From Streptomyces sp. NBC_00091 (GTDB lineage Bacteria > Actinomycetota > Actinomycetes > Streptomycetales > Streptomycetaceae), in the NCBI RefSeq assembly GCF_026343185.1, contig NZ_JAPEMA010000001.1:4526001-4590000 (forward strand): DNA of 64,000 nucleotides, written 5' to 3'. Position 1 is the stretch's first letter; every line of letters begins with the position of its first letter. A program made the translations under genes and the position numbers. The notes beneath the pieces were generated by a model. It did no database searches. It was not told where the DNA came from and saw only the letters and a list, made by a program, of their open reading frames with translations. Positions 1 to 64,000 of the stretch are shown piece after piece.

Positions 1-127
1 ACCCGTGTTGTGCCAGCAGAACTCCGCGTAGAAGCGTCTGCGACCCCGTGAAGGTCCCTTCTTTCTGCCTCGAGCAGTGTCCGCATGCTGGAATGTGATA
101 TCCGGTTCTCGGAATTAACGTCATCAT

Positions 128-143
128 GTAACCTGCACGAAAT
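128..143 (+). promoter_or_regulatory. Candidate GlnR box upstream of gltB
   Basis: The sequence reads GTAAC-N6-GAAAT, which fits the two half-sites of the actinobacterial GlnR consensus (gTnAC-n6-GaAAC) with one deviation. It lies 65 bases before the chosen gltB start. GlnR controls nitrogen-assimilation genes in Streptomyces, so control of gltBD would make sense, but a second box at canonical spacing is not clear. The 127 bases upstream hold no gene I can support. Confidence 0.4.
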
Positions 144-207
144 TTCGCAGAGGGCCAACGTCGTCCCTCGGCTATGCACATATGCCACGACGACGACGGG
201 AGAGCCG

Positions 208-4795
<4,588 letters not shown>

Positions 4796-4803
<8 letters not shown>

Positions 4804-6256
4804 CCCGAAGGGCTTCCTCACCACCCCGCGCGAAACCGCCTGCTCCCGTCCCGTCGCCGAACGGCTGAAGGACTGGAACGAGGTCTACGTCCCGGGCTCG
4901 CTGCTCCCGATCATCAGCAAGCAGGCCGGCCGCTGCATGGACTGCGGCATCCCGTTCTGCCACAACGGCTGCCCGCTCGGGAACCTGATTCCCGAGTGGA
5001 ACGACTTCGCGTACCGCGAGGACTGGACCGCCGCCTCGGAGCGCCTGCACGCGACGAACAACTTCCCGGAGTTCACCGGGCGGCTGTGCCCGGCTCCCTG
5101 CGAGTCGGCGTGCGTCCTCGGCATCAACCAGCCGGCCGTCACGATCAAGAACGTCGAAGTCTCGATCATCGACAAGGCCTGGGACAACGGCGACGTCACC
5201 CCGCAGGCGCCCGAGCGCCTGTCCGGCAAGACGGTGGCCGTCATCGGCTCGGGCCCGGCGGGCCTCGCCGCGGCCCAGCAGCTGACCCGGGCCGGCCACA
5301 CCGTGGTCGTGTACGAGCGCGCCGACCGCATCGGCGGCCTGCTGCGCTACGGCATCCCCGAGTTCAAGATGGAGAAGGTGCACATCAACCGCCGCATCGA
5401 GCAGATGCGCGCGGAGGGCACCAAGTTCCGCACCGGCATCGAGGTCGGCCGCGACATCACCGCCACCGACCTGCGCAAGCGGTTCGACGCGGTCGTCGTG
5501 GCGGCGGGCGCCACCGTCTCCCGCGACCTGCCGGTTCCCGGGCGGGACCTGCGCGGGATCCACTTCGCGATGGAGTACCTCCCCCTCGCGAACAAGGTCC
5601 AGGAGGGCGACTTCCTGGCCCCGCCGATCACCGCCGAGGGCAAGCACGTGGTCGTCATCGGCGGCGGCGACACCGGCGCGGACTGCGTGGGCACCGCCCA
5701 CCGCCAGGGCGCGGCCTCGGTGACCCAGCTGGAGATCATGCCGAAGCCGTCCGAGGACCGCCCCACCGGGCAGCCCTGGCCGACCTTCCCCATGCTCTAC
5801 AAGGTCACCTCGGCCCACGAGGAGGGCGGCGAGCGGATCTACTCCGTCTCCACCACCCACTTCGAGGGCGACGAGGACGGCAACGTCCAGGCCCTGCACC
5901 TGATCGAGGTCGAGTTCGTCGACGGCAAGCTCACCCAGAAGCCCGGCACCGAGCGCGTCCTCCCCGCGCAGCTGGTCACCCTGGCGATGGGCTTCACCGG
6001 CACCGACCAGGCCAACGGTCTGGTCGAGCAGTTCGGCGTGAGCCTCGACGCGCGGGGCAACATCGCCCGCGACGCCTCGTACGCCACGGACGCCGACGGC
6101 GTCTTCGTCGCCGGCGACGCGGGCCGCGGCCAGTCGCTCATCGTGTGGGCCATCGCGGAAGGCCGCTCGGCCGCCCGCGGCGTGGACCGCTACCTGACCG
6201 GCACCAGCACCCTCCCGTACCCGGTCAAGCCGACGGACCGCTCCCTGATGGTGTAG
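4796..6256 (+). CDS. gltD: Glutamate synthase (NADPH), small subunit
   Basis: Small subunit of GOGAT (486 residues). It takes electrons from NADPH through FAD and iron-sulfur clusters to the GltB FMN. The N-terminal cluster cysteines are visible as C47, C50, C55, C59 and then C98, C102, C106. The FAD-binding GSGPAG motif lies near residue 151 and the NADPH-binding GGGDTG motif near residue 290. The length is typical. It overlaps gltB by 8 bases, so translation is probably coupled, and it is followed by a strong hairpin that ends the operon. Confidence 0.97.
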
Positions 6257-6330
6257 CCCCGAAGCACCCCCCGTCACGCGAATGGCGGGACCCCTCATAC
6301 GGTCCGTACAACGACGTACGGAACTCTGAC

Positions 6331-6372
6331 ACCGCGCCCGCCACGTCCCCGACCAGGGGTGGCGGGCGCGGT
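6331..6372 (+). terminator. Terminator hairpin between gltD and the UTRA gene
   Basis: A perfect 14-bp stem (6331-6344 with 6359-6372) with a 14-base loop lies between convergent genes. There is no long T run, as is usual in Streptomyces, so it may serve both strands. Confidence 0.75.
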
Positions 6373-6447
6373 GGCGTTGTGTAGTCATGTCAATGCACGC
6401 GGGCGTTGGCCCGGTCCTGGTGTTCCCGGCCGCCGCGTGGGCTCCGT

Positions 6448-7005
6448 TCACCCAGGCTGTGAAGGGTCAAGCCTGATCTCGTACCGCGCCTGCTGACGTC
6501 CTCCCGGCATGACCATCACGTCGGCCTGGATCGCGCGGTCCGCCGAGTCGTAGGTGGTGCGGGCGAGTTGCAGCACCGGTTCGCCCTCGCCGAGGCGGAG
6601 CTGCTCGTACTCCTCGACGCCGGGCATCCGCGCTGTCACCGTCTCGATGACCCGCACGCCGACGTGCCCCAGGGCGGCCAGTAGCGTCACGGCCCCACCC
6701 CGGATCTTCGCCGTTCCGGCCAGCGGGGTGCCTGCGGCGATGTCCGTGGGGTAGTAGCTGTCCGTCAGCTCGGTCGGTTCGCCGTCGAGTTCGATGATCC
6801 TGCGACGACACACGACCGTGCTCCCAGCCGCCAGGCCGAGCATCGCCGCAACACCGGCCGGGGCTGTTGTCTCCCCGGCGTGGACGATGCGCTGGGTCCC
6901 CCGGCGGCCCGACTCCTGGGTTTCCGCGGTCCACGCGTCAGTCGCCCCGGCGGCGCGCGGAGTCAGGTAGGGCATCGAGGTGCTGGTCCACTCGCCGCCC
7001 CTCAC
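6448..7005 (-). CDS. Free-standing UTRA-domain protein (GntR/HutC effector domain without HTH)
   Basis: The 185 residues match the ligand-binding UTRA domain of HutC-type GntR regulators. They run from a strand with ARTTYDSADR near the C-terminus back to the RRRIIELDGEPTELTDSYYP region. There is no N-terminal winged helix: the first 45 residues are polar and lack a GntR HTH pattern. The GTG start has GGAGG at good spacing, so the gene looks intact rather than truncated. Similar short UTRA proteins occur in Streptomyces as I remember. It may sense a ligand for another regulator or act in conjugative-element control, but nothing nearby decides this. It converges on gltD. Confidence 0.8.
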   Translation of the reverse strand: MRGGEWTSTSMPYLTPRAAGATDAWTAETQESGRRGTQRIVHAGETTAPAGVAAMLGLAAGSTVVCRRRIIELDGEPTELTDSYYPTDIAAGTPLAGTAKIRGGAVTLLAALGHVGVRVIETVTARMPGVEEYEQLRLGEGEPVLQLARTTYDSADRAIQADVMVMPGGRQQARYEIRLDPSQPG

Positions 7006-7044
7006 GCCGCCTCCGCGCGTCCGATCCGTCCCGTGGGCCCCAGG

Positions 7045-7449
7045 CTACTCGGGCTGGACCACCGTGGCGCCCCAGCGTATGGACGGGGACGAGGCGGCCA
7101 CTGCCGCGCCGAAGCCGCCGGAGAGGCCGGTGCCGAGGGGGACGGTGATGCGGGCCGGGCTGCCGGCCGGGCAGTCGAGGGTGAAGGGGGCCGGGTCGCG
7201 GTCCGGATGGTTGTCGAGGTGGAAGGACACCTCGATGCTGCCGCCGCCCTCGCAGGCGAAGGTGGTGTGGGTGTCCAGCCAGGAGGCGAGGCCGCCCGAG
7301 ACGAAGCCGCCGTCGCCGGTCTGCTCCTGCACCCAGATCAGCCCGTCCGGTCCCGGATAGCCGATCAGCTCCTCCTGCGCCGAGGCCTGGCCTGCTCCGA
7401 CACCCACCACCAGCACTGCCGCGACCGCGACACCGAGTGCGTGCTTCAT
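7045..7449 (-). CDS. Small secreted protein, function unknown
   Basis: I do not recognise this 134-residue protein. The ATG was chosen because GGGGGGA lies at ribosome-site distance and an export signal follows at once: MKH, then a hydrophobic stretch rich in A and V, then an AQASAQ cleavage region near residue 24. The mature part has two cysteines (TFACEG and LDCPAG) that could form a disulfide, plus a glycine-rich, hydrophilic remainder. The gene stands alone, 40 bases downstream of the UTRA start region on the same strand. Confidence 0.7.
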   Translation of the reverse strand: MKHALGVAVAAVLVVGVGAGQASAQEELIGYPGPDGLIWVQEQTGDGGFVSGGLASWLDTHTTFACEGGGSIEVSFHLDNHPDRDPAPFTLDCPAGSPARITVPLGTGLSGGFGAAVAASSPSIRWGATVVQPE

Positions 7450-7493
7450 GTTTTCCCCCCAGGATTCGTTGAGTGACTCCGACCCCGTCCACG

Positions 7494-7590
7494 TTAGGCG
7501 TCGCCACTGACAATCCGGGAGGCCGTGCGGTAGGCGGTGGGGGTGAGGCCCGTGCGGCGGTGGAGGTGGGTGCGGAGGGAGTCGGTGGTC
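7494..7590 (-). pseudogene. 3' remnant of an AraC-family regulator gene
   Basis: The minus-strand frame ending at 7494 encodes LRTHLHRRTGLTPTAYR followed by ten residues and a TAA stop. This is the second helix-turn-helix end of AraC-family regulators (RRxxGxxPxxYR). The reading frame loses all AraC similarity to the right of about 7590, where the remnant of a different gene begins on the other strand. Only about 30 codons are left. Confidence 0.6.
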
Positions 7591-7599
7591 GCCGCGGAC

Positions 7600-7755
7600 G
7601 CGGTGATGGCCGAACTCCCCGAGATCGCCTGCCAGTACGACCGGGAGCTGCTCCTCGACACCTCCGAGACCGAGCGCGTGCTCGGCGTACGCGCCACCGC
7701 GCTGGACTCCGTACTCGAGGAGCCGGCGCCGAGCGCGCCGTCGGAGCGGCCGTGA
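7600..7755 (+). pseudogene. 3' remnant of an NAD-dependent epimerase/dehydratase gene
   Basis: The plus-strand frame ends with YDRELLLDTSETERVLGVR and then ATALDSVLEE. This resembles the C-terminus of extended-SDR epimerase/reductases, where a phrase of the type 'F..DSS..E...GLRATPLDE' closes the protein. No start or Rossmann motif is present: the frame stops being related at about 7600. It is the partner half of the scar with the AraC remnant at 7494-7590. From 7756 to 7859 I see no gene. Confidence 0.55.
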
Positions 7756-7859
7756 GGGGAGGCGGGGGTCCGGGCAGGGCAACCGGGTGGGCCGTACGGG
7801 GCACTCCGGGGGTGTCGCGGCGCGGTCGAGGGGGGTGGGGGTCGGTACCTGTGGGGGCC

Positions 7860-9227
7860 ATGCCCTCCCGAACGCTGTTGCGCTGCCTGCTGGGCGCCGC
7901 CCTGCTGATGCCGCTGTCGCCCGCCGTCGCCACCGCCACCCCCACCGCGGCCCCCGCCGCCACCGCCGCGGGCGACGGGCCGGCCGTCGACTACCGGGGG
8001 CTGCGCCTGGCCCTCCCCGCCGGCTGGAGGGTCGTCGACCTCGACCGCGACCCCGCCGCCTGCCTGCGCCTGGACCGGCCCACGCTCTACCTCGGGCACG
8101 CCGGCACCCAGGCCGAGTGCTCCGGCCGCCGGGCCGTCGCCACCCGCGCCGACACCCTGCACCTGGAGCCCCTCGACGGGGCCCCGCCCCGCGCCGACGT
8201 CCCCACCCTCACCGTGGACGGCGGGTCCGCGCCGCCGCCCGCCGAGGGGGACAGCGGCGAGGTGCGGTACGCCCTGCGCGGCCCGGGGGTGATGGCCACG
8301 CTCTCGTACGGGGCCGAACCCGACGCCGTACGGGAGCTGCTGGCGCGGGCCGTCGGCGTACCGGGGCACCCCGGAGCGGCCGAGCCGGTCGCCGCCACCG
8401 TCGCCGCCGCCCCGCCCCGGTCCGGCCGGCAGGCCTTCACCGGCCAGGCCTTCACCGGCCAGGGCTTCGACGCCTGCACCGCCCCGCCCCAGCGCTCCAT
8501 GGACGCCTGGCGCGCCGGTTCCCCCTTCGGCGCGATCGGCGTCTACATCGGCGGCCGCGCCCGCGCCTGCGCCCAGCCGCAGCTGACGGCCGCCTGGATC
8601 CGCAGGCAGGCCGAGGCGGGCTGGCACCTGATGCCGATCTGGGTGGGCCCGCAGCCCTGGCACAGCGCGACCACGGGACTGTCCACCGACCCCTCCGAGG
8701 CGAACGAGCAGGGCCGGGAGGCCGCCGACGGCGCCGCCCAGGCGGCCCGCTCCCTCGGCCTGGCCGAGGGCACGCCGCTCTACAACGACCTGGAGCACTA
8801 CGGGGACCGCACCACCTGGGACCCGCCGGTCGTCGCCTACCTCACGGCCTGGACGGTACGGCTGCACGAGCTGGGCTACCGCTCGGCGGCCTACGTCTCG
8901 GCGAGTTCCGGCGCCAAGGCGCTCAGCGCCCACCACCACCAGGCCCCGCAGGCCATGCCGGACGTGCTGTGGGTGGCCCAGTGGAACGGCGCGGCCTCCG
9001 TCACGGACGCCGACATGGGCCTGCCCCAGGGCAAGGCGCTGTGGGCCGGCCCGCGCCGGGCCCACCAGTTCAGGGGGGACCACGACGCCTCGTACGGCGG
9101 GGTGACGATCAACATCGACCGCAGCTGGGTGGACGTGGACCCGGCCGTCCTCGCCCCGGTCGCCCCCGTCCCCGTCCCCGCCCCTGCCCCCGTCCCCACC
9201 CCCGCCGCCGTCCCGCGCTTCAGCTAG
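7860..9227 (+). CDS. Secreted DUF1906 (Rv2525c-like glycoside-hydrolase-like) protein
   Basis: Exported protein of 455 residues. The ATG follows GGGGG and opens a signal peptide (SRTLLRCLLGAALLMPL, cleavage near ATATPTA). Residues about 205-420 match the DUF1906 TIM-barrel domain. This begins GFDACTAPPQRSMDAWR, continues through IGVYIGGRARAC and WHLMPIWVGPQ, and has acidic residues at YNDLEHYG that fit a lysozyme-like active site. A six-residue duplication (AFTGQAFTGQ) precedes the domain. The tail is a Pro-Val-Ala repeat. A cell-wall role is likely for the family but unproven. The 3' end overlaps the convergent PPOX gene by 8 bases. Confidence 0.85.
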   Translation: MPSRTLLRCLLGAALLMPLSPAVATATPTAAPAATAAGDGPAVDYRGLRLALPAGWRVVDLDRDPAACLRLDRPTLYLGHAGTQAECSGRRAVATRADTLHLEPLDGAPPRADVPTLTVDGGSAPPPAEGDSGEVRYALRGPGVMATLSYGAEPDAVRELLARAVGVPGHPGAAEPVAATVAAAPPRSGRQAFTGQAFTGQGFDACTAPPQRSMDAWRAGSPFGAIGVYIGGRARACAQPQLTAAWIRRQAEAGWHLMPIWVGPQPWHSATTGLSTDPSEANEQGREAADGAAQAARSLGLAEGTPLYNDLEHYGDRTTWDPPVVAYLTAWTVRLHELGYRSAAYVSASSGAKALSAHHHQAPQAMPDVLWVAQWNGAASVTDADMGLPQGKALWAGPRRAHQFRGDHDASYGGVTINIDRSWVDVDPAVLAPVAPVPVPAPAPVPTPAAVPRFS

Positions 9228-9729
9228 CGGGGACCTCGCGCGGCGGCTCGTCGTCATTGCCCCGGCGCAGTACCCGCATCCCCTGCGCCGGGGTCCAGGA
9301 GCGCACCACCAGCTCCTCGCCGTCGACGCCGATGTGGACCACCTCGGTCAGGTCGGCGTGGAAGAGGTGGAAGGGGTGCGGGGAGTCGGTCTCCTCCGCG
9401 TACCGGTGCAGCTCGGGCGGGTCCACGATCTCCACCGCCCGCCCGGAGACGCGGACGTCCCCGTCCGGCATCGCCTGGCCCGCGCCCGGATTGGTGTGCA
9501 GGGCGAAGCGCGGATCGCGCTGGAGGTCCCTCGCCTTCATGGAGCCCGCCATCATGCCGAGCCACAGCTCGCCGCCGCGGATCTCGACGTTGAGCCCGGC
9601 CACCCGGGGGGAGCCGTCCTTGCGCAGGGTGGCGAGGACGTGGTGCGGGTACTGCGCGAAGCGGGCCCGGACGGCCGCCGCGAATTCCGGTTCTGCCTTC
9701 TCGAACGCTGCCCAGTTGTTCGTCGCCAT
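9220..9729 (-). CDS. Pyridoxamine 5'-phosphate oxidase-like (split-barrel flavin) protein
   Basis: A 169-residue split beta-barrel protein of the PPOX class. The N-terminal half has the family pattern HHVLATLRKDGSPRVAGLN, then WLGMMAGSMKARDLQRDPR and FALHTN. These form the FMN or F420 pocket in relatives. Members reduce or oxidise small substrates, or simply bind flavin or haem, so the substrate cannot be named. It is a single gene converging on the DUF1906 gene with an 8-base overlap. Confidence 0.85.
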   Translation of the reverse strand: MATNNWAAFEKAEPEFAAAVRARFAQYPHHVLATLRKDGSPRVAGLNVEIRGGELWLGMMAGSMKARDLQRDPRFALHTNPGAGQAMPDGDVRVSGRAVEIVDPPELHRYAEETDSPHPFHLFHADLTEVVHIGVDGEELVVRSWTPAQGMRVLRRGNDDEPPREVPAS

Positions 9730-9803
9730 ACGTCCATCAAAGCGTGCGCCGCCGACAACGGCCGCTCAGGCGCGCACGGTGCCCGCCGCGCGCGCAAGCG
9801 CGC

Positions 9804-10433
9804 CTACGGGCGGCTGCCGGGGCCCCCGGACTCCGCTCGCGCCGCCTCCAGTGCGTCGATGTCCTCCAGCATGGCGGCCGCGAGGTCGCGCTCGGAGGTG
9901 TAGTACCGCTCGGCCCACCGCAGGGTGAGCGTGGGGTACGCCCAGGCCGCCTCGTCCTTGGCGCCCTCGACGTCCGCCACCGCGCGGCGGCGCATGTTCT
10001 CCGCGAACTCCAGGTGCTGGAGGAGCACTTCGCGCATCTGCTCCGGCTCCAGCAGGTGGCCCAGCCACAGCCGCAGCATCGGCCCGTGCTTGAGGACCGG
10101 CGGGTCGACCGGCGCCTCGCGCGCCCATGTCCGTACGGCGGCCATGCCCTCGTCGGTGATCCGGTACACGCGCTTGTCGCGGGTGCCGGTGTCCTGGGCG
10201 ACCATCCGCGAGGAGGCGTAGCCGGCCTTCTCCAGCCGCTTGAGCTCGCTGTAGATCTGGCTGAAGGACGGGCTCCAGTAGAAGAAGCGCAGCGACCAGT
10301 CCGACCACTTCTTCAGGTCGTAGCCGGAGAGCTCCTCGCCGAAGGAGAGCAGCCCGAGCACCGCCCAGCTGGTCGCGGGGAGGGTGCGCCCGTTCGTCTC
10401 TGCCGTCGTCTCGTCTGCCGTCTCGTCTGCCAC
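9804..10433 (-). CDS. PadR-family transcriptional regulator
   Basis: Winged-helix regulator of 209 residues. Near the N-terminus the PadR pattern is clear: AVLGLLSFGEELSGYDLKKW, then FSQIYSELKRLEKAGY and the wing around RDKRVYRITDEG. A C-terminal coiled dimerisation region of the Vir family follows. I prefer the GTG at 10433; an in-frame ATG at 10484 would add 17 basic residues, and neither has a strong ribosome site. It is divergent from the SDR at 10532, whose promoter it probably controls together with its own. Confidence 0.85.
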   Translation of the reverse strand: MADETADETTAETNGRTLPATSWAVLGLLSFGEELSGYDLKKWSDWSLRFFYWSPSFSQIYSELKRLEKAGYASSRMVAQDTGTRDKRVYRITDEGMAAVRTWAREAPVDPPVLKHGPMLRLWLGHLLEPEQMREVLLQHLEFAENMRRRAVADVEGAKDEAAWAYPTLTLRWAERYYTSERDLAAAMLEDIDALEAARAESGGPGSRP

Positions 10434-10497
10434 GCAGCGCAGTCTACGACCGGTCCCCGCGGCGTCCTTCCCTCTGCTGGCCATGACTGCTAGAAGT

Positions 10498-10511
10498 GTT
10501 CCTATTAGAAC
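10498..10511. promoter_or_regulatory. Inverted repeat between PadR and SDR genes
   Basis: GTTC-N6-GAAC with a central AT lies in the short divergent intergenic region and is AT-richer than its surroundings. It is a plausible PadR operator. It does not resemble the KstR2-type boxes further on. Confidence 0.4.
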
Positions 10512-10531
10512 TAACTCCCTGGAGGCCTGAG

Positions 10532-11260
10532 GTGAACTCGTTGGACGGGAAGGTCGTCGTCATCACCGGCGCCGGACGCGGCCAGGGCGCCGCCGAGGCC
10601 GGGCTGTGCGCGCAGGCCGGGGCGCGGGTCGTCGTCACCGACGTCCGGGAGGAGGAGGGCCGGGCGGTCGCCGCCTCGCTGGGCGGCCAGGGGCTGTACG
10701 TACGGCACGACGTGGCCGAAGCCGAGGGCTGGGCCACCGTCGTACGGGAGGCGGTGGCCGCCTTCGGGACGATCTCGGCGCTGGTCAACAACGCCGCCCT
10801 GTGGCGCACCGCCCATGTCGAGGAGCAGAGCGCGCAGGGCTTCGAGGAGCTGCTGCGGGTCAACCTGCTGGGCCCCTTCCTCGGGATCCAGGCGGTGGCC
10901 CCGGTGCTGCGCGCCGCCGGGGGCGGGTCGATCGTCAACGTCTCCTCCATCGCCGGGCTGGTCGGGATCCCGGGCCACGCGGCGTACGGGTCCACCAAGT
11001 TCGGGCTGCGCGGGCTGACCCGGTCGGCGGCGCTGGACCTGGCCGGGGACGGGATCCGGGTCAACTCGGTGCACCCCGGGGCCATCGACACCCCGATGGT
11101 GGCCGGCGCGGTCGCGGGGCGGGACTGGTCGCACGTGCCGCTGGGGCGGATGGGGCAGCCGCGGGAGGTCGGGGAACTGGTGCTGTTCCTGTGCTCGGAC
11201 GCGTCCTCGTACGTGACGGGCGCGGAGTTCGCGGTCGACGGCGGGATGACGGCCCGATGA
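10532..11260 (+). CDS. SDR oxidoreductase, 3-alpha/20-beta-hydroxysteroid dehydrogenase-like
   Basis: Classical short-chain dehydrogenase of 242 residues. GTG start with GGAGG six bases before it. The NAD(H)-binding TGAGRGQG lies near residue 10; NNAA, the catalytic Ser (NVSSIAG) and YGSTK are all present. The order of motifs and the C-terminal end TGAEFAVDGGMT resemble the Streptomyces 20-beta-hydroxysteroid dehydrogenase as I remember it, but SDR substrate calls are weak. The stop overlaps the next gene as ATGA, so the two form an operon. Confidence 0.85.
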   Translation: MNSLDGKVVVITGAGRGQGAAEAGLCAQAGARVVVTDVREEEGRAVAASLGGQGLYVRHDVAEAEGWATVVREAVAAFGTISALVNNAALWRTAHVEEQSAQGFEELLRVNLLGPFLGIQAVAPVLRAAGGGSIVNVSSIAGLVGIPGHAAYGSTKFGLRGLTRSAALDLAGDGIRVNSVHPGAIDTPMVAGAVAGRDWSHVPLGRMGQPREVGELVLFLCSDASSYVTGAEFAVDGGMTAR

Positions 11261-12138
11261 CCCGGGACGGGCTGGCTCCGGACGCGCGGCGGCTGTGCGA
11301 CGCGATGGCGGCGGGTTTCCCGGGGCCCGGGGACGCGGCCGTGCTGCGGGCGGCGGTGGGCGCGGCCGGCCGGGAGGGGCCGGAGGTGGCCTCGGTGTAC
11401 GACACCGCCGCCGCGGGGGTCCCGGTCCGGGTCTACGACCCCGCGCCCGGGACGGCGGGGCGGACGCTCGCCGTGTACTTCCACGGCGGCGGCTGGGTGA
11501 TGTGCGGGCTGGACACCCATGACGCCCTGTGCCGTGAACTGGCCGTGGCCTCCGGGGCGGTGGTCGTCTCCGCCGACTACCGGCTCGCCCCGGAACACCC
11601 CTGGCCGGCGGCGGCCGACGACGCGCTTGCCGTGCTGCTGTGGGCGCGGGCCGAAGCGGGCCGGCTGGGCTGCGATCCGGGGCGGGTGGTGGTGGCGGGG
11701 GACTCCAGCGGGGGCAACCTGGCGGCGGTGACCGCGCTGCGGGCGCCGGAGCTGGTCGCCGGGCAGCTGCTGGTGTACCCGCCGCTGGACGCCTCGATGG
11801 GCTCGGAGTCGGTGGCCGCGTACGGGCGGGGGTACTTCCACACCGCCGCGCACATGGCCTGGTACTGGGACCAGTACGGCGGCGACCCCGCGCACCCGCA
11901 CGTCTCCCCGCTGCGGGCGGCCGAGGTGGCCGGGCTGCCGCGCACGCTGATCGTCCTCGCGGACTGCGACCTGCTGCGGGACGAGGGACTGGCGTACGCG
12001 CGCCGGCTGGGAGAGGCGGGCGTGGACTGCGAGGTCCGGCTCCACCCAGGGGTCTTCCACGGCTTCCTGGGCCTGCCGCTGCCGGCCGCGAAGGCGGCCC
12101 TGGCAGGCGCGGCGGCCTGGCTGGCCGCGATGAAGTAA
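11257..12138 (+). CDS. Alpha/beta hydrolase, hormone-sensitive-lipase (HSL) type esterase
   Basis: Cytoplasmic esterase of 293 residues. The oxyanion-hole HGGGW motif and the nucleophile GDSSGGN define the HSL (family IV) group. The acid is in the DCDLLRDEG region and the catalytic His in VFHGF near the C-terminus. It starts inside the stop of the SDR (ATGA) and so is translationally coupled. With the SDR it suggests hydrolysis and oxidation of an acylated alcohol, possibly a steroid ester; that is inference. Its stop lies three bases from the tRNA-like element on the opposite strand. Confidence 0.88.
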   Translation: MTRDGLAPDARRLCDAMAAGFPGPGDAAVLRAAVGAAGREGPEVASVYDTAAAGVPVRVYDPAPGTAGRTLAVYFHGGGWVMCGLDTHDALCRELAVASGAVVVSADYRLAPEHPWPAAADDALAVLLWARAEAGRLGCDPGRVVVAGDSSGGNLAAVTALRAPELVAGQLLVYPPLDASMGSESVAAYGRGYFHTAAHMAWYWDQYGGDPAHPHVSPLRAAEVAGLPRTLIVLADCDLLRDEGLAYARRLGEAGVDCEVRLHPGVFHGFLGLPLPAAKAALAGAAAWLAAMK

Positions 12139-12141
12139 GGG

Positions 12142-12217
12142 GGCGGGGCGGCCGGATTCGAACCGGCGTCCTCCTCCATGCTGTGTAGGCGCACTACCTC
12201 TGTGCTACGACCCCGCC
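12142..12217 (-). tRNA. tRNA-like element, probably degenerate
   Basis: Read on the minus strand, the core is tRNA-like: D-stem GCAC/GTGC, a 17-base anticodon arm, a 5-base variable loop, and a perfect T-arm GCCGG-TTCGAAT-CCGGC. The rest is abnormal. The outer stem GGCGGGGT/GCCCCGCC is 8 bp (one wobble) and is separated from the D-stem by extra bases. The anticodon stem has an A-G mismatch. The anticodon loop ACAGCAT lacks U33, and its formal anticodon would be AGC. No CCA is encoded. It may be a decayed tRNA or an unrelated structured RNA. Confidence 0.4.
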
Positions 12218-12282
12218 TTGTGTTCGATCTTAGTCGGGGCCGGGGAGGGTGCGCACCACGATATTCCCGGCATGATGTGTGC

Positions 12283-12834
12283 ATGGCTGAACTGGTCCGG
12301 CGGGTGCCGGGGGCGATCCTGCGCAACTGCCTCGTACTGGCAGCGGAGTTCGGCGCGGTCCTGCTGCTGCGGGGGCCCGAGGGCGCCTGGATCCCGGTCC
12401 TGCTCGCCGTCTTCGTCATCGGCGCCGCCGTACCGCACGGCACCGGCGCGGAGTTCGTGGCCCGTACCGCCGTCGCGCTCTTCGCGGTGGGGATCGCGGC
12501 GATGGGCTGGATCACCTGGGATCGGCACACCCTCCACGACCGGGGCCGCGAGGAGACGGCGGTGGTGGCCTCGCGGACGATGACGCAGGACGGCTCGACG
12601 CAGACCCCCTCGCTGCGCCTGCGCACGGAGGCGGGTCGTGACCTGCCCGGGCCCGTGGCGCTGGACCTCCAGGCCGGCGCCCGGCTGGCGGTGACCGTCG
12701 ACCCGGACGGCCCGGCCTGGTCCCTCGGCCCCCGCCCGGCCGAACCCTTCTGGGAGGCCACGGCCACGGCCGCCCTCCTCCTGCTCCAGACCGCCACCCT
12801 CACCACCCTCTCCCTGCGCCGCCCCCGCACCTGA
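12283..12834 (+). CDS. Small membrane protein, function unknown
   Basis: I do not recognise this 183-residue protein. It appears to have three hydrophobic segments in the first 85 residues (around LRNCLVLAAEFGAVLLL, IPVLLAVFVIGAAV and TAVALFAVGIAAMGWITW). A soluble domain of about 70 residues follows, then one more hydrophobic stretch near the C-terminus (ATAALLLLQTATLTTL). The start is the ATG that avoids the tRNA-like element; earlier in-frame codons run into it. It is followed 42 bases later by the next gene on the same strand. Confidence 0.7.
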   Translation: MAELVRRVPGAILRNCLVLAAEFGAVLLLRGPEGAWIPVLLAVFVIGAAVPHGTGAEFVARTAVALFAVGIAAMGWITWDRHTLHDRGREETAVVASRTMTQDGSTQTPSLRLRTEAGRDLPGPVALDLQAGARLAVTVDPDGPAWSLGPRPAEPFWEATATAALLLLQTATLTTLSLRRPRT

Positions 12835-12876
12835 AACCGCTGGCCAAGGCCGCGGGGCCCTCGTAGGGTCGCCGCC

Positions 12877-13230
12877 ATGTCCACCACCACACCCACTACC
12901 ACCCTCTGGCGCCCCACGGGCCCCGTCGAGCTCGACCTGGTCCGCGCCCTCGACTGGCGGGCCTGGCCGCCCCGCCTGCCGGAGCAGCCGATCTTCTACC
13001 CGGTGCTCAACGAGGACTACGCGATCCGCATCGCCCGCGACTGGAACGTCAAACACGACGGCGCGGGCTTCGTGACCCGCTTCGAGGTGGACTCGGCCTT
13101 CCTGGAGCGCTACCCGGTCCAGCGGGCGGGCGGCGAGACGATCCTGGAACTGTGGGTCCCGGCCGAGGACCTCCCCGAGTTCAACGCGCACATCGTGGGC
13201 CGCATCGAGGTGGTCCGCGAGTACCGCTGA
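12877..13230 (+). CDS. Conserved protein of the 'ADP-ribosylation/crystallin J1' group
   Basis: A 117-residue soluble protein. The pattern LWRPTGPxELxLVR near residue 10, then WPPRLPEQPIFYPVLNEDYA and TRFEVDxxFLxRYPVQ, with a FNAHIVGxIEVVxEYR end, is that of a small family usually named ADP-ribosylation/crystallin J1 in actinobacterial genomes. The name is historical and no activity should be assumed. TAGGGT lies seven bases before the ATG with no ribosome site, so the message is probably leaderless. Confidence 0.75.
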   Translation: MSTTTPTTTLWRPTGPVELDLVRALDWRAWPPRLPEQPIFYPVLNEDYAIRIARDWNVKHDGAGFVTRFEVDSAFLERYPVQRAGGETILELWVPAEDLPEFNAHIVGRIEVVREYR

Positions 13231-13308
13231 GGCGGTGGCCGGCGGGGCGGTGGCCGGCGGGGTGCAATGGGCTCGCTCGGGAGCCGGGGGGTCGCGAAGA
13301 ATGGCGGC

Positions 13309-14031
13309 ATGACGACACGCGCCAGGTCCTTCGATGCCGCCGCCGCCCTCTACCACGCGAACCGGCCCGGCTACCCCGACGCGCTGTTCGACGCCGTCGA
13401 GGAACTGGCCGGGCGGCCGCTGCGCGGGGCGCGCGTGGCCGACGTCGGGGCCGGCACCGGGATCGCCACCGCGCTGCTGGCCGCACGCGGGGCACGGGTG
13501 CTCGCCGTCGAGCCCGGGGACGGGATGGCCGCCGAGTTCCGCCGGGCGCACCCCGGGATCCCGGTCGTGCGCGGCGACGGGGACCGCCTCCCGCTGGCCA
13601 CGGCGAGCTTCGACCTCCTGACGTACGCCCAGGCCTGGCACTGGACCCACCCCGACCGCTCCGTCCCCGAGGTCCGCCGCGTGCTGCGCCCCGGCGGGGC
13701 CCTCGCCCTGTGGTGGAACGACCTGGACACCGAAGTGCCCTGGATCGCCGCGCAGGACCAGCGGATCCGGGACTTCCTCGGAGTGATCGGGCTGCCCTCA
13801 CGCGAGTCCCTGGACGGGCTCGAGGTCACCACCCGGAAGGTCCGCTGGTCGCGGCGGATCCCGCTGGAGGCGCACCTGGCCAACCACGCCAGCCACTCCG
13901 CCTTCCTCCTCCTCGGCGAGTCCCGCACCCGGGAGTTCACGGACGCCGAGCGGGCCCGGCTGCTGTCCCTCTTCCCGGACGGGACGGTCGAGGAGCCCTA
14001 CGTCGTCACCCTGCGCGTGGCCGTCGTCTAG
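13309..14031 (+). CDS. Class I SAM-dependent methyltransferase
   Basis: Methyltransferase of 240 residues with a methyltransferase-11 type fold. Motif I is VADVGAGTGIATALL near residue 44, an acidic residue binds the SAM ribose in VLAVEPGDGM, and motif post-I follows at FDLLTYAQAWHW. The last, with LRPGGALALWWND, is typical of the UbiE/Trans-aconitate-like group common in Streptomyces. The substrate cannot be inferred from neighbours. I chose the second ATG because it starts directly at the conserved RSFDAAAALYHANRPGYP region. Confidence 0.85.
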   Translation: MTTRARSFDAAAALYHANRPGYPDALFDAVEELAGRPLRGARVADVGAGTGIATALLAARGARVLAVEPGDGMAAEFRRAHPGIPVVRGDGDRLPLATASFDLLTYAQAWHWTHPDRSVPEVRRVLRPGGALALWWNDLDTEVPWIAAQDQRIRDFLGVIGLPSRESLDGLEVTTRKVRWSRRIPLEAHLANHASHSAFLLLGESRTREFTDAERARLLSLFPDGTVEEPYVVTLRVAVV

Positions 14032-14050
14032 GGGGGTGTCCGGCAAGCCC

Positions 14051-14488
14051 TCAGTCCAGGCAGAACTCGTTGCCCTCCGGGTCGGTCATCACGATGATCC
14101 CCTCGTCCACGCCATCGGAATCGAGCCGGTACAGCCGCTTCGCTCCCAGCCCCTCCAGCCTGGTGGCCTCCTCCTCCAGCACGGCCATCCGCTCGTCACC
14201 GGTCAGGCCGGGGGCCGAACGCAGGTCCAGGTGCAGGCGGTTCTTCGCCACCGTCTTGCCCTCGGGGACCTTCTGGAAGAACACCCGCGGCCCCTTGCCG
14301 TCCGGATCCGTGATGGCCGACCGGTCGTTGTGGTGCTCGGGCGGTATGCCCCGCGCCGTCAGCGCCGTCGCCCAGTCGGCGAAGCCCTCCGGCGGCGGCT
14401 GGACGCGATAGCCCAGCGCCTCGGCCCAGAACACCGCCTGCGCGCCCGGATCGGCACAGTCGTACGTCACTTGGAATTCCTTGGCCAT
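14051..14488 (-). CDS. VOC-family (glyoxalase-like) protein
   Basis: Small vicinal-oxygen-chelate fold protein of 145 residues. It opens with AKEFQVTYDCADPGAQAVFW, has the repeat-half pattern LHLDLRS in the middle and ends MTDPEGNEFCLD, where the terminal Glu is the usual metal ligand. GGAGG precedes the ATG. Such stand-alone proteins include dioxygenases, glyoxalases and resistance proteins, and this one cannot be assigned. It follows the fadE pair on the same strand, but a 26-base gap and a separate ribosome site suggest independent function. Confidence 0.85.
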   Translation of the reverse strand: MAKEFQVTYDCADPGAQAVFWAEALGYRVQPPPEGFADWATALTARGIPPEHHNDRSAITDPDGKGPRVFFQKVPEGKTVAKNRLHLDLRSAPGLTGDERMAVLEEEATRLEGLGAKRLYRLDSDGVDEGIIVMTDPEGNEFCLD

Positions 14489-14514
14489 GCCGCCTCCGAC
14501 CGCTCGAAACCTGC

Positions 14515-15564
14515 TCATGTCCGCGCCCCGGGGCGTCTCCCGGAGCGCTCCGCCATCCTCGCACCGCCCTCTGACACACCGCTCGCCAATTCCGGTCGCA
14601 CCACCTCCGCCCGGCACGCCGACGGGCTGCCCCACGCGTCGCGCAGCGGGCGGGCCTTGCGCAGCCACAGCGACAGGTCCAGCTCCTCGGTGTAGCCGAC
14701 CGCGCCGTGCAGCTGGAGGGCGGTGAGCGCGGCCGCGTACGCCGCCTCGCCGGCGGTCAGCTTCGCCGCCGCCACGTCCCGGCGCGACAGGGACAGCGCC
14801 GCCGCCCACACCAGCGGCCGGGCGAACTCCAGCGCCAGCAGGGTGTCCGCCAGCCGGTGCTTGACCGCCTGGAAACCGCCGATCGGCGTCCCGAACTGGG
14901 TGCGCTGCTTCGCGTACTCCACCGTCCGCGCCAGCAGAGCCTCGCCGACGCCCAGGCACTGGGCCGCCGTCAGCAGCCGCGCCCAGCGCAGGGCCGCCCG
15001 CCCCGCCGCCGTCACCGCCGGGCCCGAGGCGAGCAGTTCCCCGCCCGGGGCCGGCGGGTACAGCCGCCGGGCCGGGTCCGTGGACGCCAGCAGCTCCCCG
15101 TGCCCGCCGGCCAGCCGCAGTTCGCCCGCCTGCGACACCGTGAAGCGGTACGTCGCCGCGTCCGCGTCCAGGGCGTACGGGGACCCGCCCGGCAGCGTCA
15201 GCGTCGCCGTGGCCCCACCCGCGGCCAGCCCCGGCAGGAAGCGCTTCGCCAGCACCTCGTCGCCCAGCTCGGCGAAGAGCACCGACGCCGCCGCCGTCTC
15301 CACCACCGGGCCCGGGACACCCGCCCGCCCCAGCTCCACGAAGCCCAGGGCCAGCTCCACCGGCAGCGGGCCCAGGCCGTCGTACGCCTCCGGCGCGGCC
15401 AGCGCGAACAGCCCCGTCCCGGCGAGCCGGGACCACAGCGCCCGCCCCGGCCCGTGCTCCCCGGCCGCCCAGGCCCGTACCGTCGCCGGGACCTCCGCCG
15501 CGCCGAGCAGGGAGCGCAGCGTACGGGCGAAGTCCGACTGTTCCTCGGTCAGCAGGAAGCGCAT
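14515..15564 (-). CDS. Acyl-CoA dehydrogenase, smaller partner subunit (FadE32/FadE33-like)
   Basis: Acyl-CoA dehydrogenase homologue of 349 residues. The N-terminal helical domain begins MRFLLTEEQSDFARTLR; the C-terminal domain contains RTQFGTPIGGFQAVKHRLAD and LQLHGAVGYTEELDLSLWLR. The middle beta domain is short and weakly conserved. That is typical of the smaller chain in alpha2beta2 steroid-type dehydrogenases, where the FAD sites are shared with the partner. Its ATG overlaps the fadE31 stop (ATGA), so the two are co-translated. In Mycobacterium tuberculosis fadE31, fadE32 and fadE33 are adjacent in the same order. Confidence 0.85.
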   Translation of the reverse strand: MRFLLTEEQSDFARTLRSLLGAAEVPATVRAWAAGEHGPGRALWSRLAGTGLFALAAPEAYDGLGPLPVELALGFVELGRAGVPGPVVETAAASVLFAELGDEVLAKRFLPGLAAGGATATLTLPGGSPYALDADAATYRFTVSQAGELRLAGGHGELLASTDPARRLYPPAPGGELLASGPAVTAAGRAALRWARLLTAAQCLGVGEALLARTVEYAKQRTQFGTPIGGFQAVKHRLADTLLALEFARPLVWAAALSLSRRDVAAAKLTAGEAAYAAALTALQLHGAVGYTEELDLSLWLRKARPLRDAWGSPSACRAEVVRPELASGVSEGGARMAERSGRRPGART

Positions 15565-16709
15565 CAGCGGCGGCCCTTCGGAAGGCCGAGCAGCCGCTCG
15601 GCGATGATGTCGCGCTGGATCTCGTTCGTGCCCGCGTAGATCGGCCCGGCCAGCGAGAAGATCCACGGCTCGGCCCACACGCCCTGCGCCAGTTCCGCGT
15701 CGGCGCCCAGCAGGTCCAGGGCCGTCTCGTGCAGGGCGATGTCGTACTGCGACCAGAACACCTTGTTCAGGCTGGACTCGGCGCCGATGCTCCCGCCCGC
15801 CGCGAAACGGGAGGCGCCCGCCCAGGTGAACAGCTCGTAGGCGCGGGCCCCGACCACCGCGTCCGCCACCCGGTCGCGCAGCGCCGTGTCCGCCGGGTCT
15901 CCCTGAGCCCGCCAGAGCGACACGAGCCGGTCGGCCGCCGCCAGGAACCGGCCGGGGGAGCGCAGGGTCAGCCCCCGCTCGTTGCCGGTGGTGGACATCG
16001 CGATCCGCCAGCCCTGCCCCGGCTCCCCGATCACGTCCTCGTCGGGGACGAACACCCGGTCCAGGAACAGCTCCGCGAAGGCCGGCTTGCCGTCGAGGCG
16101 GCCGATGGGCCGTACCGTCACCCCCGGGGCCCGCAGGTCGAACATCAGGTACGTCAGCCCCTGGTGCGGCTTCGGCGCCCCGGGATCGGTGCGGAAGATG
16201 CCGAAGGCCCGGTCGGCGAAGGCGGCCCGCGAGGACCAGGTCTTCTGCCCCGACAGCAGCCAGCCGCCCTCCGTCCGCACGGCCCGCGACGTCAGCGAGG
16301 CCAGGTCGGAGCCCGACTCCGGCTCCGACCAGGCCTGCGCCCAGACCACCTCGCCGCTCGCCATGGAGGGCAGCACCCGCGCCCGCTGCTCCGCCGTGGC
16401 GTGGTCGAAGAGGGTCGGGGCCAGCAGGCTGATGCCGTTCTGCGAGACCCGGCCGGGCGCGCCCGCCGCCCAGTACTCCTCCTCGAAGACCAGCCACCGC
16501 TCGATGTCCACGCCCCGGCCCCCGTACTCCTCGGGCCAGGACACCGCCGACCAGCGGTCCGCGTGCAGCAGCGCCTCCCACTCCCGGTGCGCCGCGAAAC
16601 CCTCCCCGGTCTCCAGCGAGGGCAGGGGGACGGCCGGGACGTGCGCGCGGAGCCAGTCCCGGGCCTCGGCCCGGAAGGCCTCCACCTCGGGTGCGTGGTC
16701 GAGGTTCAC
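15564..16709 (-). CDS. fadE31: Acyl-CoA dehydrogenase, larger subunit (FadE31-like)
   Basis: Acyl-CoA dehydrogenase of 381 residues, close in length and sequence to mycobacterial FadE31 as I remember it: WPEEYGGRGVDIERWLVFEE, then GAPGRVSQNGISLLAPTLF, AQAWSEPESGSDLASL, and the end IYAGTNEIQRDIIAERLLG, which binds FAD. It should dehydrogenate a CoA ester in steroid C/D-ring breakdown together with the smaller subunit downstream. The GTG start at 16709 follows GGAGG at a long 10-base spacing. The start overlaps the stop of a possible 17-codon leader ORF. It is the first enzyme gene leftward from the KstR2-type operator. Confidence 0.9.
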   Translation of the reverse strand: MNLDHAPEVEAFRAEARDWLRAHVPAVPLPSLETGEGFAAHREWEALLHADRWSAVSWPEEYGGRGVDIERWLVFEEEYWAAGAPGRVSQNGISLLAPTLFDHATAEQRARVLPSMASGEVVWAQAWSEPESGSDLASLTSRAVRTEGGWLLSGQKTWSSRAAFADRAFGIFRTDPGAPKPHQGLTYLMFDLRAPGVTVRPIGRLDGKPAFAELFLDRVFVPDEDVIGEPGQGWRIAMSTTGNERGLTLRSPGRFLAAADRLVSLWRAQGDPADTALRDRVADAVVGARAYELFTWAGASRFAAGGSIGAESSLNKVFWSQYDIALHETALDLLGADAELAQGVWAEPWIFSLAGPIYAGTNEIQRDIIAERLLGLPKGRR

Positions 16710-16759
16710 CTGCTGTTCGCCTCCTTCATGGCGGCACCCTTCACGGCGGCTACGTCCAT
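16706..16759 (-). other. Possible 17-codon leader ORF upstream of fadE31
   Basis: An ATG at 16759 opens MDVAAVKGAAMKEANSR and stops in a GTGA overlap with the fadE31 start. The GGAGG used by fadE31 lies inside it. It might be translated and coupled to fadE31, or it may be chance. It has no ribosome site of note. Confidence 0.25.
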
Positions 16760-16788
16760 GCCGCCGAGCGGGTCCGCCGGCCTTCCCT

Positions 16789-16802
16789 AACAAGTGTTTG
16801 GT
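16789..16802. promoter_or_regulatory. KstR2-type operator 1 (fadE31 / ipdF divergon)
   Basis: AACAAGTGTTTGGT fits the published KstR2 consensus AnCAAGnnCTTGnT at all but one fixed position. It lies between the divergent fadE31 and ipdF transcription units, directly before the TAGGTT-like -10 of the rightward one. The second copy at 26196-26209 differs by one base. Confidence 0.75.
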
Positions 16803-16818
16803 AGGTTAACGTACGGCC

Positions 16819-16860
16819 ATGACCAGCGTCGAGGAGTTCCGCACCGAGGCCCGGGCATGA
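16819..16860 (+). pseudogene. fadE30: Remnant of fadE30 (first codons fused to stop), now a leader ORF
   Basis: The 13-codon ORF MTSVEEFRTEARA ends in TGA, which overlaps the ipdF start as ATGA. The peptide matches the N-terminus of FadE30-type acyl-CoA dehydrogenases (mycobacterial FadE30 begins MQDVEEFRAQVRG as I remember). fadE30 is the gene immediately upstream of the ipdF homologue in Mycobacterium tuberculosis. An in-frame internal deletion that kept the start, the first 12 codons or so and the coupled stop explains it. The ORF may still couple translation to ipdF. Confidence 0.6.
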
Positions 16861-17639
16861 CCGCGCCCGCGTACGTCCCCGCCCACGGGCTGCTCCGGGG
16901 CCGCACCGCCGTCATCACCGCCGCCGCCGGAGCCGGCATCGGCGGGGCCACCGCCCGCCGCTTCCTGGAGGAGGGCGCCGCCGTCCTGATCAGCGACGCC
17001 CACGCCCGCCGGCTCAAGGAGACCGAGGACGCCCTCGCCGCCGAGTTCGGCGCCGGCAAGGTCGCCTCCCTGCCCTGCGACGTCACCTCCGAGGAACAGG
17101 TCCAGGCCCTCTTCGCGCACGCCGAGCGGCTGCACGGCGGCCTCGACGTCGTCGTCAACAACGCCGGCCTCGGCGGCACCGCCGCCCTCGTCGACATGAC
17201 CGACGAGCAGTGGGGCCGGGTCCTCGACGTCACCCTGAACGGCACCTTCCGCTGCACCCGCGCCGCGCTGCGCTCCCTGAAGGCCGCCGGCCGCGGCGGA
17301 GTCGTCGTCAACAACGCCTCCGTCATCGGCTGGCGCGCCCAGACCGGCCAGGCCCACTACGCCGCCGCCAAGGCCGGGGTGATGGCACTGACCCGCTGCG
17401 CGGCACTGGAGGCCGCCGGGTTCGGCGTACGGATCAACGCGGTCGCCCCGAGCCTGGCCATGCATCCGCACCTGGTGAAGGTCACCAGCGAGGAGCTGCT
17501 GAGCGAGCTGACGGCCCGCGAGGCCTTCGGCCGGTACGCCGAGCCGTGGGAGATCGCCAACGTCATCGTCTTCCTGGCCAGCGGCTACTCCTCGTACATG
17601 ACCGGCGAGACCGTCTCGGTCAGCAGCCAGCACGCGTAG
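16857..17639 (+). CDS. ipdF: SDR dehydrogenase of steroid C/D-ring degradation (IpdF-like)
   Basis: Short-chain dehydrogenase of 260 residues, closely similar to Rv3559c (IpdF). It shares TAAAGAGIGGATARR at the NAD site, VNNAGLGG, NNASVIGWRAQ and then YAAAKAGVMALTRC. The end YSSYMTGETVSVSSQH is also shared. IpdF oxidises a hydroxyacyl-CoA derivative of the steroid C/D-ring acid HIP in mycobacteria. The ATG overlaps the stop of the fadE30 remnant. It heads the order ipdF-kstR2-fadA6, with only 15 and 18 bases between genes, so one transcript from the operator at 16789 is likely. Confidence 0.9.
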   Translation: MTAPAYVPAHGLLRGRTAVITAAAGAGIGGATARRFLEEGAAVLISDAHARRLKETEDALAAEFGAGKVASLPCDVTSEEQVQALFAHAERLHGGLDVVVNNAGLGGTAALVDMTDEQWGRVLDVTLNGTFRCTRAALRSLKAAGRGGVVVNNASVIGWRAQTGQAHYAAAKAGVMALTRCAALEAAGFGVRINAVAPSLAMHPHLVKVTSEELLSELTAREAFGRYAEPWEIANVIVFLASGYSSYMTGETVSVSSQHA

Positions 17640-17654
17640 GCCGAGAATGGGCGC

Positions 17655-18266
17655 GTGCCAACGAACAAGAAGCCGCAGGTGACACCCTCACCGGAGCGCC
17701 GCCGGGAACTCCTCGGCACCGCCGCCGAGGTCTTCGCCGCCCAGGGCTACAACGCCACCACCGTCCGCAAGATCGCCGACGCCGCCGGGATGCTCGCCGG
17801 CAGCCTCTACTACCACTTCGATTCCAAGGAATCGATGCTCGACGAGATCCTCTCGGCCTTCCTGAACGAGCTGTGGGCGGGGTACGACACCGTCCTCGCC
17901 GCCGGCCTCGGCCCCAGGGAGACCATCGAGGCCCTCGTCACCGAGTCCTTCCGGGAGATCGACCGGCACCGCGCCGCCGTCGCCATCTACCAGAAGGAAG
18001 CCCGCACGCTCTCCGCGCAGCCCCGCTTCCACTACCTCTCCGACTCGCAGCAGAAGTTCGAGAAGGCGTGGCTCGGGACGCTGGAGCGGGGGGTCGCCGC
18101 CCAGGTCTTCCGCGCCGACCTCGACATCCGCCTGACCTACCGCTTCGTCCGCGACACGGTGTGGGTCGCGGCGTCCTGGTACCGGCCGGGCGGCCAGCAC
18201 AGCCCCGAGGAGATCGCCCGCCAGTACCTGTCGATGGTGCTGGACGGGATCGCCGTACGCCCCTGA
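17655..18266 (+). CDS. kstR2: TetR-family repressor KstR2
   Basis: TetR-type regulator of 203 residues (GTG start). The helix-turn-helix runs from about residue 20 to 62 (TTVRKIADAAGMLAGSLYYHF). The ligand domain shares distinctive stretches with mycobacterial KstR2: VAIYQKEARTLSAQPRFHYL, YRFVRDTVWV and SWYRPGG, then YLSMVLDGI. KstR2 represses C/D-ring genes and is relieved by HIP-CoA. Here it sits inside one of the two operons that carry its likely operator, so it should be autoregulated. Confidence is high for the family and good for orthology. Confidence 0.92.
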   Translation: MPTNKKPQVTPSPERRRELLGTAAEVFAAQGYNATTVRKIADAAGMLAGSLYYHFDSKESMLDEILSAFLNELWAGYDTVLAAGLGPRETIEALVTESFREIDRHRAAVAIYQKEARTLSAQPRFHYLSDSQQKFEKAWLGTLERGVAAQVFRADLDIRLTYRFVRDTVWVAASWYRPGGQHSPEEIARQYLSMVLDGIAVRP

Positions 18267-18284
18267 CCCGTTGAGGAGCCCGCA

Positions 18285-19442
18285 ATGCCCGAGGCCTACA
18301 TAGTCGACGCCGTACGCACCCCCGTGGGACGCAGGGGCGGCGGCCTGTCCGCCGTGCACCCCGCCGACCTGGGCGCCCACGTACTGAAGGCACTGGTCGA
18401 GCGCTCCGGGGTGGACCCGGCCGCGGTGGAGGACGTGGTGTTCGGCTGCCTCGACACGGTCGGGCCGCAGGCCGGCGACATCGCCCGCACGGCGTGGCTG
18501 GCGGCGGGCCTGCCGGAGGAGGTGCCGGGGGTGACGGTGGACCGGCAGTGCGGCTCCTCGCAGCAGGCCGTGCACTTCGCGGCGCAGGGGGTCCTGTCCG
18601 GAACCCAGGACCTGGTGGTCGCGGGCGGCACCCAGAACATGTCGATGATCCCGATCGCCTTCGCCTCCCGGCAGGCCGCGGAGCCGCTGGGCTTCACCGA
18701 GGGCCCCTACGCGGGATCGGCCGGCTGGCGGGCGCGGTACGGGGACGCTCCGGTGAACCAGTTCCACGGGGCGCAGCTCATCGCGCGGAAGTGGGAGATC
18801 TCGCGGCGGGACATGGAGGAGTTCGCCCTGCGCTCCCACCAGCGGGCGATCCGCGCGATCGACGAGGGCCGCTTCGCCCGGGAGACCGTCGCCTACGGGG
18901 AGGTCCGGGTGGACGAGGGGCCGCGCCGGGACACCACCCTGGAGAAGATGGCCGGGCTCAAGCCGGTGGTCGAGGGCGGCACCATCACGGCGGCCGTCTC
19001 CTCCCAGGTCTCGGACGGCGCGGCGGCCATGCTGATCGCCTCCGAGCGGGCGGTCGCCGAGCACGGCCTCACGCCCCGGGCCCGCATCCACCACCTGTCG
19101 GTGCGCGGCGAGGACCCCATCCGCATGCTGTCGGCCCCGATCCCGGCGACGGCGTACGCCCTGAAGAAGACCGGCCTCACCCTGGACGACATCGACCTGG
19201 TCGAGATCAACGAGGCCTTCGCCCCGGTGGTCCTGGCCTGGCTGAAGGAGACGGGCGCCGACCCCGACCGGGTCAACGTCAACGGCGGCGCCATCGCCCT
19301 GGGGCACCCGCTGGGGGCGACGGGCGTGAAGCTGATGACCACCCTGCTGCACGAGCTGGAGCGCACGGGAGGTCGCTACGGCCTCCAGACCATGTGCGAG
19401 GGCGGCGGACAGGCCAACGTGACGATCATCGAGCGGCTGTAG
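18285..19442 (+). CDS. fadA6: Acetyl-CoA acyltransferase (thiolase) FadA6
   Basis: Thiolase of 385 residues, the length of FadA6. The catalytic Cys89 is in VDRQCGSSQQA, followed by GGTQNMS; the NEAF motif and GHPLGATG supply the active-site Asn and His, and CEGGGQ near the end supplies the second Cys. Long identical-looking blocks with mycobacterial FadA6 include EKMAGLKPLVEGG-type and NVNGGAIALGHPLGATG. It cleaves a 3-oxoacyl-CoA late in C/D-ring degradation. It follows kstR2 by 18 bases with GAGGAG as ribosome site and ends the operon. Confidence 0.93.
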   Translation: MPEAYIVDAVRTPVGRRGGGLSAVHPADLGAHVLKALVERSGVDPAAVEDVVFGCLDTVGPQAGDIARTAWLAAGLPEEVPGVTVDRQCGSSQQAVHFAAQGVLSGTQDLVVAGGTQNMSMIPIAFASRQAAEPLGFTEGPYAGSAGWRARYGDAPVNQFHGAQLIARKWEISRRDMEEFALRSHQRAIRAIDEGRFARETVAYGEVRVDEGPRRDTTLEKMAGLKPVVEGGTITAAVSSQVSDGAAAMLIASERAVAEHGLTPRARIHHLSVRGEDPIRMLSAPIPATAYALKKTGLTLDDIDLVEINEAFAPVVLAWLKETGADPDRVNVNGGAIALGHPLGATGVKLMTTLLHELERTGGRYGLQTMCEGGGQANVTIIERL

Positions 19443-19554
19443 CGACGACGGCGGCAGGGGCCGTGGAGGAGTGGTGACCCAGGTCGCAGCACCACCCGCC
19501 CGAGGTGTGCTAGCTTTGGGGGCGTTGCAGTTGTGGTACCCATGAACTTTATGT

Positions 19555-19591
19555 GCGCCTACGGACTTCCGCAGGCGCTTTTATTGTTTTT
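19555..19591 (+). promoter_or_regulatory. Intrinsic-terminator-like hairpin in the csp leader
   Basis: GCGCCT-a-CGG-actt-CCG-c-AGGCGC folds into a stem with one internal A/C mismatch and a 4-base loop. It is followed directly by TTTTATTGTTTTT. This is the only T-rich intrinsic terminator I find in the window, and it lies inside the 5' leader, 48 bases before the cold-shock start. Read-through would have to be controlled, or a short leader RNA is made. TAGCTT at 19511-19516 is a possible -10. Confidence 0.6.
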
Positions 19592-19639
19592 CCCGGAATC
19601 TCCCGGATGGGGCCCTTGCCGCCTATTCAGGAGATTCAA

Positions 19640-19843
19640 ATGGCTAACGGTACCGTGAAGTGGTTCAACTCGGAAAAGGGCTTCGGCTTCATCGAGCAGG
19701 ACGGTGGCGGCCCGGACGTCTTCGCCCACTACTCGAACATCGCCACCCAGGGCTTCCGTGAGCTCACCGAGGGTCAGCGCGTGACCTTCGACGTCACCCA
19801 GGGCCAGAAGGGCCCCCAGGCGGAGAACATCCTCCCCGCCTAA
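19640..19843 (+). CDS. Cold-shock protein (CspA family)
   Basis: Single cold-shock domain of 67 residues that binds single-stranded RNA and DNA. RNP1 is KGFGFIEQ (residues about 16-23) and RNP2 is [17 protein letters not shown] at the start and [10 protein letters not shown] at the end are as expected. AGGAG lies seven bases before the ATG. The leader is about 120 bases and AT-richer than its surroundings, as in other cold-shock genes, and contains the terminator-like hairpin. A clean terminator follows the gene. Confidence 0.95.
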
Positions 19844-19855
19844 GTTCTTCAGCAT

Positions 19856-19889
19856 GCCGGGGTCCGCACCGTGAGGTGCGGGCCCCGGC
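19856..19889 (+). terminator. Terminator of the cold-shock gene
   Basis: A 15-bp stem with one G-U pair (19856-19870 with 19875-19889) and loop GTGA, starting 12 bases after the stop and followed by a moderately T-rich stretch. Confidence 0.85.
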
Positions 19890-19918
19890 TTGTCTGCTGT
19901 CTCGACCTTTGTTGCACC

Positions 19919-19952
19919 TGCCGGTTTCAGGAGGGTGCCGGTTTCAGGAGGG
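19919..19952 (+). repeat. 17-bp tandem duplication carrying the ribosome site
   Basis: TGCCGGTTTCAGGAGGG occurs twice in direct contact, 19919-19935 and 19936-19952. Each copy carries an AGGAGG Shine-Dalgarno sequence; the second lies nine bases before the helicase ATG. Confidence 0.9.
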
Positions 19953-19961
19953 CTTTCTCGC

Positions 19962-21638
19962 ATGACCAGCTCCAGCTCCGCACGACCCAGCCGCCGCCCC
20001 ACCCGGGGTCGAGGTGCGGCCCAGGGGCGTCCGAAGGCTGGCGCGGGACGGCAGAAGTCCGCCCCCGCCCCCCGGCCGCAGGAATTCACCATGCCCGAAC
20101 CGCTGACCCCGGCCCTCCCGCCGGTGGCCGCGTTCGAGGACATGGACATGCCCGAGGCGCTGCTGAAGACCCTCGCAGCCCAGGGCGTGACCGAGCCCTT
20201 CCCGATCCAGGCCGCCACCCTGCCGAACTCGCTCGCCGGCCGTGACCTGCTCGGCCGCGGCCGCACCGGCTCCGGCAAGACGCTGGCCTTCGGCCTGGCG
20301 CTGCTGGCCCGTACCGCCGGCCGCCGCGCCCAGCCGAAGCAGCCGCTCGCGCTGGTCCTCGTACCGACCCGCGAGCTGGCGCAGCAGGTCACCGACGCCC
20401 TGGCCCCGTACGCCACGTCCGTCAACCTGCGCATCGCGACCGTCGTCGGCGGCATGTCGATCAACCGGCAGTCCGGCGCCCTGCGCCGCGGCGCCGAGGT
20501 GCTCGTCGCCACCCCCGGCCGCCTGAAGGACCTCATCGACCGCGGTGACGCCGACCTCTCGCAGGTCTCGGTCACCGTCCTCGACGAGGCCGACCAGATG
20601 ACCGACATGGGCTTCATGCCGCAGGTCACCGCCCTGCTCAAGCAGGTCCAGTCCGGCGGCCAGACCATGCTGTTCTCGGCGACCCTCGACAAGAACATCG
20701 ACAAGCTCGTCAAGATGTTCCTCACCGACCCCGTCGCCTTCTCCGTCGACCCGTCCGCCGGTGCGGTCAGCACGATGGAGCACCACGTCCTGTACGTCAT
20801 GGACGAGACCGACAAGAAGGCCGTGGCCACGCGTATAGCCGCTCGCGACGGCCGGGTGATCATGTTCGTGGACACCAAGCGCGGGGTCGACCGCATGGTC
20901 AAGAAGCTCCTCGCGGACGGTGTGCGCGCCTCCGGCCTGCACGGCGGGCGCTCCCAGCCGCAGCGCAACCGGACCCTGGACTGGTTCAAGACCGGTGAGG
21001 TCACCGCGCTGGTCGCCACCAACGTGGCCGCGCGCGGCATCCACATCGACGACCTCGACCTGGTCGTCAACGTGGACCCGCCGACCGACCACAAGGACTA
21101 CCTGCACCGCGGCGGCCGTACCGCCCGCGCCGGCGAGTCCGGCAGCGTGGTCACCCTGGTCCTGCCCGACCAGAAGCGGGACATGACCCGGCTGATGTCG
21201 GACGCCGGGATCACCCCGCGCACGGCGCAGATCAAGTCCTCCGACGAGGAACTGGCCCGGATCACCGGCGCCCGGGTGCCCTCCGGCATCCCGGTCGTGC
21301 TGGAGGTGCCGCAGGCCGCCCCGCCGAAGCCGCGCAACGGCTCCGGCTCGGGCTCGGGCTCCTCGCGCCGTCGCTCCGGCGGCCCGCGCGGCGGCTCCGC
21401 CACGGGCGGCGCCCCGGCGGCGGGCGGCCGCGGCCGTCGCTCCGGCGGCTCCGCGTCCGGTCAGGCCCCCGCCTCCGCGTCGGGCCAGGCCCGTCGCGGT
21501 CAGGGTGGCGGCCAGGGCACCGGCGGTGCCCCCGCCCAGGCCCGCCGCAGCGGTGGCTCCGCCTCCGGTGGCGCGGCCGCGGCCTCCGCGCGCAGCCGCG
21601 TCGGGACGGGCGGCCAGGGCCGCCGCCGGGCGGTCTGA
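19962..21638 (+). CDS. DEAD-box ATP-dependent RNA helicase
   Basis: RNA helicase of 558 residues (cytoplasmic). Both RecA-like domains are present: Q motif, Walker A variant GRGRTGSGKT, PTRELA, ATPGRL, DEAD box as DEADQMTDMGF, SAT, then LHGGRSQPQRNR, VATNVAARGI and HRGGRTARAG. The first 65 residues are basic and low in complexity, and the last 110 are a Gly-Ser-Arg-rich tail of the RNA-binding type. The ATG was chosen because a strong ribosome site lies nine bases upstream. Its position after a cold-shock gene fits a role in RNA unwinding at low temperature. Confidence 0.95.
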   Translation: MTSSSSARPSRRPTRGRGAAQGRPKAGAGRQKSAPAPRPQEFTMPEPLTPALPPVAAFEDMDMPEALLKTLAAQGVTEPFPIQAATLPNSLAGRDLLGRGRTGSGKTLAFGLALLARTAGRRAQPKQPLALVLVPTRELAQQVTDALAPYATSVNLRIATVVGGMSINRQSGALRRGAEVLVATPGRLKDLIDRGDADLSQVSVTVLDEADQMTDMGFMPQVTALLKQVQSGGQTMLFSATLDKNIDKLVKMFLTDPVAFSVDPSAGAVSTMEHHVLYVMDETDKKAVATRIAARDGRVIMFVDTKRGVDRMVKKLLADGVRASGLHGGRSQPQRNRTLDWFKTGEVTALVATNVAARGIHIDDLDLVVNVDPPTDHKDYLHRGGRTARAGESGSVVTLVLPDQKRDMTRLMSDAGITPRTAQIKSSDEELARITGARVPSGIPVVLEVPQAAPPKPRNGSGSGSGSSRRRSGGPRGGSATGGAPAAGGRGRRSGGSASGQAPASASGQARRGQGGGQGTGGAPAQARRSGGSASGGAAAASARSRVGTGGQGRRRAV

Positions 21639-21668
21639 CCCCTCGCACAGCACGGATCCCGCAGCACC

Positions 21669-21709
21669 GGAACGCCGGGTGGCACGCATCGCGCGCCGCC
21701 CGGCGTTCC
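21669..21709. terminator. Bidirectional terminator between helicase and phosphatase
   Basis: A 15-bp stem with one wobble (21669-21683 with 21695-21709) and an 11-base loop lies between convergent genes. Three GTTCCG-type short repeats follow it. Confidence 0.8.
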
Positions 21710-21736
21710 GCCGTTCCGCCGTTCCGGGCCCGGCGG

Positions 21737-22696
21737 CTACCGGACCAGCTTGTTCTGGAGCTTCGCCAGCGTCCGCAGGTCCAGGCCGAGACCGTCCGTC
21801 AGATAGCCGTAGAAGCTCCCGTAGTCGGCCTCCAGCTGCGCGGTCGCCGCGTCCAGGTAGTCCTGGCGGACCTCCTGGAGCGGGATCAGCAGGTCCGGGT
21901 TCTGCATCCGCCCCGACTGCTTGAGGCCCGCGCGCACCTGGGCGTCGTACGCCGCCCGGAAGGTGTTGGAGGCCAGGTAGTCGCTCTCGGCCGTCTCCTG
22001 CGGCACGGCCAGCGAACGCAGCAGGACGTAACTCATCCAGCCCGTCCGGTCCTTGCCGGAGGTGCAGTGGTACAGCAGCGGACCCTGGTTCCCGTCCGCG
22101 ATCTCCCGCAGGGTGGCCGCGAACTGCGCCCGGTTCTCGGGGCTGGTCACGAAGGTGCGGTAGATGTCCCGCATGTAGGCCTCGGCGCGGCCGCCGCCCA
22201 GCATCTGCTCCTGCTTCACGGGATCGCCGGTGGCTATCGCGCCGACCAGCGTGCCGTACAGGCCCAGGTCGCTGATCGGGCGGGCGGTGGGGGTGAGCCC
22301 CTGCGGCAGCCGGTCGGCGCCGTCGTACTGGAGCTCCATGGGGATGCGGAAGTCGACGACCTTCGTGAGGCCGAGACCCGAGACGGTGGTGATGTCCGCC
22401 TGGGTCAGCTTGCTCAGCGCGTCGGAGCGGTACACCAGCCCCTGGCGGACCCGGCCGCCCGTGTAGGTGGAGTAGCCGCCGAGGTCCCGGAGGTTGACGG
22501 CGGCCTGGAGGGGGATCTGACGGATCGTTTCCGCTGCGGGGTACCGGTCGTGCGGCTGCCGGTGCTGGCGGGCCTGTCCGGCGGATGCGGCGCTGCCGGC
22601 CGGCGCCGCGTACGCGGAAACGGCGGGCAGGGTCCCGATGGCGAGGACGGCGGCGGCCGCCGCGGTCGCCAGGCGGATTCGGGCACGGCTCATCAT
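21737..22696 (-). CDS. Secreted tyrosine-specific protein phosphatase family protein
   Basis: Exported phosphatase of 319 residues. A signal peptide follows the ATG (RIRLATAAAAAVLAIGTL, cleavage near SAYAAPAG). The body matches the Y_phosphatase3 family: NLRDLGGYSTYTGGRVR at the start of the domain and the P-loop HCTSGKDRTGW with nucleophile Cys211 and Arg217. In relatives these enzymes remove phosphate from phosphotyrosine or phosphoinositides. AGGAG precedes the start. It lies between the two halves of the KstR2-type cluster without obvious link to them. Confidence 0.9.
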   Translation of the reverse strand: MMSRARIRLATAAAAAVLAIGTLPAVSAYAAPAGSAASAGQARQHRQPHDRYPAAETIRQIPLQAAVNLRDLGGYSTYTGGRVRQGLVYRSDALSKLTQADITTVSGLGLTKVVDFRIPMELQYDGADRLPQGLTPTARPISDLGLYGTLVGAIATGDPVKQEQMLGGGRAEAYMRDIYRTFVTSPENRAQFAATLREIADGNQGPLLYHCTSGKDRTGWMSYVLLRSLAVPQETAESDYLASNTFRAAYDAQVRAGLKQSGRMQNPDLLIPLQEVRQDYLDAATAQLEADYGSFYGYLTDGLGLDLRTLAKLQNKLVR

Positions 22697-22722
22697 GCGA
22701 CTCCTGAAACGGAGAAGGGGGA

Positions 22723-23790
22723 TCACCCTGGTGGTGGCAGGGTGCGGAGCGAGTGCAGTGCTTCCAGTGCCTGTTGTGCTTCGGCCATGACGCGCGAGAC
22801 GAGTTCCGCACAGGACGGCAGATCCTCGATCACCCCCGCGACCTGGCCCGATGCCATGACACCGAGGTCCGTACGGCCCTCGACCATGGACGCCTTCAGG
22901 AGCATCGGGGTGTTCGCGGCGAGCAGGACCTGGCTCCAGGACAGGTCCTTGCCGTGCTTCATCGCCAGGCCGTCGCGCACCATCCCCGCCCAGCTCAGGC
23001 CCGACAGCTTCCGGAAGCCCGCCGCGTGCCGGACCGCCCTGGCCAGCGCCCCGGCACGGCCCGACCGCTCCAGCGCCGCGACCAGCTCGGTGCGCAGCAT
23101 CCGGTGCGGCAGCCCGTCGACGGCCGTGGTGACGGTGACGTCCTTGACGCCGGCCTTCAGGTACTCGGCCTTGACCGCGTCGGGGACGGTGGAGTCGGAG
23201 GTCAGCAGGAAGCGGGTGCCCATGGCGATGCCCGCGGCCCCGTAGGCCAGGGCCGCGACCAGGCCGCGGCCGTCGTGGAAGCCGCCCGCTGCGATCACCG
23301 GGATGTCCACCGCGTCGACCACCTGGGGCAGCAGCACGGTCGTGGCCACGTCCCCGGTGTGCCCGCCGCCCTCCCCACCCTGCACGATCACCGCGTCCGC
23401 GCCCCAGGCCGCCACCTTCTCGGCGTGCCGGCGCGCCCCGATCGAGGGGATCACCACCACCCCGGCGTCCTTGAGCCGGGCGATCAGCTCCCGGGACGGG
23501 GCGAGGGCGAAGGAGGCCACCCGTACGCCCTCGTCGATGATCAGCCGTACGCGCTCGGCCGCGTCCCCGGCGTCCGCCCGCAGGTTGACCCCGAACGGCG
23601 CGTCCGTACGGGACCTTACCTCCCGGACCGCCGCGCGCAGCTGCTCCGTGGTCATCGTCGCCGAGGCCAGGATCCCCAGCGCCCCCGCCCCGGCCGCCGC
23701 CGAGACCAGCCGCGGGCCCGCCACCCAGCCCATGCCCGTCTGCACGATCGGGTACCGGACCCCGACCAGCTTGGTGAACGCCGTCTCCAT
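22723..23790 (-). CDS. ipdC: Flavin-dependent oxidoreductase IpdC (2-nitropropane dioxygenase fold)
   Basis: FMN-dependent TIM-barrel enzyme of the nitronate monooxygenase superfamily. The chosen ATG (GGGAGA before it) gives 355 residues, exactly the mycobacterial IpdC length as I remember. Phosphate-binding and active-site stretches are visible: GVRYPIVQTGMGWVAGPRLV, VIVQGGEGGGHTGD, and VIAAGGFHDGRGL with MGTRFLLTSDS. IpdC acts as a reductase or oxidase on a steroid C/D-ring CoA ester. It is last in the operon echA20-ipdA-ipdB-ipdC, 31 bases after ipdB. Confidence 0.92.
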   Translation of the reverse strand: METAFTKLVGVRYPIVQTGMGWVAGPRLVSAAAGAGALGILASATMTTEQLRAAVREVRSRTDAPFGVNLRADAGDAAERVRLIIDEGVRVASFALAPSRELIARLKDAGVVVIPSIGARRHAEKVAAWGADAVIVQGGEGGGHTGDVATTVLLPQVVDAVDIPVIAAGGFHDGRGLVAALAYGAAGIAMGTRFLLTSDSTVPDAVKAEYLKAGVKDVTVTTAVDGLPHRMLRTELVAALERSGRAGALARAVRHAAGFRKLSGLSWAGMVRDGLAMKHGKDLSWSQVLLAANTPMLLKASMVEGRTDLGVMASGQVAGVIEDLPSCAELVSRVMAEAQQALEALHSLRTLPPPG

Positions 23791-23821
23791 CACCGTCTCC
23801 CTCGCTGCCGTCCCCACCGGG

Positions 23822-24556
23822 TCAGACCCGTACTTCCCGGTCGCGCAGGCCCTTGGGGTCGATCACCTCGCGGATCAGCCGCAGCTCCTCGGCGGCCGGC
23901 TCGCGGGTGTACGCGACCTCGTCCGCGACCGCCAGCTCGAAGCCGGTGGCCGCGCGGACCTCTTCGACCGTGACGCCCGGGTGGAGGGAAGCCAGGCGCA
24001 TCGAGCGGTCCGGGCCCGCGAAGTCGAAGACCCCGAGATCGCTGACCACCCGGGGCAGCCGGTGGAAGCGCGTCACCCCGGCCGCCTCCGCGCGGTCGTA
24101 GCCCACCCCGCTGACCATGTCGACGCGCTCGACGAACACCCGGGGGGAGTGCTTCGGCACCCAGTAGCTCACCGGGTTGTTCAGGGTGTTGACGGGCGCG
24201 CCGCGCACCCCGAGGAGCTGGCGGGAGGGCCGCTCCCAGTCGCCGATGCAGGAGATGTTCTGGTTGCCGAACCGGTCGAGCTGGCTGGCGCCCATCATCA
24301 CGTGCCGCCGGCCGCCCGTGACCATCGTCAGATGGCGGCGGTAGGGGAGCCAGCCCTCGGCCGTGCCGTCGAGGCCGACCAGCATGGCCTCGCCGTCGGT
24401 GAGCAGCAGGTCGGGGGAGAAGGTCCGCTTGGCGAGCCGGGCGCCGAAGGAGGGGATCAGGCCCATCGGGCTGGCGAGCACCTCGCCGTTGTCGCGCCAG
24501 GCCTCGGCGCAGGCGATCACGCAGTATTCCTGTCGGGTGGCGGTCGCGGTGGTCAC
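23822..24556 (-). CDS. ipdB: COCHEA-CoA hydrolase, beta subunit (IpdB)
   Basis: Beta chain (244 residues) of the class I CoA-transferase-fold hydrolase IpdAB, which opens the last steroid ring (ring C) in Mycobacterium and Rhodococcus. Landmarks are SPMGLIPSFGARLAKRTFSP and VMMGASQLDRFGNQNIS, then VNNPVSYW-type NTLNNPVSYWVPKHS and FVERVDMVSG. The conserved catalytic Glu of true CoA-transferases (SENG) is not seen, as expected for IpdB. The GTG start overlaps the ipdA stop as GTGA. Confidence rests on gene order as well as sequence. Confidence 0.93.
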   Translation of the reverse strand: MTTATATRQEYCVIACAEAWRDNGEVLASPMGLIPSFGARLAKRTFSPDLLLTDGEAMLVGLDGTAEGWLPYRRHLTMVTGGRRHVMMGASQLDRFGNQNISCIGDWERPSRQLLGVRGAPVNTLNNPVSYWVPKHSPRVFVERVDMVSGVGYDRAEAAGVTRFHRLPRVVSDLGVFDFAGPDRSMRLASLHPGVTVEEVRAATGFELAVADEVAYTREPAAEELRLIREVIDPKGLRDREVRV

Positions 24557-25404
24557 TGTTGCTCCTCGTGCCAGGTCCGGACGGCGGTCTGGTAGTCGTG
24601 CTCGTTCCCGCCGGCCAGGAAGCGGGCGGCGAACTCGGGCCAGGGGGTGGACGCGTAGAGCTTCTGGAAGGCCTCGTCGCGGTCGTAGTCGGGCGCGCAG
24701 GAGGTGAAGTGCGCGCCGTTCGGGGTCTCCACGACCCCGGTGACGGAGTGCCGGCTGACGAGGAGGGACTGCGGGGGGCCGGACTTCGCCAGCTCGGCGC
24801 TCTCCACGAGCTGCTCGCAGGAGACGTACGCGGCGTCGGCGGCCTCGCAGAAGAGGTCGTCGAAGTACGGGTCCGGGCCCAGGTACTGGGCGTTGCCGAG
24901 ACGGTCGGCGCGGTTGAGGTGGACCAGGGCCGCGTCCATCCGCAGGGCGGGGACGGCGACGAACTCCTCGCCGTCGGCGTAGGGGGAGGTGACGGTGCGC
25001 AGCTCCGGGTTGACCCGCATCACGTCGGAGCCGAGCCCGGCCCGGACGGGCATGAAGGGGAGCCGGTTCGCGGCGGCGTGCAGGCCCCACATGAACATGG
25101 CCTCGTCGTACTCGGTCAGGGTGAAGGCGCCGCTCTCGCGGGCGGCCCGGAAGTTCGGCTCCAGCGCGATGGAGTCGAGGGTCGCGAAGGGGGCCACCAG
25201 TCTGCGGATCCGCCCGGCCGCGGCCAGCAGCCCGACGTCCGGGCCGCCGTACGAGATCACGGTGAGATCCGTGACCGGGGAGCGCAGCAGCGCCCGCACC
25301 AGCGCCATCGGCTTGCGCCGGGAACCCCAGCCGCCGATGCCGAGGGTCATGCCGCTGCGCAGCTGCCCGACCACCTCTTCGGGGGTCATGCTCTTGTCCG
25401 TCAT
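24553..25404 (-). CDS. ipdA: COCHEA-CoA hydrolase, alpha subunit (IpdA)
   Basis: Alpha chain (283 residues) of IpdAB. The opening LRSGMTLGIGGWGSRRKPMA and the following LVRALLRSPVTDLTVISYGG are near-identical in pattern to mycobacterial IpdA, as are LPFMPVRAGLGSD, GNAQYLGPDPYFDDLF and GAHFTSCAPDYDRDE. The glycine-rich GIGGWGS segment forms the CoA-binding loop. Start and stop overlap echA20 and ipdB by ATGA and GTGA, so the subunits are made in equal amounts. Confidence 0.94.
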   Translation of the reverse strand: MTDKSMTPEEVVGQLRSGMTLGIGGWGSRRKPMALVRALLRSPVTDLTVISYGGPDVGLLAAAGRIRRLVAPFATLDSIALEPNFRAARESGAFTLTEYDEAMFMWGLHAAANRLPFMPVRAGLGSDVMRVNPELRTVTSPYADGEEFVAVPALRMDAALVHLNRADRLGNAQYLGPDPYFDDLFCEAADAAYVSCEQLVESAELAKSGPPQSLLVSRHSVTGVVETPNGAHFTSCAPDYDRDEAFQKLYASTPWPEFAARFLAGGNEHDYQTAVRTWHEEQQ

Positions 25405-26174
25405 ACGGTGTCTCCCTGTCCCTTCTCGGAGGTGCGGCCCTTCCCGAAGGTGTCGCGGACCCGGTCGGCGACACCGCTGAGGTTGGCCTCGAAGGTGAAG
25501 CCCTGCTCGAAGCGGTAGCTGCGGCGGACGTCCACGGGGTCGATGCCGTTGATGGCGGCCTTGGCCAGGCGGATCAGGTGGCCGTCCTTCTTCGCGATCT
25601 CGGCCGCCAGTTCCAGGGCGGCGCCGCGCAGCTCGGCGGGCGGGACCACCTTCCAGACGGAGCCGTGCGCGTGCAGTTCGGCGGCGGTGGCGGTGCGCGA
25701 GGTGTAGTAGAGGGCGCGCATCAGGTGCTGCGGGACGAGCCGGGCCAGGTGGGTGGCGGCGCCGAGGGCGCCCCGGTCGAGTTCGGGCAGGCCGAAGACG
25801 GCGTCGTCGCTCGCCACGATCGCGTCGGCGTTGCCGACGAGGCCGATGCCGCCGCCCAGGCAGAAGCCGTTCACGGCGGCGATCACCGGCACCTCGCACT
25901 CGTACACGGCGGCGAAGGCCTCGTAGCAACCGCGGTTGGCGCCGATGAGGGCGCCGTGCCCGGTGTCGCGCTGCATCTCCTTGATGTCGACCCCGGCGTT
26001 GAAGCCGCGGCCCTCGGCGGCCAGGACCACACAGCGGACCCCGGGGTCGCGGCCGGCCGCGCGCAGGGCGTCGGCGAGGTCGTACCAGCCCTGCACGGGA
26101 AGGGCGTTGACGGGCGGGTAGTCGGCTGTGACGAGTGCGATGCCCTTGTCCGGGCCGGAGGTGGAGACACCCAT
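25401..26174 (-). CDS. echA20: Ring D hydrolase EchA20 (crotonase family)
   Basis: Crotonase-fold enzyme of 257 residues. EchA20 hydrolyses ring D of the CoA ester HIEC-CoA in steroid degradation. Shared blocks with Rv3550 are AEGRGFNAGVDIKEMQR, the oxyanion-hole region AVNGFCLGGGIGLVGN, LDRGALGAATHLARLVPQHLM-type and YRFEQGFTFEANLSGVAD. I chose the ATG at 26174; an earlier in-frame ATG lies inside the KstR2-type operator. It is the first gene of the leftward operon and has only a weak ribosome site. Confidence 0.94.
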   Translation of the reverse strand: MGVSTSGPDKGIALVTADYPPVNALPVQGWYDLADALRAAGRDPGVRCVVLAAEGRGFNAGVDIKEMQRDTGHGALIGANRGCYEAFAAVYECEVPVIAAVNGFCLGGGIGLVGNADAIVASDDAVFGLPELDRGALGAATHLARLVPQHLMRALYYTSRTATAAELHAHGSVWKVVPPAELRGAALELAAEIAKKDGHLIRLAKAAINGIDPVDVRRSYRFEQGFTFEANLSGVADRVRDTFGKGRTSEKGQGDTV

Positions 26175-26195
26175 GAGCGGATCAGCTACCTTTCC

Positions 26196-26209
26196 ACCAA
26201 ACATTTGTT
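26196..26209. promoter_or_regulatory. KstR2-type operator 2 (echA20 / SDR divergon)
   Basis: The minus-strand sequence AACAAATGTTTGGT differs at one base from operator 1. It lies between divergent echA20 and SDR genes, 21 bases from each of the nearest start codons, so a bound repressor would block both. Confidence 0.75.
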
Positions 26210-26230
26210 AGGTGAGGAAGGTAGCAGCCG

Positions 26231-26995
26231 ATGGAGCTCAAGGGGAGGGTTGCCGTCGTCACCGGCGGAACCCGGGGCGTGGGCGCCGGGATCGCGCGCG
26301 CGTTCCTCGCGGCGGGGGCCGAGGTGGTGGTCTGCGCCCGCCGGCCGCCGGGGGGGCCGGTGGCTGCGGAGGGCCGCCGCGCCGCCTTCACCGCCGTGGA
26401 CCTGCGCGATCCGGCCGCCGTCCAGCGGTTCTTCGGGGCGGTCGCGGACCGGTACGGGCGGCTCGACTGCCTGGTGAACAACGCGGGCGGGACCCCGTAC
26501 CGGCTGCTGGGGGAGGGCGGGGCCGAGCGGCACGCGCGGGTCCTCGAGCTCAACCTGGTGGCGCCGATGACGGCCTCGCTGGCCGCGTACCCGTGGCTGC
26601 GCGAGAGCCGGGGCTCGGTCGTGATGATCGGCAGCGTCAGCGGGACCCGGCCCTCCCCGGGGACGGCGGCCTACGGGGCGGCCAAGGCGGGCCTGGAGAA
26701 CCTGGCCCGCTCGATGGCCGTGGAGTGGGCGCCCGAGGTACGGGTCAACTCGCTGGTCCTCGGCATGGTGCGGACCGAGCTGGCGCACCTGCACTACGGG
26801 GACGAGGCGGGCATCGCGGCGGTCGGCGCCACCGTCCCGCTGGGCCGGCTGGCCGAGCCCTCGGACGTGGGGGAGGCGGCGGTGTTCCTCGCCTCGGACC
26901 GGGCGGGATATGTGAGCGGCGCGAGCCTGCTGGTGCACGGCGGCGGGGAGCGGCCGGCGTTTCTGGATGCGGCAACGGTCAACAAGGAGAGCTGA
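26231..26995 (+). CDS. SDR oxidoreductase of the KstR2 cluster (Rv3549c-like)
   Basis: Short-chain dehydrogenase of 254 residues. The NAD(P) site TGGTRGVGAGIAR is near residue 11; NNAGG, the Ser of IGSVSG and YGAAK complete the active site. It starts 21 bases after the operator, with AAGGTAG upstream. In Mycobacterium tuberculosis the divergent neighbour of echA20 is Rv3549c, an SDR of similar length, so orthology is likely on position and sequence. It probably oxidises or reduces a hydroxy-CoA ester during C/D-ring or side-product metabolism; the exact step is not established. The next SDR starts two bases after its stop. Confidence 0.9.
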   Translation: MELKGRVAVVTGGTRGVGAGIARAFLAAGAEVVVCARRPPGGPVAAEGRRAAFTAVDLRDPAAVQRFFGAVADRYGRLDCLVNNAGGTPYRLLGEGGAERHARVLELNLVAPMTASLAAYPWLRESRGSVVMIGSVSGTRPSPGTAAYGAAKAGLENLARSMAVEWAPEVRVNSLVLGMVRTELAHLHYGDEAGIAAVGATVPLGRLAEPSDVGEAAVFLASDRAGYVSGASLLVHGGGERPAFLDAATVNKES

Positions 26996-26996
26996 G

Positions 26997-27908
26997 ATGG
27001 GTATTGCGGACGGACGCGTGGTGATCGTGACGGGCGCGGGGCGGGGGCTGGGCCGGGCCCACGCGCTGGCCTTCGCGGCGGAGGGGGCGCGGGTGGTCGT
27101 CAACGACCTCGGGGTGGGCCTCGACGGGCTGCCGGGGCCCGACAGCCCGGCCGCGCAGGTCGTGGAGGAGATCCGGACGCTGGGTGGGGAGGCCGTGGCG
27201 CACGGCGGGGACATCGCGACCGACGAGGGCGCGGCCTCCCTGGTGGACCGCGCGGTCGTCGCCTTCGGCCGCCTGGACACCCTGGTCAACAACGCCGGCT
27301 TCCTGCGGGACCGGATGCTGGTCAACCTCGGCGAGGACGACTGGGACGCGGTGATGCGGGTCCACCTCAAGGGGCACTTCCTGCCGCTGAAGCACGCCGC
27401 CGCCTGGTGGCGGGCCGAGGCGAAGGCCGGGCGGCGGCCGGCCGCGCGGGTGGTCAACACCTCCTCGGGTGCGGGGCTGCTGGGCTCCGTCGGCCAGGGC
27501 AACTACAGCGCGGCCAAGGCGGGCATCCTCGGCCTGACCCTGGTGGCGGCGGCCGAGATGGGCCGGTACGGGGTCCAGGTCAACGCCATCGCCCCGGCGG
27601 CCCGGACCCGGATGACGCAGGAGGCCTTCGCCGGGACGATGGCGGCCCCGGCCGAGGGGGCCTTCGACGCGATGGCCCCGGAGAACGTGTCCCCGCTGGT
27701 GGTGTGGCTGGGCTCGGACGCCTCGGCCGGGGTCACGGGCCGGGTGTTCGAGGCCGAGGGCGGGCGCATCACGGTGATGGAGGGCTGGCGCCCGGGCCCC
27801 ACCACGGACCGCGGCGCCCGCTGGTCCCCGGCGGAGGCGGGCGAGGCCGCGGCGAAACTCCTGTCCGAGTCGCAGCCGCCGCAGCCGGTGTACGGCGCGA
27901 AGCCCTAG
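26997..27908 (+). CDS. SDR oxidoreductase of the KstR2 cluster (Rv3548c-like)
   Basis: Long short-chain dehydrogenase of 303 residues, the type related to the dehydrogenase domain of multifunctional beta-oxidation enzymes. TGAGRGLGRAHALAFA binds the cofactor and VVNDLGVGLDG follows, which is characteristic of this group. NNAGFLRDRM, SSGAGLLGS and YSAAKAGILGL carry catalysis. AAGGAG precedes the ATG. It matches Rv3548c (304 residues) in length, type and position. It is translationally linked to the preceding SDR and ends the operon; from 27909 to 28159 I see no gene. Confidence 0.9.
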   Translation: MGIADGRVVIVTGAGRGLGRAHALAFAAEGARVVVNDLGVGLDGLPGPDSPAAQVVEEIRTLGGEAVAHGGDIATDEGAASLVDRAVVAFGRLDTLVNNAGFLRDRMLVNLGEDDWDAVMRVHLKGHFLPLKHAAAWWRAEAKAGRRPAARVVNTSSGAGLLGSVGQGNYSAAKAGILGLTLVAAAEMGRYGVQVNAIAPAARTRMTQEAFAGTMAAPAEGAFDAMAPENVSPLVVWLGSDASAGVTGRVFEAEGGRITVMEGWRPGPTTDRGARWSPAEAGEAAAKLLSESQPPQPVYGAKP

Positions 27909-28159
27909 CGGGCCGGGGGGCCGGGCCCGGTCGGGGGTTCTGGACATCTTCCGGTGCGCGCGGTGCGGGGTCCGTTCGGGCGGGACGGGGTGGCGGGGCT
28001 GATGGGCGCGGTGCGGCGCGAATCGGGGGCTCGCGGGATCCGGCCAGGAAACGCGGCCGGCGGGCGTTGGCCGTATCGCGTCCTTCCCAGCCCCGCACCG
28101 GCTGTGGTGGCATGTCCACGCCGAATTCCTCGCCCGTCCGCAGGAATGGAGAACCGAAG

Positions 28160-28813
28160 ATGCCGCTCCACAGAATGGCCGTCGGCGCCGCGATCGCGGT
28201 GTTGTCGGCCATGGCCCTGCCCGCACAGGCCCAGGCGGATTCCCCCGATATTCCGCCGCCCGGCCGCATTACGGTCGACGTGGTCGGGGTCAACGGCTCG
28301 GGCTGCCCCCAGGGGACCGCGGACGTCGCCACCGCCTCCGACAACACGGCGTTCACCGTCACCTACAGCAACTACCTCGCGCAGACGGGCGCCGGCTCCA
28401 GCGGCACCGAGTTCCGCAAGAACTGCCAGCTGGCCCTGCGGATCCACGTGCCGCAGGGGTTCACGTACGCCATCGCCCGCGCGGACTACCGCGGCTTCGC
28501 GCACCTCCAGCGCGGGGCGTACGGGCAGGAGCGCGCGAACTACTACTTCCAGGGCGCCGCCCAGACGGCCCGCACCACCCACCAGTTCAACGGCCCGTTC
28601 ACGGACAACTGGCAGGCCAGCGACCAGACCGAGTACGCCGACCTGGTCTTCGCCCCCTGCGGCGAGGAGCGCAACCTCAACGTCAACACCGAACTGCGGG
28701 TCTACGGGGGCACGTCGAGCCCGCAGGCGCTGAGCTTCATGAGCATGGACTCCACGGACGGCAGCGTCAGCACGGTCTACCACTTCGAGTGGAAGGAATG
28801 TCCCGCGGCCTGA
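28160..28813 (+). CDS. Secreted DUF4360 protein, copy 1
   Basis: Exported protein of 217 residues with a signal peptide (MAVGAAIAVLSAMALPAQA, cleavage before DSPDI). The mature part fits DUF4360: VNGSGCPQGTADVA at the start, FRKNCQLALRIHVPQGFTYAIA in the middle and the Tyr-rich ADYRGFAHLQRGAYGQE. Four cysteines (GSGC, KNCQ, APCGEE, KECP) probably pair. The function is unknown; fungal and bacterial relatives are secreted. It is followed 67 bases later by a paralogue. Confidence 0.88.
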   Translation: MPLHRMAVGAAIAVLSAMALPAQAQADSPDIPPPGRITVDVVGVNGSGCPQGTADVATASDNTAFTVTYSNYLAQTGAGSSGTEFRKNCQLALRIHVPQGFTYAIARADYRGFAHLQRGAYGQERANYYFQGAAQTARTTHQFNGPFTDNWQASDQTEYADLVFAPCGEERNLNVNTELRVYGGTSSPQALSFMSMDSTDGSVSTVYHFEWKECPAA

Positions 28814-28880
28814 CACGGACGCGCGAGCGCCGGCTGTGCCGATCCGAACAAGCCCGACCCGACGGCCAGGAGTGACAACG

Positions 28881-29564
28881 ATGTCTCACCCCCTGTCCCG
28901 CACCCGCACCCGCACCCTGCTCATCGGCGGCGCGGCCGCCGCCCTGATCGCCGCCTCGACACCCGCCCAGGCCGGCGGACCGATCACGGTCCCGCCCGAC
29001 AAGATCGTGATCGAACTCGCCACCGTGAACGGCTCCGGCTGCCGCGAGGGCACCGCCGAGGTGGCCGTCGCCCCCGACAACACCGCCTTCACGGTCACCT
29101 ACAGCGACTACCTCGCCCAGGTCGGCCCCGGCGCCCCGCCGACCGCCTTCCGCAAGAACTGCCAGCTCAATCTCCGCGTCCACGTGCCCTCCGGCTTCAC
29201 CTATGCGATCGTCCAGGCCGATTACCGGGGATTCGCATTCCTCCAGCCCGGCGCGTGGGGCCAGGAAAGGGCGAGCTACTACTTCCAGGGAATGCCGCAG
29301 ACAGCCCAGCGGACTCACCAGTTCAGCGGACCGCTCAACGACAATTGGCAGACGAGCGACAAGACGGAATACGCCGACCTGGTCTGGGCCCCGTGCGGTG
29401 AAAAGCGCAATTTCAACATCAATACCGAACTGCGCGTGAACGCCGGCACCTCCAACCCGCAGACGTCCACGAGCTTCATGGCCATGGACTCCACCGACGC
29501 CAGCGTCAGCACCCTCTACCACCTCGCCTGGCAGGTGTGCCCGGCACCGAAGACGACGGACTAG
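28881..29564 (+). CDS. Secreted DUF4360 protein, copy 2
   Basis: Paralogue of the preceding gene, 227 residues, with the same layout: signal peptide (RTLLIGGAAAALIAASTPAQA), then VNGSGCREGTAEVAVAPDNTAF, FRKNCQLNLRVHVPSGF and QADYRGFAFLQPGAWGQER. All four cysteines are kept, which supports structural disulfides. AGGAG lies nine bases before the ATG. The 5' half is strongly GC-biased at third positions while the stretch around 29160-29420 has several A- and T-ending codons. The tandem arrangement indicates duplication. A long terminator follows. Confidence 0.88.
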   Translation: MSHPLSRTRTRTLLIGGAAAALIAASTPAQAGGPITVPPDKIVIELATVNGSGCREGTAEVAVAPDNTAFTVTYSDYLAQVGPGAPPTAFRKNCQLNLRVHVPSGFTYAIVQADYRGFAFLQPGAWGQERASYYFQGMPQTAQRTHQFSGPLNDNWQTSDKTEYADLVWAPCGEKRNFNINTELRVNAGTSNPQTSTSFMAMDSTDASVSTLYHLAWQVCPAPKTTD

Positions 29565-29573
29565 CCCGGGAAC

Positions 29574-29616
29574 GGCTCCGGGCCCGGCCCCCTGGCGAGG
29601 GGTCGGGCCCGGAGCC
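29574..29616 (+). terminator. Terminator of the DUF4360 pair
   Basis: An 18-bp stem with one G-U pair (29574-29591 with 29599-29616) and a 7-base loop, starting 10 bases after the stop. Confidence 0.85.
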
Positions 29617-29645
29617 TCACTCGTGCGCTGCTATATGACTACCCG

Positions 29646-29746
29646 CTACATCCGCTCGCTGAACCGCAGCAAGCCCATCATGTTGTCCATCGCCCGCGCC
29701 GACACCGCCGGCTCCAGGTCCTGCGGCGGCGCGGGCGCGCGCCGGG
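29646..29746 (-). pseudogene. Possible 3' remnant of an unidentified gene
   Basis: The minus frame ending at TAG 29646 encodes DLEPAVSARAMDNMMGLL and then RFSERM. Every codon ends in G or C, the Streptomyces coding signature, in a stretch that has no other role. The frame has no start of its own: upstream it runs into the acid phosphatase gene. I cannot name the parent family, and chance is possible in such GC-rich DNA. Confidence 0.3.
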
Positions 29747-30430
29747 TCAGGACAGCTTGCCGCCGTAGTCGGGCAGCTTGACGGTGCGTTCGGCGTGCCC
29801 GCCGACCAGGTCGCTCTCGTTGTTCCCGATGTTGGCGATGATCGTGTAGCCGCGCCCCTCGATCTCGGCGCGCTTGGCCGTCTTGTACGCGCTGACCTGG
29901 CCGAACAGGTCGGGCAGGTCCCGGACGTAGAGCCCGGTCACCGGGTAGCCGACCGCCTTCAGGTTGTACTCGGTCAGGGAGTACACGATCCCGGGGCGGG
30001 CGGTGACGAAGAAGATCGCCACGCCGCGCTGGTTCGCGTACTGGGTCAGTGCGCGGACCTTCTCGATCGCGGGCGTCGGGAACGTCCAGAACCAGTGGAA
30101 GTCCGTCTCCAGCGAGGAGTTGTCGATGTCGAGGACGATCGCGGGCTTCTCGCCGGCCGGGGAAGCGGCGATCCGCTGCTCGATGGCGGGACGGGCGGCG
30201 TCGATGACGGCGGCCACGTCGCGCTGCCAGGTGGCGTAGTCGATGCCGAGGATCGCCGCGTTGCCGCCGGGGGCGGAGGCGGAGGCGTAGGCGGAAACGG
30301 AGACCGGCGCGGGGGCCGGTGCCGTGGCCGCCTCGGCGGCGGTGGCCGGCAGCAGGGTCATCACGGCGGCGGCTACGGCCACGGTGGCGGCGGCGGTACG
30401 GGTCGTGCGGGTGCGGCGGGTGCTGCGCAT
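29747..30430 (-). CDS. Secreted HAD-superfamily acid phosphatase (class B/plant type)
   Basis: Exported phosphatase of 227 residues. The chosen ATG follows GAGGAG and opens a signal peptide with basic residues (RSTRRTRTTR) and a hydrophobic core (AAATVAVAAAVMTLLP). The HAD nucleophile motif appears as VLDIDNSSLET, followed by WFWTFPTPAIEKV and FFVTARPG. The motif is typical of acid phosphatase family PF03767. It should release phosphate from organic monoesters outside the cell. It is divergent from sprT, with 235 bases between them. Confidence 0.9.
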   Translation of the reverse strand: MRSTRRTRTTRTAAATVAVAAAVMTLLPATAAEAATAPAPAPVSVSAYASASAPGGNAAILGIDYATWQRDVAAVIDAARPAIEQRIAASPAGEKPAIVLDIDNSSLETDFHWFWTFPTPAIEKVRALTQYANQRGVAIFFVTARPGIVYSLTEYNLKAVGYPVTGLYVRDLPDLFGQVSAYKTAKRAEIEGRGYTIIANIGNNESDLVGGHAERTVKLPDYGGKLS

Positions 30431-30542
30431 GGGGGGCGCTCCTCGGTCACGGCTTGGCATGTACGTGACCAGAGTTGGCCAGAACCGACCCCATGTCTAC
30501 TGGCCGGTAGGAAACTTTTCGTGGCCGCCCGATGAATGGTGA

Positions 30543-31448
<906 letters not shown>

Positions 31449-31474
31449 CCCCCTCCGCACACCCCTTCCCTCGT

Positions 31475-31505
31475 CCTTCCGGCCGGACCAGAACCGGCCG
31501 GAAGG
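31475..31505 (+). terminator. Terminator of sprT
   Basis: A perfect 12-bp stem (31475-31486 with 31494-31505) with loop ACCAGAA, 26 bases after the stop. Confidence 0.8.
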
Positions 31506-31662
31506 GCGAGGCGCCATGTCCCGGACGTGCCTAACGTCGACTGGTGTGCCGCCCGCCCCGAACCCCGCCCCCGGTCCGCCCTGCGGTTGCGGGCCGGAGC
31601 GCGCACGGGTCCCATGGGAGGCATCCGGCGGCGGCAGCGGGCGACAGTGGGGCAGGCAGCGC

Positions 31663-32319
31663 ATGGCGATCAGAGTGGTCATCGCGGACGACCAGGACAT
31701 GGTCAGGACCGGATTCCGGATGATCCTCGAAAGCCAGCCCGACATAGAGGTCGTCGCGGACGTGGTCGACGGCGAGGCGGCCCTGGCCGCCGTGGCCGCA
31801 CACCGGCCGGACGTCCTCCTCCTCGACATCCGCATGCCGAAGCTCGACGGTCTCGAAGTCACCCGCCGGCTCTCCGGACGGGACAGCCCGCGCATCGTCA
31901 TCGTCACCACCTTCGACCTGGACGAGTACGTCCACGCGGCCCTGCACGGCGGCGCGTCCGGCTTCCTCCTGAAGGACGCGAGCCCGGCCATGCTGGTGGA
32001 AGCCGTCCGGGCGGCGGCCGTCGGCGACTCCCTCGTCTCACCCGCCATCACGGTCCGGCTGCTGCGCGAGATGGCCCCCCGCATCCCCGCCGCCCAGGCC
32101 GCCCGCCGCCCCGCCGAGCCCCTCACGGAACGGGAACGGGAAGTCGTACGCTGCCTCGCGCGCGGGCTGACCAACGCCGAGATCGCGGGCGAGCTCTTCG
32201 TGTCCCTGTCCACGGTCAAGACCCACCTGGCCAACGTCCAGGCCAAGCTCGACGCCCGCAACCGCGTCGAGATCGCCGCCTGGGCCTGGGAAAGCGGCCT
32301 CGCCGCCACGGCAGCGTGA
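31663..32319 (+). CDS. NarL/FixJ-type response regulator
   Basis: Two-component regulator of 218 residues. The receiver has the acidic pair DDQ at residues 9-10, the phosphorylation site Asp55 in LLLDIRMP and the conserved Lys in FLLKDAS. The LuxR-type DNA-binding domain spans about 150-214 (LTEREREVVRCLARGLTNAEIA-type start, then STVKTHLANVQAKL). The cognate kinase is downstream on the same strand after a repeat-containing 238-base gap. The ATG has only a weak GGCAGG. The targets are unknown. Confidence 0.93.
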   Translation: MAIRVVIADDQDMVRTGFRMILESQPDIEVVADVVDGEAALAAVAAHRPDVLLLDIRMPKLDGLEVTRRLSGRDSPRIVIVTTFDLDEYVHAALHGGASGFLLKDASPAMLVEAVRAAAVGDSLVSPAITVRLLREMAPRIPAAQAARRPAEPLTEREREVVRCLARGLTNAEIAGELFVSLSTVKTHLANVQAKLDARNRVEIAAWAWESGLAATAA

Positions 32320-32341
32320 CCCCGAAGCCCGCCCCACCACC

Positions 32342-32440
32342 CGCGCGCCGGCCCGTACGTCTTCCCGCGCCGCCCGCGCGTCGGGCCGTACGTCTTCCCG
32401 CGGCGCCCGCGCGTCGGCCCGTACGTCTTCCCGCGGCGCT
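32342..32440 (+). repeat. Three 33-bp tandem repeats between response regulator and kinase
   Basis: Three contiguous copies of a 33-bp unit built around CCCGTACGTCTTCCCGCG, at 32342, 32375 and 32408, with few differences. They lie in the 238-base spacer and contain no gene. Each unit holds the palindrome CGTACG. Confidence 0.85.
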
Positions 32441-32557
32441 CCGCGGCCCGGCCGCCCCCCGCCGGGCCGCCGGACCGCACTCGGCCACGGGCACGCCGGA
32501 CGCGGCCCGGCGGCCCGGGCCGGTCAGGCCCCGCGGGCCGGGGCGCGGGGGAGCGCG

Positions 32558-33730
32558 GTGAGCCCCCTCGCGACGTGGGCCCGCCGCCATCCGCGCGCCG
32601 CCGACTGGATCCGGCTCCTGCTCTGCCTCGTACTCCTCGCCCTCGTCACCTTCGAAGGCGTCGTCCTGGCCCGCCAGCCCAGCCCCCCGCACGCCGCCGT
32701 CTGGGCCTCCGGCCTCCTCGTCTGCCTCAGCGCCGCCCCCTGGCCCGGCATCCCGCTCCTCGCCCGCGCCTGGTTCGCCGCCGCCACCACCTGGACCGTC
32801 ACCCTCCTCCTCATCTTCGGCAACCGCCCCGTCATCGTCTGGGGCGCCGGCGAGGCCATCGCCCTGCTCGTCCTCCTCTCCCAGGTCCTGCTCCGCGCCC
32901 CCGCCCGCACCGCCGCCGTCCTCGGCCCCCTCCTCGGCCTCGGCTGCATGGCCGCACCCGTCCGCGACTCCAGCCCCGGCCGGTTCACCCTGCTCTTCTC
33001 CGTCCTGGCCGTCGTCGTGGCCGCGTACTCCCTCCTCCTGCGCCTCCAGGCCGAGCACCGCGTGCGCGAACTGCGCGCCGTACGCACCGCCGAACGCCTC
33101 GAGCTCGCCCGCGAGCTCCACGACCTCGTCGCCCACCACGTCACCGGCATCGTCGTGGAAGCCCGCGCCGCCCGCTTCACCCACGTCGGCGCCGACCGCG
33201 CCGCCGAGATCTTCGGCCGCATCGAGACCGCCGGCGGCGAGGCCCTCGGCTCCATGCGCCGCCTCGTCAAGATCCTCCGCGAGAACGACGGCACCAGCGC
33301 CGCCGCCCCCGCCGCGCACACCCCCGACACCGCCCCCGTCGCCGGCCTCGCCGACATCCGGGAACTCACCCAACGGTTCTCCGCCACCGGACCGCCCGTC
33401 GTCCTCTACGTCGAGCAGGGCCTGGAAACCCGCCTCCCCGGCCACGTCGCCGCCACCGCCCACCGCATCGTCCTCGAAGCCCTCACCAACATCGGCAAGC
33501 ACGCCGCCACCGCCACCGCCGTCCGCATCGGCCTGCGCACCGTCCCCGCCGGGCTCGAAGTACGCGTCGCCGACGACGGCGGACACCCCGCCAGGCTCTC
33601 CGAGAAGGCCCGCGGCGGCGGCTACGGCCTCGCCGGAATGGCCGAACGCGCCGAAGCCCTCGGCGGCTCCCTCACCGCCGGCCCCGCCCCCGAAGGCGGC
33701 TGGCTCGTCACCGCGACCCTGCCCGTGTGA
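32558..33730 (+). CDS. Sensor histidine kinase, HPK7 (DesK/NarX-like) type
   Basis: Membrane kinase of 390 residues. About five hydrophobic segments fill the first 165 residues. The dimerisation region carries the phosphoacceptor His188 in ELHDLVAHHVTG, and the ATPase domain has ALTNIGKHA (N box) and VADDGG, then GYGLAGMAERA (G boxes). This layout matches kinases that pair with NarL-type regulators, and the regulator is directly upstream. GTG start; the regulator-before-kinase order is less usual in Streptomyces. Confidence 0.92.
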   Translation: MSPLATWARRHPRAADWIRLLLCLVLLALVTFEGVVLARQPSPPHAAVWASGLLVCLSAAPWPGIPLLARAWFAAATTWTVTLLLIFGNRPVIVWGAGEAIALLVLLSQVLLRAPARTAAVLGPLLGLGCMAAPVRDSSPGRFTLLFSVLAVVVAAYSLLLRLQAEHRVRELRAVRTAERLELARELHDLVAHHVTGIVVEARAARFTHVGADRAAEIFGRIETAGGEALGSMRRLVKILRENDGTSAAAPAAHTPDTAPVAGLADIRELTQRFSATGPPVVLYVEQGLETRLPGHVAATAHRIVLEALTNIGKHAATATAVRIGLRTVPAGLEVRVADDGGHPARLSEKARGGGYGLAGMAERAEALGGSLTAGPAPEGGWLVTATLPV

Positions 33731-33816
33731 GGCCCTGCGAGGCCACCGTGCGCTCCGCGTCTCACGGACCGGCCGACAGAGGTGCCGGCGACGCCCGCCA
33801 CGTATTCTCGGGAACC

Positions 33817-34137
33817 ATGAACAACAGCGACATCGACGAGATCGACGAGAACGTCACCGCCGAACTGTCCCGCCTGCGCGACAGCATCGACAACATCGAC
33901 GCGGCCGTGGTCCACATGCTCGCCGAGCGCTTCAAGTGCACCCAGCAGGTCGGCCACCTCAAGGCCAAGCACCAGCTGCCCCCGGCCGACCCGGGCCGCG
34001 AGGCCAGCCAGATCGCCCGCCTGCGCCAGCTCGCCGAGAGCGCCAAGCTCGACCCGGCCTTCGCCGAGAAGCTCCTCAACTTCATCATCGCCGAGGTCAT
34101 CCGCCACCACGAGACCATCGCCGCAGGCGAGGAGTAG
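33817..34137 (+). CDS. Chorismate mutase (AroQ type)
   Basis: All-helical chorismate mutase of 106 residues, converting chorismate to prephenate for phenylalanine and tyrosine synthesis. The helix 1 pattern LRDSIDNIDAAVVHMLAERF, with QVGHLKAKHQLPPADPGRE and the C-terminal FIIAEVIRHHE, fits monofunctional AroQ-gamma/alpha-type actinobacterial enzymes. Arg22 and Lys residues that hold the substrate are in place by pattern. TATTCT lies eight bases before the ATG; the message may be near-leaderless. Confidence 0.9.
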   Translation: MNNSDIDEIDENVTAELSRLRDSIDNIDAAVVHMLAERFKCTQQVGHLKAKHQLPPADPGREASQIARLRQLAESAKLDPAFAEKLLNFIIAEVIRHHETIAAGEE

Positions 34138-34222
34138 GCCCCCCACGGCCCGCTCACCCGCTCACCCGCCCGCCCGGTGCCAGGGCTGGGGCCCGCCGAC
34201 GCCTTCGGGCAGCATGGGCCCC

Positions 34223-36736
34223 ATGTCCGCACTGACGCGCAACGAAGCGCAGCTCCGAGCCCAGCTCCTCGACGTCCACAACTACGCCGTCGGCCTCGAC
34301 CTCATGCACGGCGACGAGACCTTCGAGTCCTCCACCACCATCCGGTTCACCGCACGCGCCGACGGCGACACCTTCGTGGAACTGAAGCCGGACGAACTGC
34401 GCTCCGCCACGCTCGACGGCCGGCCCCTCGACCCCGCCGCCCTCACCGGCAACCGCCTCCCGCTCACCGGCCTGACCGCCGGCCCCCACGAGCTGCGCAT
34501 CGACGCCCGCATGCGCTACTCCCGCACCGGCGAGGGACTGCACCGCTTCACCGACCCCGCGGACGGGGAAACGTACGTCTACTCCCAGATGTTCATGGAC
34601 GACGTCCAGCGCGTCTTCCCCGCCTTCGACCAGCCCGACCTGAAGGCCGTCTTCGAGTTCACCGTCGCCGCCCCCGCGCACTGGACCGTCCTCACCAACG
34701 GCGTCGCCACCCACTTCGGCAACCGCACCAACAGCGACGGCGCCGGCGTCTGGCAGTCCGCCCCCACCCCCGCCATCTCCACCTACCTCGCCGCCGTCGC
34801 CGCAGGCCCCTGGCACAGCGTCACCACCGAACACGCCGGACTGCCCTTCGGCATCCACTGCCGCCGGTCCCTCGCCCCCCACCTCGACGCCGACGCCGAC
34901 GAGATCCTCTCCATCACCACCGCCTGCTTCGACCGCTACCACGAGAAGTTCACCGAGCCCTACCCCTTCGACTCCTACGACCAGGCCTTCGTCCCCGAGT
35001 TCAACGCGGGCGCCATGGAGAACCCCGGCCTGGTCACCTTCCGCGACGAGTTCGTCTTCCGCTCCGCCGTCACCGACACCGAACGCCAGCGCCGCGCCAT
35101 GGTCATCGCCCACGAGATGGCCCACATGTGGTTCGGCGACCTCGTCACCCTCGCCTGGTTCGACGACATCTGGCTCAACGAGTCCTTCGCCGAATACATG
35201 GGCTACCAGACCCTCACCGAAGCCACCCGCTTCACCGGCACCTGGACCGAATTCGGCATGGAACGCAAGCCCTGGGGCTACGCGGCCGACCAGCGGCCCT
35301 CCACCCACCCCGTCGCCCCCGGCCCCGACGACGTCCCCGACACCGCCTCCGCGCTCCTCAACTTCGACGGCATCTCCTACGCCAAGGGCGCCTCCGCCCT
35401 GCGCCAGCTCGTCACCTGGCTCGGCGAGAAGGACTTCCTCGCCGGCATCAACACCCACTTCGCCCGCCACAAGTTCGCCAACGCCACCCTCGCCGACTTC
35501 GTGGACTCCCTCGCCGCCCACACCGACCGCGACGTCCACGCCTGGGCCGAGATCTGGCTGCGCACCACCGGCATCGACACCCTCACCCCACGAATCGAGG
35601 AAAGCGCCGACAGCACTGCGGGGTGGACCCTCACCGTCGACCGCCACGGCAGCCGCCCCCACCGCATCGCCGCCGGCGCCTACGAACTCACCCCCGACGG
35701 GCACCTCGAGCGCACCGAACTCCTCGACCTCGACGTCCCCACCGACGAGGTCCTCTCCGCCGCCGGCCCCCGCCCCGCCCTCCTCGTCCTCAACGACGGC
35801 GACCTCGGCTACGCCAAGGTCCGCCTCGACGACACCTCCCTCGACACCGCCCTGCGCGGCCTCTCCCGCATCCCCGACCCCCTCACCCGCGCCGTCGTCT
35901 GGGGCTCCCTGCGCGACATGGTCCGCGACGGCGAACTCGAACCCGCCGCCTACCTGGCCACCGCCGAGGCCCACCTGCCCGAGGAAGCCGACCTGGCCAT
36001 CGTCCAGGGCGTCCTCGCCTTCGCCCGCCACCACGTCGCCGACCTCTACGTCGCCCCCGAGGAGCGCACCGCCGCCCTCACCACCCTCACCTCCATCACC
36101 CGCGCCCTCCTGCACCGCACCGAGGACGGAGCCGAACCGGGACTGCGGCTCGCCGCCGTACGGGCCCTCATCGACAGCGCCACCCAGCCCGACACCATCG
36201 CCGCCTGGCTCGCCGACGGCACCGTCACCGGCGGCCCCGCACTCGACCCCGAACTGCGCTGGCGCATCCTCGCCCGGCTCGCCGTACTCGGCGCCGTCGA
36301 CGAGAAGGCCATCGACACCGCCCTCGCCGCCGACCCCAGCGCCACCGGAGAGGAAGGCGCCGCCCGCTGCCGCGCCGCCCTGCCCACCGCCGCCGCCAAG
36401 GCCGCCGCCTGGCAGCGCCTCTTCCACGACGACACCCTGTCCAACTACCTCTTCAGCGCCACCGCCCAGGGCTTCTGGCAGCCCGAACAGACCGAACTCG
36501 TACGGGACTACGTGCCGCGCTACTACCCCGACGCCGTCGCCCTCGCAGCCCGCCGCGGACCCGCCATCGGGGAGGCCGCCGGCCGCTGGGCCTTCCCCGC
36601 CTACGCCGTCGACGAGGCCAACCTCCAGGCCGGGCACGCCTGCCTGGAGGACCCCGCGATCCTCCCGCTGCTGCGCCGCAAGCTCGTCGACCAGCTCGAC
36701 GACCTCGCCCGCGCCCTGCGGGTCCGCGGCGCCTGA
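34223..36736 (+). CDS. pepN: Aminopeptidase N (M1 family)
   Basis: Zinc aminopeptidase of 837 residues, normal for Streptomyces PepN. The substrate-binding GAMEN motif is at residues 263-267. The zinc site is H297-E298-x2-H301 (HEMAH) with Glu320 (NESFAEY). It removes N-terminal residues from peptides in the cytoplasm. The C-terminal helical domain of the ERAP1 type occupies the last 300 residues. An ATG three codons earlier is equally possible. A hairpin terminator follows. Confidence 0.95.
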   Translation: MSALTRNEAQLRAQLLDVHNYAVGLDLMHGDETFESSTTIRFTARADGDTFVELKPDELRSATLDGRPLDPAALTGNRLPLTGLTAGPHELRIDARMRYSRTGEGLHRFTDPADGETYVYSQMFMDDVQRVFPAFDQPDLKAVFEFTVAAPAHWTVLTNGVATHFGNRTNSDGAGVWQSAPTPAISTYLAAVAAGPWHSVTTEHAGLPFGIHCRRSLAPHLDADADEILSITTACFDRYHEKFTEPYPFDSYDQAFVPEFNAGAMENPGLVTFRDEFVFRSAVTDTERQRRAMVIAHEMAHMWFGDLVTLAWFDDIWLNESFAEYMGYQTLTEATRFTGTWTEFGMERKPWGYAADQRPSTHPVAPGPDDVPDTASALLNFDGISYAKGASALRQLVTWLGEKDFLAGINTHFARHKFANATLADFVDSLAAHTDRDVHAWAEIWLRTTGIDTLTPRIEESADSTAGWTLTVDRHGSRPHRIAAGAYELTPDGHLERTELLDLDVPTDEVLSAAGPRPALLVLNDGDLGYAKVRLDDTSLDTALRGLSRIPDPLTRAVVWGSLRDMVRDGELEPAAYLATAEAHLPEEADLAIVQGVLAFARHHVADLYVAPEERTAALTTLTSITRALLHRTEDGAEPGLRLAAVRALIDSATQPDTIAAWLADGTVTGGPALDPELRWRILARLAVLGAVDEKAIDTALAADPSATGEEGAARCRAALPTAAAKAAAWQRLFHDDTLSNYLFSATAQGFWQPEQTELVRDYVPRYYPDAVALAARRGPAIGEAAGRWAFPAYAVDEANLQAGHACLEDPAILPLLRRKLVDQLDDLARALRVRGA

Positions 36737-36755
36737 CCCACCCCTCCGGACACCT

Positions 36756-36795
36756 CCCGTCGGGCGTCGGCGCCACCCCGCGGCCGCCCGACGGG
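36756..36795 (+). terminator. Terminator of pepN
   Basis: A perfect 11-bp stem (36756-36766 with 36785-36795) with an 18-base loop between pepN and the gapR-like gene. Confidence 0.7.
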
Positions 36796-36822
36796 CCCAC
36801 CCGTCCGCGTACCCTTTGTCCC

Positions 36823-37779
36823 GTGTCCTCCTCCCGCCCGCACCGCGTCGCCGTTCTCGTGCTCGAGGGGGCCAAACCGCTCGACGTCGGCATCCCCGCC
36901 CAGGTCTTCACGACCCGCGCGAGCATGCCGTACGAGGTCCGCGTGTGTGGCGCGGCACCCGGCCTGGTGACCGGCGGCGACGGCCTCTCGTACTACGTCA
37001 CCCACGGGCTCGACACCCTCGCCTGGGCCGACATCGTCTTCGTCCCCGGCTACCGCCACCCGGACCGCGACGACCCGCCGCAGGCCGTCATCGACGCGCT
37101 CATCGCCGCCCACCACCGGGGCGCCCGGCTCGCCGCCATCTCGACCGGCGCGTTCGCACTCGCCGCCACGGGCCTGCTCGACGGCAAACGGGCCACGACC
37201 CACTGGCACTACGCACGGGCGCTCGCGGCGAAACACCCGCTCGTCCAGGTCGACGAGAACGTCCTCTTCGTCGACGAGGGCAGCGTCCTCACCTCGGCCG
37301 GCGCCGCCTCGGGCATCGACCTGTGCCTGCACATCCTGCGCCGCGACCTCGGCGTCGCCGCCTCCAACCACGCCGCCCGCCGCCTCGTCGCGGCCCCCTA
37401 CCGCAGCGGCGGCCAGGCACAGTACGTGCCGCGCAGCGTCCCCGAACCCCTCGGCGAGCGGTTCGCCGCCACCCGCGAGTGGGCGCTGCACCGGCTCGGC
37501 GAGCCCCTCACCCTCGAGTCGCTCGCCCAGCACGCGGCGGTCTCGCCCCGCACCTTCTCGCGGCGCTTCGTCGAGGACACCGGCTACACGCCGATGCAGT
37601 GGGTCATGCGCGCCCGGATCGACCTGGCCCGCGAGCTGCTGGAGCGGTCCGAGCGCAGCGTCGAGCAGATCGCCGCCGACGTCGGCCTCGGCACCGGCGC
37701 GAACCTGCGCCTGCACTTCCAGCGCATCCTCGACACCACCCCGAGCGAGTACCGGCGCACCTTCACCCAGGGCGAATAA
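36823..37779 (+). CDS. gapR: AraC/GlxA-type activator next to gap (GapR-like)
   Basis: Regulator of 318 residues with an N-terminal glutamine-amidotransferase-like (DJ-1/PfpI) domain (VAVLVLEGAKPLDVGIPAQVF to about residue 180) and two C-terminal AraC helix-turn-helices (LTLESLAQHAAVSPRTFSRRF, then VEQIAADVGLGTGANLRLHF). In Streptomyces aureofaciens an AraC-type protein, GapR, activates the adjacent gap gene. The same order here makes the assignment likely. TACCCT is seven bases before the GTG with no ribosome site, suggesting a leaderless message. The amidotransferase Cys position is not clearly catalytic. Confidence 0.88.
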   Translation: MSSSRPHRVAVLVLEGAKPLDVGIPAQVFTTRASMPYEVRVCGAAPGLVTGGDGLSYYVTHGLDTLAWADIVFVPGYRHPDRDDPPQAVIDALIAAHHRGARLAAISTGAFALAATGLLDGKRATTHWHYARALAAKHPLVQVDENVLFVDEGSVLTSAGAASGIDLCLHILRRDLGVAASNHAARRLVAAPYRSGGQAQYVPRSVPEPLGERFAATREWALHRLGEPLTLESLAQHAAVSPRTFSRRFVEDTGYTPMQWVMRARIDLARELLERSERSVEQIAADVGLGTGANLRLHFQRILDTTPSEYRRTFTQGE

Positions 37780-37888
37780 CCCGCCGGACGGACCCCTTGG
37801 CGGGATCCTTTCGAACAGTGGCGATCTCGCCGCTGTCACGGACGGACCCCAGACGCGAACCTGAGGGCGAACCGAAGGGACATCGCTC

Positions 37889-38887
37889 ATGACTCGCATC
37901 GCCATCAACGGATTCGGCCGCATCGGACGCAACGTGCTGCGCGCGCTCCTCGAACGCGACAGCGACCTCGAGGTCGTCGCCGTCAACGACCTCACGGAGC
38001 CCGCCACCCTCGCCCGGCTGCTCGCCTACGACACCACCTCCGGCCGGCTCGGCCGCCCGGTGACCGTCGAGGGCAACACCCTCGTCGTCGACGGCCGCCG
38101 CATCACGGTGCTCGCCGAGCGGGAACCCGCACAGCTGCCGTGGGCCGAGCTCGGCGTCGACATCGTCCTCGAGGCGACCGGCCGCTTCACCTCGGCCGAG
38201 GCCGCCCGCGACCACGTCAAGGCGGGCGCGCGGAAGGTGCTCGTCAGCGCCCCGTCGGACGGTGCCGACGTCACGCTCGCGTTCGGCGTCAACACCGACG
38301 CGTACGACCCGGACCTGCACACGATCGTCTCGAACGCCTCCTGCACGACCAACGCCCTCGCGCCGCTGGCCGCCGTACTGGACGAACTCGCCGGCATCGA
38401 GCACGGCTTCATGACCACGGTGCACGCCTACACGCAGGAGCAGAACCTGCAGGACGGCCCGCACCGCGACCCCCGCCGCGCCCGCGCCGCCGGCGTCAAC
38501 ATCGTCCCGACCACGACGGGCGCCGCCAAGGCGATCGGCGTCGTGCTCCCGAACCTCGACGGCAAGCTGTCGGGCGACTCGATCCGCGTGCCGGTCCCGG
38601 TGGGCTCGATCGTCGAACTCAACACGACCGTCGCCCGCGACGTGACGCGCGAGGACGTACTCGCCGCGTACCGCGCGGCGGCGCAGGGACCGCTGGCCGG
38701 CGTCCTGGAGTACTCGGACGACCCGCTCGTGTCGTCCGACATCACGGGCAACCCCGCCTCGTCGATCTTCGACTCGGAGCTCACCCGCGTCGACGGCCGC
38801 CACATCAAGGTGGTCGCCTGGTACGACAACGAGTGGGGCTTCTCGAACCGCGTGATCGACACCCTCACCCTCCTCGCCACCCGCTGA
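37889..38887 (+). CDS. gap: Glyceraldehyde-3-phosphate dehydrogenase
   Basis: Glycolytic GAPDH of 332 residues. The NAD site INGFGRIGRNVLRALLE is at the start; the catalytic Cys152 is in SNASCTTNALAP, and WYDNEWGFSNRVIDT closes the protein. AAGGGA lies before the ATG. Streptomyces species usually have more than one gap gene; this one sits 109 bases after the GapR-like activator and is presumably its target, so it is probably the induced rather than the housekeeping copy. A strong terminator follows. Confidence 0.95.
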   Translation: MTRIAINGFGRIGRNVLRALLERDSDLEVVAVNDLTEPATLARLLAYDTTSGRLGRPVTVEGNTLVVDGRRITVLAEREPAQLPWAELGVDIVLEATGRFTSAEAARDHVKAGARKVLVSAPSDGADVTLAFGVNTDAYDPDLHTIVSNASCTTNALAPLAAVLDELAGIEHGFMTTVHAYTQEQNLQDGPHRDPRRARAAGVNIVPTTTGAAKAIGVVLPNLDGKLSGDSIRVPVPVGSIVELNTTVARDVTREDVLAAYRAAAQGPLAGVLEYSDDPLVSSDITGNPASSIFDSELTRVDGRHIKVVAWYDNEWGFSNRVIDTLTLLATR

Positions 38888-38909
38888 CCCGGCCCCTGGC
38901 CCCCCATAC

Positions 38910-38949
38910 GAGCGCCGCAGTTGGTACTGACCTGGCAACTGCGGCGCTC
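38910..38949 (+). terminator. Terminator of gap
   Basis: A perfect 14-bp stem (38910-38923 with 38936-38949) with a 12-base loop, 22 bases after the stop. Confidence 0.85.
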
Positions 38950-38986
38950 ACCCATACCCCGCCCCCGCCCCGAGCCCCAGGCTGTT

Positions 38987-39226
38987 CCAGCCCCGCCGGC
39001 GTTTGAGCCCGGGGTCCGGGCAGCGCCCGCCCCTCCAGCTCCGCCGGCGTTTGAGCCCGGGGTCCGGGCAGCGCCCGCCCCTCCAGCTCCGCCGGCGTTT
39101 GAGCCCGGGGTCCGGGCAGCGCCCGCCCCTCCAGCTCCGCCGGCGTTTGAGCCCGGGGTCCGGGCAGCGCCCGCCCCTCCAGCCTCGCCGGCGTTTGAGC
39201 CCGGGGTCCGGGCGGCGCCCGGGGAA
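38987..39226. repeat. Five tandem copies of a 48-bp unit
   Basis: A 48-bp unit repeats five times with GTTTGAGCCCGGGGTCCGGG starting at 39001, 39049, 39097, 39145 and 39193. Copies are nearly identical; the first and last vary at the edges. The core (CCGGCGTTTGAG, then a run of C and G) resembles the dispersed intergenic element common downstream of Streptomyces genes, here amplified in tandem. There are no unique spacers, so it is not a CRISPR. One frame is open through it, giving a 16-residue repeat, but there is no start or ribosome site. Confidence 0.95.
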
Positions 39227-39235
39227 CGGTGGAAG

Positions 39236-39535
39236 GGCGGGTAGGGGACCAGCCCCGCGCAGCGGCCCACCACCCGCAGACAACCGCCCGGCCCCAGCCC
39301 GGGCCCGCGGCTCAGCCCCGCCCGGCGGCGGCCCGCGCCCGCCCTGCCCCGCCCCGGCCCGGCCCGCGCCGCTCCAAGCCGGCCCCCCCCCGGCCGCGCC
39401 CGCCCGGCCCCTCCCCACCCCCGGCCAGGGAAATCGCCCCCGGACAAACCCCGGCGGTTACCCCATTCGGGTCGGATCGTTGTACCGGCCGGGTGCCCCG
39501 CCGACCCTCGGCGACCGCACAGCCCCGGAGGACCC
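39236..39535. other. Cytosine-rich spacer without a gene
   Basis: About 300 bases with very strong C excess on the plus strand, including a run of nine C at 39382-39390 area. I see no gene. The last 90 bases are more balanced and must hold the promoter of the decarboxylase gene. No iron box (TTAGGTTAGGCT type) is visible. Confidence 0.6.
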
Positions 39536-40921
39536 ATGACCGAGCCGGCCCCCGCGCCCCCGCTCGCCGGCGGACGTGACGGCGGCGACGCACTACGGCC
39601 GCTCCTCGACACCGTCCTCACCGCGCTGCGCACCGGAGCCGAGGAGCGCCGCGGCCCCCTCCCCGCCGGCGGCCCCGAGGCCGTCGCGGCCCGTGTCGCG
39701 GCCGCACTGGGCGACGTACTCCCCGCCCACGGAACCGGCGACCACGAAGCCCTCCGCACCCTCGTGCACACCCTGGCCGCCGGCGCAGCCGACCCCGCGG
39801 ACCCCCTGTGCGTGGCCCACCTGCACTGCCCGCCGCTCGCCGTCGCGGCCGCCGCCGACCTCGCCGTCAGCGCCCTCAACCCCTCCCTCGACTCCTGGGA
39901 CCAGGCCCCCGCCGCCTCCGCCGTCGAGGCCCTGCTCACCCGAGCCCTCGCCGCCGAGTTCTACGACACCCCCCGCGCCGACGCCCTCCTCACCACCGGC
40001 GGCACCGAGGCCAATCAGCTGGCCCTCCTCCTGGCCCGCGAACGCCACGGCCCCCGCCTGGCCGTCCTGCACGGAGCCAACGCCCACCACTCCGTCCCGC
40101 GCGCAGCCTGGCTCCTCGGCCTGCCCCCCGCCACCGCCCTGCCCACCCCCACCGGAACCCTCGACCCCGCCACCCTCGACGCGGCCCTCGCCCACACCCC
40201 CGGACCCGCCCTCGTCACCGCCACCGCCGGGACCACCGACGCCGGACTCATCGACCCCCTCGACGCCCTCGCCGACGTCTGCGACCGCCACCGCGCCGAA
40301 CTCCACGTCGACGCCGCCTACGGCGGAGCACTCGCCCTCAGCCCCCGCCACCGCGCCAAGCTCACCGGCCTCCACCGCGCCCGGTCGATCACCCTCGACC
40401 TGCACAAACTCGGCTGGCAACCCGTCGCCGCGGGCCTCCTCGTCGTCCCCGACACCACCCTCCTCGCCCCCCTCGCCCACCAGGCCGACTACCTCAACGC
40501 CACCGACGACACCGAAGCCGGCCTCCCCGACCTCCTCGGCCGCTCCCTGCGCACCACCCGCCGCCCCGACGCCTTCAAGATCGCCGCCACCCTGCGCTCA
40601 CTCGGCCGCGACGGCCTCGCCCGGCTCATAGACCGCACCTGCGCCGCAGCCCACCGGCTCGCCGAACTCCTCGACGCACACCCCGGCTTCGAACTCCACG
40701 CGCACCCCACCATCACCACGGTCCTCTTCCGGCCCACCCCCACGGACGACGACCACCTCGCCGCCCTGCGCCGCACCCTCCTCCACGACGGCACCGCCGT
40801 CCTCGGCCGGGCCACCGCCGACGGCCGGCTCTGGCTCAAGGCCACCCTGCTCAACCCCCACACCACGGCGCAGGACCTCGACACCCTCGTCACCCTCCTG
40901 GAAGGCAGAACCCACCGATGA
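39536..40921 (+). CDS. PLP-dependent amino acid decarboxylase (siderophore-type, DesA-related)
   Basis: Group II decarboxylase of 461 residues. It shares the AHLHCPP and LNPSLDSWDQAP blocks with DesA and diaminobutyrate decarboxylases, then TTGGTEANQLALLLARE at the phosphate site, HVDAAYGGAL and the PLP lysine in LDLHKLGWQP. DesA decarboxylates lysine to cadaverine for desferrioxamine; this protein is clearly more diverged, so lysine or ornithine cannot be decided. GGAGG precedes the ATG. It overlaps the next gene (ATGA), whose product would hydroxylate the resulting diamine. Confidence 0.88.
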   Translation: MTEPAPAPPLAGGRDGGDALRPLLDTVLTALRTGAEERRGPLPAGGPEAVAARVAAALGDVLPAHGTGDHEALRTLVHTLAAGAADPADPLCVAHLHCPPLAVAAAADLAVSALNPSLDSWDQAPAASAVEALLTRALAAEFYDTPRADALLTTGGTEANQLALLLARERHGPRLAVLHGANAHHSVPRAAWLLGLPPATALPTPTGTLDPATLDAALAHTPGPALVTATAGTTDAGLIDPLDALADVCDRHRAELHVDAAYGGALALSPRHRAKLTGLHRARSITLDLHKLGWQPVAAGLLVVPDTTLLAPLAHQADYLNATDDTEAGLPDLLGRSLRTTRRPDAFKIAATLRSLGRDGLARLIDRTCAAAHRLAELLDAHPGFELHAHPTITTVLFRPTPTDDDHLAALRRTLLHDGTAVLGRATADGRLWLKATLLNPHTTAQDLDTLVTLLEGRTHR

Positions 40922-42327
40922 GCGACCAGCTCGATGCACCCCACGACCTCGTCGGAATCGGCATCGGCCCCTTCAACCTCTCCCTCGCCGCCCTCGCCCA
41001 CGGCCTCCCCCAGCAGGGCGCGGACCGGCTCGCCACCGCCTTCTACGACCAGCGCAGGGACTTCCGCTGGCACCCCGGACTCCTCATCGACGGAGCCACC
41101 CTCCAAGTCCCCTTCCTCGCCGACCTCGTCACCCTCGCCGACCCCGCCAGCCCCTGGAGCTTCCTCAGCTACCTCAAGCACAAGGAACGGCTCTTCCCCT
41201 TCTACTTCGCCGAGCAGTTCCACATCCAGCGCGCCGAATACGACGCCTACTGCCGCTGGGTCGCCGGCCGACTGCCCGGACTCCACTTCGGCCACCAGGT
41301 CGACGCCGTCCGCTGGAACCCCGAACGCGACCTCTTCGAAGTCGACTACACCCAGCTCGACACCGACGGAGAAGCCGAAGCCCTCGGCCGCACCTACACC
41401 CGCAACCTCGCCCTCGGCATCGGCACCGCCCCCTTCGTCCCCGAACCCCTGCGCCCCCTCGCCGAAGCCCCCACCGTCCCCGTCATCCACTCCGCCGACT
41501 ACCTCGACAACCGCCAGCGGATCCTCGGCGCCGAACACGTCACCGTCATCGGATCCGGCCAGTCAGGAGCCGAGGTCTTCCTCGACCTGCTGCGCGCCCG
41601 CCCCGCCGGCCGCGAACGCCTCACCTGGCTCGCCCGCACCCCCTCCTTCGCCCCCATGGAGTACTCGAAGCTCGGCCTCGAACACTTCACCCCCGACTAC
41701 ACCCGCTACTTCCACTCCCTCCCCGAACCCGTCCGCGACCGGCTCGTCCCCGCCCAATGGCAGCTCCACAAGGGCATCGACACCGCCACCATCGCCGCCA
41801 TCCACGAAGAGCTCTACCGCCGCACCCTCCACGGCGGCTGGCCCGACGCCGTCCTCACCCCCGGAGTCACCGTCCGAACCGCCGGCCGCGTCGCCACCAC
41901 CAAGGTCGAACTCCACCTCGAACACACCCAGCAAGGCAGCCGCTCCCGCCTCACCACCGACGCCGTCGTCCTCGCCACCGGCTACAAGGAACGACCGCTC
42001 ACCAGCCTCTTCGCCGGCCTCGACCCCTACATGCGCAAGGACTCCTCCGGCCGCCCCCGCATCGACGACCGCTACCGGATGATCCTCGACCCCTCCGTCA
42101 GCGGCAGCGTCTTCGTCCAGAACGGAGAACGCCACACCCACGGCGTCGGATCCCCCGACCTCGGCCTCGCCGCCTGGCGCAGCGCCGCCATCCTGAACAC
42201 CCTCACCGGCAAGGAGCCCTACCCCCAGCCCCACCGCACCGCCTTCACCACCTTCGGCCTCGAACAGCGCGACCACACCCGCCCCCACCCCACCGTGGCC
42301 CTGCGCCCCCTCGTCGAACACCCCTGA
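40918..42327 (+). CDS. Flavin N-hydroxylase of the lysine/ornithine/diamine type (SidA/IucD/DesB family)
   Basis: FAD- and NADPH-dependent N-monooxygenase of 469 residues. The FAD motif GIGIGPFNLSLAAL is at residues 13-26. WHPGLLIDGATLQVPFLADLV and the NADPH motif GSGQSGAEVF follow, and LATGYKERP is the family signature. It should hydroxylate the amine made by its partner, the first committed step to a hydroxamate. The acyltransferase and NIS synthetase that complete desferrioxamine synthesis do not follow; the next gene converges. Translation is coupled to the decarboxylase by an ATGA overlap. Confidence 0.92.
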   Translation: MSDQLDAPHDLVGIGIGPFNLSLAALAHGLPQQGADRLATAFYDQRRDFRWHPGLLIDGATLQVPFLADLVTLADPASPWSFLSYLKHKERLFPFYFAEQFHIQRAEYDAYCRWVAGRLPGLHFGHQVDAVRWNPERDLFEVDYTQLDTDGEAEALGRTYTRNLALGIGTAPFVPEPLRPLAEAPTVPVIHSADYLDNRQRILGAEHVTVIGSGQSGAEVFLDLLRARPAGRERLTWLARTPSFAPMEYSKLGLEHFTPDYTRYFHSLPEPVRDRLVPAQWQLHKGIDTATIAAIHEELYRRTLHGGWPDAVLTPGVTVRTAGRVATTKVELHLEHTQQGSRSRLTTDAVVLATGYKERPLTSLFAGLDPYMRKDSSGRPRIDDRYRMILDPSVSGSVFVQNGERHTHGVGSPDLGLAAWRSAAILNTLTGKEPYPQPHRTAFTTFGLEQRDHTRPHPTVALRPLVEHP

Positions 42328-42347
42328 CCGCCCGGCCAGAACGGCAC

Positions 42348-42382
42348 GCGGCCGGGACCCCACCACCACAGGACCCGGCCGC
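42348..42382. terminator. Terminator between N-hydroxylase and 5'-nucleotidase
   Basis: A 9-bp stem (42348-42356 with 42374-42382) and a 17-base loop between convergent genes. Confidence 0.6.
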
Positions 42383-42399
42383 ACACCACCGCGAACCGG

Positions 42400-44193
42400 C
42401 TAGAACACCGGCACGCCCGCCCGCGTCAGCCGCCAGTCCACCGACGCGAACCGCGCCGGGTCCACCGTGCCCTTCGCCTTCACCCACTGGATGATCGTGT
42501 TGCGTATCTCGTCCGAGTTCGCCCACAGCTGCTTCGCCTTCGGCACGTGCGGGAACGCCCCACCGCCCGAGGCCCGGTAATTGTTCACCGCGAACACGAA
42601 CTGCGCCGCCGGATCCAACGGCTTCCCCTGGAAGGACAGCCCCGTGATCCGCGAACCCACCGGCTGCGCGATGTCGATGTCGTACGTCAGCCCGTACACC
42701 GCGTCGTAGTTGTAGTCCGGGATGCTCTCGGAGTTCGTCAGCTTCGCCGGGTCCACCACACCACCCGGAGCCGTCTGCACGAAATACCGGGCCGAGTACT
42801 CCAGGTAGTCCTTCAGCTGCGCACCCGTCAGCAGCCGCGCCTCCAGGGTGTTCTCGAAGGGGTACAGCCCCGCCGCGTCCCTGATGGTCACCTGGCCGGC
42901 CGGTATCGCCGCCGTCCGCGAGAAACACGAAGCCTGCGACAGCACCGGCAGCGCCGCCCACTCCGAGCCCGCCAGGGCCGCCTTCACCGTCTCCGCCTGC
43001 ACGTGGTTGATCAGGTCGATGATCGCCACGTCCTTCACCGGACCCTCGGCGGAGGACATCGCCTGCGTGGACGTCCCGATCACCTGGTTGACGTACGCCA
43101 CCACCTTGCGGTGCTCGTCCGACAGCAGCCCGGTGATCTTCGGGTCCTCGGCGGCCGTGTTGGAGTTCAGCACCTTCGCCGACACCTTCGCCACCGACCA
43201 GCGGCCCCGCTCCCACGTCAGCTCGAAGTCGAACAGCGTCAGACGCTGACCCCACTTGAGCGGCTCCGACAGCACCACGTCCTTGCCGGTCGCCTTGTTC
43301 TTCACCCGGTACTCCGGGATCTCCGTGTGCGCGTGCCCCACCAGGATCGCGTCGATCCCCGGCACCTGCTCCGCCACCAGACCGGCCGCGTTCTCCACGT
43401 ACGGCAGCTGGTCACCGTACGAAGACGTACCGCTCGACCCCGAGTGAGCCGACACGATCACCACGTCCGCGCCCATCGACCGCAGCCGCGGCACGTACTT
43501 CGCCGCCTGCTCCTCCAGCCCCGGGAACGTCATCTTCCCCTGCACATTGGCCTTGTCCCAGATCGCGATCCCCGGGTTCGTCAGCCCCAGCACCGCCACC
43601 TTCACATCCCGCCCGTGCGGGGTCCGCAGCCGGTGCATGCTGTACGGCGGGAACGCCGGCCGCATCGTCTTCGCATCCAGCGCGTTCGCCCCCAGCAGCG
43701 GGAAGTCGCACTGCTCCTCGAACTTGCGCAGCACCGGGATCCCGTAATTGAACTCGTGGTTCCCCAGCGCCGCCGCGTCGTAGCCGATCGCGTTCATCGC
43801 CTGCGCCATCGGGTGCACCGGACCCCGCCGCGCGGTGATCGGATCCACCTTCGCGTAGTAGTACGACAGCTGCGTGCCCTGGATGGTGTCACCCGCGTCG
43901 ATCAGCAGGGTGTTGCACCGCCCCTTTTCCGTGCGTACCTGCTCCACCAGCGTAGAGATCTTCGCCAGACCGACGTCGTTGTGCGCCTTGTCGTCGAACT
44001 CCTTGTCCGTGAAATAGTCCCAGTTGAAGACGTTCCCGTGCAGATCGGTCGTACCCATCACGGTGAACGCGTAGGTCCGCGCCCCCGACTTCGCGGCAGC
44101 GGCAGCGGCCGGGGAGCTCGTGGCCCCCGCCATCGCCACAGCGGCACCCGTCGCGGCCGAGGCCCCCATGAACGCCCTACGGTCAAACGCCAT
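42400..44193 (-). CDS. Secreted 5'-nucleotidase / metallophosphoesterase (Tat exported)
   Basis: Exported enzyme of 597 residues. The start carries a twin-arginine signal (FDRRAFMGASAATG) with an Ala-rich hydrophobic region. The metallophosphoesterase domain has TTDLHGN, DAGDTIQG, LGNHEFNYG and VGHAHTE, the metal ligands of the family. The C-terminal nucleotide-binding domain runs from about residue 370 with LYPFENTLE and the substrate loop NYRASGGG. It removes phosphate from extracellular nucleotides. GGGGAG lies six bases before the ATG. A single GTTCACG upstream is not enough to call a PHO box. Confidence 0.94.
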   Translation of the reverse strand: MAFDRRAFMGASAATGAAVAMAGATSSPAAAAAAKSGARTYAFTVMGTTDLHGNVFNWDYFTDKEFDDKAHNDVGLAKISTLVEQVRTEKGRCNTLLIDAGDTIQGTQLSYYYAKVDPITARRGPVHPMAQAMNAIGYDAAALGNHEFNYGIPVLRKFEEQCDFPLLGANALDAKTMRPAFPPYSMHRLRTPHGRDVKVAVLGLTNPGIAIWDKANVQGKMTFPGLEEQAAKYVPRLRSMGADVVIVSAHSGSSGTSSYGDQLPYVENAAGLVAEQVPGIDAILVGHAHTEIPEYRVKNKATGKDVVLSEPLKWGQRLTLFDFELTWERGRWSVAKVSAKVLNSNTAAEDPKITGLLSDEHRKVVAYVNQVIGTSTQAMSSAEGPVKDVAIIDLINHVQAETVKAALAGSEWAALPVLSQASCFSRTAAIPAGQVTIRDAAGLYPFENTLEARLLTGAQLKDYLEYSARYFVQTAPGGVVDPAKLTNSESIPDYNYDAVYGLTYDIDIAQPVGSRITGLSFQGKPLDPAAQFVFAVNNYRASGGGAFPHVPKAKQLWANSDEIRNTIIQWVKAKGTVDPARFASVDWRLTRAGVPVF

Positions 44194-44333
44194 GCCATCT
44201 CCCCTTGTGAGGTGTATATCGAGCCGTGAACAACGCGCGTAGATTCTGACTCACCAGTAACAAGCCGCAACACCCCCATCAGGTTTCGATCCGATGACCA
44301 CACCCGTACGGGCGACGGTGCGAGAGTGAATCC

Positions 44334-45038
44334 ATGACTCAGGACGCCACGCACCAGCCCTACGGAACCCCCGAAGTCCCCCGCGTCGCGGTCCGCGGCG
44401 AAGCCCGGATCGAAGTCGACCCCGAGATCGCCCGCATCGGCATCACCGTCAACGCCCGCGGCACCGACCGCCGCACGGCCCTCGAAGACCTCACCCGCCG
44501 CAACAACGCCGTCCTCGACCTCGTCAAGAGCTACGGCGAACCCGTCGAAAAACTCGAAACCGGCGCCTTCTCCATCACCCCCGAACTCACCCGCCACGGC
44601 CGCGGCGAACGCGTCCGCGCCTACCACGGCCGCGTCCACATCACCGCCGAACTGAACGACTTCACCGCCCTCGGCGAACTCACCACCCGCCTCGCCGACC
44701 TCGAACTCACCCAGGTCGACGGCCCCTGGTGGGCCCTGCGCCCCACCTCACCCGCCCACGGCGAAGCCCGCCGCCAAGCCGTACTCGAAGCCGTCCAGCG
44801 CGCCCGCGAATACGCCCGGGCCCTCGGCTCCAACCTCGCCGCCCTCGTCGAGCTCGCCGACCTCGGAGCCGAGAACGCCGTCCCCGTCGCCATGGCCGCC
44901 CCCGCCGGCATGCTCCGCTCGATGGCCTACGGCTCCGCCGAGGACGCCGGCGCCCCGCCCCTCGATCTGGAACCCCAGCGCCAGACCGTCTTCGCCCAGG
45001 TGAACGCCCGCTTCACGATGACCCCGCCCCAGCTCTGA
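44334..45038 (+). CDS. SIMPL-domain (DUF541) protein
   Basis: A 234-residue protein of the SIMPL family. It opens VAVRGEARIEVDPEIARIGITV and continues NNAVLDLVKSYGEPVEKLETGAFSI-like, a clear DUF541 start; ARRQAVLEAVQRAREYARALG near residue 145 is the second conserved helix. Relatives are periplasmic or interact with IRAK-type kinases in animals; bacterial roles include oxidative stress tolerance. No signal peptide is visible, which is usual for Streptomyces members. It stands alone before pyk. Confidence 0.9.
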   Translation: MTQDATHQPYGTPEVPRVAVRGEARIEVDPEIARIGITVNARGTDRRTALEDLTRRNNAVLDLVKSYGEPVEKLETGAFSITPELTRHGRGERVRAYHGRVHITAELNDFTALGELTTRLADLELTQVDGPWWALRPTSPAHGEARRQAVLEAVQRAREYARALGSNLAALVELADLGAENAVPVAMAAPAGMLRSMAYGSAEDAGAPPLDLEPQRQTVFAQVNARFTMTPPQL

Positions 45039-45049
45039 GCCGACCCCCG

Positions 45050-45073
45050 GGGGGTGCTCATCAGAGCACCCCC
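45050..45073 (+). terminator. Terminator of the SIMPL gene
   Basis: A perfect 10-bp GC-rich stem (45050-45059 with 45064-45073) with loop ATCA, 11 bases after the stop. Confidence 0.85.
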
Positions 45074-45092
45074 ATGCACATTCAATAAGTGT

Positions 45093-45119
45093 CAACAACC
45101 TTTTGCCCAAAGGTTGTTG
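45093..45119. promoter_or_regulatory. AT-rich palindrome upstream of pyk
   Basis: A perfect 11-bp inverted repeat, CAACAACCTTT-N5-AAAGGTTGTTG, lies 54 bases before the pyk start. Its base composition is unusual for this genome. It could be a regulator binding site or a second hairpin; no T run follows, so I favour an operator. Confidence 0.5.
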
Positions 45120-45140
45120 AGGAGACATTCACACCTCATT

Positions 45141-45166
45141 TCCTACCCCTCAGTAGGGCATACCCT
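45141..45166 (+). promoter_or_regulatory. pyk promoter with inverted repeat
   Basis: TACCCT at 45161-45166 is six bases before the pyk ATG and is the probable -10 of a leaderless message. CCTAC-N6-GTAGG covers 45142-45157 in the -35/-10 spacer, a typical place for a repressor or activator site. Confidence 0.5.
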
Positions 45167-45172
45167 CGCCTC

Positions 45173-46600
45173 ATGCGCCGAGCGAAAATCGTATGTACCC
45201 TGGGCCCCGCCACCGACTCATACGACCAGATCAAAGCCCTGGTCGAAGCCGGAATGGACATCGCCCGCCTCAACCTCAGCCACGGCATCTACGCCGAACA
45301 CGAGGAGCGCTACCAGCGCGTACGCAAGGCCTCCGACGAGACCGGCCGCAGCGTCGGCATCCTCGCCGACCTTCAAGGCCCGAAGATCCGCCTCGGCCGC
45401 TTCCGCGAAGGACCCGTACTCCTTGAACGCGGTGACGAATTCACCATCACCGTCGAGGACCACGAAGGCGACCGCCACACCTGCGGCACCACCTACAAGG
45501 GCCTCGCCGCCGACGTCACCACCGGCGAACGCATCCTCGTCGACGACGGCCGCGTCACCCTCGAAGTCACCGCCATCGACGGCCCCCGCGTCCACACCCG
45601 CGTCATCGAAGGCGGCATGGTCTCCGACCACAAGGGACTCAACCTCCCCGGCGTCGCCGTCTCCGTCCCCGCCCTCTCCGACAAGGACATCGAAGACCTC
45701 CGCTGGGCCCTGCGCACCGGCGCCGACGTCATCGCCCTCTCCTTCGTCCGCAGCGGCCGCGACATCGACGACGTCCACCGCATCATGGACGAGGAAGGCC
45801 GACGCCTCCCCGTCATCGCGAAGATCGAAAAGCCCCAGGCCGTAGAGAGCATCGACGACATCGTCGCCGCCTTCGACGGCATCATGGTCGCCCGCGGCGA
45901 CCTTGGCGTGGAAATGCCCCTGGAGCAGGTCCCGATCGTCCAGAAGCGCGCCATCAAACTCGCCAAGCGCAATGCCAAGCCCGTCATCGTCGCGACCCAG
46001 ATGCTCGACTCGATGATCGAGAACTCCCGGCCCACCCGCGCCGAAGCCTCCGACGTCGCCAACGCCGTCATCGACGGAACCGACGCCGTCATGCTCTCCG
46101 GCGAGACCAGCGTCGGCAAATACCCCGTCGAAACGGTCCGCACCATGGCCCGCATCGTCGAAGCCGCCGAAGAGGACATCCTCGCCAAGGGCCTCCCGCC
46201 CCTCACCGACCGCAACAAGCCCCGCACCCAGGGCGGAGCCGTAGCCCGCGCGGCCGCCGAAATGGGCGACTTCCTCGGCGCCAAATTCCTCGTCGCCTTC
46301 ACCCAGAGCGGAGACACCGTCCGCCGGCTCTCCCGCTACCGCTCACCCATCCCCCTCCTCGCCTTCACCCCCGACCCCGCCACCCGCTCCCAGCTCAACC
46401 TCACCTGGGGCGTCGAAACCTTCCTCGGCCCCCACGTCGACTCCACCGACGCGATGGTCGCCCAGGTCGAAGAAGAACTCCTGCGGATCGGACGCTGCGT
46501 CCCCGGCGACATCGTCGTCATCACCGCCGGCTCGCCCCCCGGCGTCACCGGCAAGACCAACCTCGTCCGCATCCACCACATCGGCGACCCGGTCCGCTAA
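45173..46600 (+). CDS. pyk: Pyruvate kinase
   Basis: Glycolytic enzyme of 475 residues making pyruvate and ATP from phosphoenolpyruvate and ADP. The start RRAKIVCTLGPATDS and NLSHG, then LADLQGPKIRLG, and the signature IMVARGDLGVEMPLEQVP are present, as is the C-terminal domain with the TQSGDTVRRLSRYR region. There is no ribosome site, and a -10-like TACCCT lies six bases upstream, so translation is probably leaderless. It converges closely on the hydrolase at 46619. Confidence 0.96.
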   Translation: MRRAKIVCTLGPATDSYDQIKALVEAGMDIARLNLSHGIYAEHEERYQRVRKASDETGRSVGILADLQGPKIRLGRFREGPVLLERGDEFTITVEDHEGDRHTCGTTYKGLAADVTTGERILVDDGRVTLEVTAIDGPRVHTRVIEGGMVSDHKGLNLPGVAVSVPALSDKDIEDLRWALRTGADVIALSFVRSGRDIDDVHRIMDEEGRRLPVIAKIEKPQAVESIDDIVAAFDGIMVARGDLGVEMPLEQVPIVQKRAIKLAKRNAKPVIVATQMLDSMIENSRPTRAEASDVANAVIDGTDAVMLSGETSVGKYPVETVRTMARIVEAAEEDILAKGLPPLTDRNKPRTQGGAVARAAAEMGDFLGAKFLVAFTQSGDTVRRLSRYRSPIPLLAFTPDPATRSQLNLTWGVETFLGPHVDSTDAMVAQVEEELLRIGRCVPGDIVVITAGSPPGVTGKTNLVRIHHIGDPVR

Positions 46601-46618
46601 CCGCACCCCCCGAAACCG

Positions 46619-47191
46619 CTACAGCACCTCACGTATCAGCCGCACCGCGTCGGGCAGCTCCAACCGGCTCTCACCCGTACTCGGGAAATGCCCGCCCGAC
46701 GCGGTCACGGTCGCCGTGGCCCCCAGCTCCGTCACGAACCGCATGACATGCTCCGGCGTCGCCGCCCCCGTCACCGGATCATCCGCCGCATGCAGCACCC
46801 GGAACCCCCGAGCCGCCGCGCGGATCCGCACCCAGTCGAACTCCGGCGAGAAGAACGGCGCCAGCGCGTCATAACCCACCTCACCGGCCATCGACGCCAC
46901 GAACACCACCCCCGCGAAAGGCCCCTCGGTCCCGGTGTCGTGCTCCTGGAGCAGCCTCAGCACATTCACCCCGCCCAGGCTGTGCCCCACGAGCACCGTC
47001 TCACCCGCAGGCACCCCCTCCACCTGCACCGCCAGCTCCTTCAGCCACGCCCCGGCATCCGGCGCGGACGGCTCCGGGAAATCCGGCACCCGCACCTCGT
47101 GCCCCTCGCCCGACAACTCCTCCGCCACCGACGCGTACCAGTGCTCACCACTGCTCATCCCGTACCCGTGCGCGATCACGATCCTGCTCAT
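46619..47191 (-). CDS. Alpha/beta hydrolase of the RBBP9/YdeN family
   Basis: Small serine hydrolase of 190 residues. The start RIVIAHGYGMSSGEHWY and the nucleophile elbow GHSLGG define the RBBP9/YdeN group; the acid is in HAADDPV and the His in SGGHFPS. Substrates of bacterial members are unknown. It is divergent from a TetR gene, with a long operator in between, so it is probably the target of that repressor. Confidence 0.88.
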   Translation of the reverse strand: MSRIVIAHGYGMSSGEHWYASVAEELSGEGHEVRVPDFPEPSAPDAGAWLKELAVQVEGVPAGETVLVGHSLGGVNVLRLLQEHDTGTEGPFAGVVFVASMAGEVGYDALAPFFSPEFDWVRIRAAARGFRVLHAADDPVTGAATPEHVMRFVTELGATATVTASGGHFPSTGESRLELPDAVRLIREVL

Positions 47192-47235
47192 GACTCAACC
47201 CCCTGGAACGACCGAAGCTTCACGAGCTTCACGAC

Positions 47236-47265
47236 TTATCGAAACGCTACGCAGCGTTTCGATAA
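47236..47265. promoter_or_regulatory. TetR-type operator between hydrolase and TetR genes
   Basis: An inverted repeat with perfect 13-bp arms, TTATCGAAACGCT-N4-AGCGTTTCGATAA, lies 44 bases from the hydrolase start and 22 from the TetR start. A 9-bp direct repeat (AGCTTCACG twice, 47216-47233) adjoins it. The centre, GAAACGCT and its mirror, is typical of TetR-family sites. Confidence 0.85.
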
Positions 47266-47287
47266 ACGGTAGGGCTATCGTGATGCC

Positions 47288-47893
47288 GTGTCAACCACTC
47301 CCCAAAACCCGTCGCCCCGCACCGGCGGCCGGCTCCGCAACGAAGACGCCCACCACTCCGTCCTCGAAGCCACCGCAGCCCTACTCGTCGAGAACGGCTA
47401 CGGCGCCCTCACCATCGAAGGCGTCGCCAAGCGCGCCAACGTCGCCAAAAGCACCGTCTACCGCTGGTGGAAATCCAAGCCCGCCCTCGTCATGGACGCC
47501 TACGCCCACGAAACCGCCACCCGCGTCCCCGAACCCGACACCGGCACCCTCGAAGGCGACCTCACCGCCTTCACCACCGACCTCTACGGCATCGGCCGCG
47601 ACCCCGTCCGCACCAAAGCCCTCACCGGACTCATGGCCGAAGCCCAGCTCGACCCCGCTTTCGCCGAAGCCTTCCGCGCCTGGGCCCGAACCCGCCGCGA
47701 ACTCGTCGCCGGCCTCCTCACCCGCGCACTCGCCCGCCAGGAGATCCCCGCCGACACCGACCTCACCCACGCCACCGACCTGATCTTCGGCCCCTTCTGG
47801 TACCGCCTCCTCGTCGCACACGCCCCCCTCGACCCCGCCGACGCCGAAGCCCACATCAGAACCATCCTGCGGGGCCTCGCGCGCCGCGAGTAA
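47288..47893 (+). CDS. TetR-family repressor
   Basis: TetR-type regulator of 201 residues with GTG start. The DNA-binding domain has ALTIEGVAKRANVAKSTVYR and WWKSKPALVMDAY, the form seen in the AcrR/TetR_C_16-like group. The ligand domain includes GLMAEAQLDPAFAEAFR and FGPFWYRLLV. TATCGT lies six bases before the start, so the message is probably leaderless and its promoter overlaps the operator; autoregulation plus control of the divergent hydrolase is likely. Confidence 0.92.
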   Translation: MSTTPQNPSPRTGGRLRNEDAHHSVLEATAALLVENGYGALTIEGVAKRANVAKSTVYRWWKSKPALVMDAYAHETATRVPEPDTGTLEGDLTAFTTDLYGIGRDPVRTKALTGLMAEAQLDPAFAEAFRAWARTRRELVAGLLTRALARQEIPADTDLTHATDLIFGPFWYRLLVAHAPLDPADAEAHIRTILRGLARRE

Positions 47894-47906
47894 GGCCGCC
47901 CTGCCC

Positions 47907-48161
47907 CTACGACCAGCCGAACCGCCGGTCCACCTCCGCCGCGAACTCCTCGAAGGTCAACACCTCGTCACCATCCTTGTTCGCCGCATCGAACAGAGCC
48001 GACGACGCATCCGCATCCCCCAACCCCCAGAACGGCAGATCCCCCCGCGCGGCCAACGTGGGCCCCTTCGCATGCAAGGCCGAGATCACCTCGGCCCGCG
48101 TCAACTCCCCGTCATGGTTCAGATCCAGCGCGTCGAACAGCTTCCGAGCCTTCTCACTCAC
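47907..48161 (-). CDS. EF-hand calcium-binding protein
   Basis: Small protein of 84 residues with two EF-hand loops. Loop 1 is DLNHDGELTRAE, with the canonical D1, N3, D5, G6 and E12. Loop 2 is NKDGDEVLTFEE, with N1, D3, D5 and E12 but Glu in place of Gly at 6. Such calerythrin-like proteins buffer or sense calcium in Streptomyces. There is no signal peptide or membrane segment. It converges on the TetR gene and is divergent from the MarR gene. Confidence 0.88.
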   Translation of the reverse strand: MSEKARKLFDALDLNHDGELTRAEVISALHAKGPTLAARGDLPFWGLGDADASSALFDAANKDGDEVLTFEEFAAEVDRRFGWS

Positions 48162-48189
48162 CGCGAAATCCCCTCATCGTCGTAACCGC

Positions 48190-48220
48190 TTGACCTCAAC
48201 CTAGCTCGAGGTCCTACGGT
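48190..48220 (+). promoter_or_regulatory. MerR-type promoter of the MarR gene (19-bp spacer with dyad)
   Basis: TTGACC and TACGGT are separated by 19 bases rather than 17, and the spacer region holds the dyad GACCTC-N10-GAGGTC. Long spacers with a central dyad are the mark of promoters activated by MerR-family proteins. TACGGT lies six bases from the ATG at 48227, so the message is leaderless. Confidence 0.75.
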
Positions 48221-48226
48221 CGCAGC

Positions 48227-48682
48227 ATGACGATCAAGGAATACCCCCAAGACACCATCGCCGCCCAGGCAATCGGCTACTGGACCGGCGCCGCCCGCGA
48301 CATCATCGTCGGCAACCTCCGCACCGCCCTCGCCGAAGAAGACCTCACCCAGCCCCACTGGTGGATCCTCAACCACCTCGCCGGCGCCCCCGGCCACTGG
48401 ACCCGCACCACCCTCACCACCAAACTCACCCCCTTCGACGACCAGAACACCGACTTCGAAGCCGTCCACACCGACCTCGCCGACCGCGGCTGGACCACCG
48501 AAACCGAAGGCCGCCTCACCCTCACCCCCACCGGAGAAGCCGGCCGCCAACGCGCCAAGACCCGCAACCTCAAAGTCCACCACCGCATGCGCACCGAAGT
48601 CCCCGAAACCGACTACGCCGCCACCATCAACACCCTCCGCCGCCTCATCGACAACCTCGGCGGCAACAGCGACCTCCCCTAA
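48227..48682 (+). CDS. MarR-type winged-helix protein
   Basis: Regulator-like protein of 151 residues. IGYWTGAARDIIVGNLRTAL is the first dimerisation helix, LTQPHWWILNHL the start of the winged-helix domain, and LADRGWTTETEGRLTLTPTGEAG the wing. It fits MarR family proteins of the small Streptomyces type. No ribosome site; leaderless start from the MerR-type promoter. Its 3' end overlaps the convergent MerR gene by four bases. Confidence 0.82.
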   Translation: MTIKEYPQDTIAAQAIGYWTGAARDIIVGNLRTALAEEDLTQPHWWILNHLAGAPGHWTRTTLTTKLTPFDDQNTDFEAVHTDLADRGWTTETEGRLTLTPTGEAGRQRAKTRNLKVHHRMRTEVPETDYAATINTLRRLIDNLGGNSDLP

Positions 48683-49344
48683 CGCTCATACCCCGGCACC
48701 ACCTCCCACCCGTTCACCACCCACACCAACCGCCAATACCGCTCCACCCGCGCATCCACCGGCCCCTCCACCCCGGGCGCCCCCCGGAAAGCCACCCGGA
48801 ACCCCTCATCACCCACCAACTCCGCCAGCTCCACCCACGCCGCCAACTGCTCCACCGACGGATCCTCCGACAGCTCCGGCGTAGCGGCCCGCACCATCCC
48901 CGCCACCTCCGGATCCGCCCCCTCCACCAACACCTCCACCAACCGCCGGCCCTCCTCGACCGACAACCGCGTCACCCTGTGCATCAACAGAACCTCCTCA
49001 GGCCCAGACCCCCGCCCGGCCACCAGCCGCAACACCGCCCGACGCAACCGCAACGCCCGGATCTGCACCTCCACCGCATCGGCATGCACCGCGGCGACCT
49101 CAGCCACCGACAGTTCCCGATCCAGCACCCGCCGCACCGTGGGCAGATCCACGCCCAGCTCGCGCAGCGTCCGTACGAGCTCCAACCGCACCAGCGCGTC
49201 GAGGTCGTACAGCCGGTACCCGGCACGACTTCGACAGGACGGCACGACGACACCCTCATCGGAGTAGAAGCGGATCGTCCGCACCGCCAGCCCGGTCCTC
49301 CGGGCCAGCTCCCCGATCGAATACAACTCCGTCGCACCGTCCAT
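48679..49344 (-). CDS. MerR-family transcriptional regulator
   Basis: Regulator of 221 residues. The N-terminal MerR domain is complete: YSIGELARRTGLAVRTIRFYSDEGVV-like, RAGYRLYDLDALVRLELVRTL and LRELGVDLPTVRRVL. The C-terminal part is a helical ligand or dimer region without the cysteine cluster of SoxR or metal sensors (only one Cys in the protein's first half). The promoter 460 bases beyond its 3' end, in front of the MarR gene, has MerR-type spacing and is a plausible target. Confidence 0.9.
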   Translation of the reverse strand: MDGATELYSIGELARRTGLAVRTIRFYSDEGVVVPSCRSRAGYRLYDLDALVRLELVRTLRELGVDLPTVRRVLDRELSVAEVAAVHADAVEVQIRALRLRRAVLRLVAGRGSGPEEVLLMHRVTRLSVEEGRRLVEVLVEGADPEVAGMVRAATPELSEDPSVEQLAAWVELAELVGDEGFRVAFRGAPGVEGPVDARVERYWRLVWVVNGWEVVPGYER

Positions 49345-49386
49345 GCCCCCACCTTGCGGTCTCCACCCACTGGAGACTCAAGGCTC

Positions 49387-50121
49387 TCAGTGCTTCGGCC
49401 CCACGTGGGCGTCCATGAGCGCGACGGATTCCCTGCGGGCGACGGATGTGTTGTGGACGTTCGCCTGCTTCCACGCGACGCCGAGCCGGTCCAGCGTGCG
49501 GGTGAGGAGCCCGGTGATGTCGCTGGACTTGTTGGTGAAGAAGTACCGGGGGTACTCGTACCGCTTGCCGTTCCGGACGGTCCAGTTGGTGATCCGACAC
49601 CCGTCGGAGTGGATCAGCCCCCGGATGAACTCCCAGGGATGGGCGTCCACGATCTGCTGCTGCCAGCCTTCGAGTACGATCCGCCGCTCGTGCTTCTTTC
49701 CGGGCGCGTGCTGCGGGAACAGGCATGTCCAATGCCGTCCGTAGCTGGTGACGGCCACACAGCCCTGGCGTTGCAACACATAGGCCTTGTCGGTCGGTCG
49801 CACGGTGAGGATCGCGGCGCGGCACTCCTCGATGAGCCCGGGCCAGGCGTCGGCGCACGCGATGCGGAGGTAGTGCCCTCCGCGGGGGTGGGGGCTGATG
49901 CAGCCGTCGCCGAGGTAGAGGCCGAGGAGGTAGGCGTACGCGGCTGGGTCGGCGGGGCCCGAACAGGGCGCCGACTGATTGAGGCGGGGGAGGGGATCGA
50001 TGCGGACTTGCCACGCGCGGATGGCCGCCCGAGATATTCCCGTTTGTTTGCTGACGGAATTCAGACTGTGTCCGTCGGCGAGGAGGGCCAGCGCATTTTG
50101 CCGAGTTGTCAGATCGTACAT
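49387..50121 (-). CDS. Free-standing HTH-LAGLIDADG endonuclease-like protein
   Basis: A 244-residue protein. An N-terminal helix-turn-helix (ALLADGHSLNSVSKQTGISRA) is followed by two dodecapeptide-like motifs, YLLGLYLGDGCIS near residue 65 and FIRGLIHSDGCRI near residue 170, each with the acidic residue needed for metal. There is no flanking intron or intein, so it is an orphan homing-endonuclease relative or a regulator built on that fold. The ATG at 50121 is preferred because an earlier one (50196) lies inside the tRNA terminator. AT-richer codons than its neighbours suggest acquisition. The tRNA is just upstream on the same strand. Confidence 0.8.
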   Translation of the reverse strand: MYDLTTRQNALALLADGHSLNSVSKQTGISRAAIRAWQVRIDPLPRLNQSAPCSGPADPAAYAYLLGLYLGDGCISPHPRGGHYLRIACADAWPGLIEECRAAILTVRPTDKAYVLQRQGCVAVTSYGRHWTCLFPQHAPGKKHERRIVLEGWQQQIVDAHPWEFIRGLIHSDGCRITNWTVRNGKRYEYPRYFFTNKSSDITGLLTRTLDRLGVAWKQANVHNTSVARRESVALMDAHVGPKH

Positions 50122-50183
50122 ACGGTCGACACTGCCGCGACCGAATCGCCTGCGTGTTGCACTTTTGGACTGTTCGCCGAAAA

Positions 50184-50214
50184 AGGTGAAGGTCACGTGA
50201 TTTCACGTGACCTT
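50184..50214 (-). terminator. Intrinsic terminator of the tRNA gene
   Basis: Minus-strand stem AAGGTCACGTGA / TCACGTGACCTT (50203-50214 with 50189-50200), then CACC and five T. It lies 17 bases after the tRNA. Confidence 0.8.
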
Positions 50215-50230
50215 GGAAAGGAAGGAAAAG

Positions 50231-50305
50231 TGCCCCGGGTCGGACTCGAACCGACACTGAATGGGTTTTGAATCCATCGCCTGCTGCCAATTGGGCTACC
50301 GGGGC
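50231..50305 (-). tRNA. tRNA with CAA anticodon (tRNA-Leu?), class I shape
   Basis: A complete 75-base cloverleaf: acceptor GCCCCGG/CCGGGGC, T8-A9, a 3-bp D-stem GCC/GGC, anticodon arm ATGGA-TTCAAAA-CCCAT, variable loop TCAGT, T-arm GTCGG-TTCGAGT-CCGAC and discriminator A. The anticodon CAA with U33 and A37 reads the leucine codon UUG. Yet the long variable arm required of bacterial leucine tRNAs is missing, and the anticodon stem has an A-C pair at its base. CCA is not encoded. Identity is therefore uncertain. Confidence 0.85.
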
Positions 50306-50403
50306 CCAGTGAATCGAAGGTTAACCCCGACCCGCTGCGAGACCACCTTACCGCAGCTGGGTAGGCTCGGGGGAGCTGTTATGCCCCGCAAAGAGGAGCC
50401 CCC

Positions 50404-51057
50404 GTGACCGCCGAGCACGAGTCGACGCCCACGCCCGACGCCGACCAGTCGCACGTTCCGCCGCTGACGACGCGCGTCGTCATCGCCGAGGACGAGGCGC
50501 TCATCCGTCTCGATCTCAAAGAGATGCTCGAGGAGGAGGGGTACTCCGTCGTCGGTGAGGCCGGGGACGGCCAGACGGCCGTTGAGCTCGCGCGCGAGCA
50601 CCGGCCCGACCTCGTCATCCTTGACGTGAAGATGCCCGTCCTGGACGGGATCTCCGCGGCCGAGAAGATCGCGGAGGAGTCCATCGCCCCCGTGCTGATG
50701 CTCACCGCGTTCTCGCAGCGCGACCTCGTCGAGCGGGCCCGGGACGCCGGGGCCATGGCGTACCTCGTGAAGCCCTTCAGTAAGAGCGACGTCGTGCCGG
50801 CCATCGAGATGGCCGTCTCCCGCTTCGCCGAGCTGAAGGCGCTGGAGAAGGAGGTCGCGGACCTCTCCGCCCGCCTGGAGACCCGCAAGCTCGTGGACCG
50901 CGCCAAGAGCATCCTGCAGACCCAGTACGGGCTGACCGAGCCGGCGGCCTTCCGCTGGATCCAGAAGACCTCCATGGACCGCCGCATGTCCATGCAGCAG
51001 GTCGCCGAGGCGGTCATCGAGGACGCCGAGGAGAAGAAGCAGAACGCCGGCAAGTAG
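50404..51057 (+). CDS. ANTAR-domain response regulator (PdtaR-like)
   Basis: Response regulator of 217 residues. The receiver has IAEDEALIRLDL, phosphorylation site Asp74 (VILDVKMP) and the Lys of YLVKPFSK. A coiled linker leads to the ANTAR RNA-binding domain (DRAKSILQTQYGLTEPAAFR, then RMSMQQVAEAV). ANTAR regulators act on nascent RNA as antiterminators; mycobacterial PdtaR is the closest known type. GAGGAG lies five bases before the GTG. The partner kinase is not in the window. Confidence 0.94.
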   Translation: MTAEHESTPTPDADQSHVPPLTTRVVIAEDEALIRLDLKEMLEEEGYSVVGEAGDGQTAVELAREHRPDLVILDVKMPVLDGISAAEKIAEESIAPVLMLTAFSQRDLVERARDAGAMAYLVKPFSKSDVVPAIEMAVSRFAELKALEKEVADLSARLETRKLVDRAKSILQTQYGLTEPAAFRWIQKTSMDRRMSMQQVAEAVIEDAEEKKQNAGK

Positions 51058-51074
51058 GTCAAGCAGGTACGGAC

Positions 51075-51120
51075 ACGCGTGAGGCCCGTCTCCCCCCGAG
51101 GGGAGACGGGCCTCACGCGT
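51075..51120. terminator. Bidirectional terminator between ANTAR regulator and livF
   Basis: A perfect 21-bp stem (51075-51095 with 51100-51120) with a 4-base loop. It ends the regulator gene and the liv operon from opposite sides. Confidence 0.9.
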
Positions 51121-51135
51121 TGCGGGACGGCGGGG

Positions 51136-52721
<1,586 letters not shown>

Positions 52722-52724
52722 GGA

Positions 52725-54551
52725 TCAGGCCCCTGTCTTGCCGAGGACTGTGGGCGCTTCGAGGTCCGCGTGGAGTTCGAGCTGGTTGCGCCGGTTGGGG
52801 ATGAGGCCCTCGGGGCGCAGTCGCATGAGGACGACGAGCGCGATGCCGAAGGCGAGGAGCTGGATGTCGCCGAAGTCCTGAAGCTTGTTGGGGATCAGGA
52901 AGAGGAGGGCGCCGCCGACGAGGGGGCCGGAGATGGTGCCCATGCCGCCGAGGACGACCGCGGCGAGGAGGAACGCCGAGTTCGGGGGGACGGCGTTGGC
53001 GAAGACGTACTGGTCCGGGGTGACGGTGTAGTTCACGTGGGCCTGTACGGCTCCGGCGAGGCCGGCGAGGGTGGCGCCGAGGGCGAAGGCGACGAGCTTG
53101 ACGCGGAAGCCGTTGATGCCCATGGCTTCGGCGGCGGTCTCGTCTTCGCGGATGGCGACCCAGGCGCGGCCGATGCGGGATTCCGCGCTGCGGCGGAAGA
53201 CCATGACCACGATGAGGGTGATCAGCAGCATCAGGAAGAAGTAGTTGGCGAAGCGGCCGACGGTGAATCCGGCGAGGCTGTGGCTGGCGCCGAAGTCGAA
53301 CCCGAAGAGGTTGACGTTGGGGACGCCGGCGATGCCGTTGGGGCCGTTGGTGAGGTCGGGGCCGGAGACGCCGTCGAGGTTGTTCATCGAGATCCGGAAG
53401 ATCTCTCCGAAGCCCAGGGTGACGATGGCGAGGTAGTCGCCGCGCAGGCGCAGGGTCGGTGCTCCGATGAGGACGCCGAAGACCATGGAGGCGGCGGCGC
53501 CGAGGAGGATCGCGGCCCAGAAGGGGAAGTGCACTCCGAAGGGGGAGTTGGGGGATCCGGAGACCAGGGCCGCGGTGTAGGCGCCGACGCCGAGGAAGGC
53601 GACGTAGCCGAGGTCGAGGAGGCCGGTGAGGCCGACGACGATGTTCAGGCCGAGGGCGACGGTGGCGAAGATGAGGATGTTGACGCCGAGGGTCGCGTAC
53701 TGGTCGTCGGTCTGGGTGAGGGGGAAGGCGGCGGCCGCGACGAAGGCGCCGATGAGGGCGACGTTGCGGTGCTTGGCGGTGAGGGCGGTGAAGCGGGCCA
53801 CCAGGCCGGCCTTGTTGATGGCGGCGAAGCCGAAGCCGGCGGTGAACAGGAAGCCGATGAAGAGTTCCTGGTACGAGGTGGTGACGCCGAAGGTGAAGAC
53901 GCCGAGGGCGACGGCGAGGACCGCGGCGATGATGAGGATCTCGGCGTAGGCCGGGAGGGCGCGGGCCGGTGCGGCTGTGCCGCTGGCGTAGGCGGCCTTG
54001 GTGACGGCCAGCTTGTTGCGCTGCCTGTGCTTCCTCTGCTCCCACCAGCTGTCATCGGGGTCCGCCGGTTCGAGTGCGGGGCGCTCGAAGGGGAGGGAGC
54101 GTGCTCCGAGGTAGGCGATGACCGTGGCGACGAGGGCGATGAATCCGCCGGGCTCCAGGTTGACCAGACCGCCGAGGGTGCTGGAGATCGACCTGGTGGT
54201 GTAGAGGCTGGTGTAGAGGGCGGCGAGGGCGGAGAGCTTGATCGCCGCGTCGGCTCCGGCGGGGGTGAGCCAGCGCAGGCCCTTGATCCCGTAGGAGGAG
54301 AGGCCGAAGAGGGTGGTGAGGGCGCCGCCGACGAGGACGAGCCACTGGAGGCCGCCGGGGTATCCGTAGACGGTGAGGTCGCCGGGGAAGGCGGAGGTCC
54401 AGGTCCAGGCGAGGAAGCAGGACAGGACGGTGAGGGCGCCGCCTGCGGTGGCGAGGGCGCGGGCCGTCTTCTCGGGGAGGGAGATTCCCTTGCGGCCGTT
54501 CGCCGTCGTCTGCGGCGTGGTGTCTGTGGTGGTAGTCGTCATGGATCTCAC
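52725..54551 (-). CDS. livM: Branched-chain amino acid ABC transporter, permease LivM (long form)
   Basis: Permease of up to 608 residues. The C-terminal 330 residues are the LivM fold with several membrane spans and the LGLNIVVGLTGLLDLGYVAF and GDYLAIVTLGFGEIFRI signatures. The N-terminal 250 residues add about four membrane spans (LTVLSCFLAWTW, WLVLVGGALTTLFGL), an extension common in Streptomyces LivM. The GTG at 54551 overlaps the livH stop (GTGA); an ATG three codons later is an alternative. Confidence 0.93.
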   Translation of the reverse strand: MRSMTTTTTDTTPQTTANGRKGISLPEKTARALATAGGALTVLSCFLAWTWTSAFPGDLTVYGYPGGLQWLVLVGGALTTLFGLSSYGIKGLRWLTPAGADAAIKLSALAALYTSLYTTRSISSTLGGLVNLEPGGFIALVATVIAYLGARSLPFERPALEPADPDDSWWEQRKHRQRNKLAVTKAAYASGTAAPARALPAYAEILIIAAVLAVALGVFTFGVTTSYQELFIGFLFTAGFGFAAINKAGLVARFTALTAKHRNVALIGAFVAAAAFPLTQTDDQYATLGVNILIFATVALGLNIVVGLTGLLDLGYVAFLGVGAYTAALVSGSPNSPFGVHFPFWAAILLGAAASMVFGVLIGAPTLRLRGDYLAIVTLGFGEIFRISMNNLDGVSGPDLTNGPNGIAGVPNVNLFGFDFGASHSLAGFTVGRFANYFFLMLLITLIVVMVFRRSAESRIGRAWVAIREDETAAEAMGINGFRVKLVAFALGATLAGLAGAVQAHVNYTVTPDQYVFANAVPPNSAFLLAAVVLGGMGTISGPLVGGALLFLIPNKLQDFGDIQLLAFGIALVVLMRLRPEGLIPNRRNQLELHADLEAPTVLGKTGA

Positions 54552-55477
54552 GCCCTGTCCGCCACGCGCTCACCCATCAGGCCCTGGGGCCGGAAGAGGA
54601 GCACGAGGATGAGGAGTACGAACGCCCAGGTGTTGCCCCAGGACTGGCCGCCGAGCTGGCTCATGCCGGGGACGTCGGCGATGTAGGCGGTGGTGAGGGT
54701 TTCGGCGAGGCCGAGGACCAGGCCGCCGATCATGGCGCCGTAGATGTTCCCGATGCCGCCGAGGACGGCGGCGGTGAAGGCCTTGAGGCCGAGGATGAAG
54801 CCCATGCGGTAGTTGACTTCGCCGTACTTGAGGCCGTAGGCGACGGCTCCGACGGCGGCGAAGGTGGCGCCGAGGGCGAACGCGATCGTGATGATGCGGT
54901 CGGTGTTGATGCCCATGAGCTTGGCGGTGTCGGGGTCCTGCGCGGTGGCCTGCATGCCGCGGCCGGTGCGGGTCTTCTTGACGAAGAAGCCGAGGATGGC
55001 CATGGAGATGGGGGCGGCGAGGAGCAGGAAGACGTCACCGGTCTGGATGGTGATGCTGCCGAGGTGGAAGGGGCCGCCGGGGATCTCGGGGAAGACTACG
55101 GAGGACTTCGCGTCGGGGTACCAGGCCCAGACCACCTGCTGGAGCACGATGGAGAGGCCGATGGCGGTGATGAGCGGCGCGAGTCGCGGTGCGCTGCGAA
55201 GGGGCCGGTAGGCGAAGCGTTCGGCTCCGACGGCGATGAGGGTGGCGACGATGATCGCGCCTATGAGCATGAGGGGCAGAGCGACCCACATGGTGGTGCC
55301 GCCGGGGAGCATCAGCCAGACCGTGAGGGCTCCGAACCCACCGGTCATGAAGATCTCGCCGTGGGCGAAGTTGATGAGCTGGACAATGCCATAGACCATC
55401 GTGTAGCCGATGGCGACGAGCCCGTACATGGATCCCAGTAGCAGGCCGTTGACCAGCTGTTGCGGCAGTTCGTGCAC
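54548..55477 (-). CDS. livH: Branched-chain amino acid ABC transporter, permease LivH
   Basis: Permease of 309 residues with about eight hydrophobic segments. QQLVNGLLLGSMYGLVAIGYTMVYGI at the start, in pieces, and MGINTDRIITIAFALGA are LivH signatures. It forms the membrane channel with LivM. The gene starts 108 bases after livK, with a strong hairpin between, and is coupled to livM by a GTGA overlap. Confidence 0.95.
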   Translation of the reverse strand: MHELPQQLVNGLLLGSMYGLVAIGYTMVYGIVQLINFAHGEIFMTGGFGALTVWLMLPGGTTMWVALPLMLIGAIIVATLIAVGAERFAYRPLRSAPRLAPLITAIGLSIVLQQVVWAWYPDAKSSVVFPEIPGGPFHLGSITIQTGDVFLLLAAPISMAILGFFVKKTRTGRGMQATAQDPDTAKLMGINTDRIITIAFALGATFAAVGAVAYGLKYGEVNYRMGFILGLKAFTAAVLGGIGNIYGAMIGGLVLGLAETLTTAYIADVPGMSQLGGQSWGNTWAFVLLILVLLFRPQGLMGERVADRA

Positions 55478-55511
55478 CGCAGGTCCTCCGAGTCTTTCGA
55501 CGGATGTGACA

Positions 55512-55545
55512 CCGCGCGGGGCGCAATGGTGCGCGCCCCGCGCGG
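55512..55545 (-). terminator. Hairpin between livK and livH (partial terminator)
   Basis: A perfect 13-bp GC-rich stem (55512-55524 with 55533-55545) with an 8-base loop. Its place inside the operon suggests that it trims or stops part of the livK transcripts so that the binding protein is made in excess over the permeases. Confidence 0.7.
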
Positions 55546-55585
55546 CAAATGAGGGGTGAGGGCTAGGGGGTCAGCCGGTGGGAGG

Positions 55586-56815
55586 TCAGCCGCCCAGGGT
55601 GCCGGACTCGACGGTCTTGAAGTCGTCGCCCTCGACCTTGTAGACGGTCAGCTGCTTGTTGGTGGCGTCGCCGAACTCGTCGAAGGAGACCTTGCCGGTC
55701 ACGCCGTCGAAGGAGACGCCCTGGACGGCCTCGAGGACCTTGGCGCGGGCGTCGGAGGGCAGCTTGCCGTTGTTGCCCTCGACGGCCTTCTTGACGGCCT
55801 CGATGATGGCCCAGGCGGAGTCGTACGAGTAGCCGCCGTAGGCGGAGTAGTCGTCCTTGTAGCCGGCCTTCTTGTAGTTCTCGACGAAGCCCTTGGCGGA
55901 GGCCAGGCTCTCGACGGGGGCGCCGACCGAGGTGCAGAGGTCGCCCTGGGCGCCGGCGCCGGCGAGCTCGACGTACTTCTTGTCCTTCATGCCGTCGCCG
56001 CCCACGAGCGGGATGTTGGCGCCGGAGGCCTTGATCTGCTTGCTGAGCGGGCCGGCCGCCGGGTACTCGCCGCCGTAGTAGACGACGTCGGCGCCGGAGC
56101 TCTTGACCTGGGTCACGATCGCGGAGAAGTCCTTGGACTCCGGGTCGATGTGGCCTTCGCCGGCGACGGCGCCGCCGAGCTTGGTGAACTCGCCCTTGAA
56201 GGTTCCGGCGAGGCCTGCGCCGTAGGTCTTCTTGTCATCGATGATGAAGACCTTCTTCTTGCCCGCCTTGTTGAAGAGGTACTGCGCCGCGTACGGGCCC
56301 TGGATGGCGTCCGTGGTGGCGGTGCGGAAGTAGCTCTTGTAGGTGCGGGTCTTCTGGCCCTCGGCCCACTTGGGGCCCTGGGTCAGGGACGGGCTGGTGT
56401 TGGCCGGGGAGATCTGGGCCAGCTTGGCGTCGTCGAAGACCTTCTGCATGGCCTCGGAGACCGAGGAGTTCAGCGGGCCGACGACGCCGAGGACGTCCTT
56501 GTTGGCCGTGAGCTTGGTGGCGTTCTGCTGGCCGGAGGAGGCCTGGGCCTGGTCGTCGAGGGCTTCGACCTTGAAGGTGATGCCCTTGACGTACTTCTTC
56601 TCGTTGGCCTGCTTGGCGGCGAGGTCGGCGGAGTTCTTGATGCCGAGACCGAGGGCGGAGAGGTCGCCCGTCAGCGGGGCGTCGACGCCGATGACGACGG
56701 TCGTGCCACCGTCTCCGGTGGATCCGCCCTTGTCGTCGCGCGAGCCGCAGGCGGTGAGAGTGAGAGCGCCCGCGGCGAGGGCGGCGGTCACGGCGATGAG
56801 CTGACGAGAACGCAC
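55586..56815 (-). CDS. livK: Branched-chain amino acid-binding lipoprotein LivK
   Basis: Periplasmic-binding-type lipoprotein of 409 residues. The signal ends in the lipobox LTAC (Cys23), so it is anchored outside the membrane. The VVIGVDAPLTGDLSALG start and GVVGPLNSSVSEAMQKVF, then SPANTSPSLTQG, are those of leucine/isoleucine/valine-binding proteins. GTG start after AAGGA. It heads the livKHMGF operon. The 300 bases upstream contain a 7-bp hairpin (56837-56854) but no gene. Confidence 0.95.
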   Translation of the reverse strand: MRSRQLIAVTAALAAGALTLTACGSRDDKGGSTGDGGTTVVIGVDAPLTGDLSALGLGIKNSADLAAKQANEKKYVKGITFKVEALDDQAQASSGQQNATKLTANKDVLGVVGPLNSSVSEAMQKVFDDAKLAQISPANTSPSLTQGPKWAEGQKTRTYKSYFRTATTDAIQGPYAAQYLFNKAGKKKVFIIDDKKTYGAGLAGTFKGEFTKLGGAVAGEGHIDPESKDFSAIVTQVKSSGADVVYYGGEYPAAGPLSKQIKASGANIPLVGGDGMKDKKYVELAGAGAQGDLCTSVGAPVESLASAKGFVENYKKAGYKDDYSAYGGYSYDSAWAIIEAVKKAVEGNNGKLPSDARAKVLEAVQGVSFDGVTGKVSFDEFGDATNKQLTVYKVEGDDFKTVESGTLGG

Positions 56816-57079
56816 GATCAGTCCTTTCCTGGCGCCGCGTCCCCCGTGGGACGCGTCGAGTCGAACGCGGGGAACCGAACTGAAGAAATCCGGCGGTCGC
56901 GGTAACTGGCCGTGACTCTAGGCGGCTCTTCGGGGGATATGGAGGGCCCAGGCCAATGATGTGACTCTCTTGTTATGCCACGGCGTAATACATAGCGGTT
57001 CACGGCGGGTGGAACGGGGGAATTCAGGCCGGTTCGTCTTGTCCGGATGCTGAGACGCGGCAGGACCATGGGGCGGTTT

Positions 57080-57101
57080 GAGTCCTGTCATGCCAGGACT
57101 C
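57080..57101. terminator. Hairpin downstream of the 57115 gene
   Basis: A perfect 8-bp stem GAGTCCTG/CAGGACTC with loop TCATGC, 14 bases after the minus-strand stop at 57115. On the plus strand it is followed by TGGGGG and five T, so it would also stop plus-strand transcripts. Confidence 0.6.
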
Positions 57102-57114
57102 TGGGGGTTTTTAC

Positions 57115-57750
57115 TCATGACGGTGCTGTGGTGCCCGTGTCTCGATCTTCGGGACACGCCCTGGTCAGGGCGACGGAAAGATCCCTGGCATATCGGTCAC
57201 CGGGGATGTAACTGTGATCCTCTTTCTGGAATCCATTACTCACGGTCACTTCCAAAAATGGGAGGCCGGAATTCCGTGCTACATGCATGCAGTCTTTTGC
57301 CTCGATGAAGACCATGAGCTCGCGGACTTCTCCCGCCCGGACCGTGACAGGGAGCGGTGGCTGGATCGTCACGCTCAGCGCCCGCGAGGGCTGGCCGATC
57401 CGCTCCACCGTGACAGCAGGCCCGGAGCCGGTCCGCACACGGACAGTGAAGGCGAACGCGACGCCGGGAGGGGGCGGCTCCACCGGCTCCCCGTACGTGA
57501 GGGACAGGGCCTGGGAGGGGGCGGGCGGGGCCTGAGCCACGGGCGGGGCGGGCCGCGTGGCGTAGACCCGGGCGGCGCCCGCGGCCAGCACGGCGGCCGC
57601 CGCCACGGTGAGGACGGCTCGCCGGTGGCGGGCGTAGAAGGCGCGGATCCGTCCGGCGGCGACGGTCCGGGGCGTACGGGGCCCCGTACGCGGGCTCTGG
57701 TGGCCCTGGGTGCCTTCTCCCGGCTCCACCGGGCCGATGCCGCCGCTCAC
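57115..57750 (-). CDS. Membrane-anchored protein, function unknown
   Basis: I do not recognise this 211-residue protein. A basic cytoplasmic stretch (residues 1-44) precedes one membrane segment (AVLTVAAAAVLAAGAARVYA), then a Pro-rich linker and an external domain of about 130 residues with FAFTVRVRTGSGPAVTVERI and an immunoglobulin-like beta pattern. Two cysteines (EAKDC, TRACP) may pair. GTG start overlaps the stop of the lipoprotein gene (GTGA), so the two are made together and may interact at the cell surface. Codons near the 3' end are less GC-biased. Confidence 0.7.
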   Translation of the reverse strand: MSGGIGPVEPGEGTQGHQSPRTGPRTPRTVAAGRIRAFYARHRRAVLTVAAAAVLAAGAARVYATRPAPPVAQAPPAPSQALSLTYGEPVEPPPPGVAFAFTVRVRTGSGPAVTVERIGQPSRALSVTIQPPLPVTVRAGEVRELMVFIEAKDCMHVARNSGLPFLEVTVSNGFQKEDHSYIPGDRYARDLSVALTRACPEDRDTGTTAPS

Positions 57751-57938
57751 TGCCAGGGGCCCTCGGTCGGGGTGCCCGAGCGGTGGCGCTCGGCGCAGCG
57801 GGCTCCGGCTTCGCGGGCGGCGCGGTCGCGGGTGGGGCCGGCGCAGCCCGTGAGGGCGGGGGTGAGGAGGGCGGCGGCCAGGAGCGCCGTCGCCGAGTGT
57901 GAGGCCGTGGCGCTCCGCGGCGCCGGTCCGGATCCCAT
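57747..57938 (-). CDS. Small lipoprotein
   Basis: A 63-residue protein with a signal peptide and lipobox (LLTPALTGC, Cys32), then about 30 charged residues with one more Cys. Function unknown. It has no ribosome site; a good promoter lies so close that the message should begin at the ATG. It is coupled to the downstream membrane protein by GTGA. Confidence 0.7.
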   Translation of the reverse strand: MGSGPAPRSATASHSATALLAAALLTPALTGCAGPTRDRAAREAGARCAERHRSGTPTEGPWQ

Positions 57939-57944
57939 GCGGGA

Positions 57945-57973
57945 ACGCTAGACCGGCGCCGTGGGCTGCACAA
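57945..57973 (-). promoter_or_regulatory. Leaderless promoter of the lipoprotein gene
   Basis: On the minus strand TTGTGC and TAGCGT are 17 bases apart, and TAGCGT is six bases from the ATG. This is a good housekeeping-sigma promoter for a leaderless message. Confidence 0.65.
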
Positions 57974-57994
57974 CGGCTCGTACCGGCCTGCTTG

Positions 57995-58453
57995 TTAAGA
58001 CTCCGTGTCGCGCAGCAGGCAGGTGAGGCGGGCGGTGCAGACGCGGCGTTCCTGGTCGTCCGAGATCACGATCTCGTAGGTGGCGGTGGAGCGGCCCCGG
58101 TGGACGGGGGTGGCGACGCCGGTGACCAGGCCGGTGCGCGCGCCCCGGTGGTGGGTGCAGTTGAGGTCGACGCCGACGGCGATCTTCTTGATGCCGCCGT
58201 GCATCATCGCGCCGATCGAGCCGAGGGTTTCGGCCAGTACGGCGGAGGCGCCGCCGTGCAGGAGTCCGTAGGGCTGGGTGTTGCCCTTGACCGGCATCGT
58301 GGCGACGACGCGGTCGGCCGAGGCCTCCAGAATGCGGATCTCCATGCGTTCGCCGAGGTCGCCCGCCGAGAACAGCGCGGGCAGGTCTATGCCCAGGGCC
58401 GCGTACTCGTCGAGGACTTCCTGGGGGAACTTCACGGCATGCTGCTCGCCCAT
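57995..58453 (-). CDS. Hotdog-fold acyl-CoA thioesterase (PaaI type)
   Basis: Thioesterase of 152 residues. The PaaI-type active-site stretch is QPYGLLHGGASAVLAET; the HGG and following Glu act in catalysis. GVDLNCTHHRGARTG is the second conserved block. It hydrolyses an acyl-CoA, in relatives often phenylacetyl-CoA or a hydroxybenzoyl-CoA. A 16-bp palindrome lies 16 bases upstream of its start. Gene neighbours do not identify the substrate. Confidence 0.9.
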   Translation of the reverse strand: MGEQHAVKFPQEVLDEYAALGIDLPALFSAGDLGERMEIRILEASADRVVATMPVKGNTQPYGLLHGGASAVLAETLGSIGAMMHGGIKKIAVGVDLNCTHHRGARTGLVTGVATPVHRGRSTATYEIVISDDQERRVCTARLTCLLRDTES

Positions 58454-58468
58454 GGGCCTGCTCCGTTC

Positions 58469-58484
58469 GTCAACGATCGTTAAC
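58469..58484. promoter_or_regulatory. Palindrome upstream of the thioesterase gene
   Basis: GTCAACGATCGTTAAC is a 16-bp palindrome with one mismatched pair, centred on AACGATCGTT. TetR-family sites often look like this. It lies between the thioesterase start and the stop of the oxidoreductase gene. Confidence 0.55.
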
Positions 58485-58507
58485 CAGTGTGTGCTGGGGC
58501 CGTTCTA

Positions 58508-60796
<2,289 letters not shown>

Positions 60797-60908
60797 GTCG
60801 CTCCCCTTCGAGCTGTTTCGCGTACACGTCCGATCCTGTCACGCTCCGCCGACAACGCCGCCGCCGCCGACGTCGGGATTGTCGGTGGGGGCACCTAGGA
60901 TCGGGGGC

Positions 60909-63632
60909 GTGGCAGAGACAGCATCGAAGAAGACCGACCAGCCGACCGCAGCGGACCGCCCCCGCCTGATGCTCATGGACGGGCACTCCCTGGCGTACCG
61001 GGCGTTCTTCGCGCTGCCCGCGGAGAACTTCACGACGGCGACGGGCCAGCCGACCAATGCCATCTACGGCTTCGCGTCGATGCTGGCGAACACGCTGCGC
61101 GACGAGGCGCCCACGCACTTCGCGGTGGCGTTCGACGTGTCCCGCAAGACGTGGCGCACGACGGAGTTCCCCGAGTACAAGGCGAACCGCTCCAAGACCC
61201 CCGACGAGTTCAAGGGGCAGGTCGAGCTGATCGGCGAGCTGCTCGACGCGATGAAGGTGCCGCGGTTCGCCGTCGACGGCTTCGAGGCCGACGACGTGAT
61301 CGCGACGCTGGCGACGCAGGCCGAGGCCCTCGGCTTCGACGTGCTGATCGTCACCGGCGACCGGGACTCCTTCCAGCTGGTCTCCGAGCACACCACGGTG
61401 CTGTACCCCACGAAGGGCGTCTCCGAGCTGACCCGCTTCACCCCGGCGAAGGTCGAGGAGAAGTACGGGCTCACCCCGCAGCAGTACCCGGACTTCGCGG
61501 CGCTGCGCGGCGACCCGTCGGACAACCTCCCCGGCATCCCGGGCGTCGGCGAGAAGACCGCCGCCAAGTGGATCACCCAGTTCGGGTCGTTCGCGGAGCT
61601 GGTGGAGCGGGCCGACGAGGTCAAGGGCAAGGCCGGGCAGAACTTCCGGGACCACCTGGAGGCCGTGAAGCTCAACCGGGTCCTGACCGAGATGGTCAAG
61701 GACGTGGAGCTGCCCAAGACCCCCGCGGACCTGGCTCGCCTCCCGTACGACCGGTCCGCCATGCTCGGCGTACTGGACGTGCTGGAGATCCGCAACGCCT
61801 CGCTGCGCGAGCGGCTGCTGGCCGTGGACCCGGGCGCGGCCGAGGAAGAGGCCCCGGCTCCGGCCGCGGCGGCTGTGGAGCTGGACGCCTCCGTGCTGGG
61901 CGCGGGCGAGCTCGCGCCGTGGCTCGAGGCCCACGCGGGCGGCCCGCTGGGCGTCTCCACCGTCGACAGCTGGATGCTGGGCACGGGCAACGTCAGCGAG
62001 ATCGCGCTGGCCTCGGCCGGCGGCGCGGCCGCCTGGTTCGAGCCGTCCGCGCTGGACGAGGCCGACGACCGGGCCTTCGCCGCCTGGGCCGCCGACCCGG
62101 CGCGCCCCAAGGTGGTGCACAACGCCAAGGGCCTGATGCGGGTCTTCCCGGAGCACGGCTGGAACCTGGCGGGCGTCACCATGGACACCGCGCTCGCCGC
62201 GTACCTGGTCAAGCCGGGCCGGCGCTCCTTCGCGCTGGACGTGCTGTCCAACGAGTACCTGCACCGGGAGCTGGCGCCCCCGGCCGCCGACGGTCAGCTG
62301 GCCTTCGGCGCCGACGAGACCGCCGAGGCGGACGCCCTGATGGCGCAGGCCCGCGCGGTCCTGGACCTGGGCGACGCCTTCACGGCGAAGCTGGAGGAGG
62401 TCGGCGCGGTCGAGCTGCTCCACGACATGGAGCTGCCCACCTCCGAGCTGCTGGCCCGCCTGGAGCGGGCGGGCATCGCCGCCGACCGGGACCACCTGGA
62501 GGGCATGGAGCAGCAGTTCGCGGGCGCCGTGCAGCAGGCGGTCAAGGAGGCCCACGCGGCGGTCGGCCACGAGTTCAACCTCGGCTCGCCCAAGCAGCTC
62601 CAGGAGGTGTTCTTCGGCGAGCTGGACCTGCCGAAGACGAAGAAGACCAAGACCGGCTACACCACGGACGCGGACGCGCTGGCCTGGCTGGCCACGCAGA
62701 CCGACCACGAACTGCCGGTGATCATGCTCCGCCACCGGGAGCAGGCCAAGCTGCGGGTGACCGTCGAGGGCCTGGTCAAGGCGATCGCCGCCGACGGCCG
62801 GGTGCACACCAGCTTCAGCCAGACCGTCGCCGCGACGGGCCGGCTGTCCTCCACCGACCCCAACCTGCAGAACGTGCCGGTGCGCACCGACGAGGGCCGT
62901 GCCATCCGCCGCGGCTTCGTCGTCGGCGAGGGCTACGAGTCCCTCATGACCGCCGACTACAGCCAGATCGAGCTGCGCGTCATGGCCCACCTCTCCGAGG
63001 ACGAGGGCCTGATCGAGGCCTTCGTGTCCGGCGAGGACCTGCACACCACCGTCGCCTCGCAGGTGTTCGGCGTGGAGCGCTCCCAGGTCGACGCCGAGAT
63101 GCGCCGCAAGATCAAGGCCATGTCGTACGGCCTGGCGTACGGACTGTCCGCCTTCGGTCTGGCGCAGCAGCTGAACATCGAGCCCGCCGAGGCGCGCGGG
63201 CTGATGGACACCTTCTTCGAGCGGTTCGGCGGGGTCCGCGACTACCTCGAGCGGGTGGTCGACGAGGCCCGGGCGACCGGCTACACGGCGACGGTCTTCG
63301 GCCGCCGCCGCTACCTGCCGGACCTCAACAGCGACAACCGCCAGCGCCGGGAGGCCGCCGAGCGGATGGCGCTCAACGCCCCGATCCAGGGCACCGCCGC
63401 CGATATCGTCAAGGTCGCCATGCTGCGCGTGGACAAGGCCCTCGCCGAGGCCGGGCTGACCTCGCGGATGCTGCTCCAGGTCCACGACGAAATCGTCCTG
63501 GAGATCGCCCCCGGCGAGCGCGAGCGCGTCGAGGAGCTGCTCCGCCGGGAGATGGCCGCGGCCGTCGAACTGCGGGCCCCGCTGGACGTGTCCGTGGGCG
63601 TCGGCGGCGACTGGGAGTCCGCCGCGCACTGA
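60909..63632 (+). CDS. polA: DNA polymerase I
   Basis: DNA repair and Okazaki-fragment polymerase of 907 residues. The 5'-3' exonuclease domain starts at LMLMDGHSLAYRAFFALP and includes TGDRDSFQLV. In the middle domain the proofreading acidic residues are not conserved (VSTVDSWML in place of DTET, HNAKGLM in place of NLKYDR). Proofreading is therefore probably inactive, as known for other actinobacterial PolA. The polymerase domain has TADYSQIELR and QVHDEIVLE, with the fingers at RRKIKAMSYGLAYGLS. TAGGAT lies seven bases before the GTG, suggesting a leaderless message. Confidence 0.96.
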   Translation: MAETASKKTDQPTAADRPRLMLMDGHSLAYRAFFALPAENFTTATGQPTNAIYGFASMLANTLRDEAPTHFAVAFDVSRKTWRTTEFPEYKANRSKTPDEFKGQVELIGELLDAMKVPRFAVDGFEADDVIATLATQAEALGFDVLIVTGDRDSFQLVSEHTTVLYPTKGVSELTRFTPAKVEEKYGLTPQQYPDFAALRGDPSDNLPGIPGVGEKTAAKWITQFGSFAELVERADEVKGKAGQNFRDHLEAVKLNRVLTEMVKDVELPKTPADLARLPYDRSAMLGVLDVLEIRNASLRERLLAVDPGAAEEEAPAPAAAAVELDASVLGAGELAPWLEAHAGGPLGVSTVDSWMLGTGNVSEIALASAGGAAAWFEPSALDEADDRAFAAWAADPARPKVVHNAKGLMRVFPEHGWNLAGVTMDTALAAYLVKPGRRSFALDVLSNEYLHRELAPPAADGQLAFGADETAEADALMAQARAVLDLGDAFTAKLEEVGAVELLHDMELPTSELLARLERAGIAADRDHLEGMEQQFAGAVQQAVKEAHAAVGHEFNLGSPKQLQEVFFGELDLPKTKKTKTGYTTDADALAWLATQTDHELPVIMLRHREQAKLRVTVEGLVKAIAADGRVHTSFSQTVAATGRLSSTDPNLQNVPVRTDEGRAIRRGFVVGEGYESLMTADYSQIELRVMAHLSEDEGLIEAFVSGEDLHTTVASQVFGVERSQVDAEMRRKIKAMSYGLAYGLSAFGLAQQLNIEPAEARGLMDTFFERFGGVRDYLERVVDEARATGYTATVFGRRRYLPDLNSDNRQRREAAERMALNAPIQGTAADIVKVAMLRVDKALAEAGLTSRMLLQVHDEIVLEIAPGERERVEELLRREMAAAVELRAPLDVSVGVGGDWESAAH

Positions 63633-63658
63633 TCCGCCCGCGCCTGCCCGTGCCCGAG

Positions 63659-63690
63659 CGCCCGTCCCCGCTACGCGATGGGGACGGGCG
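63659..63690. terminator. Terminator between polA and the next gene
   Basis: A perfect 11-bp stem (63659-63669 with 63680-63690) with a 10-base loop, overlapping the 3' end of the convergent gene. Confidence 0.75.
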
Positions 63691-63991
63691 TTCGCGTGTG
63701 GTGGTCCGGGCGGGGGCGGTCCCGGTCGGGGCGGTGGCGCAGGCGCACGAGGGCCCCGTAGAGCAGCAGCCCGACGGCGAGGCCGCCGCCCGCGCCGAAG
63801 CAGACGGTCGGGATGATGTCGAGAGGGGTGCGGACCCGGTCGAAGAACGTGAAGAAGCGGATCACCCGCAGCGTGATCCCCACCGCCACGCATCCCCCGA
63901 CCAGGGCCAGCGCGCCCCACCGCTCCGCGCGGCCGAGCACCGGTACGGAGGCGGGCGCGGGCGAGACCGGCAGCCGCCGCAGGCCGGTCAC
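63671..63991 (-). CDS. Membrane protein, probably cut by the window edge
   Basis: The visible 106 residues have two membrane segments (ALALVGGCVAVGITLRVI and IIPTVCFGAGGGLAVGLLLYGAL) and a basic, histidine-rich end. The GTG at 63991 has no visible ribosome site, and the frame stays open to the window end, so the true start may lie outside. I do not recognise the family. It converges on polA. Confidence 0.6.
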   Translation of the reverse strand: MTGLRRLPVSPAPASVPVLGRAERWGALALVGGCVAVGITLRVIRFFTFFDRVRTPLDIIPTVCFGAGGGLAVGLLLYGALVRLRHRPDRDRPRPDHHTRTPVPIA

Positions 63992-64000
63992 CGCGAACCA

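Follow-up and report, generated by a model that had tools for sequence, protein, structure and literature searches.

The closest described systems to the locus reported here are the KstR2 regulon of Mycobacterium and Rhodococcus, the HIP cluster of Nocardia farcinica and the steroid cluster of Streptomyces lavendulae CCM 3239. Like the KstR2 regulon, as far as it is set out in the sections of PMC3068626 and PMC5380842 drawn on here, the 64-kb stretch of Streptomyces DNA that was analysed (the window) contains 11 orthologous genes in the same orders (echA20-ipdA-ipdB-ipdC facing two SDR genes; ipdF-kstR2-fadA6; fadE31-fadE32), with putative sites at matching places and similar gene distances. 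Unlike that regulon, it has no local fadD3, fadE30 or fadE33 and no ring A/B genes, and it has two sites rather than three, with half-sites one and two changes off the published motif. The N. farcinica cluster (L001, L094) contains orthologues of all 11 window genes (51–70% identity) but has a complete front end, with fadE30 facing fadD3-echA-fadE31-fadE32-fadE33. The S. lavendulae cluster (L012, L095, L096, L103) has the same module and sites as the window and additionally kshA, kstD, hsaA-D, hsaE/F/G-like genes, fadD3, fadE30, fadE33, an enoyl-CoA hydratase gene and an LLM monooxygenase gene.

Gene content and putative regulatory sites

The 11 open genes orthologous to KstR2-regulon genes are located at 14515–27908 and are grouped as two divergons, with fadE32 and fadE31 facing ipdF, kstR2 and fadA6, and ipdC, ipdB, ipdA and echA20 facing two SDR genes (Table 1). 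The module is interrupted at ~20094–22726 by a DEAD-box helicase gene and a tyrosine-phosphatase-like gene. The first-pass annotation had described a KstR2-type C/D-ring module of ten genes in two divergons; orthology and the two conserved sites bear out the description and all of the named genes are present and open, although the count is 11. Identities refer to the N. farcinica cluster, whose unannotated proteins took their names from gene order, following the table of PMC5380842, where FadE32 is entered as the MOODA-CoA dehydrogenase.

Table 1. Coordinates of the module genes, putative sites, gene fossils, gap points and neighbouring genes in the window.
Feature	Coordinates	Strand	Basis
PadR-type regulator (label by eye)	9804..10484	-	common to neighbouring S. 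lavendulae cluster; no NCBIfam match at E 1e-20
Gap point	9796..9797	.	S. lavendulae has 4.0 kb here: fadE33, fadD3, flavin reductase
Gap point	10520..10520	.	S. lavendulae has 1.1 kb here: LLM flavin monooxygenase
Third SDR	10532..11260	+	90% to gene of the S. lavendulae fadE33-fadD3 cluster
Alpha/beta hydrolase (hormone-sensitive-lipase type)	11257..12138 (start approximate)	+	LipP1 272 of 350 bits; 84% to S. lavendulae fadE33-fadD3 cluster gene
fadE32 orthologue, acyl-CoA dehydrogenase subunit	14515..15564	-	51% to Nocardia FadE32, 33–34% to FadE33; IpdE2 model 126 of 450 bits
fadE31 orthologue, acyl-CoA dehydrogenase	15567..16706	-	64% to Nocardia FadE31 vs 38% to FadE30
KstR2-type site 1 (putative), CTAACAAGTGTTTGG, between fadE31 and ipdF	16787..16801	+	9/10 fixed positions of AnCAAGnnCTTGnT
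fadE30 fossil	16819..16860	+	first 12 codons (MTSVEEFRTEAR) joined to last codons and stop; overlaps ipdF start by ATGA
ipdF, 5-oxo/5-hydroxy HIC-CoA oxidoreductase	16857..17639	+	NF005880 449 bits, cut-off 336; 67% to Nocardia
kstR2, TetR repressor	17655..18266	+	PDB matches; residues aligned to Mtb R162, W166 conserved; 56% to Nocardia
fadA6, beta-ketoacyl-CoA thiolase	18285..19442	+	NF005865 712 bits, cut-off 591; 68% to Nocardia
ipdC, flavin-dependent 5-OH HIC-CoA reductase	22723..23817	-	67% to Nocardia gene adjoining ipdAB; nitronate-monooxygenase Pfam
ipdB, COCHEA-CoA hydrolase beta subunit	23822..24580	-	PDB match; 57% to Nocardia
ipdA, COCHEA-CoA hydrolase alpha subunit	24577..25404	-	PDB match; 58% to Nocardia
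echA20, HIEC-CoA hydrolase (ring D opening)	25401..26174	-	NF005925 417 bits, cut-off 260; 70% to Nocardia
KstR2-type site 2 (putative), CTAACAAATGTTTGG, between echA20 and sdr1	26197..26211	-	8/10 fixed positions of published motif
SDR 1 (Rv3549c type)	26231..26995	+	NF005893 374 bits, cut-off 255; 59% to Nocardia
SDR 2 (Rv3548c type)	26997..27908	+	adh_short; 69% to Nocardia
IclR-type regulator fossil (label by eye)	29649..29747	-	last 33 codons remain

The NCBIfam equivalogs passed by ipdF, fadA6, echA20 and SDR 1 bear generic names. IpdA and IpdB resemble steroid IpdAB more closely than they do other CoA-transferases, and their closest solved structures are 6co6, 6coj and 6con, which the PDB table titles 'CoA-transferase' subunits and which we take to be IpdAB of Rhodococcus and Mycobacterium (IpdA, E 6e-96 vs 3e-26 for the next family, glutaconate CoA-transferase; IpdB, E 5e-89 vs 1e-16). 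EchA20, IpdC, IpdF, FadA6, FadE31, FadE32 and the two SDRs are all present; the finding named beforehand as telling against the module, that IpdA, IpdB and EchA20 are nearer to unrelated families, was not obtained, and steroid-type relatives are closest. The fadE pair was considered as IpdE1-IpdE2 (presumably FadE30-FadE33) on account of the IpdE2 match, but comparison with Nocardia identifies it as FadE31 and FadE32, as originally assigned. The start of echA20 is probably at 26174 and not at 26204, because the longer start is overlapped by the putative site at 26197–26211. The orthologue of the KstR2 repressor matches 2ibd ('possible transcriptional regulator'; E 2e-65) and two KstR2-named entries (E 8e-57), and the Mtb residues R162 and W166 presumably have a role in HIP-CoA binding.

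The two putative palindromic sites lie between divergent genes, and their place, spacing and conservation fit a KstR2 regulon. A shared 15-mer pattern, itself drawn from these two sites, was searched for in the window allowing up to two mismatches and is matched nowhere except at the pair of divergon promoters. Of 80 relatives, 79 keep the echA20/sdr1 site at 13–15 of its 15 positions (L021 was left unscored), and the ipdF/fadE31 site keeps 14–15 of 15 in 64 of 66 (L020 and L060 end before the site). Blind searches with the published KstR2 motif, given in PMC3068626 as AnCAAGnnCTTGnT, are not discriminating: its core with one mismatch has 24 matches, and the whole motif with up to two mismatches has 29 against 5.8 expected, without singling out the two sites.

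Gaps and gene fossils relative to S. lavendulae

Over its first 56.5 kb the window is collinear with S. lavendulae CCM 3239 (82–95% DNA identity over longer blocks), with numerous small gaps and gains in both directions. Four of the window gaps contain, in S. lavendulae, the kshA, kstD, hsaA-D, hsaE/F/G-like, fadD3, fadE33, fadE30 and enoyl-CoA hydratase genes. S. lavendulae has a whole fadE30 at the position of the window's fadE30 fossil, and the IclR-type fossil is flanked by the points at which S. lavendulae has inserts of 7.6 kb (kshA and the hsaE/F/G-like genes) and 6.5 kb (hsaA-D and kstD). These two fossils show that the gap at fadE30 and those adjoining the hsa genes arose by loss, and that the window lineage once had fadE30 and genes next to the ring A/B set. 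No gene fossil was found in the window at the gap of fadD3 and fadE33; the PadR-type gene there is surrounded in S. lavendulae by fadE33-fadD3-flavin reductase and the LLM monooxygenase. Beside S. lavendulae, the module looks like the remainder of a longer steroid cluster at the same place.

Loss of fadE30 was scored in the window and 80 relatives, the most similar of at least 503 confirmed; 15 loci were left out where the stretch ends short, and the 66 scored comprise 14 with and 52 without the gene. Among the 52 (window included), 39 retain GTCGAG from the beginning of fadE30 no more than 48 nt from the site, against a rate of 1.9% after shuffling. The window's sisters L009 and L012 (support 0.989) retain fadE30.

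Searches of the 64-kb window with S. lavendulae queries found no fadD3, fadE30 or fadE33 and, as the first-pass annotation had noted, no ring A/B genes; nor is there a match in the window to KshA and HsaC, the criterion of a complete aerobic 9,10-seco steroid pathway. The phrase 'nearly the whole set' was too generous, since fadD3 and fadE30/fadE33 are also gone locally. The local absence of HIP activation (fadD3) and of the first side-chain oxidation (fadE30/fadE33) is new here.

Distribution and selection in the genus

IpdB is found in 137 of 199 sampled Streptomyces genomes. HsaA over cut-off together with a strong HsaC occurs in only 18 of the 199, all IpdB-positive, and 119 of the 137 lack HsaA over cut-off and an HsaC of at least 333 bits. 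Fourteen sampled genomes have an IpdB at least 87% identical to that of the window, and for nine of these neither HsaA (E 1e-100) nor HsaC (E 1e-30) is listed anywhere in the genome. Other markers were discarded: KshA_C at the Pfam cut-off passes in 57 of 199 genomes, but the best match reaches at least 288 bits in only 19, with the rest at ~101 or less, and the 57 were not used; the S. lavendulae LLM monooxygenase, considered as a constant Baeyer-Villiger upper pathway, has a close form (at least 82%) in no more than 17 of the 199 genomes, and the window lacks it; and FadD3-family ligases, over cut-off in 132 of 199 genomes (122 IpdB-positive among the 125 genomes listed), do not mark a local fadD3, the model being broad and its best matches mostly another paralogue.

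An unlinked FadE30 paralogue (matches of at least 462 bits) is present in 106 of 137 IpdB-positive genomes and 3 of 62 IpdB-negative genomes, the sets for these co-occurrence counts having been compiled by hand from search tables and the Fisher tests treating genomes without regard to shared ancestry. It occurs in 95 of the 106 IpdB-positive genomes without a local fadE30 versus 11 of the 31 with one, and may have taken over the role of FadE30. A FadE30-type gene, local or paralogous, is found in 126 of 137, and the remaining 11 have neither at the thresholds used. The FadD3-, FadE30- and FadE33-like paralogues were seen in relatives only. The paralogue region also contains lipid-transfer thiolases, an alcohol dehydrogenase and an SDR; a KstR2-type site was looked for in this region of the relatives and none was found.

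Median dN/dS values of the core are 0.10–0.25 (78 pairs) in a clade in which every scored member lacks fadE30 (13 of its 14 tips used) and 0.07–0.36 in a second group without fadE30; where the local gene is missing, the core is thus under purifying selection. These within-group comparisons replace earlier ones against the window (medians 0.08–0.37), which combine change from before the loss with change from after it, given that fadE30 persists in the window's sisters. In one relative (G045) fadE30 is broken, and in some relatives the reads of kstR2, ipdF or fadE32 are shorter, in part where a contig ends.

Substrate and role of the module

The reading we favour, with a probability of about 0.55, is that the module is the retained C/D-ring half of the steroid pathway, used genus-wide on HIP-type C/D-ring acids from outside. 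It draws on the orthology, the two conserved sites, the losses marked by fossils, the selection on the core, and the co-occurrence with IpdB of the FadE30 paralogue and of FadD3-family ligases. Weighing against it are the 11 IpdB-positive genomes with neither form of FadE30 at the thresholds used, the distant hsaA/hsaC of genome G019, the low specificity of the published motif, the lack of a site in the paralogue region, and the fossil-free fadD3/fadE33 gap in an alignment that has other gaps on both sides. External supply fits the distribution, since 119 of 137 IpdB-positive genomes lack HsaA and a strong HsaC, and also fits an old report, as cited in PMC5380842, that a streptomycete grew on HIP. 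Use on acids from other organisms had been proposed at the outset, and it is compatible with both observations, while the substrate itself is one that we infer. HIP or its relatives, released by other steroid degraders, would enter the cell, where enzymes from genes outside the module, probably the unlinked FadD3-, FadE30- and FadE33-like paralogues, would convert them to CoA thioesters. The CoA thioester would release KstR2 from both sites, IpdF and IpdC would set up the ring, EchA20 would hydrolyse ring D and IpdAB would then do the same to ring C; beta-oxidation through FadA6, FadE31/FadE32 and the SDRs would complete the breakdown. In the mutants of PMC5380842, COCHEA-CoA accumulates and growth is arrested in a HIP-dependent way.

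The same ring-opening chemistry might instead serve another bicyclic acid, for example a terpenoid or hopanoid breakdown product, with steroid ancestry a matter of history. Most sampled carriers lack ring A/B genes, the HIP-specific local front end (fadD3, fadE30, fadE33) is also gone, and the genes of the paralogue region suggest a different side-chain chemistry; however, the core enzymes remain near their steroid orthologues, KstR2 retains the residues at Mtb R162 and W166, and a FadE30-type gene accompanies IpdB in 126 of 137 genomes. We regard this reading as unlikely. A complete pathway in the window strain, with ring A/B genes and fadD3/fadE30/fadE33 elsewhere in its genome, is somewhat less probable still. 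Its precedent is G019, where hsaA/hsaC lie 5.4 Mb from the module and dispersal of ring A/B genes therefore happens, and the absence of these genes is established for the 64-kb window only; against it, nine of the 14 genomes with the most similar IpdB are listed for neither HsaA nor HsaC, and no more than 18 of the 199 genomes have an HsaA above its cut-off.

That the module is a functionless relic decaying slowly seems improbable, the least likely of these readings. Neighbouring pathway genes have been lost and have left fossils in the window, and the broken fadE30 of G045 and the shorter reads in other relatives are what slow decay might leave, but the low dN/dS medians (0.07–0.36) in groups without fadE30, the full-length window frames, the two retained KstR2-type sites and the presence of IpdB in 137 of 199 genomes speak for maintenance. 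Beyond the retained C/D-ring half with an outside supply, we tentatively suggest that most Streptomyces could be specialist scavengers of steroid C/D-ring acids, having repeatedly and independently lost ring A/B and HIP-activation genes and keeping a KstR2-controlled C/D core fed by an unlinked FadD3/FadE30/FadE33-like set, with which they would complete the work of other steroid degraders.

Among the papers listed by literature searches, none conspicuously dealt with a C/D-only module in Streptomyces, which does not prove that none exists. A survey that defines steroid degraders by ring A/B enzymes including KshA and HsaC counts, in its Streptomyces entries, 55 of 57 as without the pathway (PMC4810484), and a C/D-only module is invisible to such a test. 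Many Streptomyces may live on half-degraded steroids from other microbes. If the module works, a large soil genus would enter steroid turnover midway, C/D-ring acids would serve soil bacteria as a common currency, and the fact that fadE30 has been lost repeatedly would amount to a natural experiment showing which steps can be replaced.

A KstR2-type module in two divergons

Eleven genes of the KstR2-regulon type, all open, occupy positions 14515–27908. In one divergon fadE32 and fadE31 face ipdF, kstR2 and fadA6; in the other ipdC, ipdB, ipdA and echA20 face two SDR genes, and a DEAD-box helicase gene and a tyrosine-phosphatase-like gene lie between the two. As judged from sequence, the module genes group with those of steroid enzymes. 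IpdA and IpdB are far closer to solved entries that we take to be IpdAB than to any other CoA-transferase, KstR2 matches solved KstR2, and ipdF, fadA6, echA20 and the first SDR gene score over curated equivalog cut-offs, of families generically named. Orthologues of all eleven are present in Nocardia farcinica (51–70% identity), with the two acyl-CoA dehydrogenases, FadEa and FadEb, the counterparts of FadE31 (64%) and FadE32 (51%) respectively; the Nocardia cluster carries no annotation, and its genes take their names here from their order, by comparison with the regulon table of PMC5380842.

Gene fossils and predicted regulator sites in the window
Feature	Position	Description
fadE30 fossil	16819–16860	twelve N-terminal codons joined to last codons; overlaps ipdF start
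IclR-type gene fossil	29649–29747	last 33 codons; between two gaps of ring A/B genes
KstR2-type site, CTAACAA(G/A)TGTTTGG	16787–16801	fadE31/ipdF divergon (predicted)
KstR2-type site, CTAACAA(G/A)TGTTTGG	26197–26211	echA20/sdr1 divergon (predicted)

Each divergon contains a predicted KstR2-type site. At up to two mismatches the 15-mer pattern finds these two alone in the 64 kb (0.03 expected); because it was drawn from both sites, what the search shows is that further sites are absent. A 14-bp KstR2 motif, AnCAAGnnCTTGnT, is described from the corresponding intergenic places in mycobacteria and rhodococci in the motif account of PMC3068626, and the two sites match 9/10 and 8/10 of its fixed positions. 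As a blind search of the window the published motif is not discriminating (29 matches at up to two mismatches versus 5.8 expected), and the case for putative KstR2 sites rests on place, spacing and conservation. Among the 80 most similar of at least 503 relatives, the echA20/sdr1 site keeps 13–15 of 15 positions in 79 (L021 was not scored), and the ipdF/fadE31 site keeps 14–15 in 64/66; the loci of the two misses (L020 and L060) stop short of it. In 99 kb of Streptomyces lavendulae CCM 3239 the same two sites are found alone at up to three mismatches, besides their own reverse readings. In five relatives (L039, L060, L062, L066 and L071) kstR2 goes unmatched despite the presence of fadA6 and ipdF. 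Both sites persist in four of these, as does the single scorable one in L060, so another regulator may use them there.

Probable loss of ring A/B and front-end genes

S. lavendulae is collinear with the first 56.5 kb of the window, the part covered by the fetched stretches, with gaps both ways. Window-specific stretches include 2.6 kb at 36.7–39.3 kb. At the window's gaps S. lavendulae has fadE33-fadD3-flavin reductase (4.0 kb), an LLM monooxygenase gene (1.1 kb), an enoyl-CoA hydratase gene with fadE30 (2.0 kb), kshA with hsaE/F/G-like genes (7.6 kb), and hsaA, hsaD, hsaC, hsaB and kstD (6.5 kb); further gaps, such as those at 7.5 kb (~4 kb) and 27.9 kb (5.3 kb), were not tied to the pathway. 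The S. lavendulae HsaA (604/450 bits), HsaD (442/400) and FadD3 (672/657) exceed curated cut-offs, HsaC (369/450), HsaB (193/230) and KstD (629/788) are clear but under theirs, and KshA is called from its Pfam C-terminal domain (308 bits). Sixteen S. lavendulae protein queries find no KshA, HsaA–D, HsaE/F/G, FadD3, flavin reductase or LLM protein in the window; they match the IclR fossil, FadE31, FadE32, EchA20 and a short gltD stretch hit by KstD.

The two fossils show loss of fadE30 and loss beside the hsa genes. For fadD3 and fadE33, of which the window has no fossil, loss is probable given where they stand in the Nocardia cluster. Two related secreted-protein genes in tandem (28200–29564) adjoin gap points and are in tandem in S. 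lavendulae too. Next to the S. lavendulae module (L095:6089–12842), fadE33-fadD3 stand with genes for the HsaB-like flavin reductase, PadR-type regulator, LLM flavin monooxygenase, SDR and alpha/beta hydrolase; together they resemble a Baeyer-Villiger route, and a close form of the LLM gene is in 17/199 sampled genomes.

Of the window and its 80 nearest relatives, 66 loci are scorable for local fadE30, which is present at 14 and absent at 52. Unordered parsimony on the tree of module proteins puts this at 7 changes, and a count without regain at 18 losses; the gene persists in L009 and L012, the window's sisters (support 0.989), and breakpoints vary between lineages (L008, L015, L016, L018, L025 and L031). 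The GTCGAG of the fadE30 start still stands behind the site in 39/52 loci without the gene (1.9% in shuffled sequence), although these loci are related and 39 is thus not a number of events. A fadE30 fragment with an internal stop, at 90% identity to its S. lavendulae counterpart, lies in another genome (G045:C1:5697768–5698400) and is a loss caught part-way.

Selection, distribution and unlinked paralogues

The module is under purifying selection, not decay. In 78 pairs from a clade with no fadE30 in any scored member, median dN/dS of the eleven genes runs from 0.10 (fadA6) to 0.25 (fadE32), with individual pairs up to 0.62 (kstR2); medians are 0.07–0.36 in a second fadE30-less group (n=5). 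Between the window and 12 relatives they are 0.08–0.37 (adjoining helicase 0.32), part of the time compared predating the window's own fadE30 loss.

Of 199 genomes sampled from the genus to which S. lavendulae belongs, 137 encode IpdB (E ≤1e-40). HsaA (over cut-off) and HsaC (at least 333 bits; no genome reaches the cut-off of 450, and the next group is at or below 289) are confined to one and the same set of 18 genomes, each with IpdB and with KshA at 288 bits or more, so that 119 of the 137 carriers have IpdB without these ring A/B genes.

In two relatives a FadD3-family ligase and FadE30-like and FadE33/IpdE2-like proteins are encoded far from the module, near lipid-transfer thiolases. The ligase scores 793 bits in one (G141; cut-off 657), the FadE30-like protein is 59% identical to S. 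lavendulae FadE30, and the FadE33/IpdE2-like protein reaches 209 of 450 bits. This region (L112–L114 and L119 in G141; L115–L118 in S. lavendulae) also has an amidohydrolase-like gene and an SDR gene, and its S. lavendulae copy lacks the 15-mer site at up to three mismatches. The FadE30-like paralogue is present in 106/137 genomes with IpdB versus 3/62 without; among the former, 95 of the 106 genomes lacking local fadE30 have it versus 11 of the 31 retaining it (Fisher p 5e-9, with no correction for shared ancestry), and 11 have neither. Among the 14 sampled genomes nearest the window by IpdB are nine without HsaA/HsaC, every one of which has the paralogue. This complementarity suggests that FadE30-type chemistry is still required and that the unlinked paralogue may have taken over the step.

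Pathway role and substrate

By its core genes and predicted sites the module belongs to the KstR2 regulon; it differs from the complete regulon in the absence of fadD3, fadE30 and fadE33, and the steroid pathway is incomplete within the window. With the roles assigned to regulon enzymes in PMC5380842, the retained set would take up the pathway at about HIC-CoA and carry it on from there, first with IpdF and IpdC, then EchA20 on ring D, IpdAB on ring C, and FadA6 with FadE31/32. The mutant results in that paper, where ipdC, echA20 or ipdAB mutants do not grow with HIP present and have little free CoA with cholesterol, offer a reason for the pathway being lost from the top.

Most likely the module is used on HIP-type acids, the steroid C/D-ring acids, from other organisms; a streptomycete grew on HIP in a 1977 study, as cited in PMC5380842. 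Action on another bicyclic substrate is possible, and the ring A/B genes may lie in another part of the genome from which the window comes: G019 (contig C1), where kshA adjoins the module and hsaA/hsaC lie 5.4 Mb away, shows that such genes can be scattered. The survey of steroid degraders in PMC4810484 required KshA and HsaC, by its selection rule as described, and genomes with a C/D-only module would thus be invisible to it.
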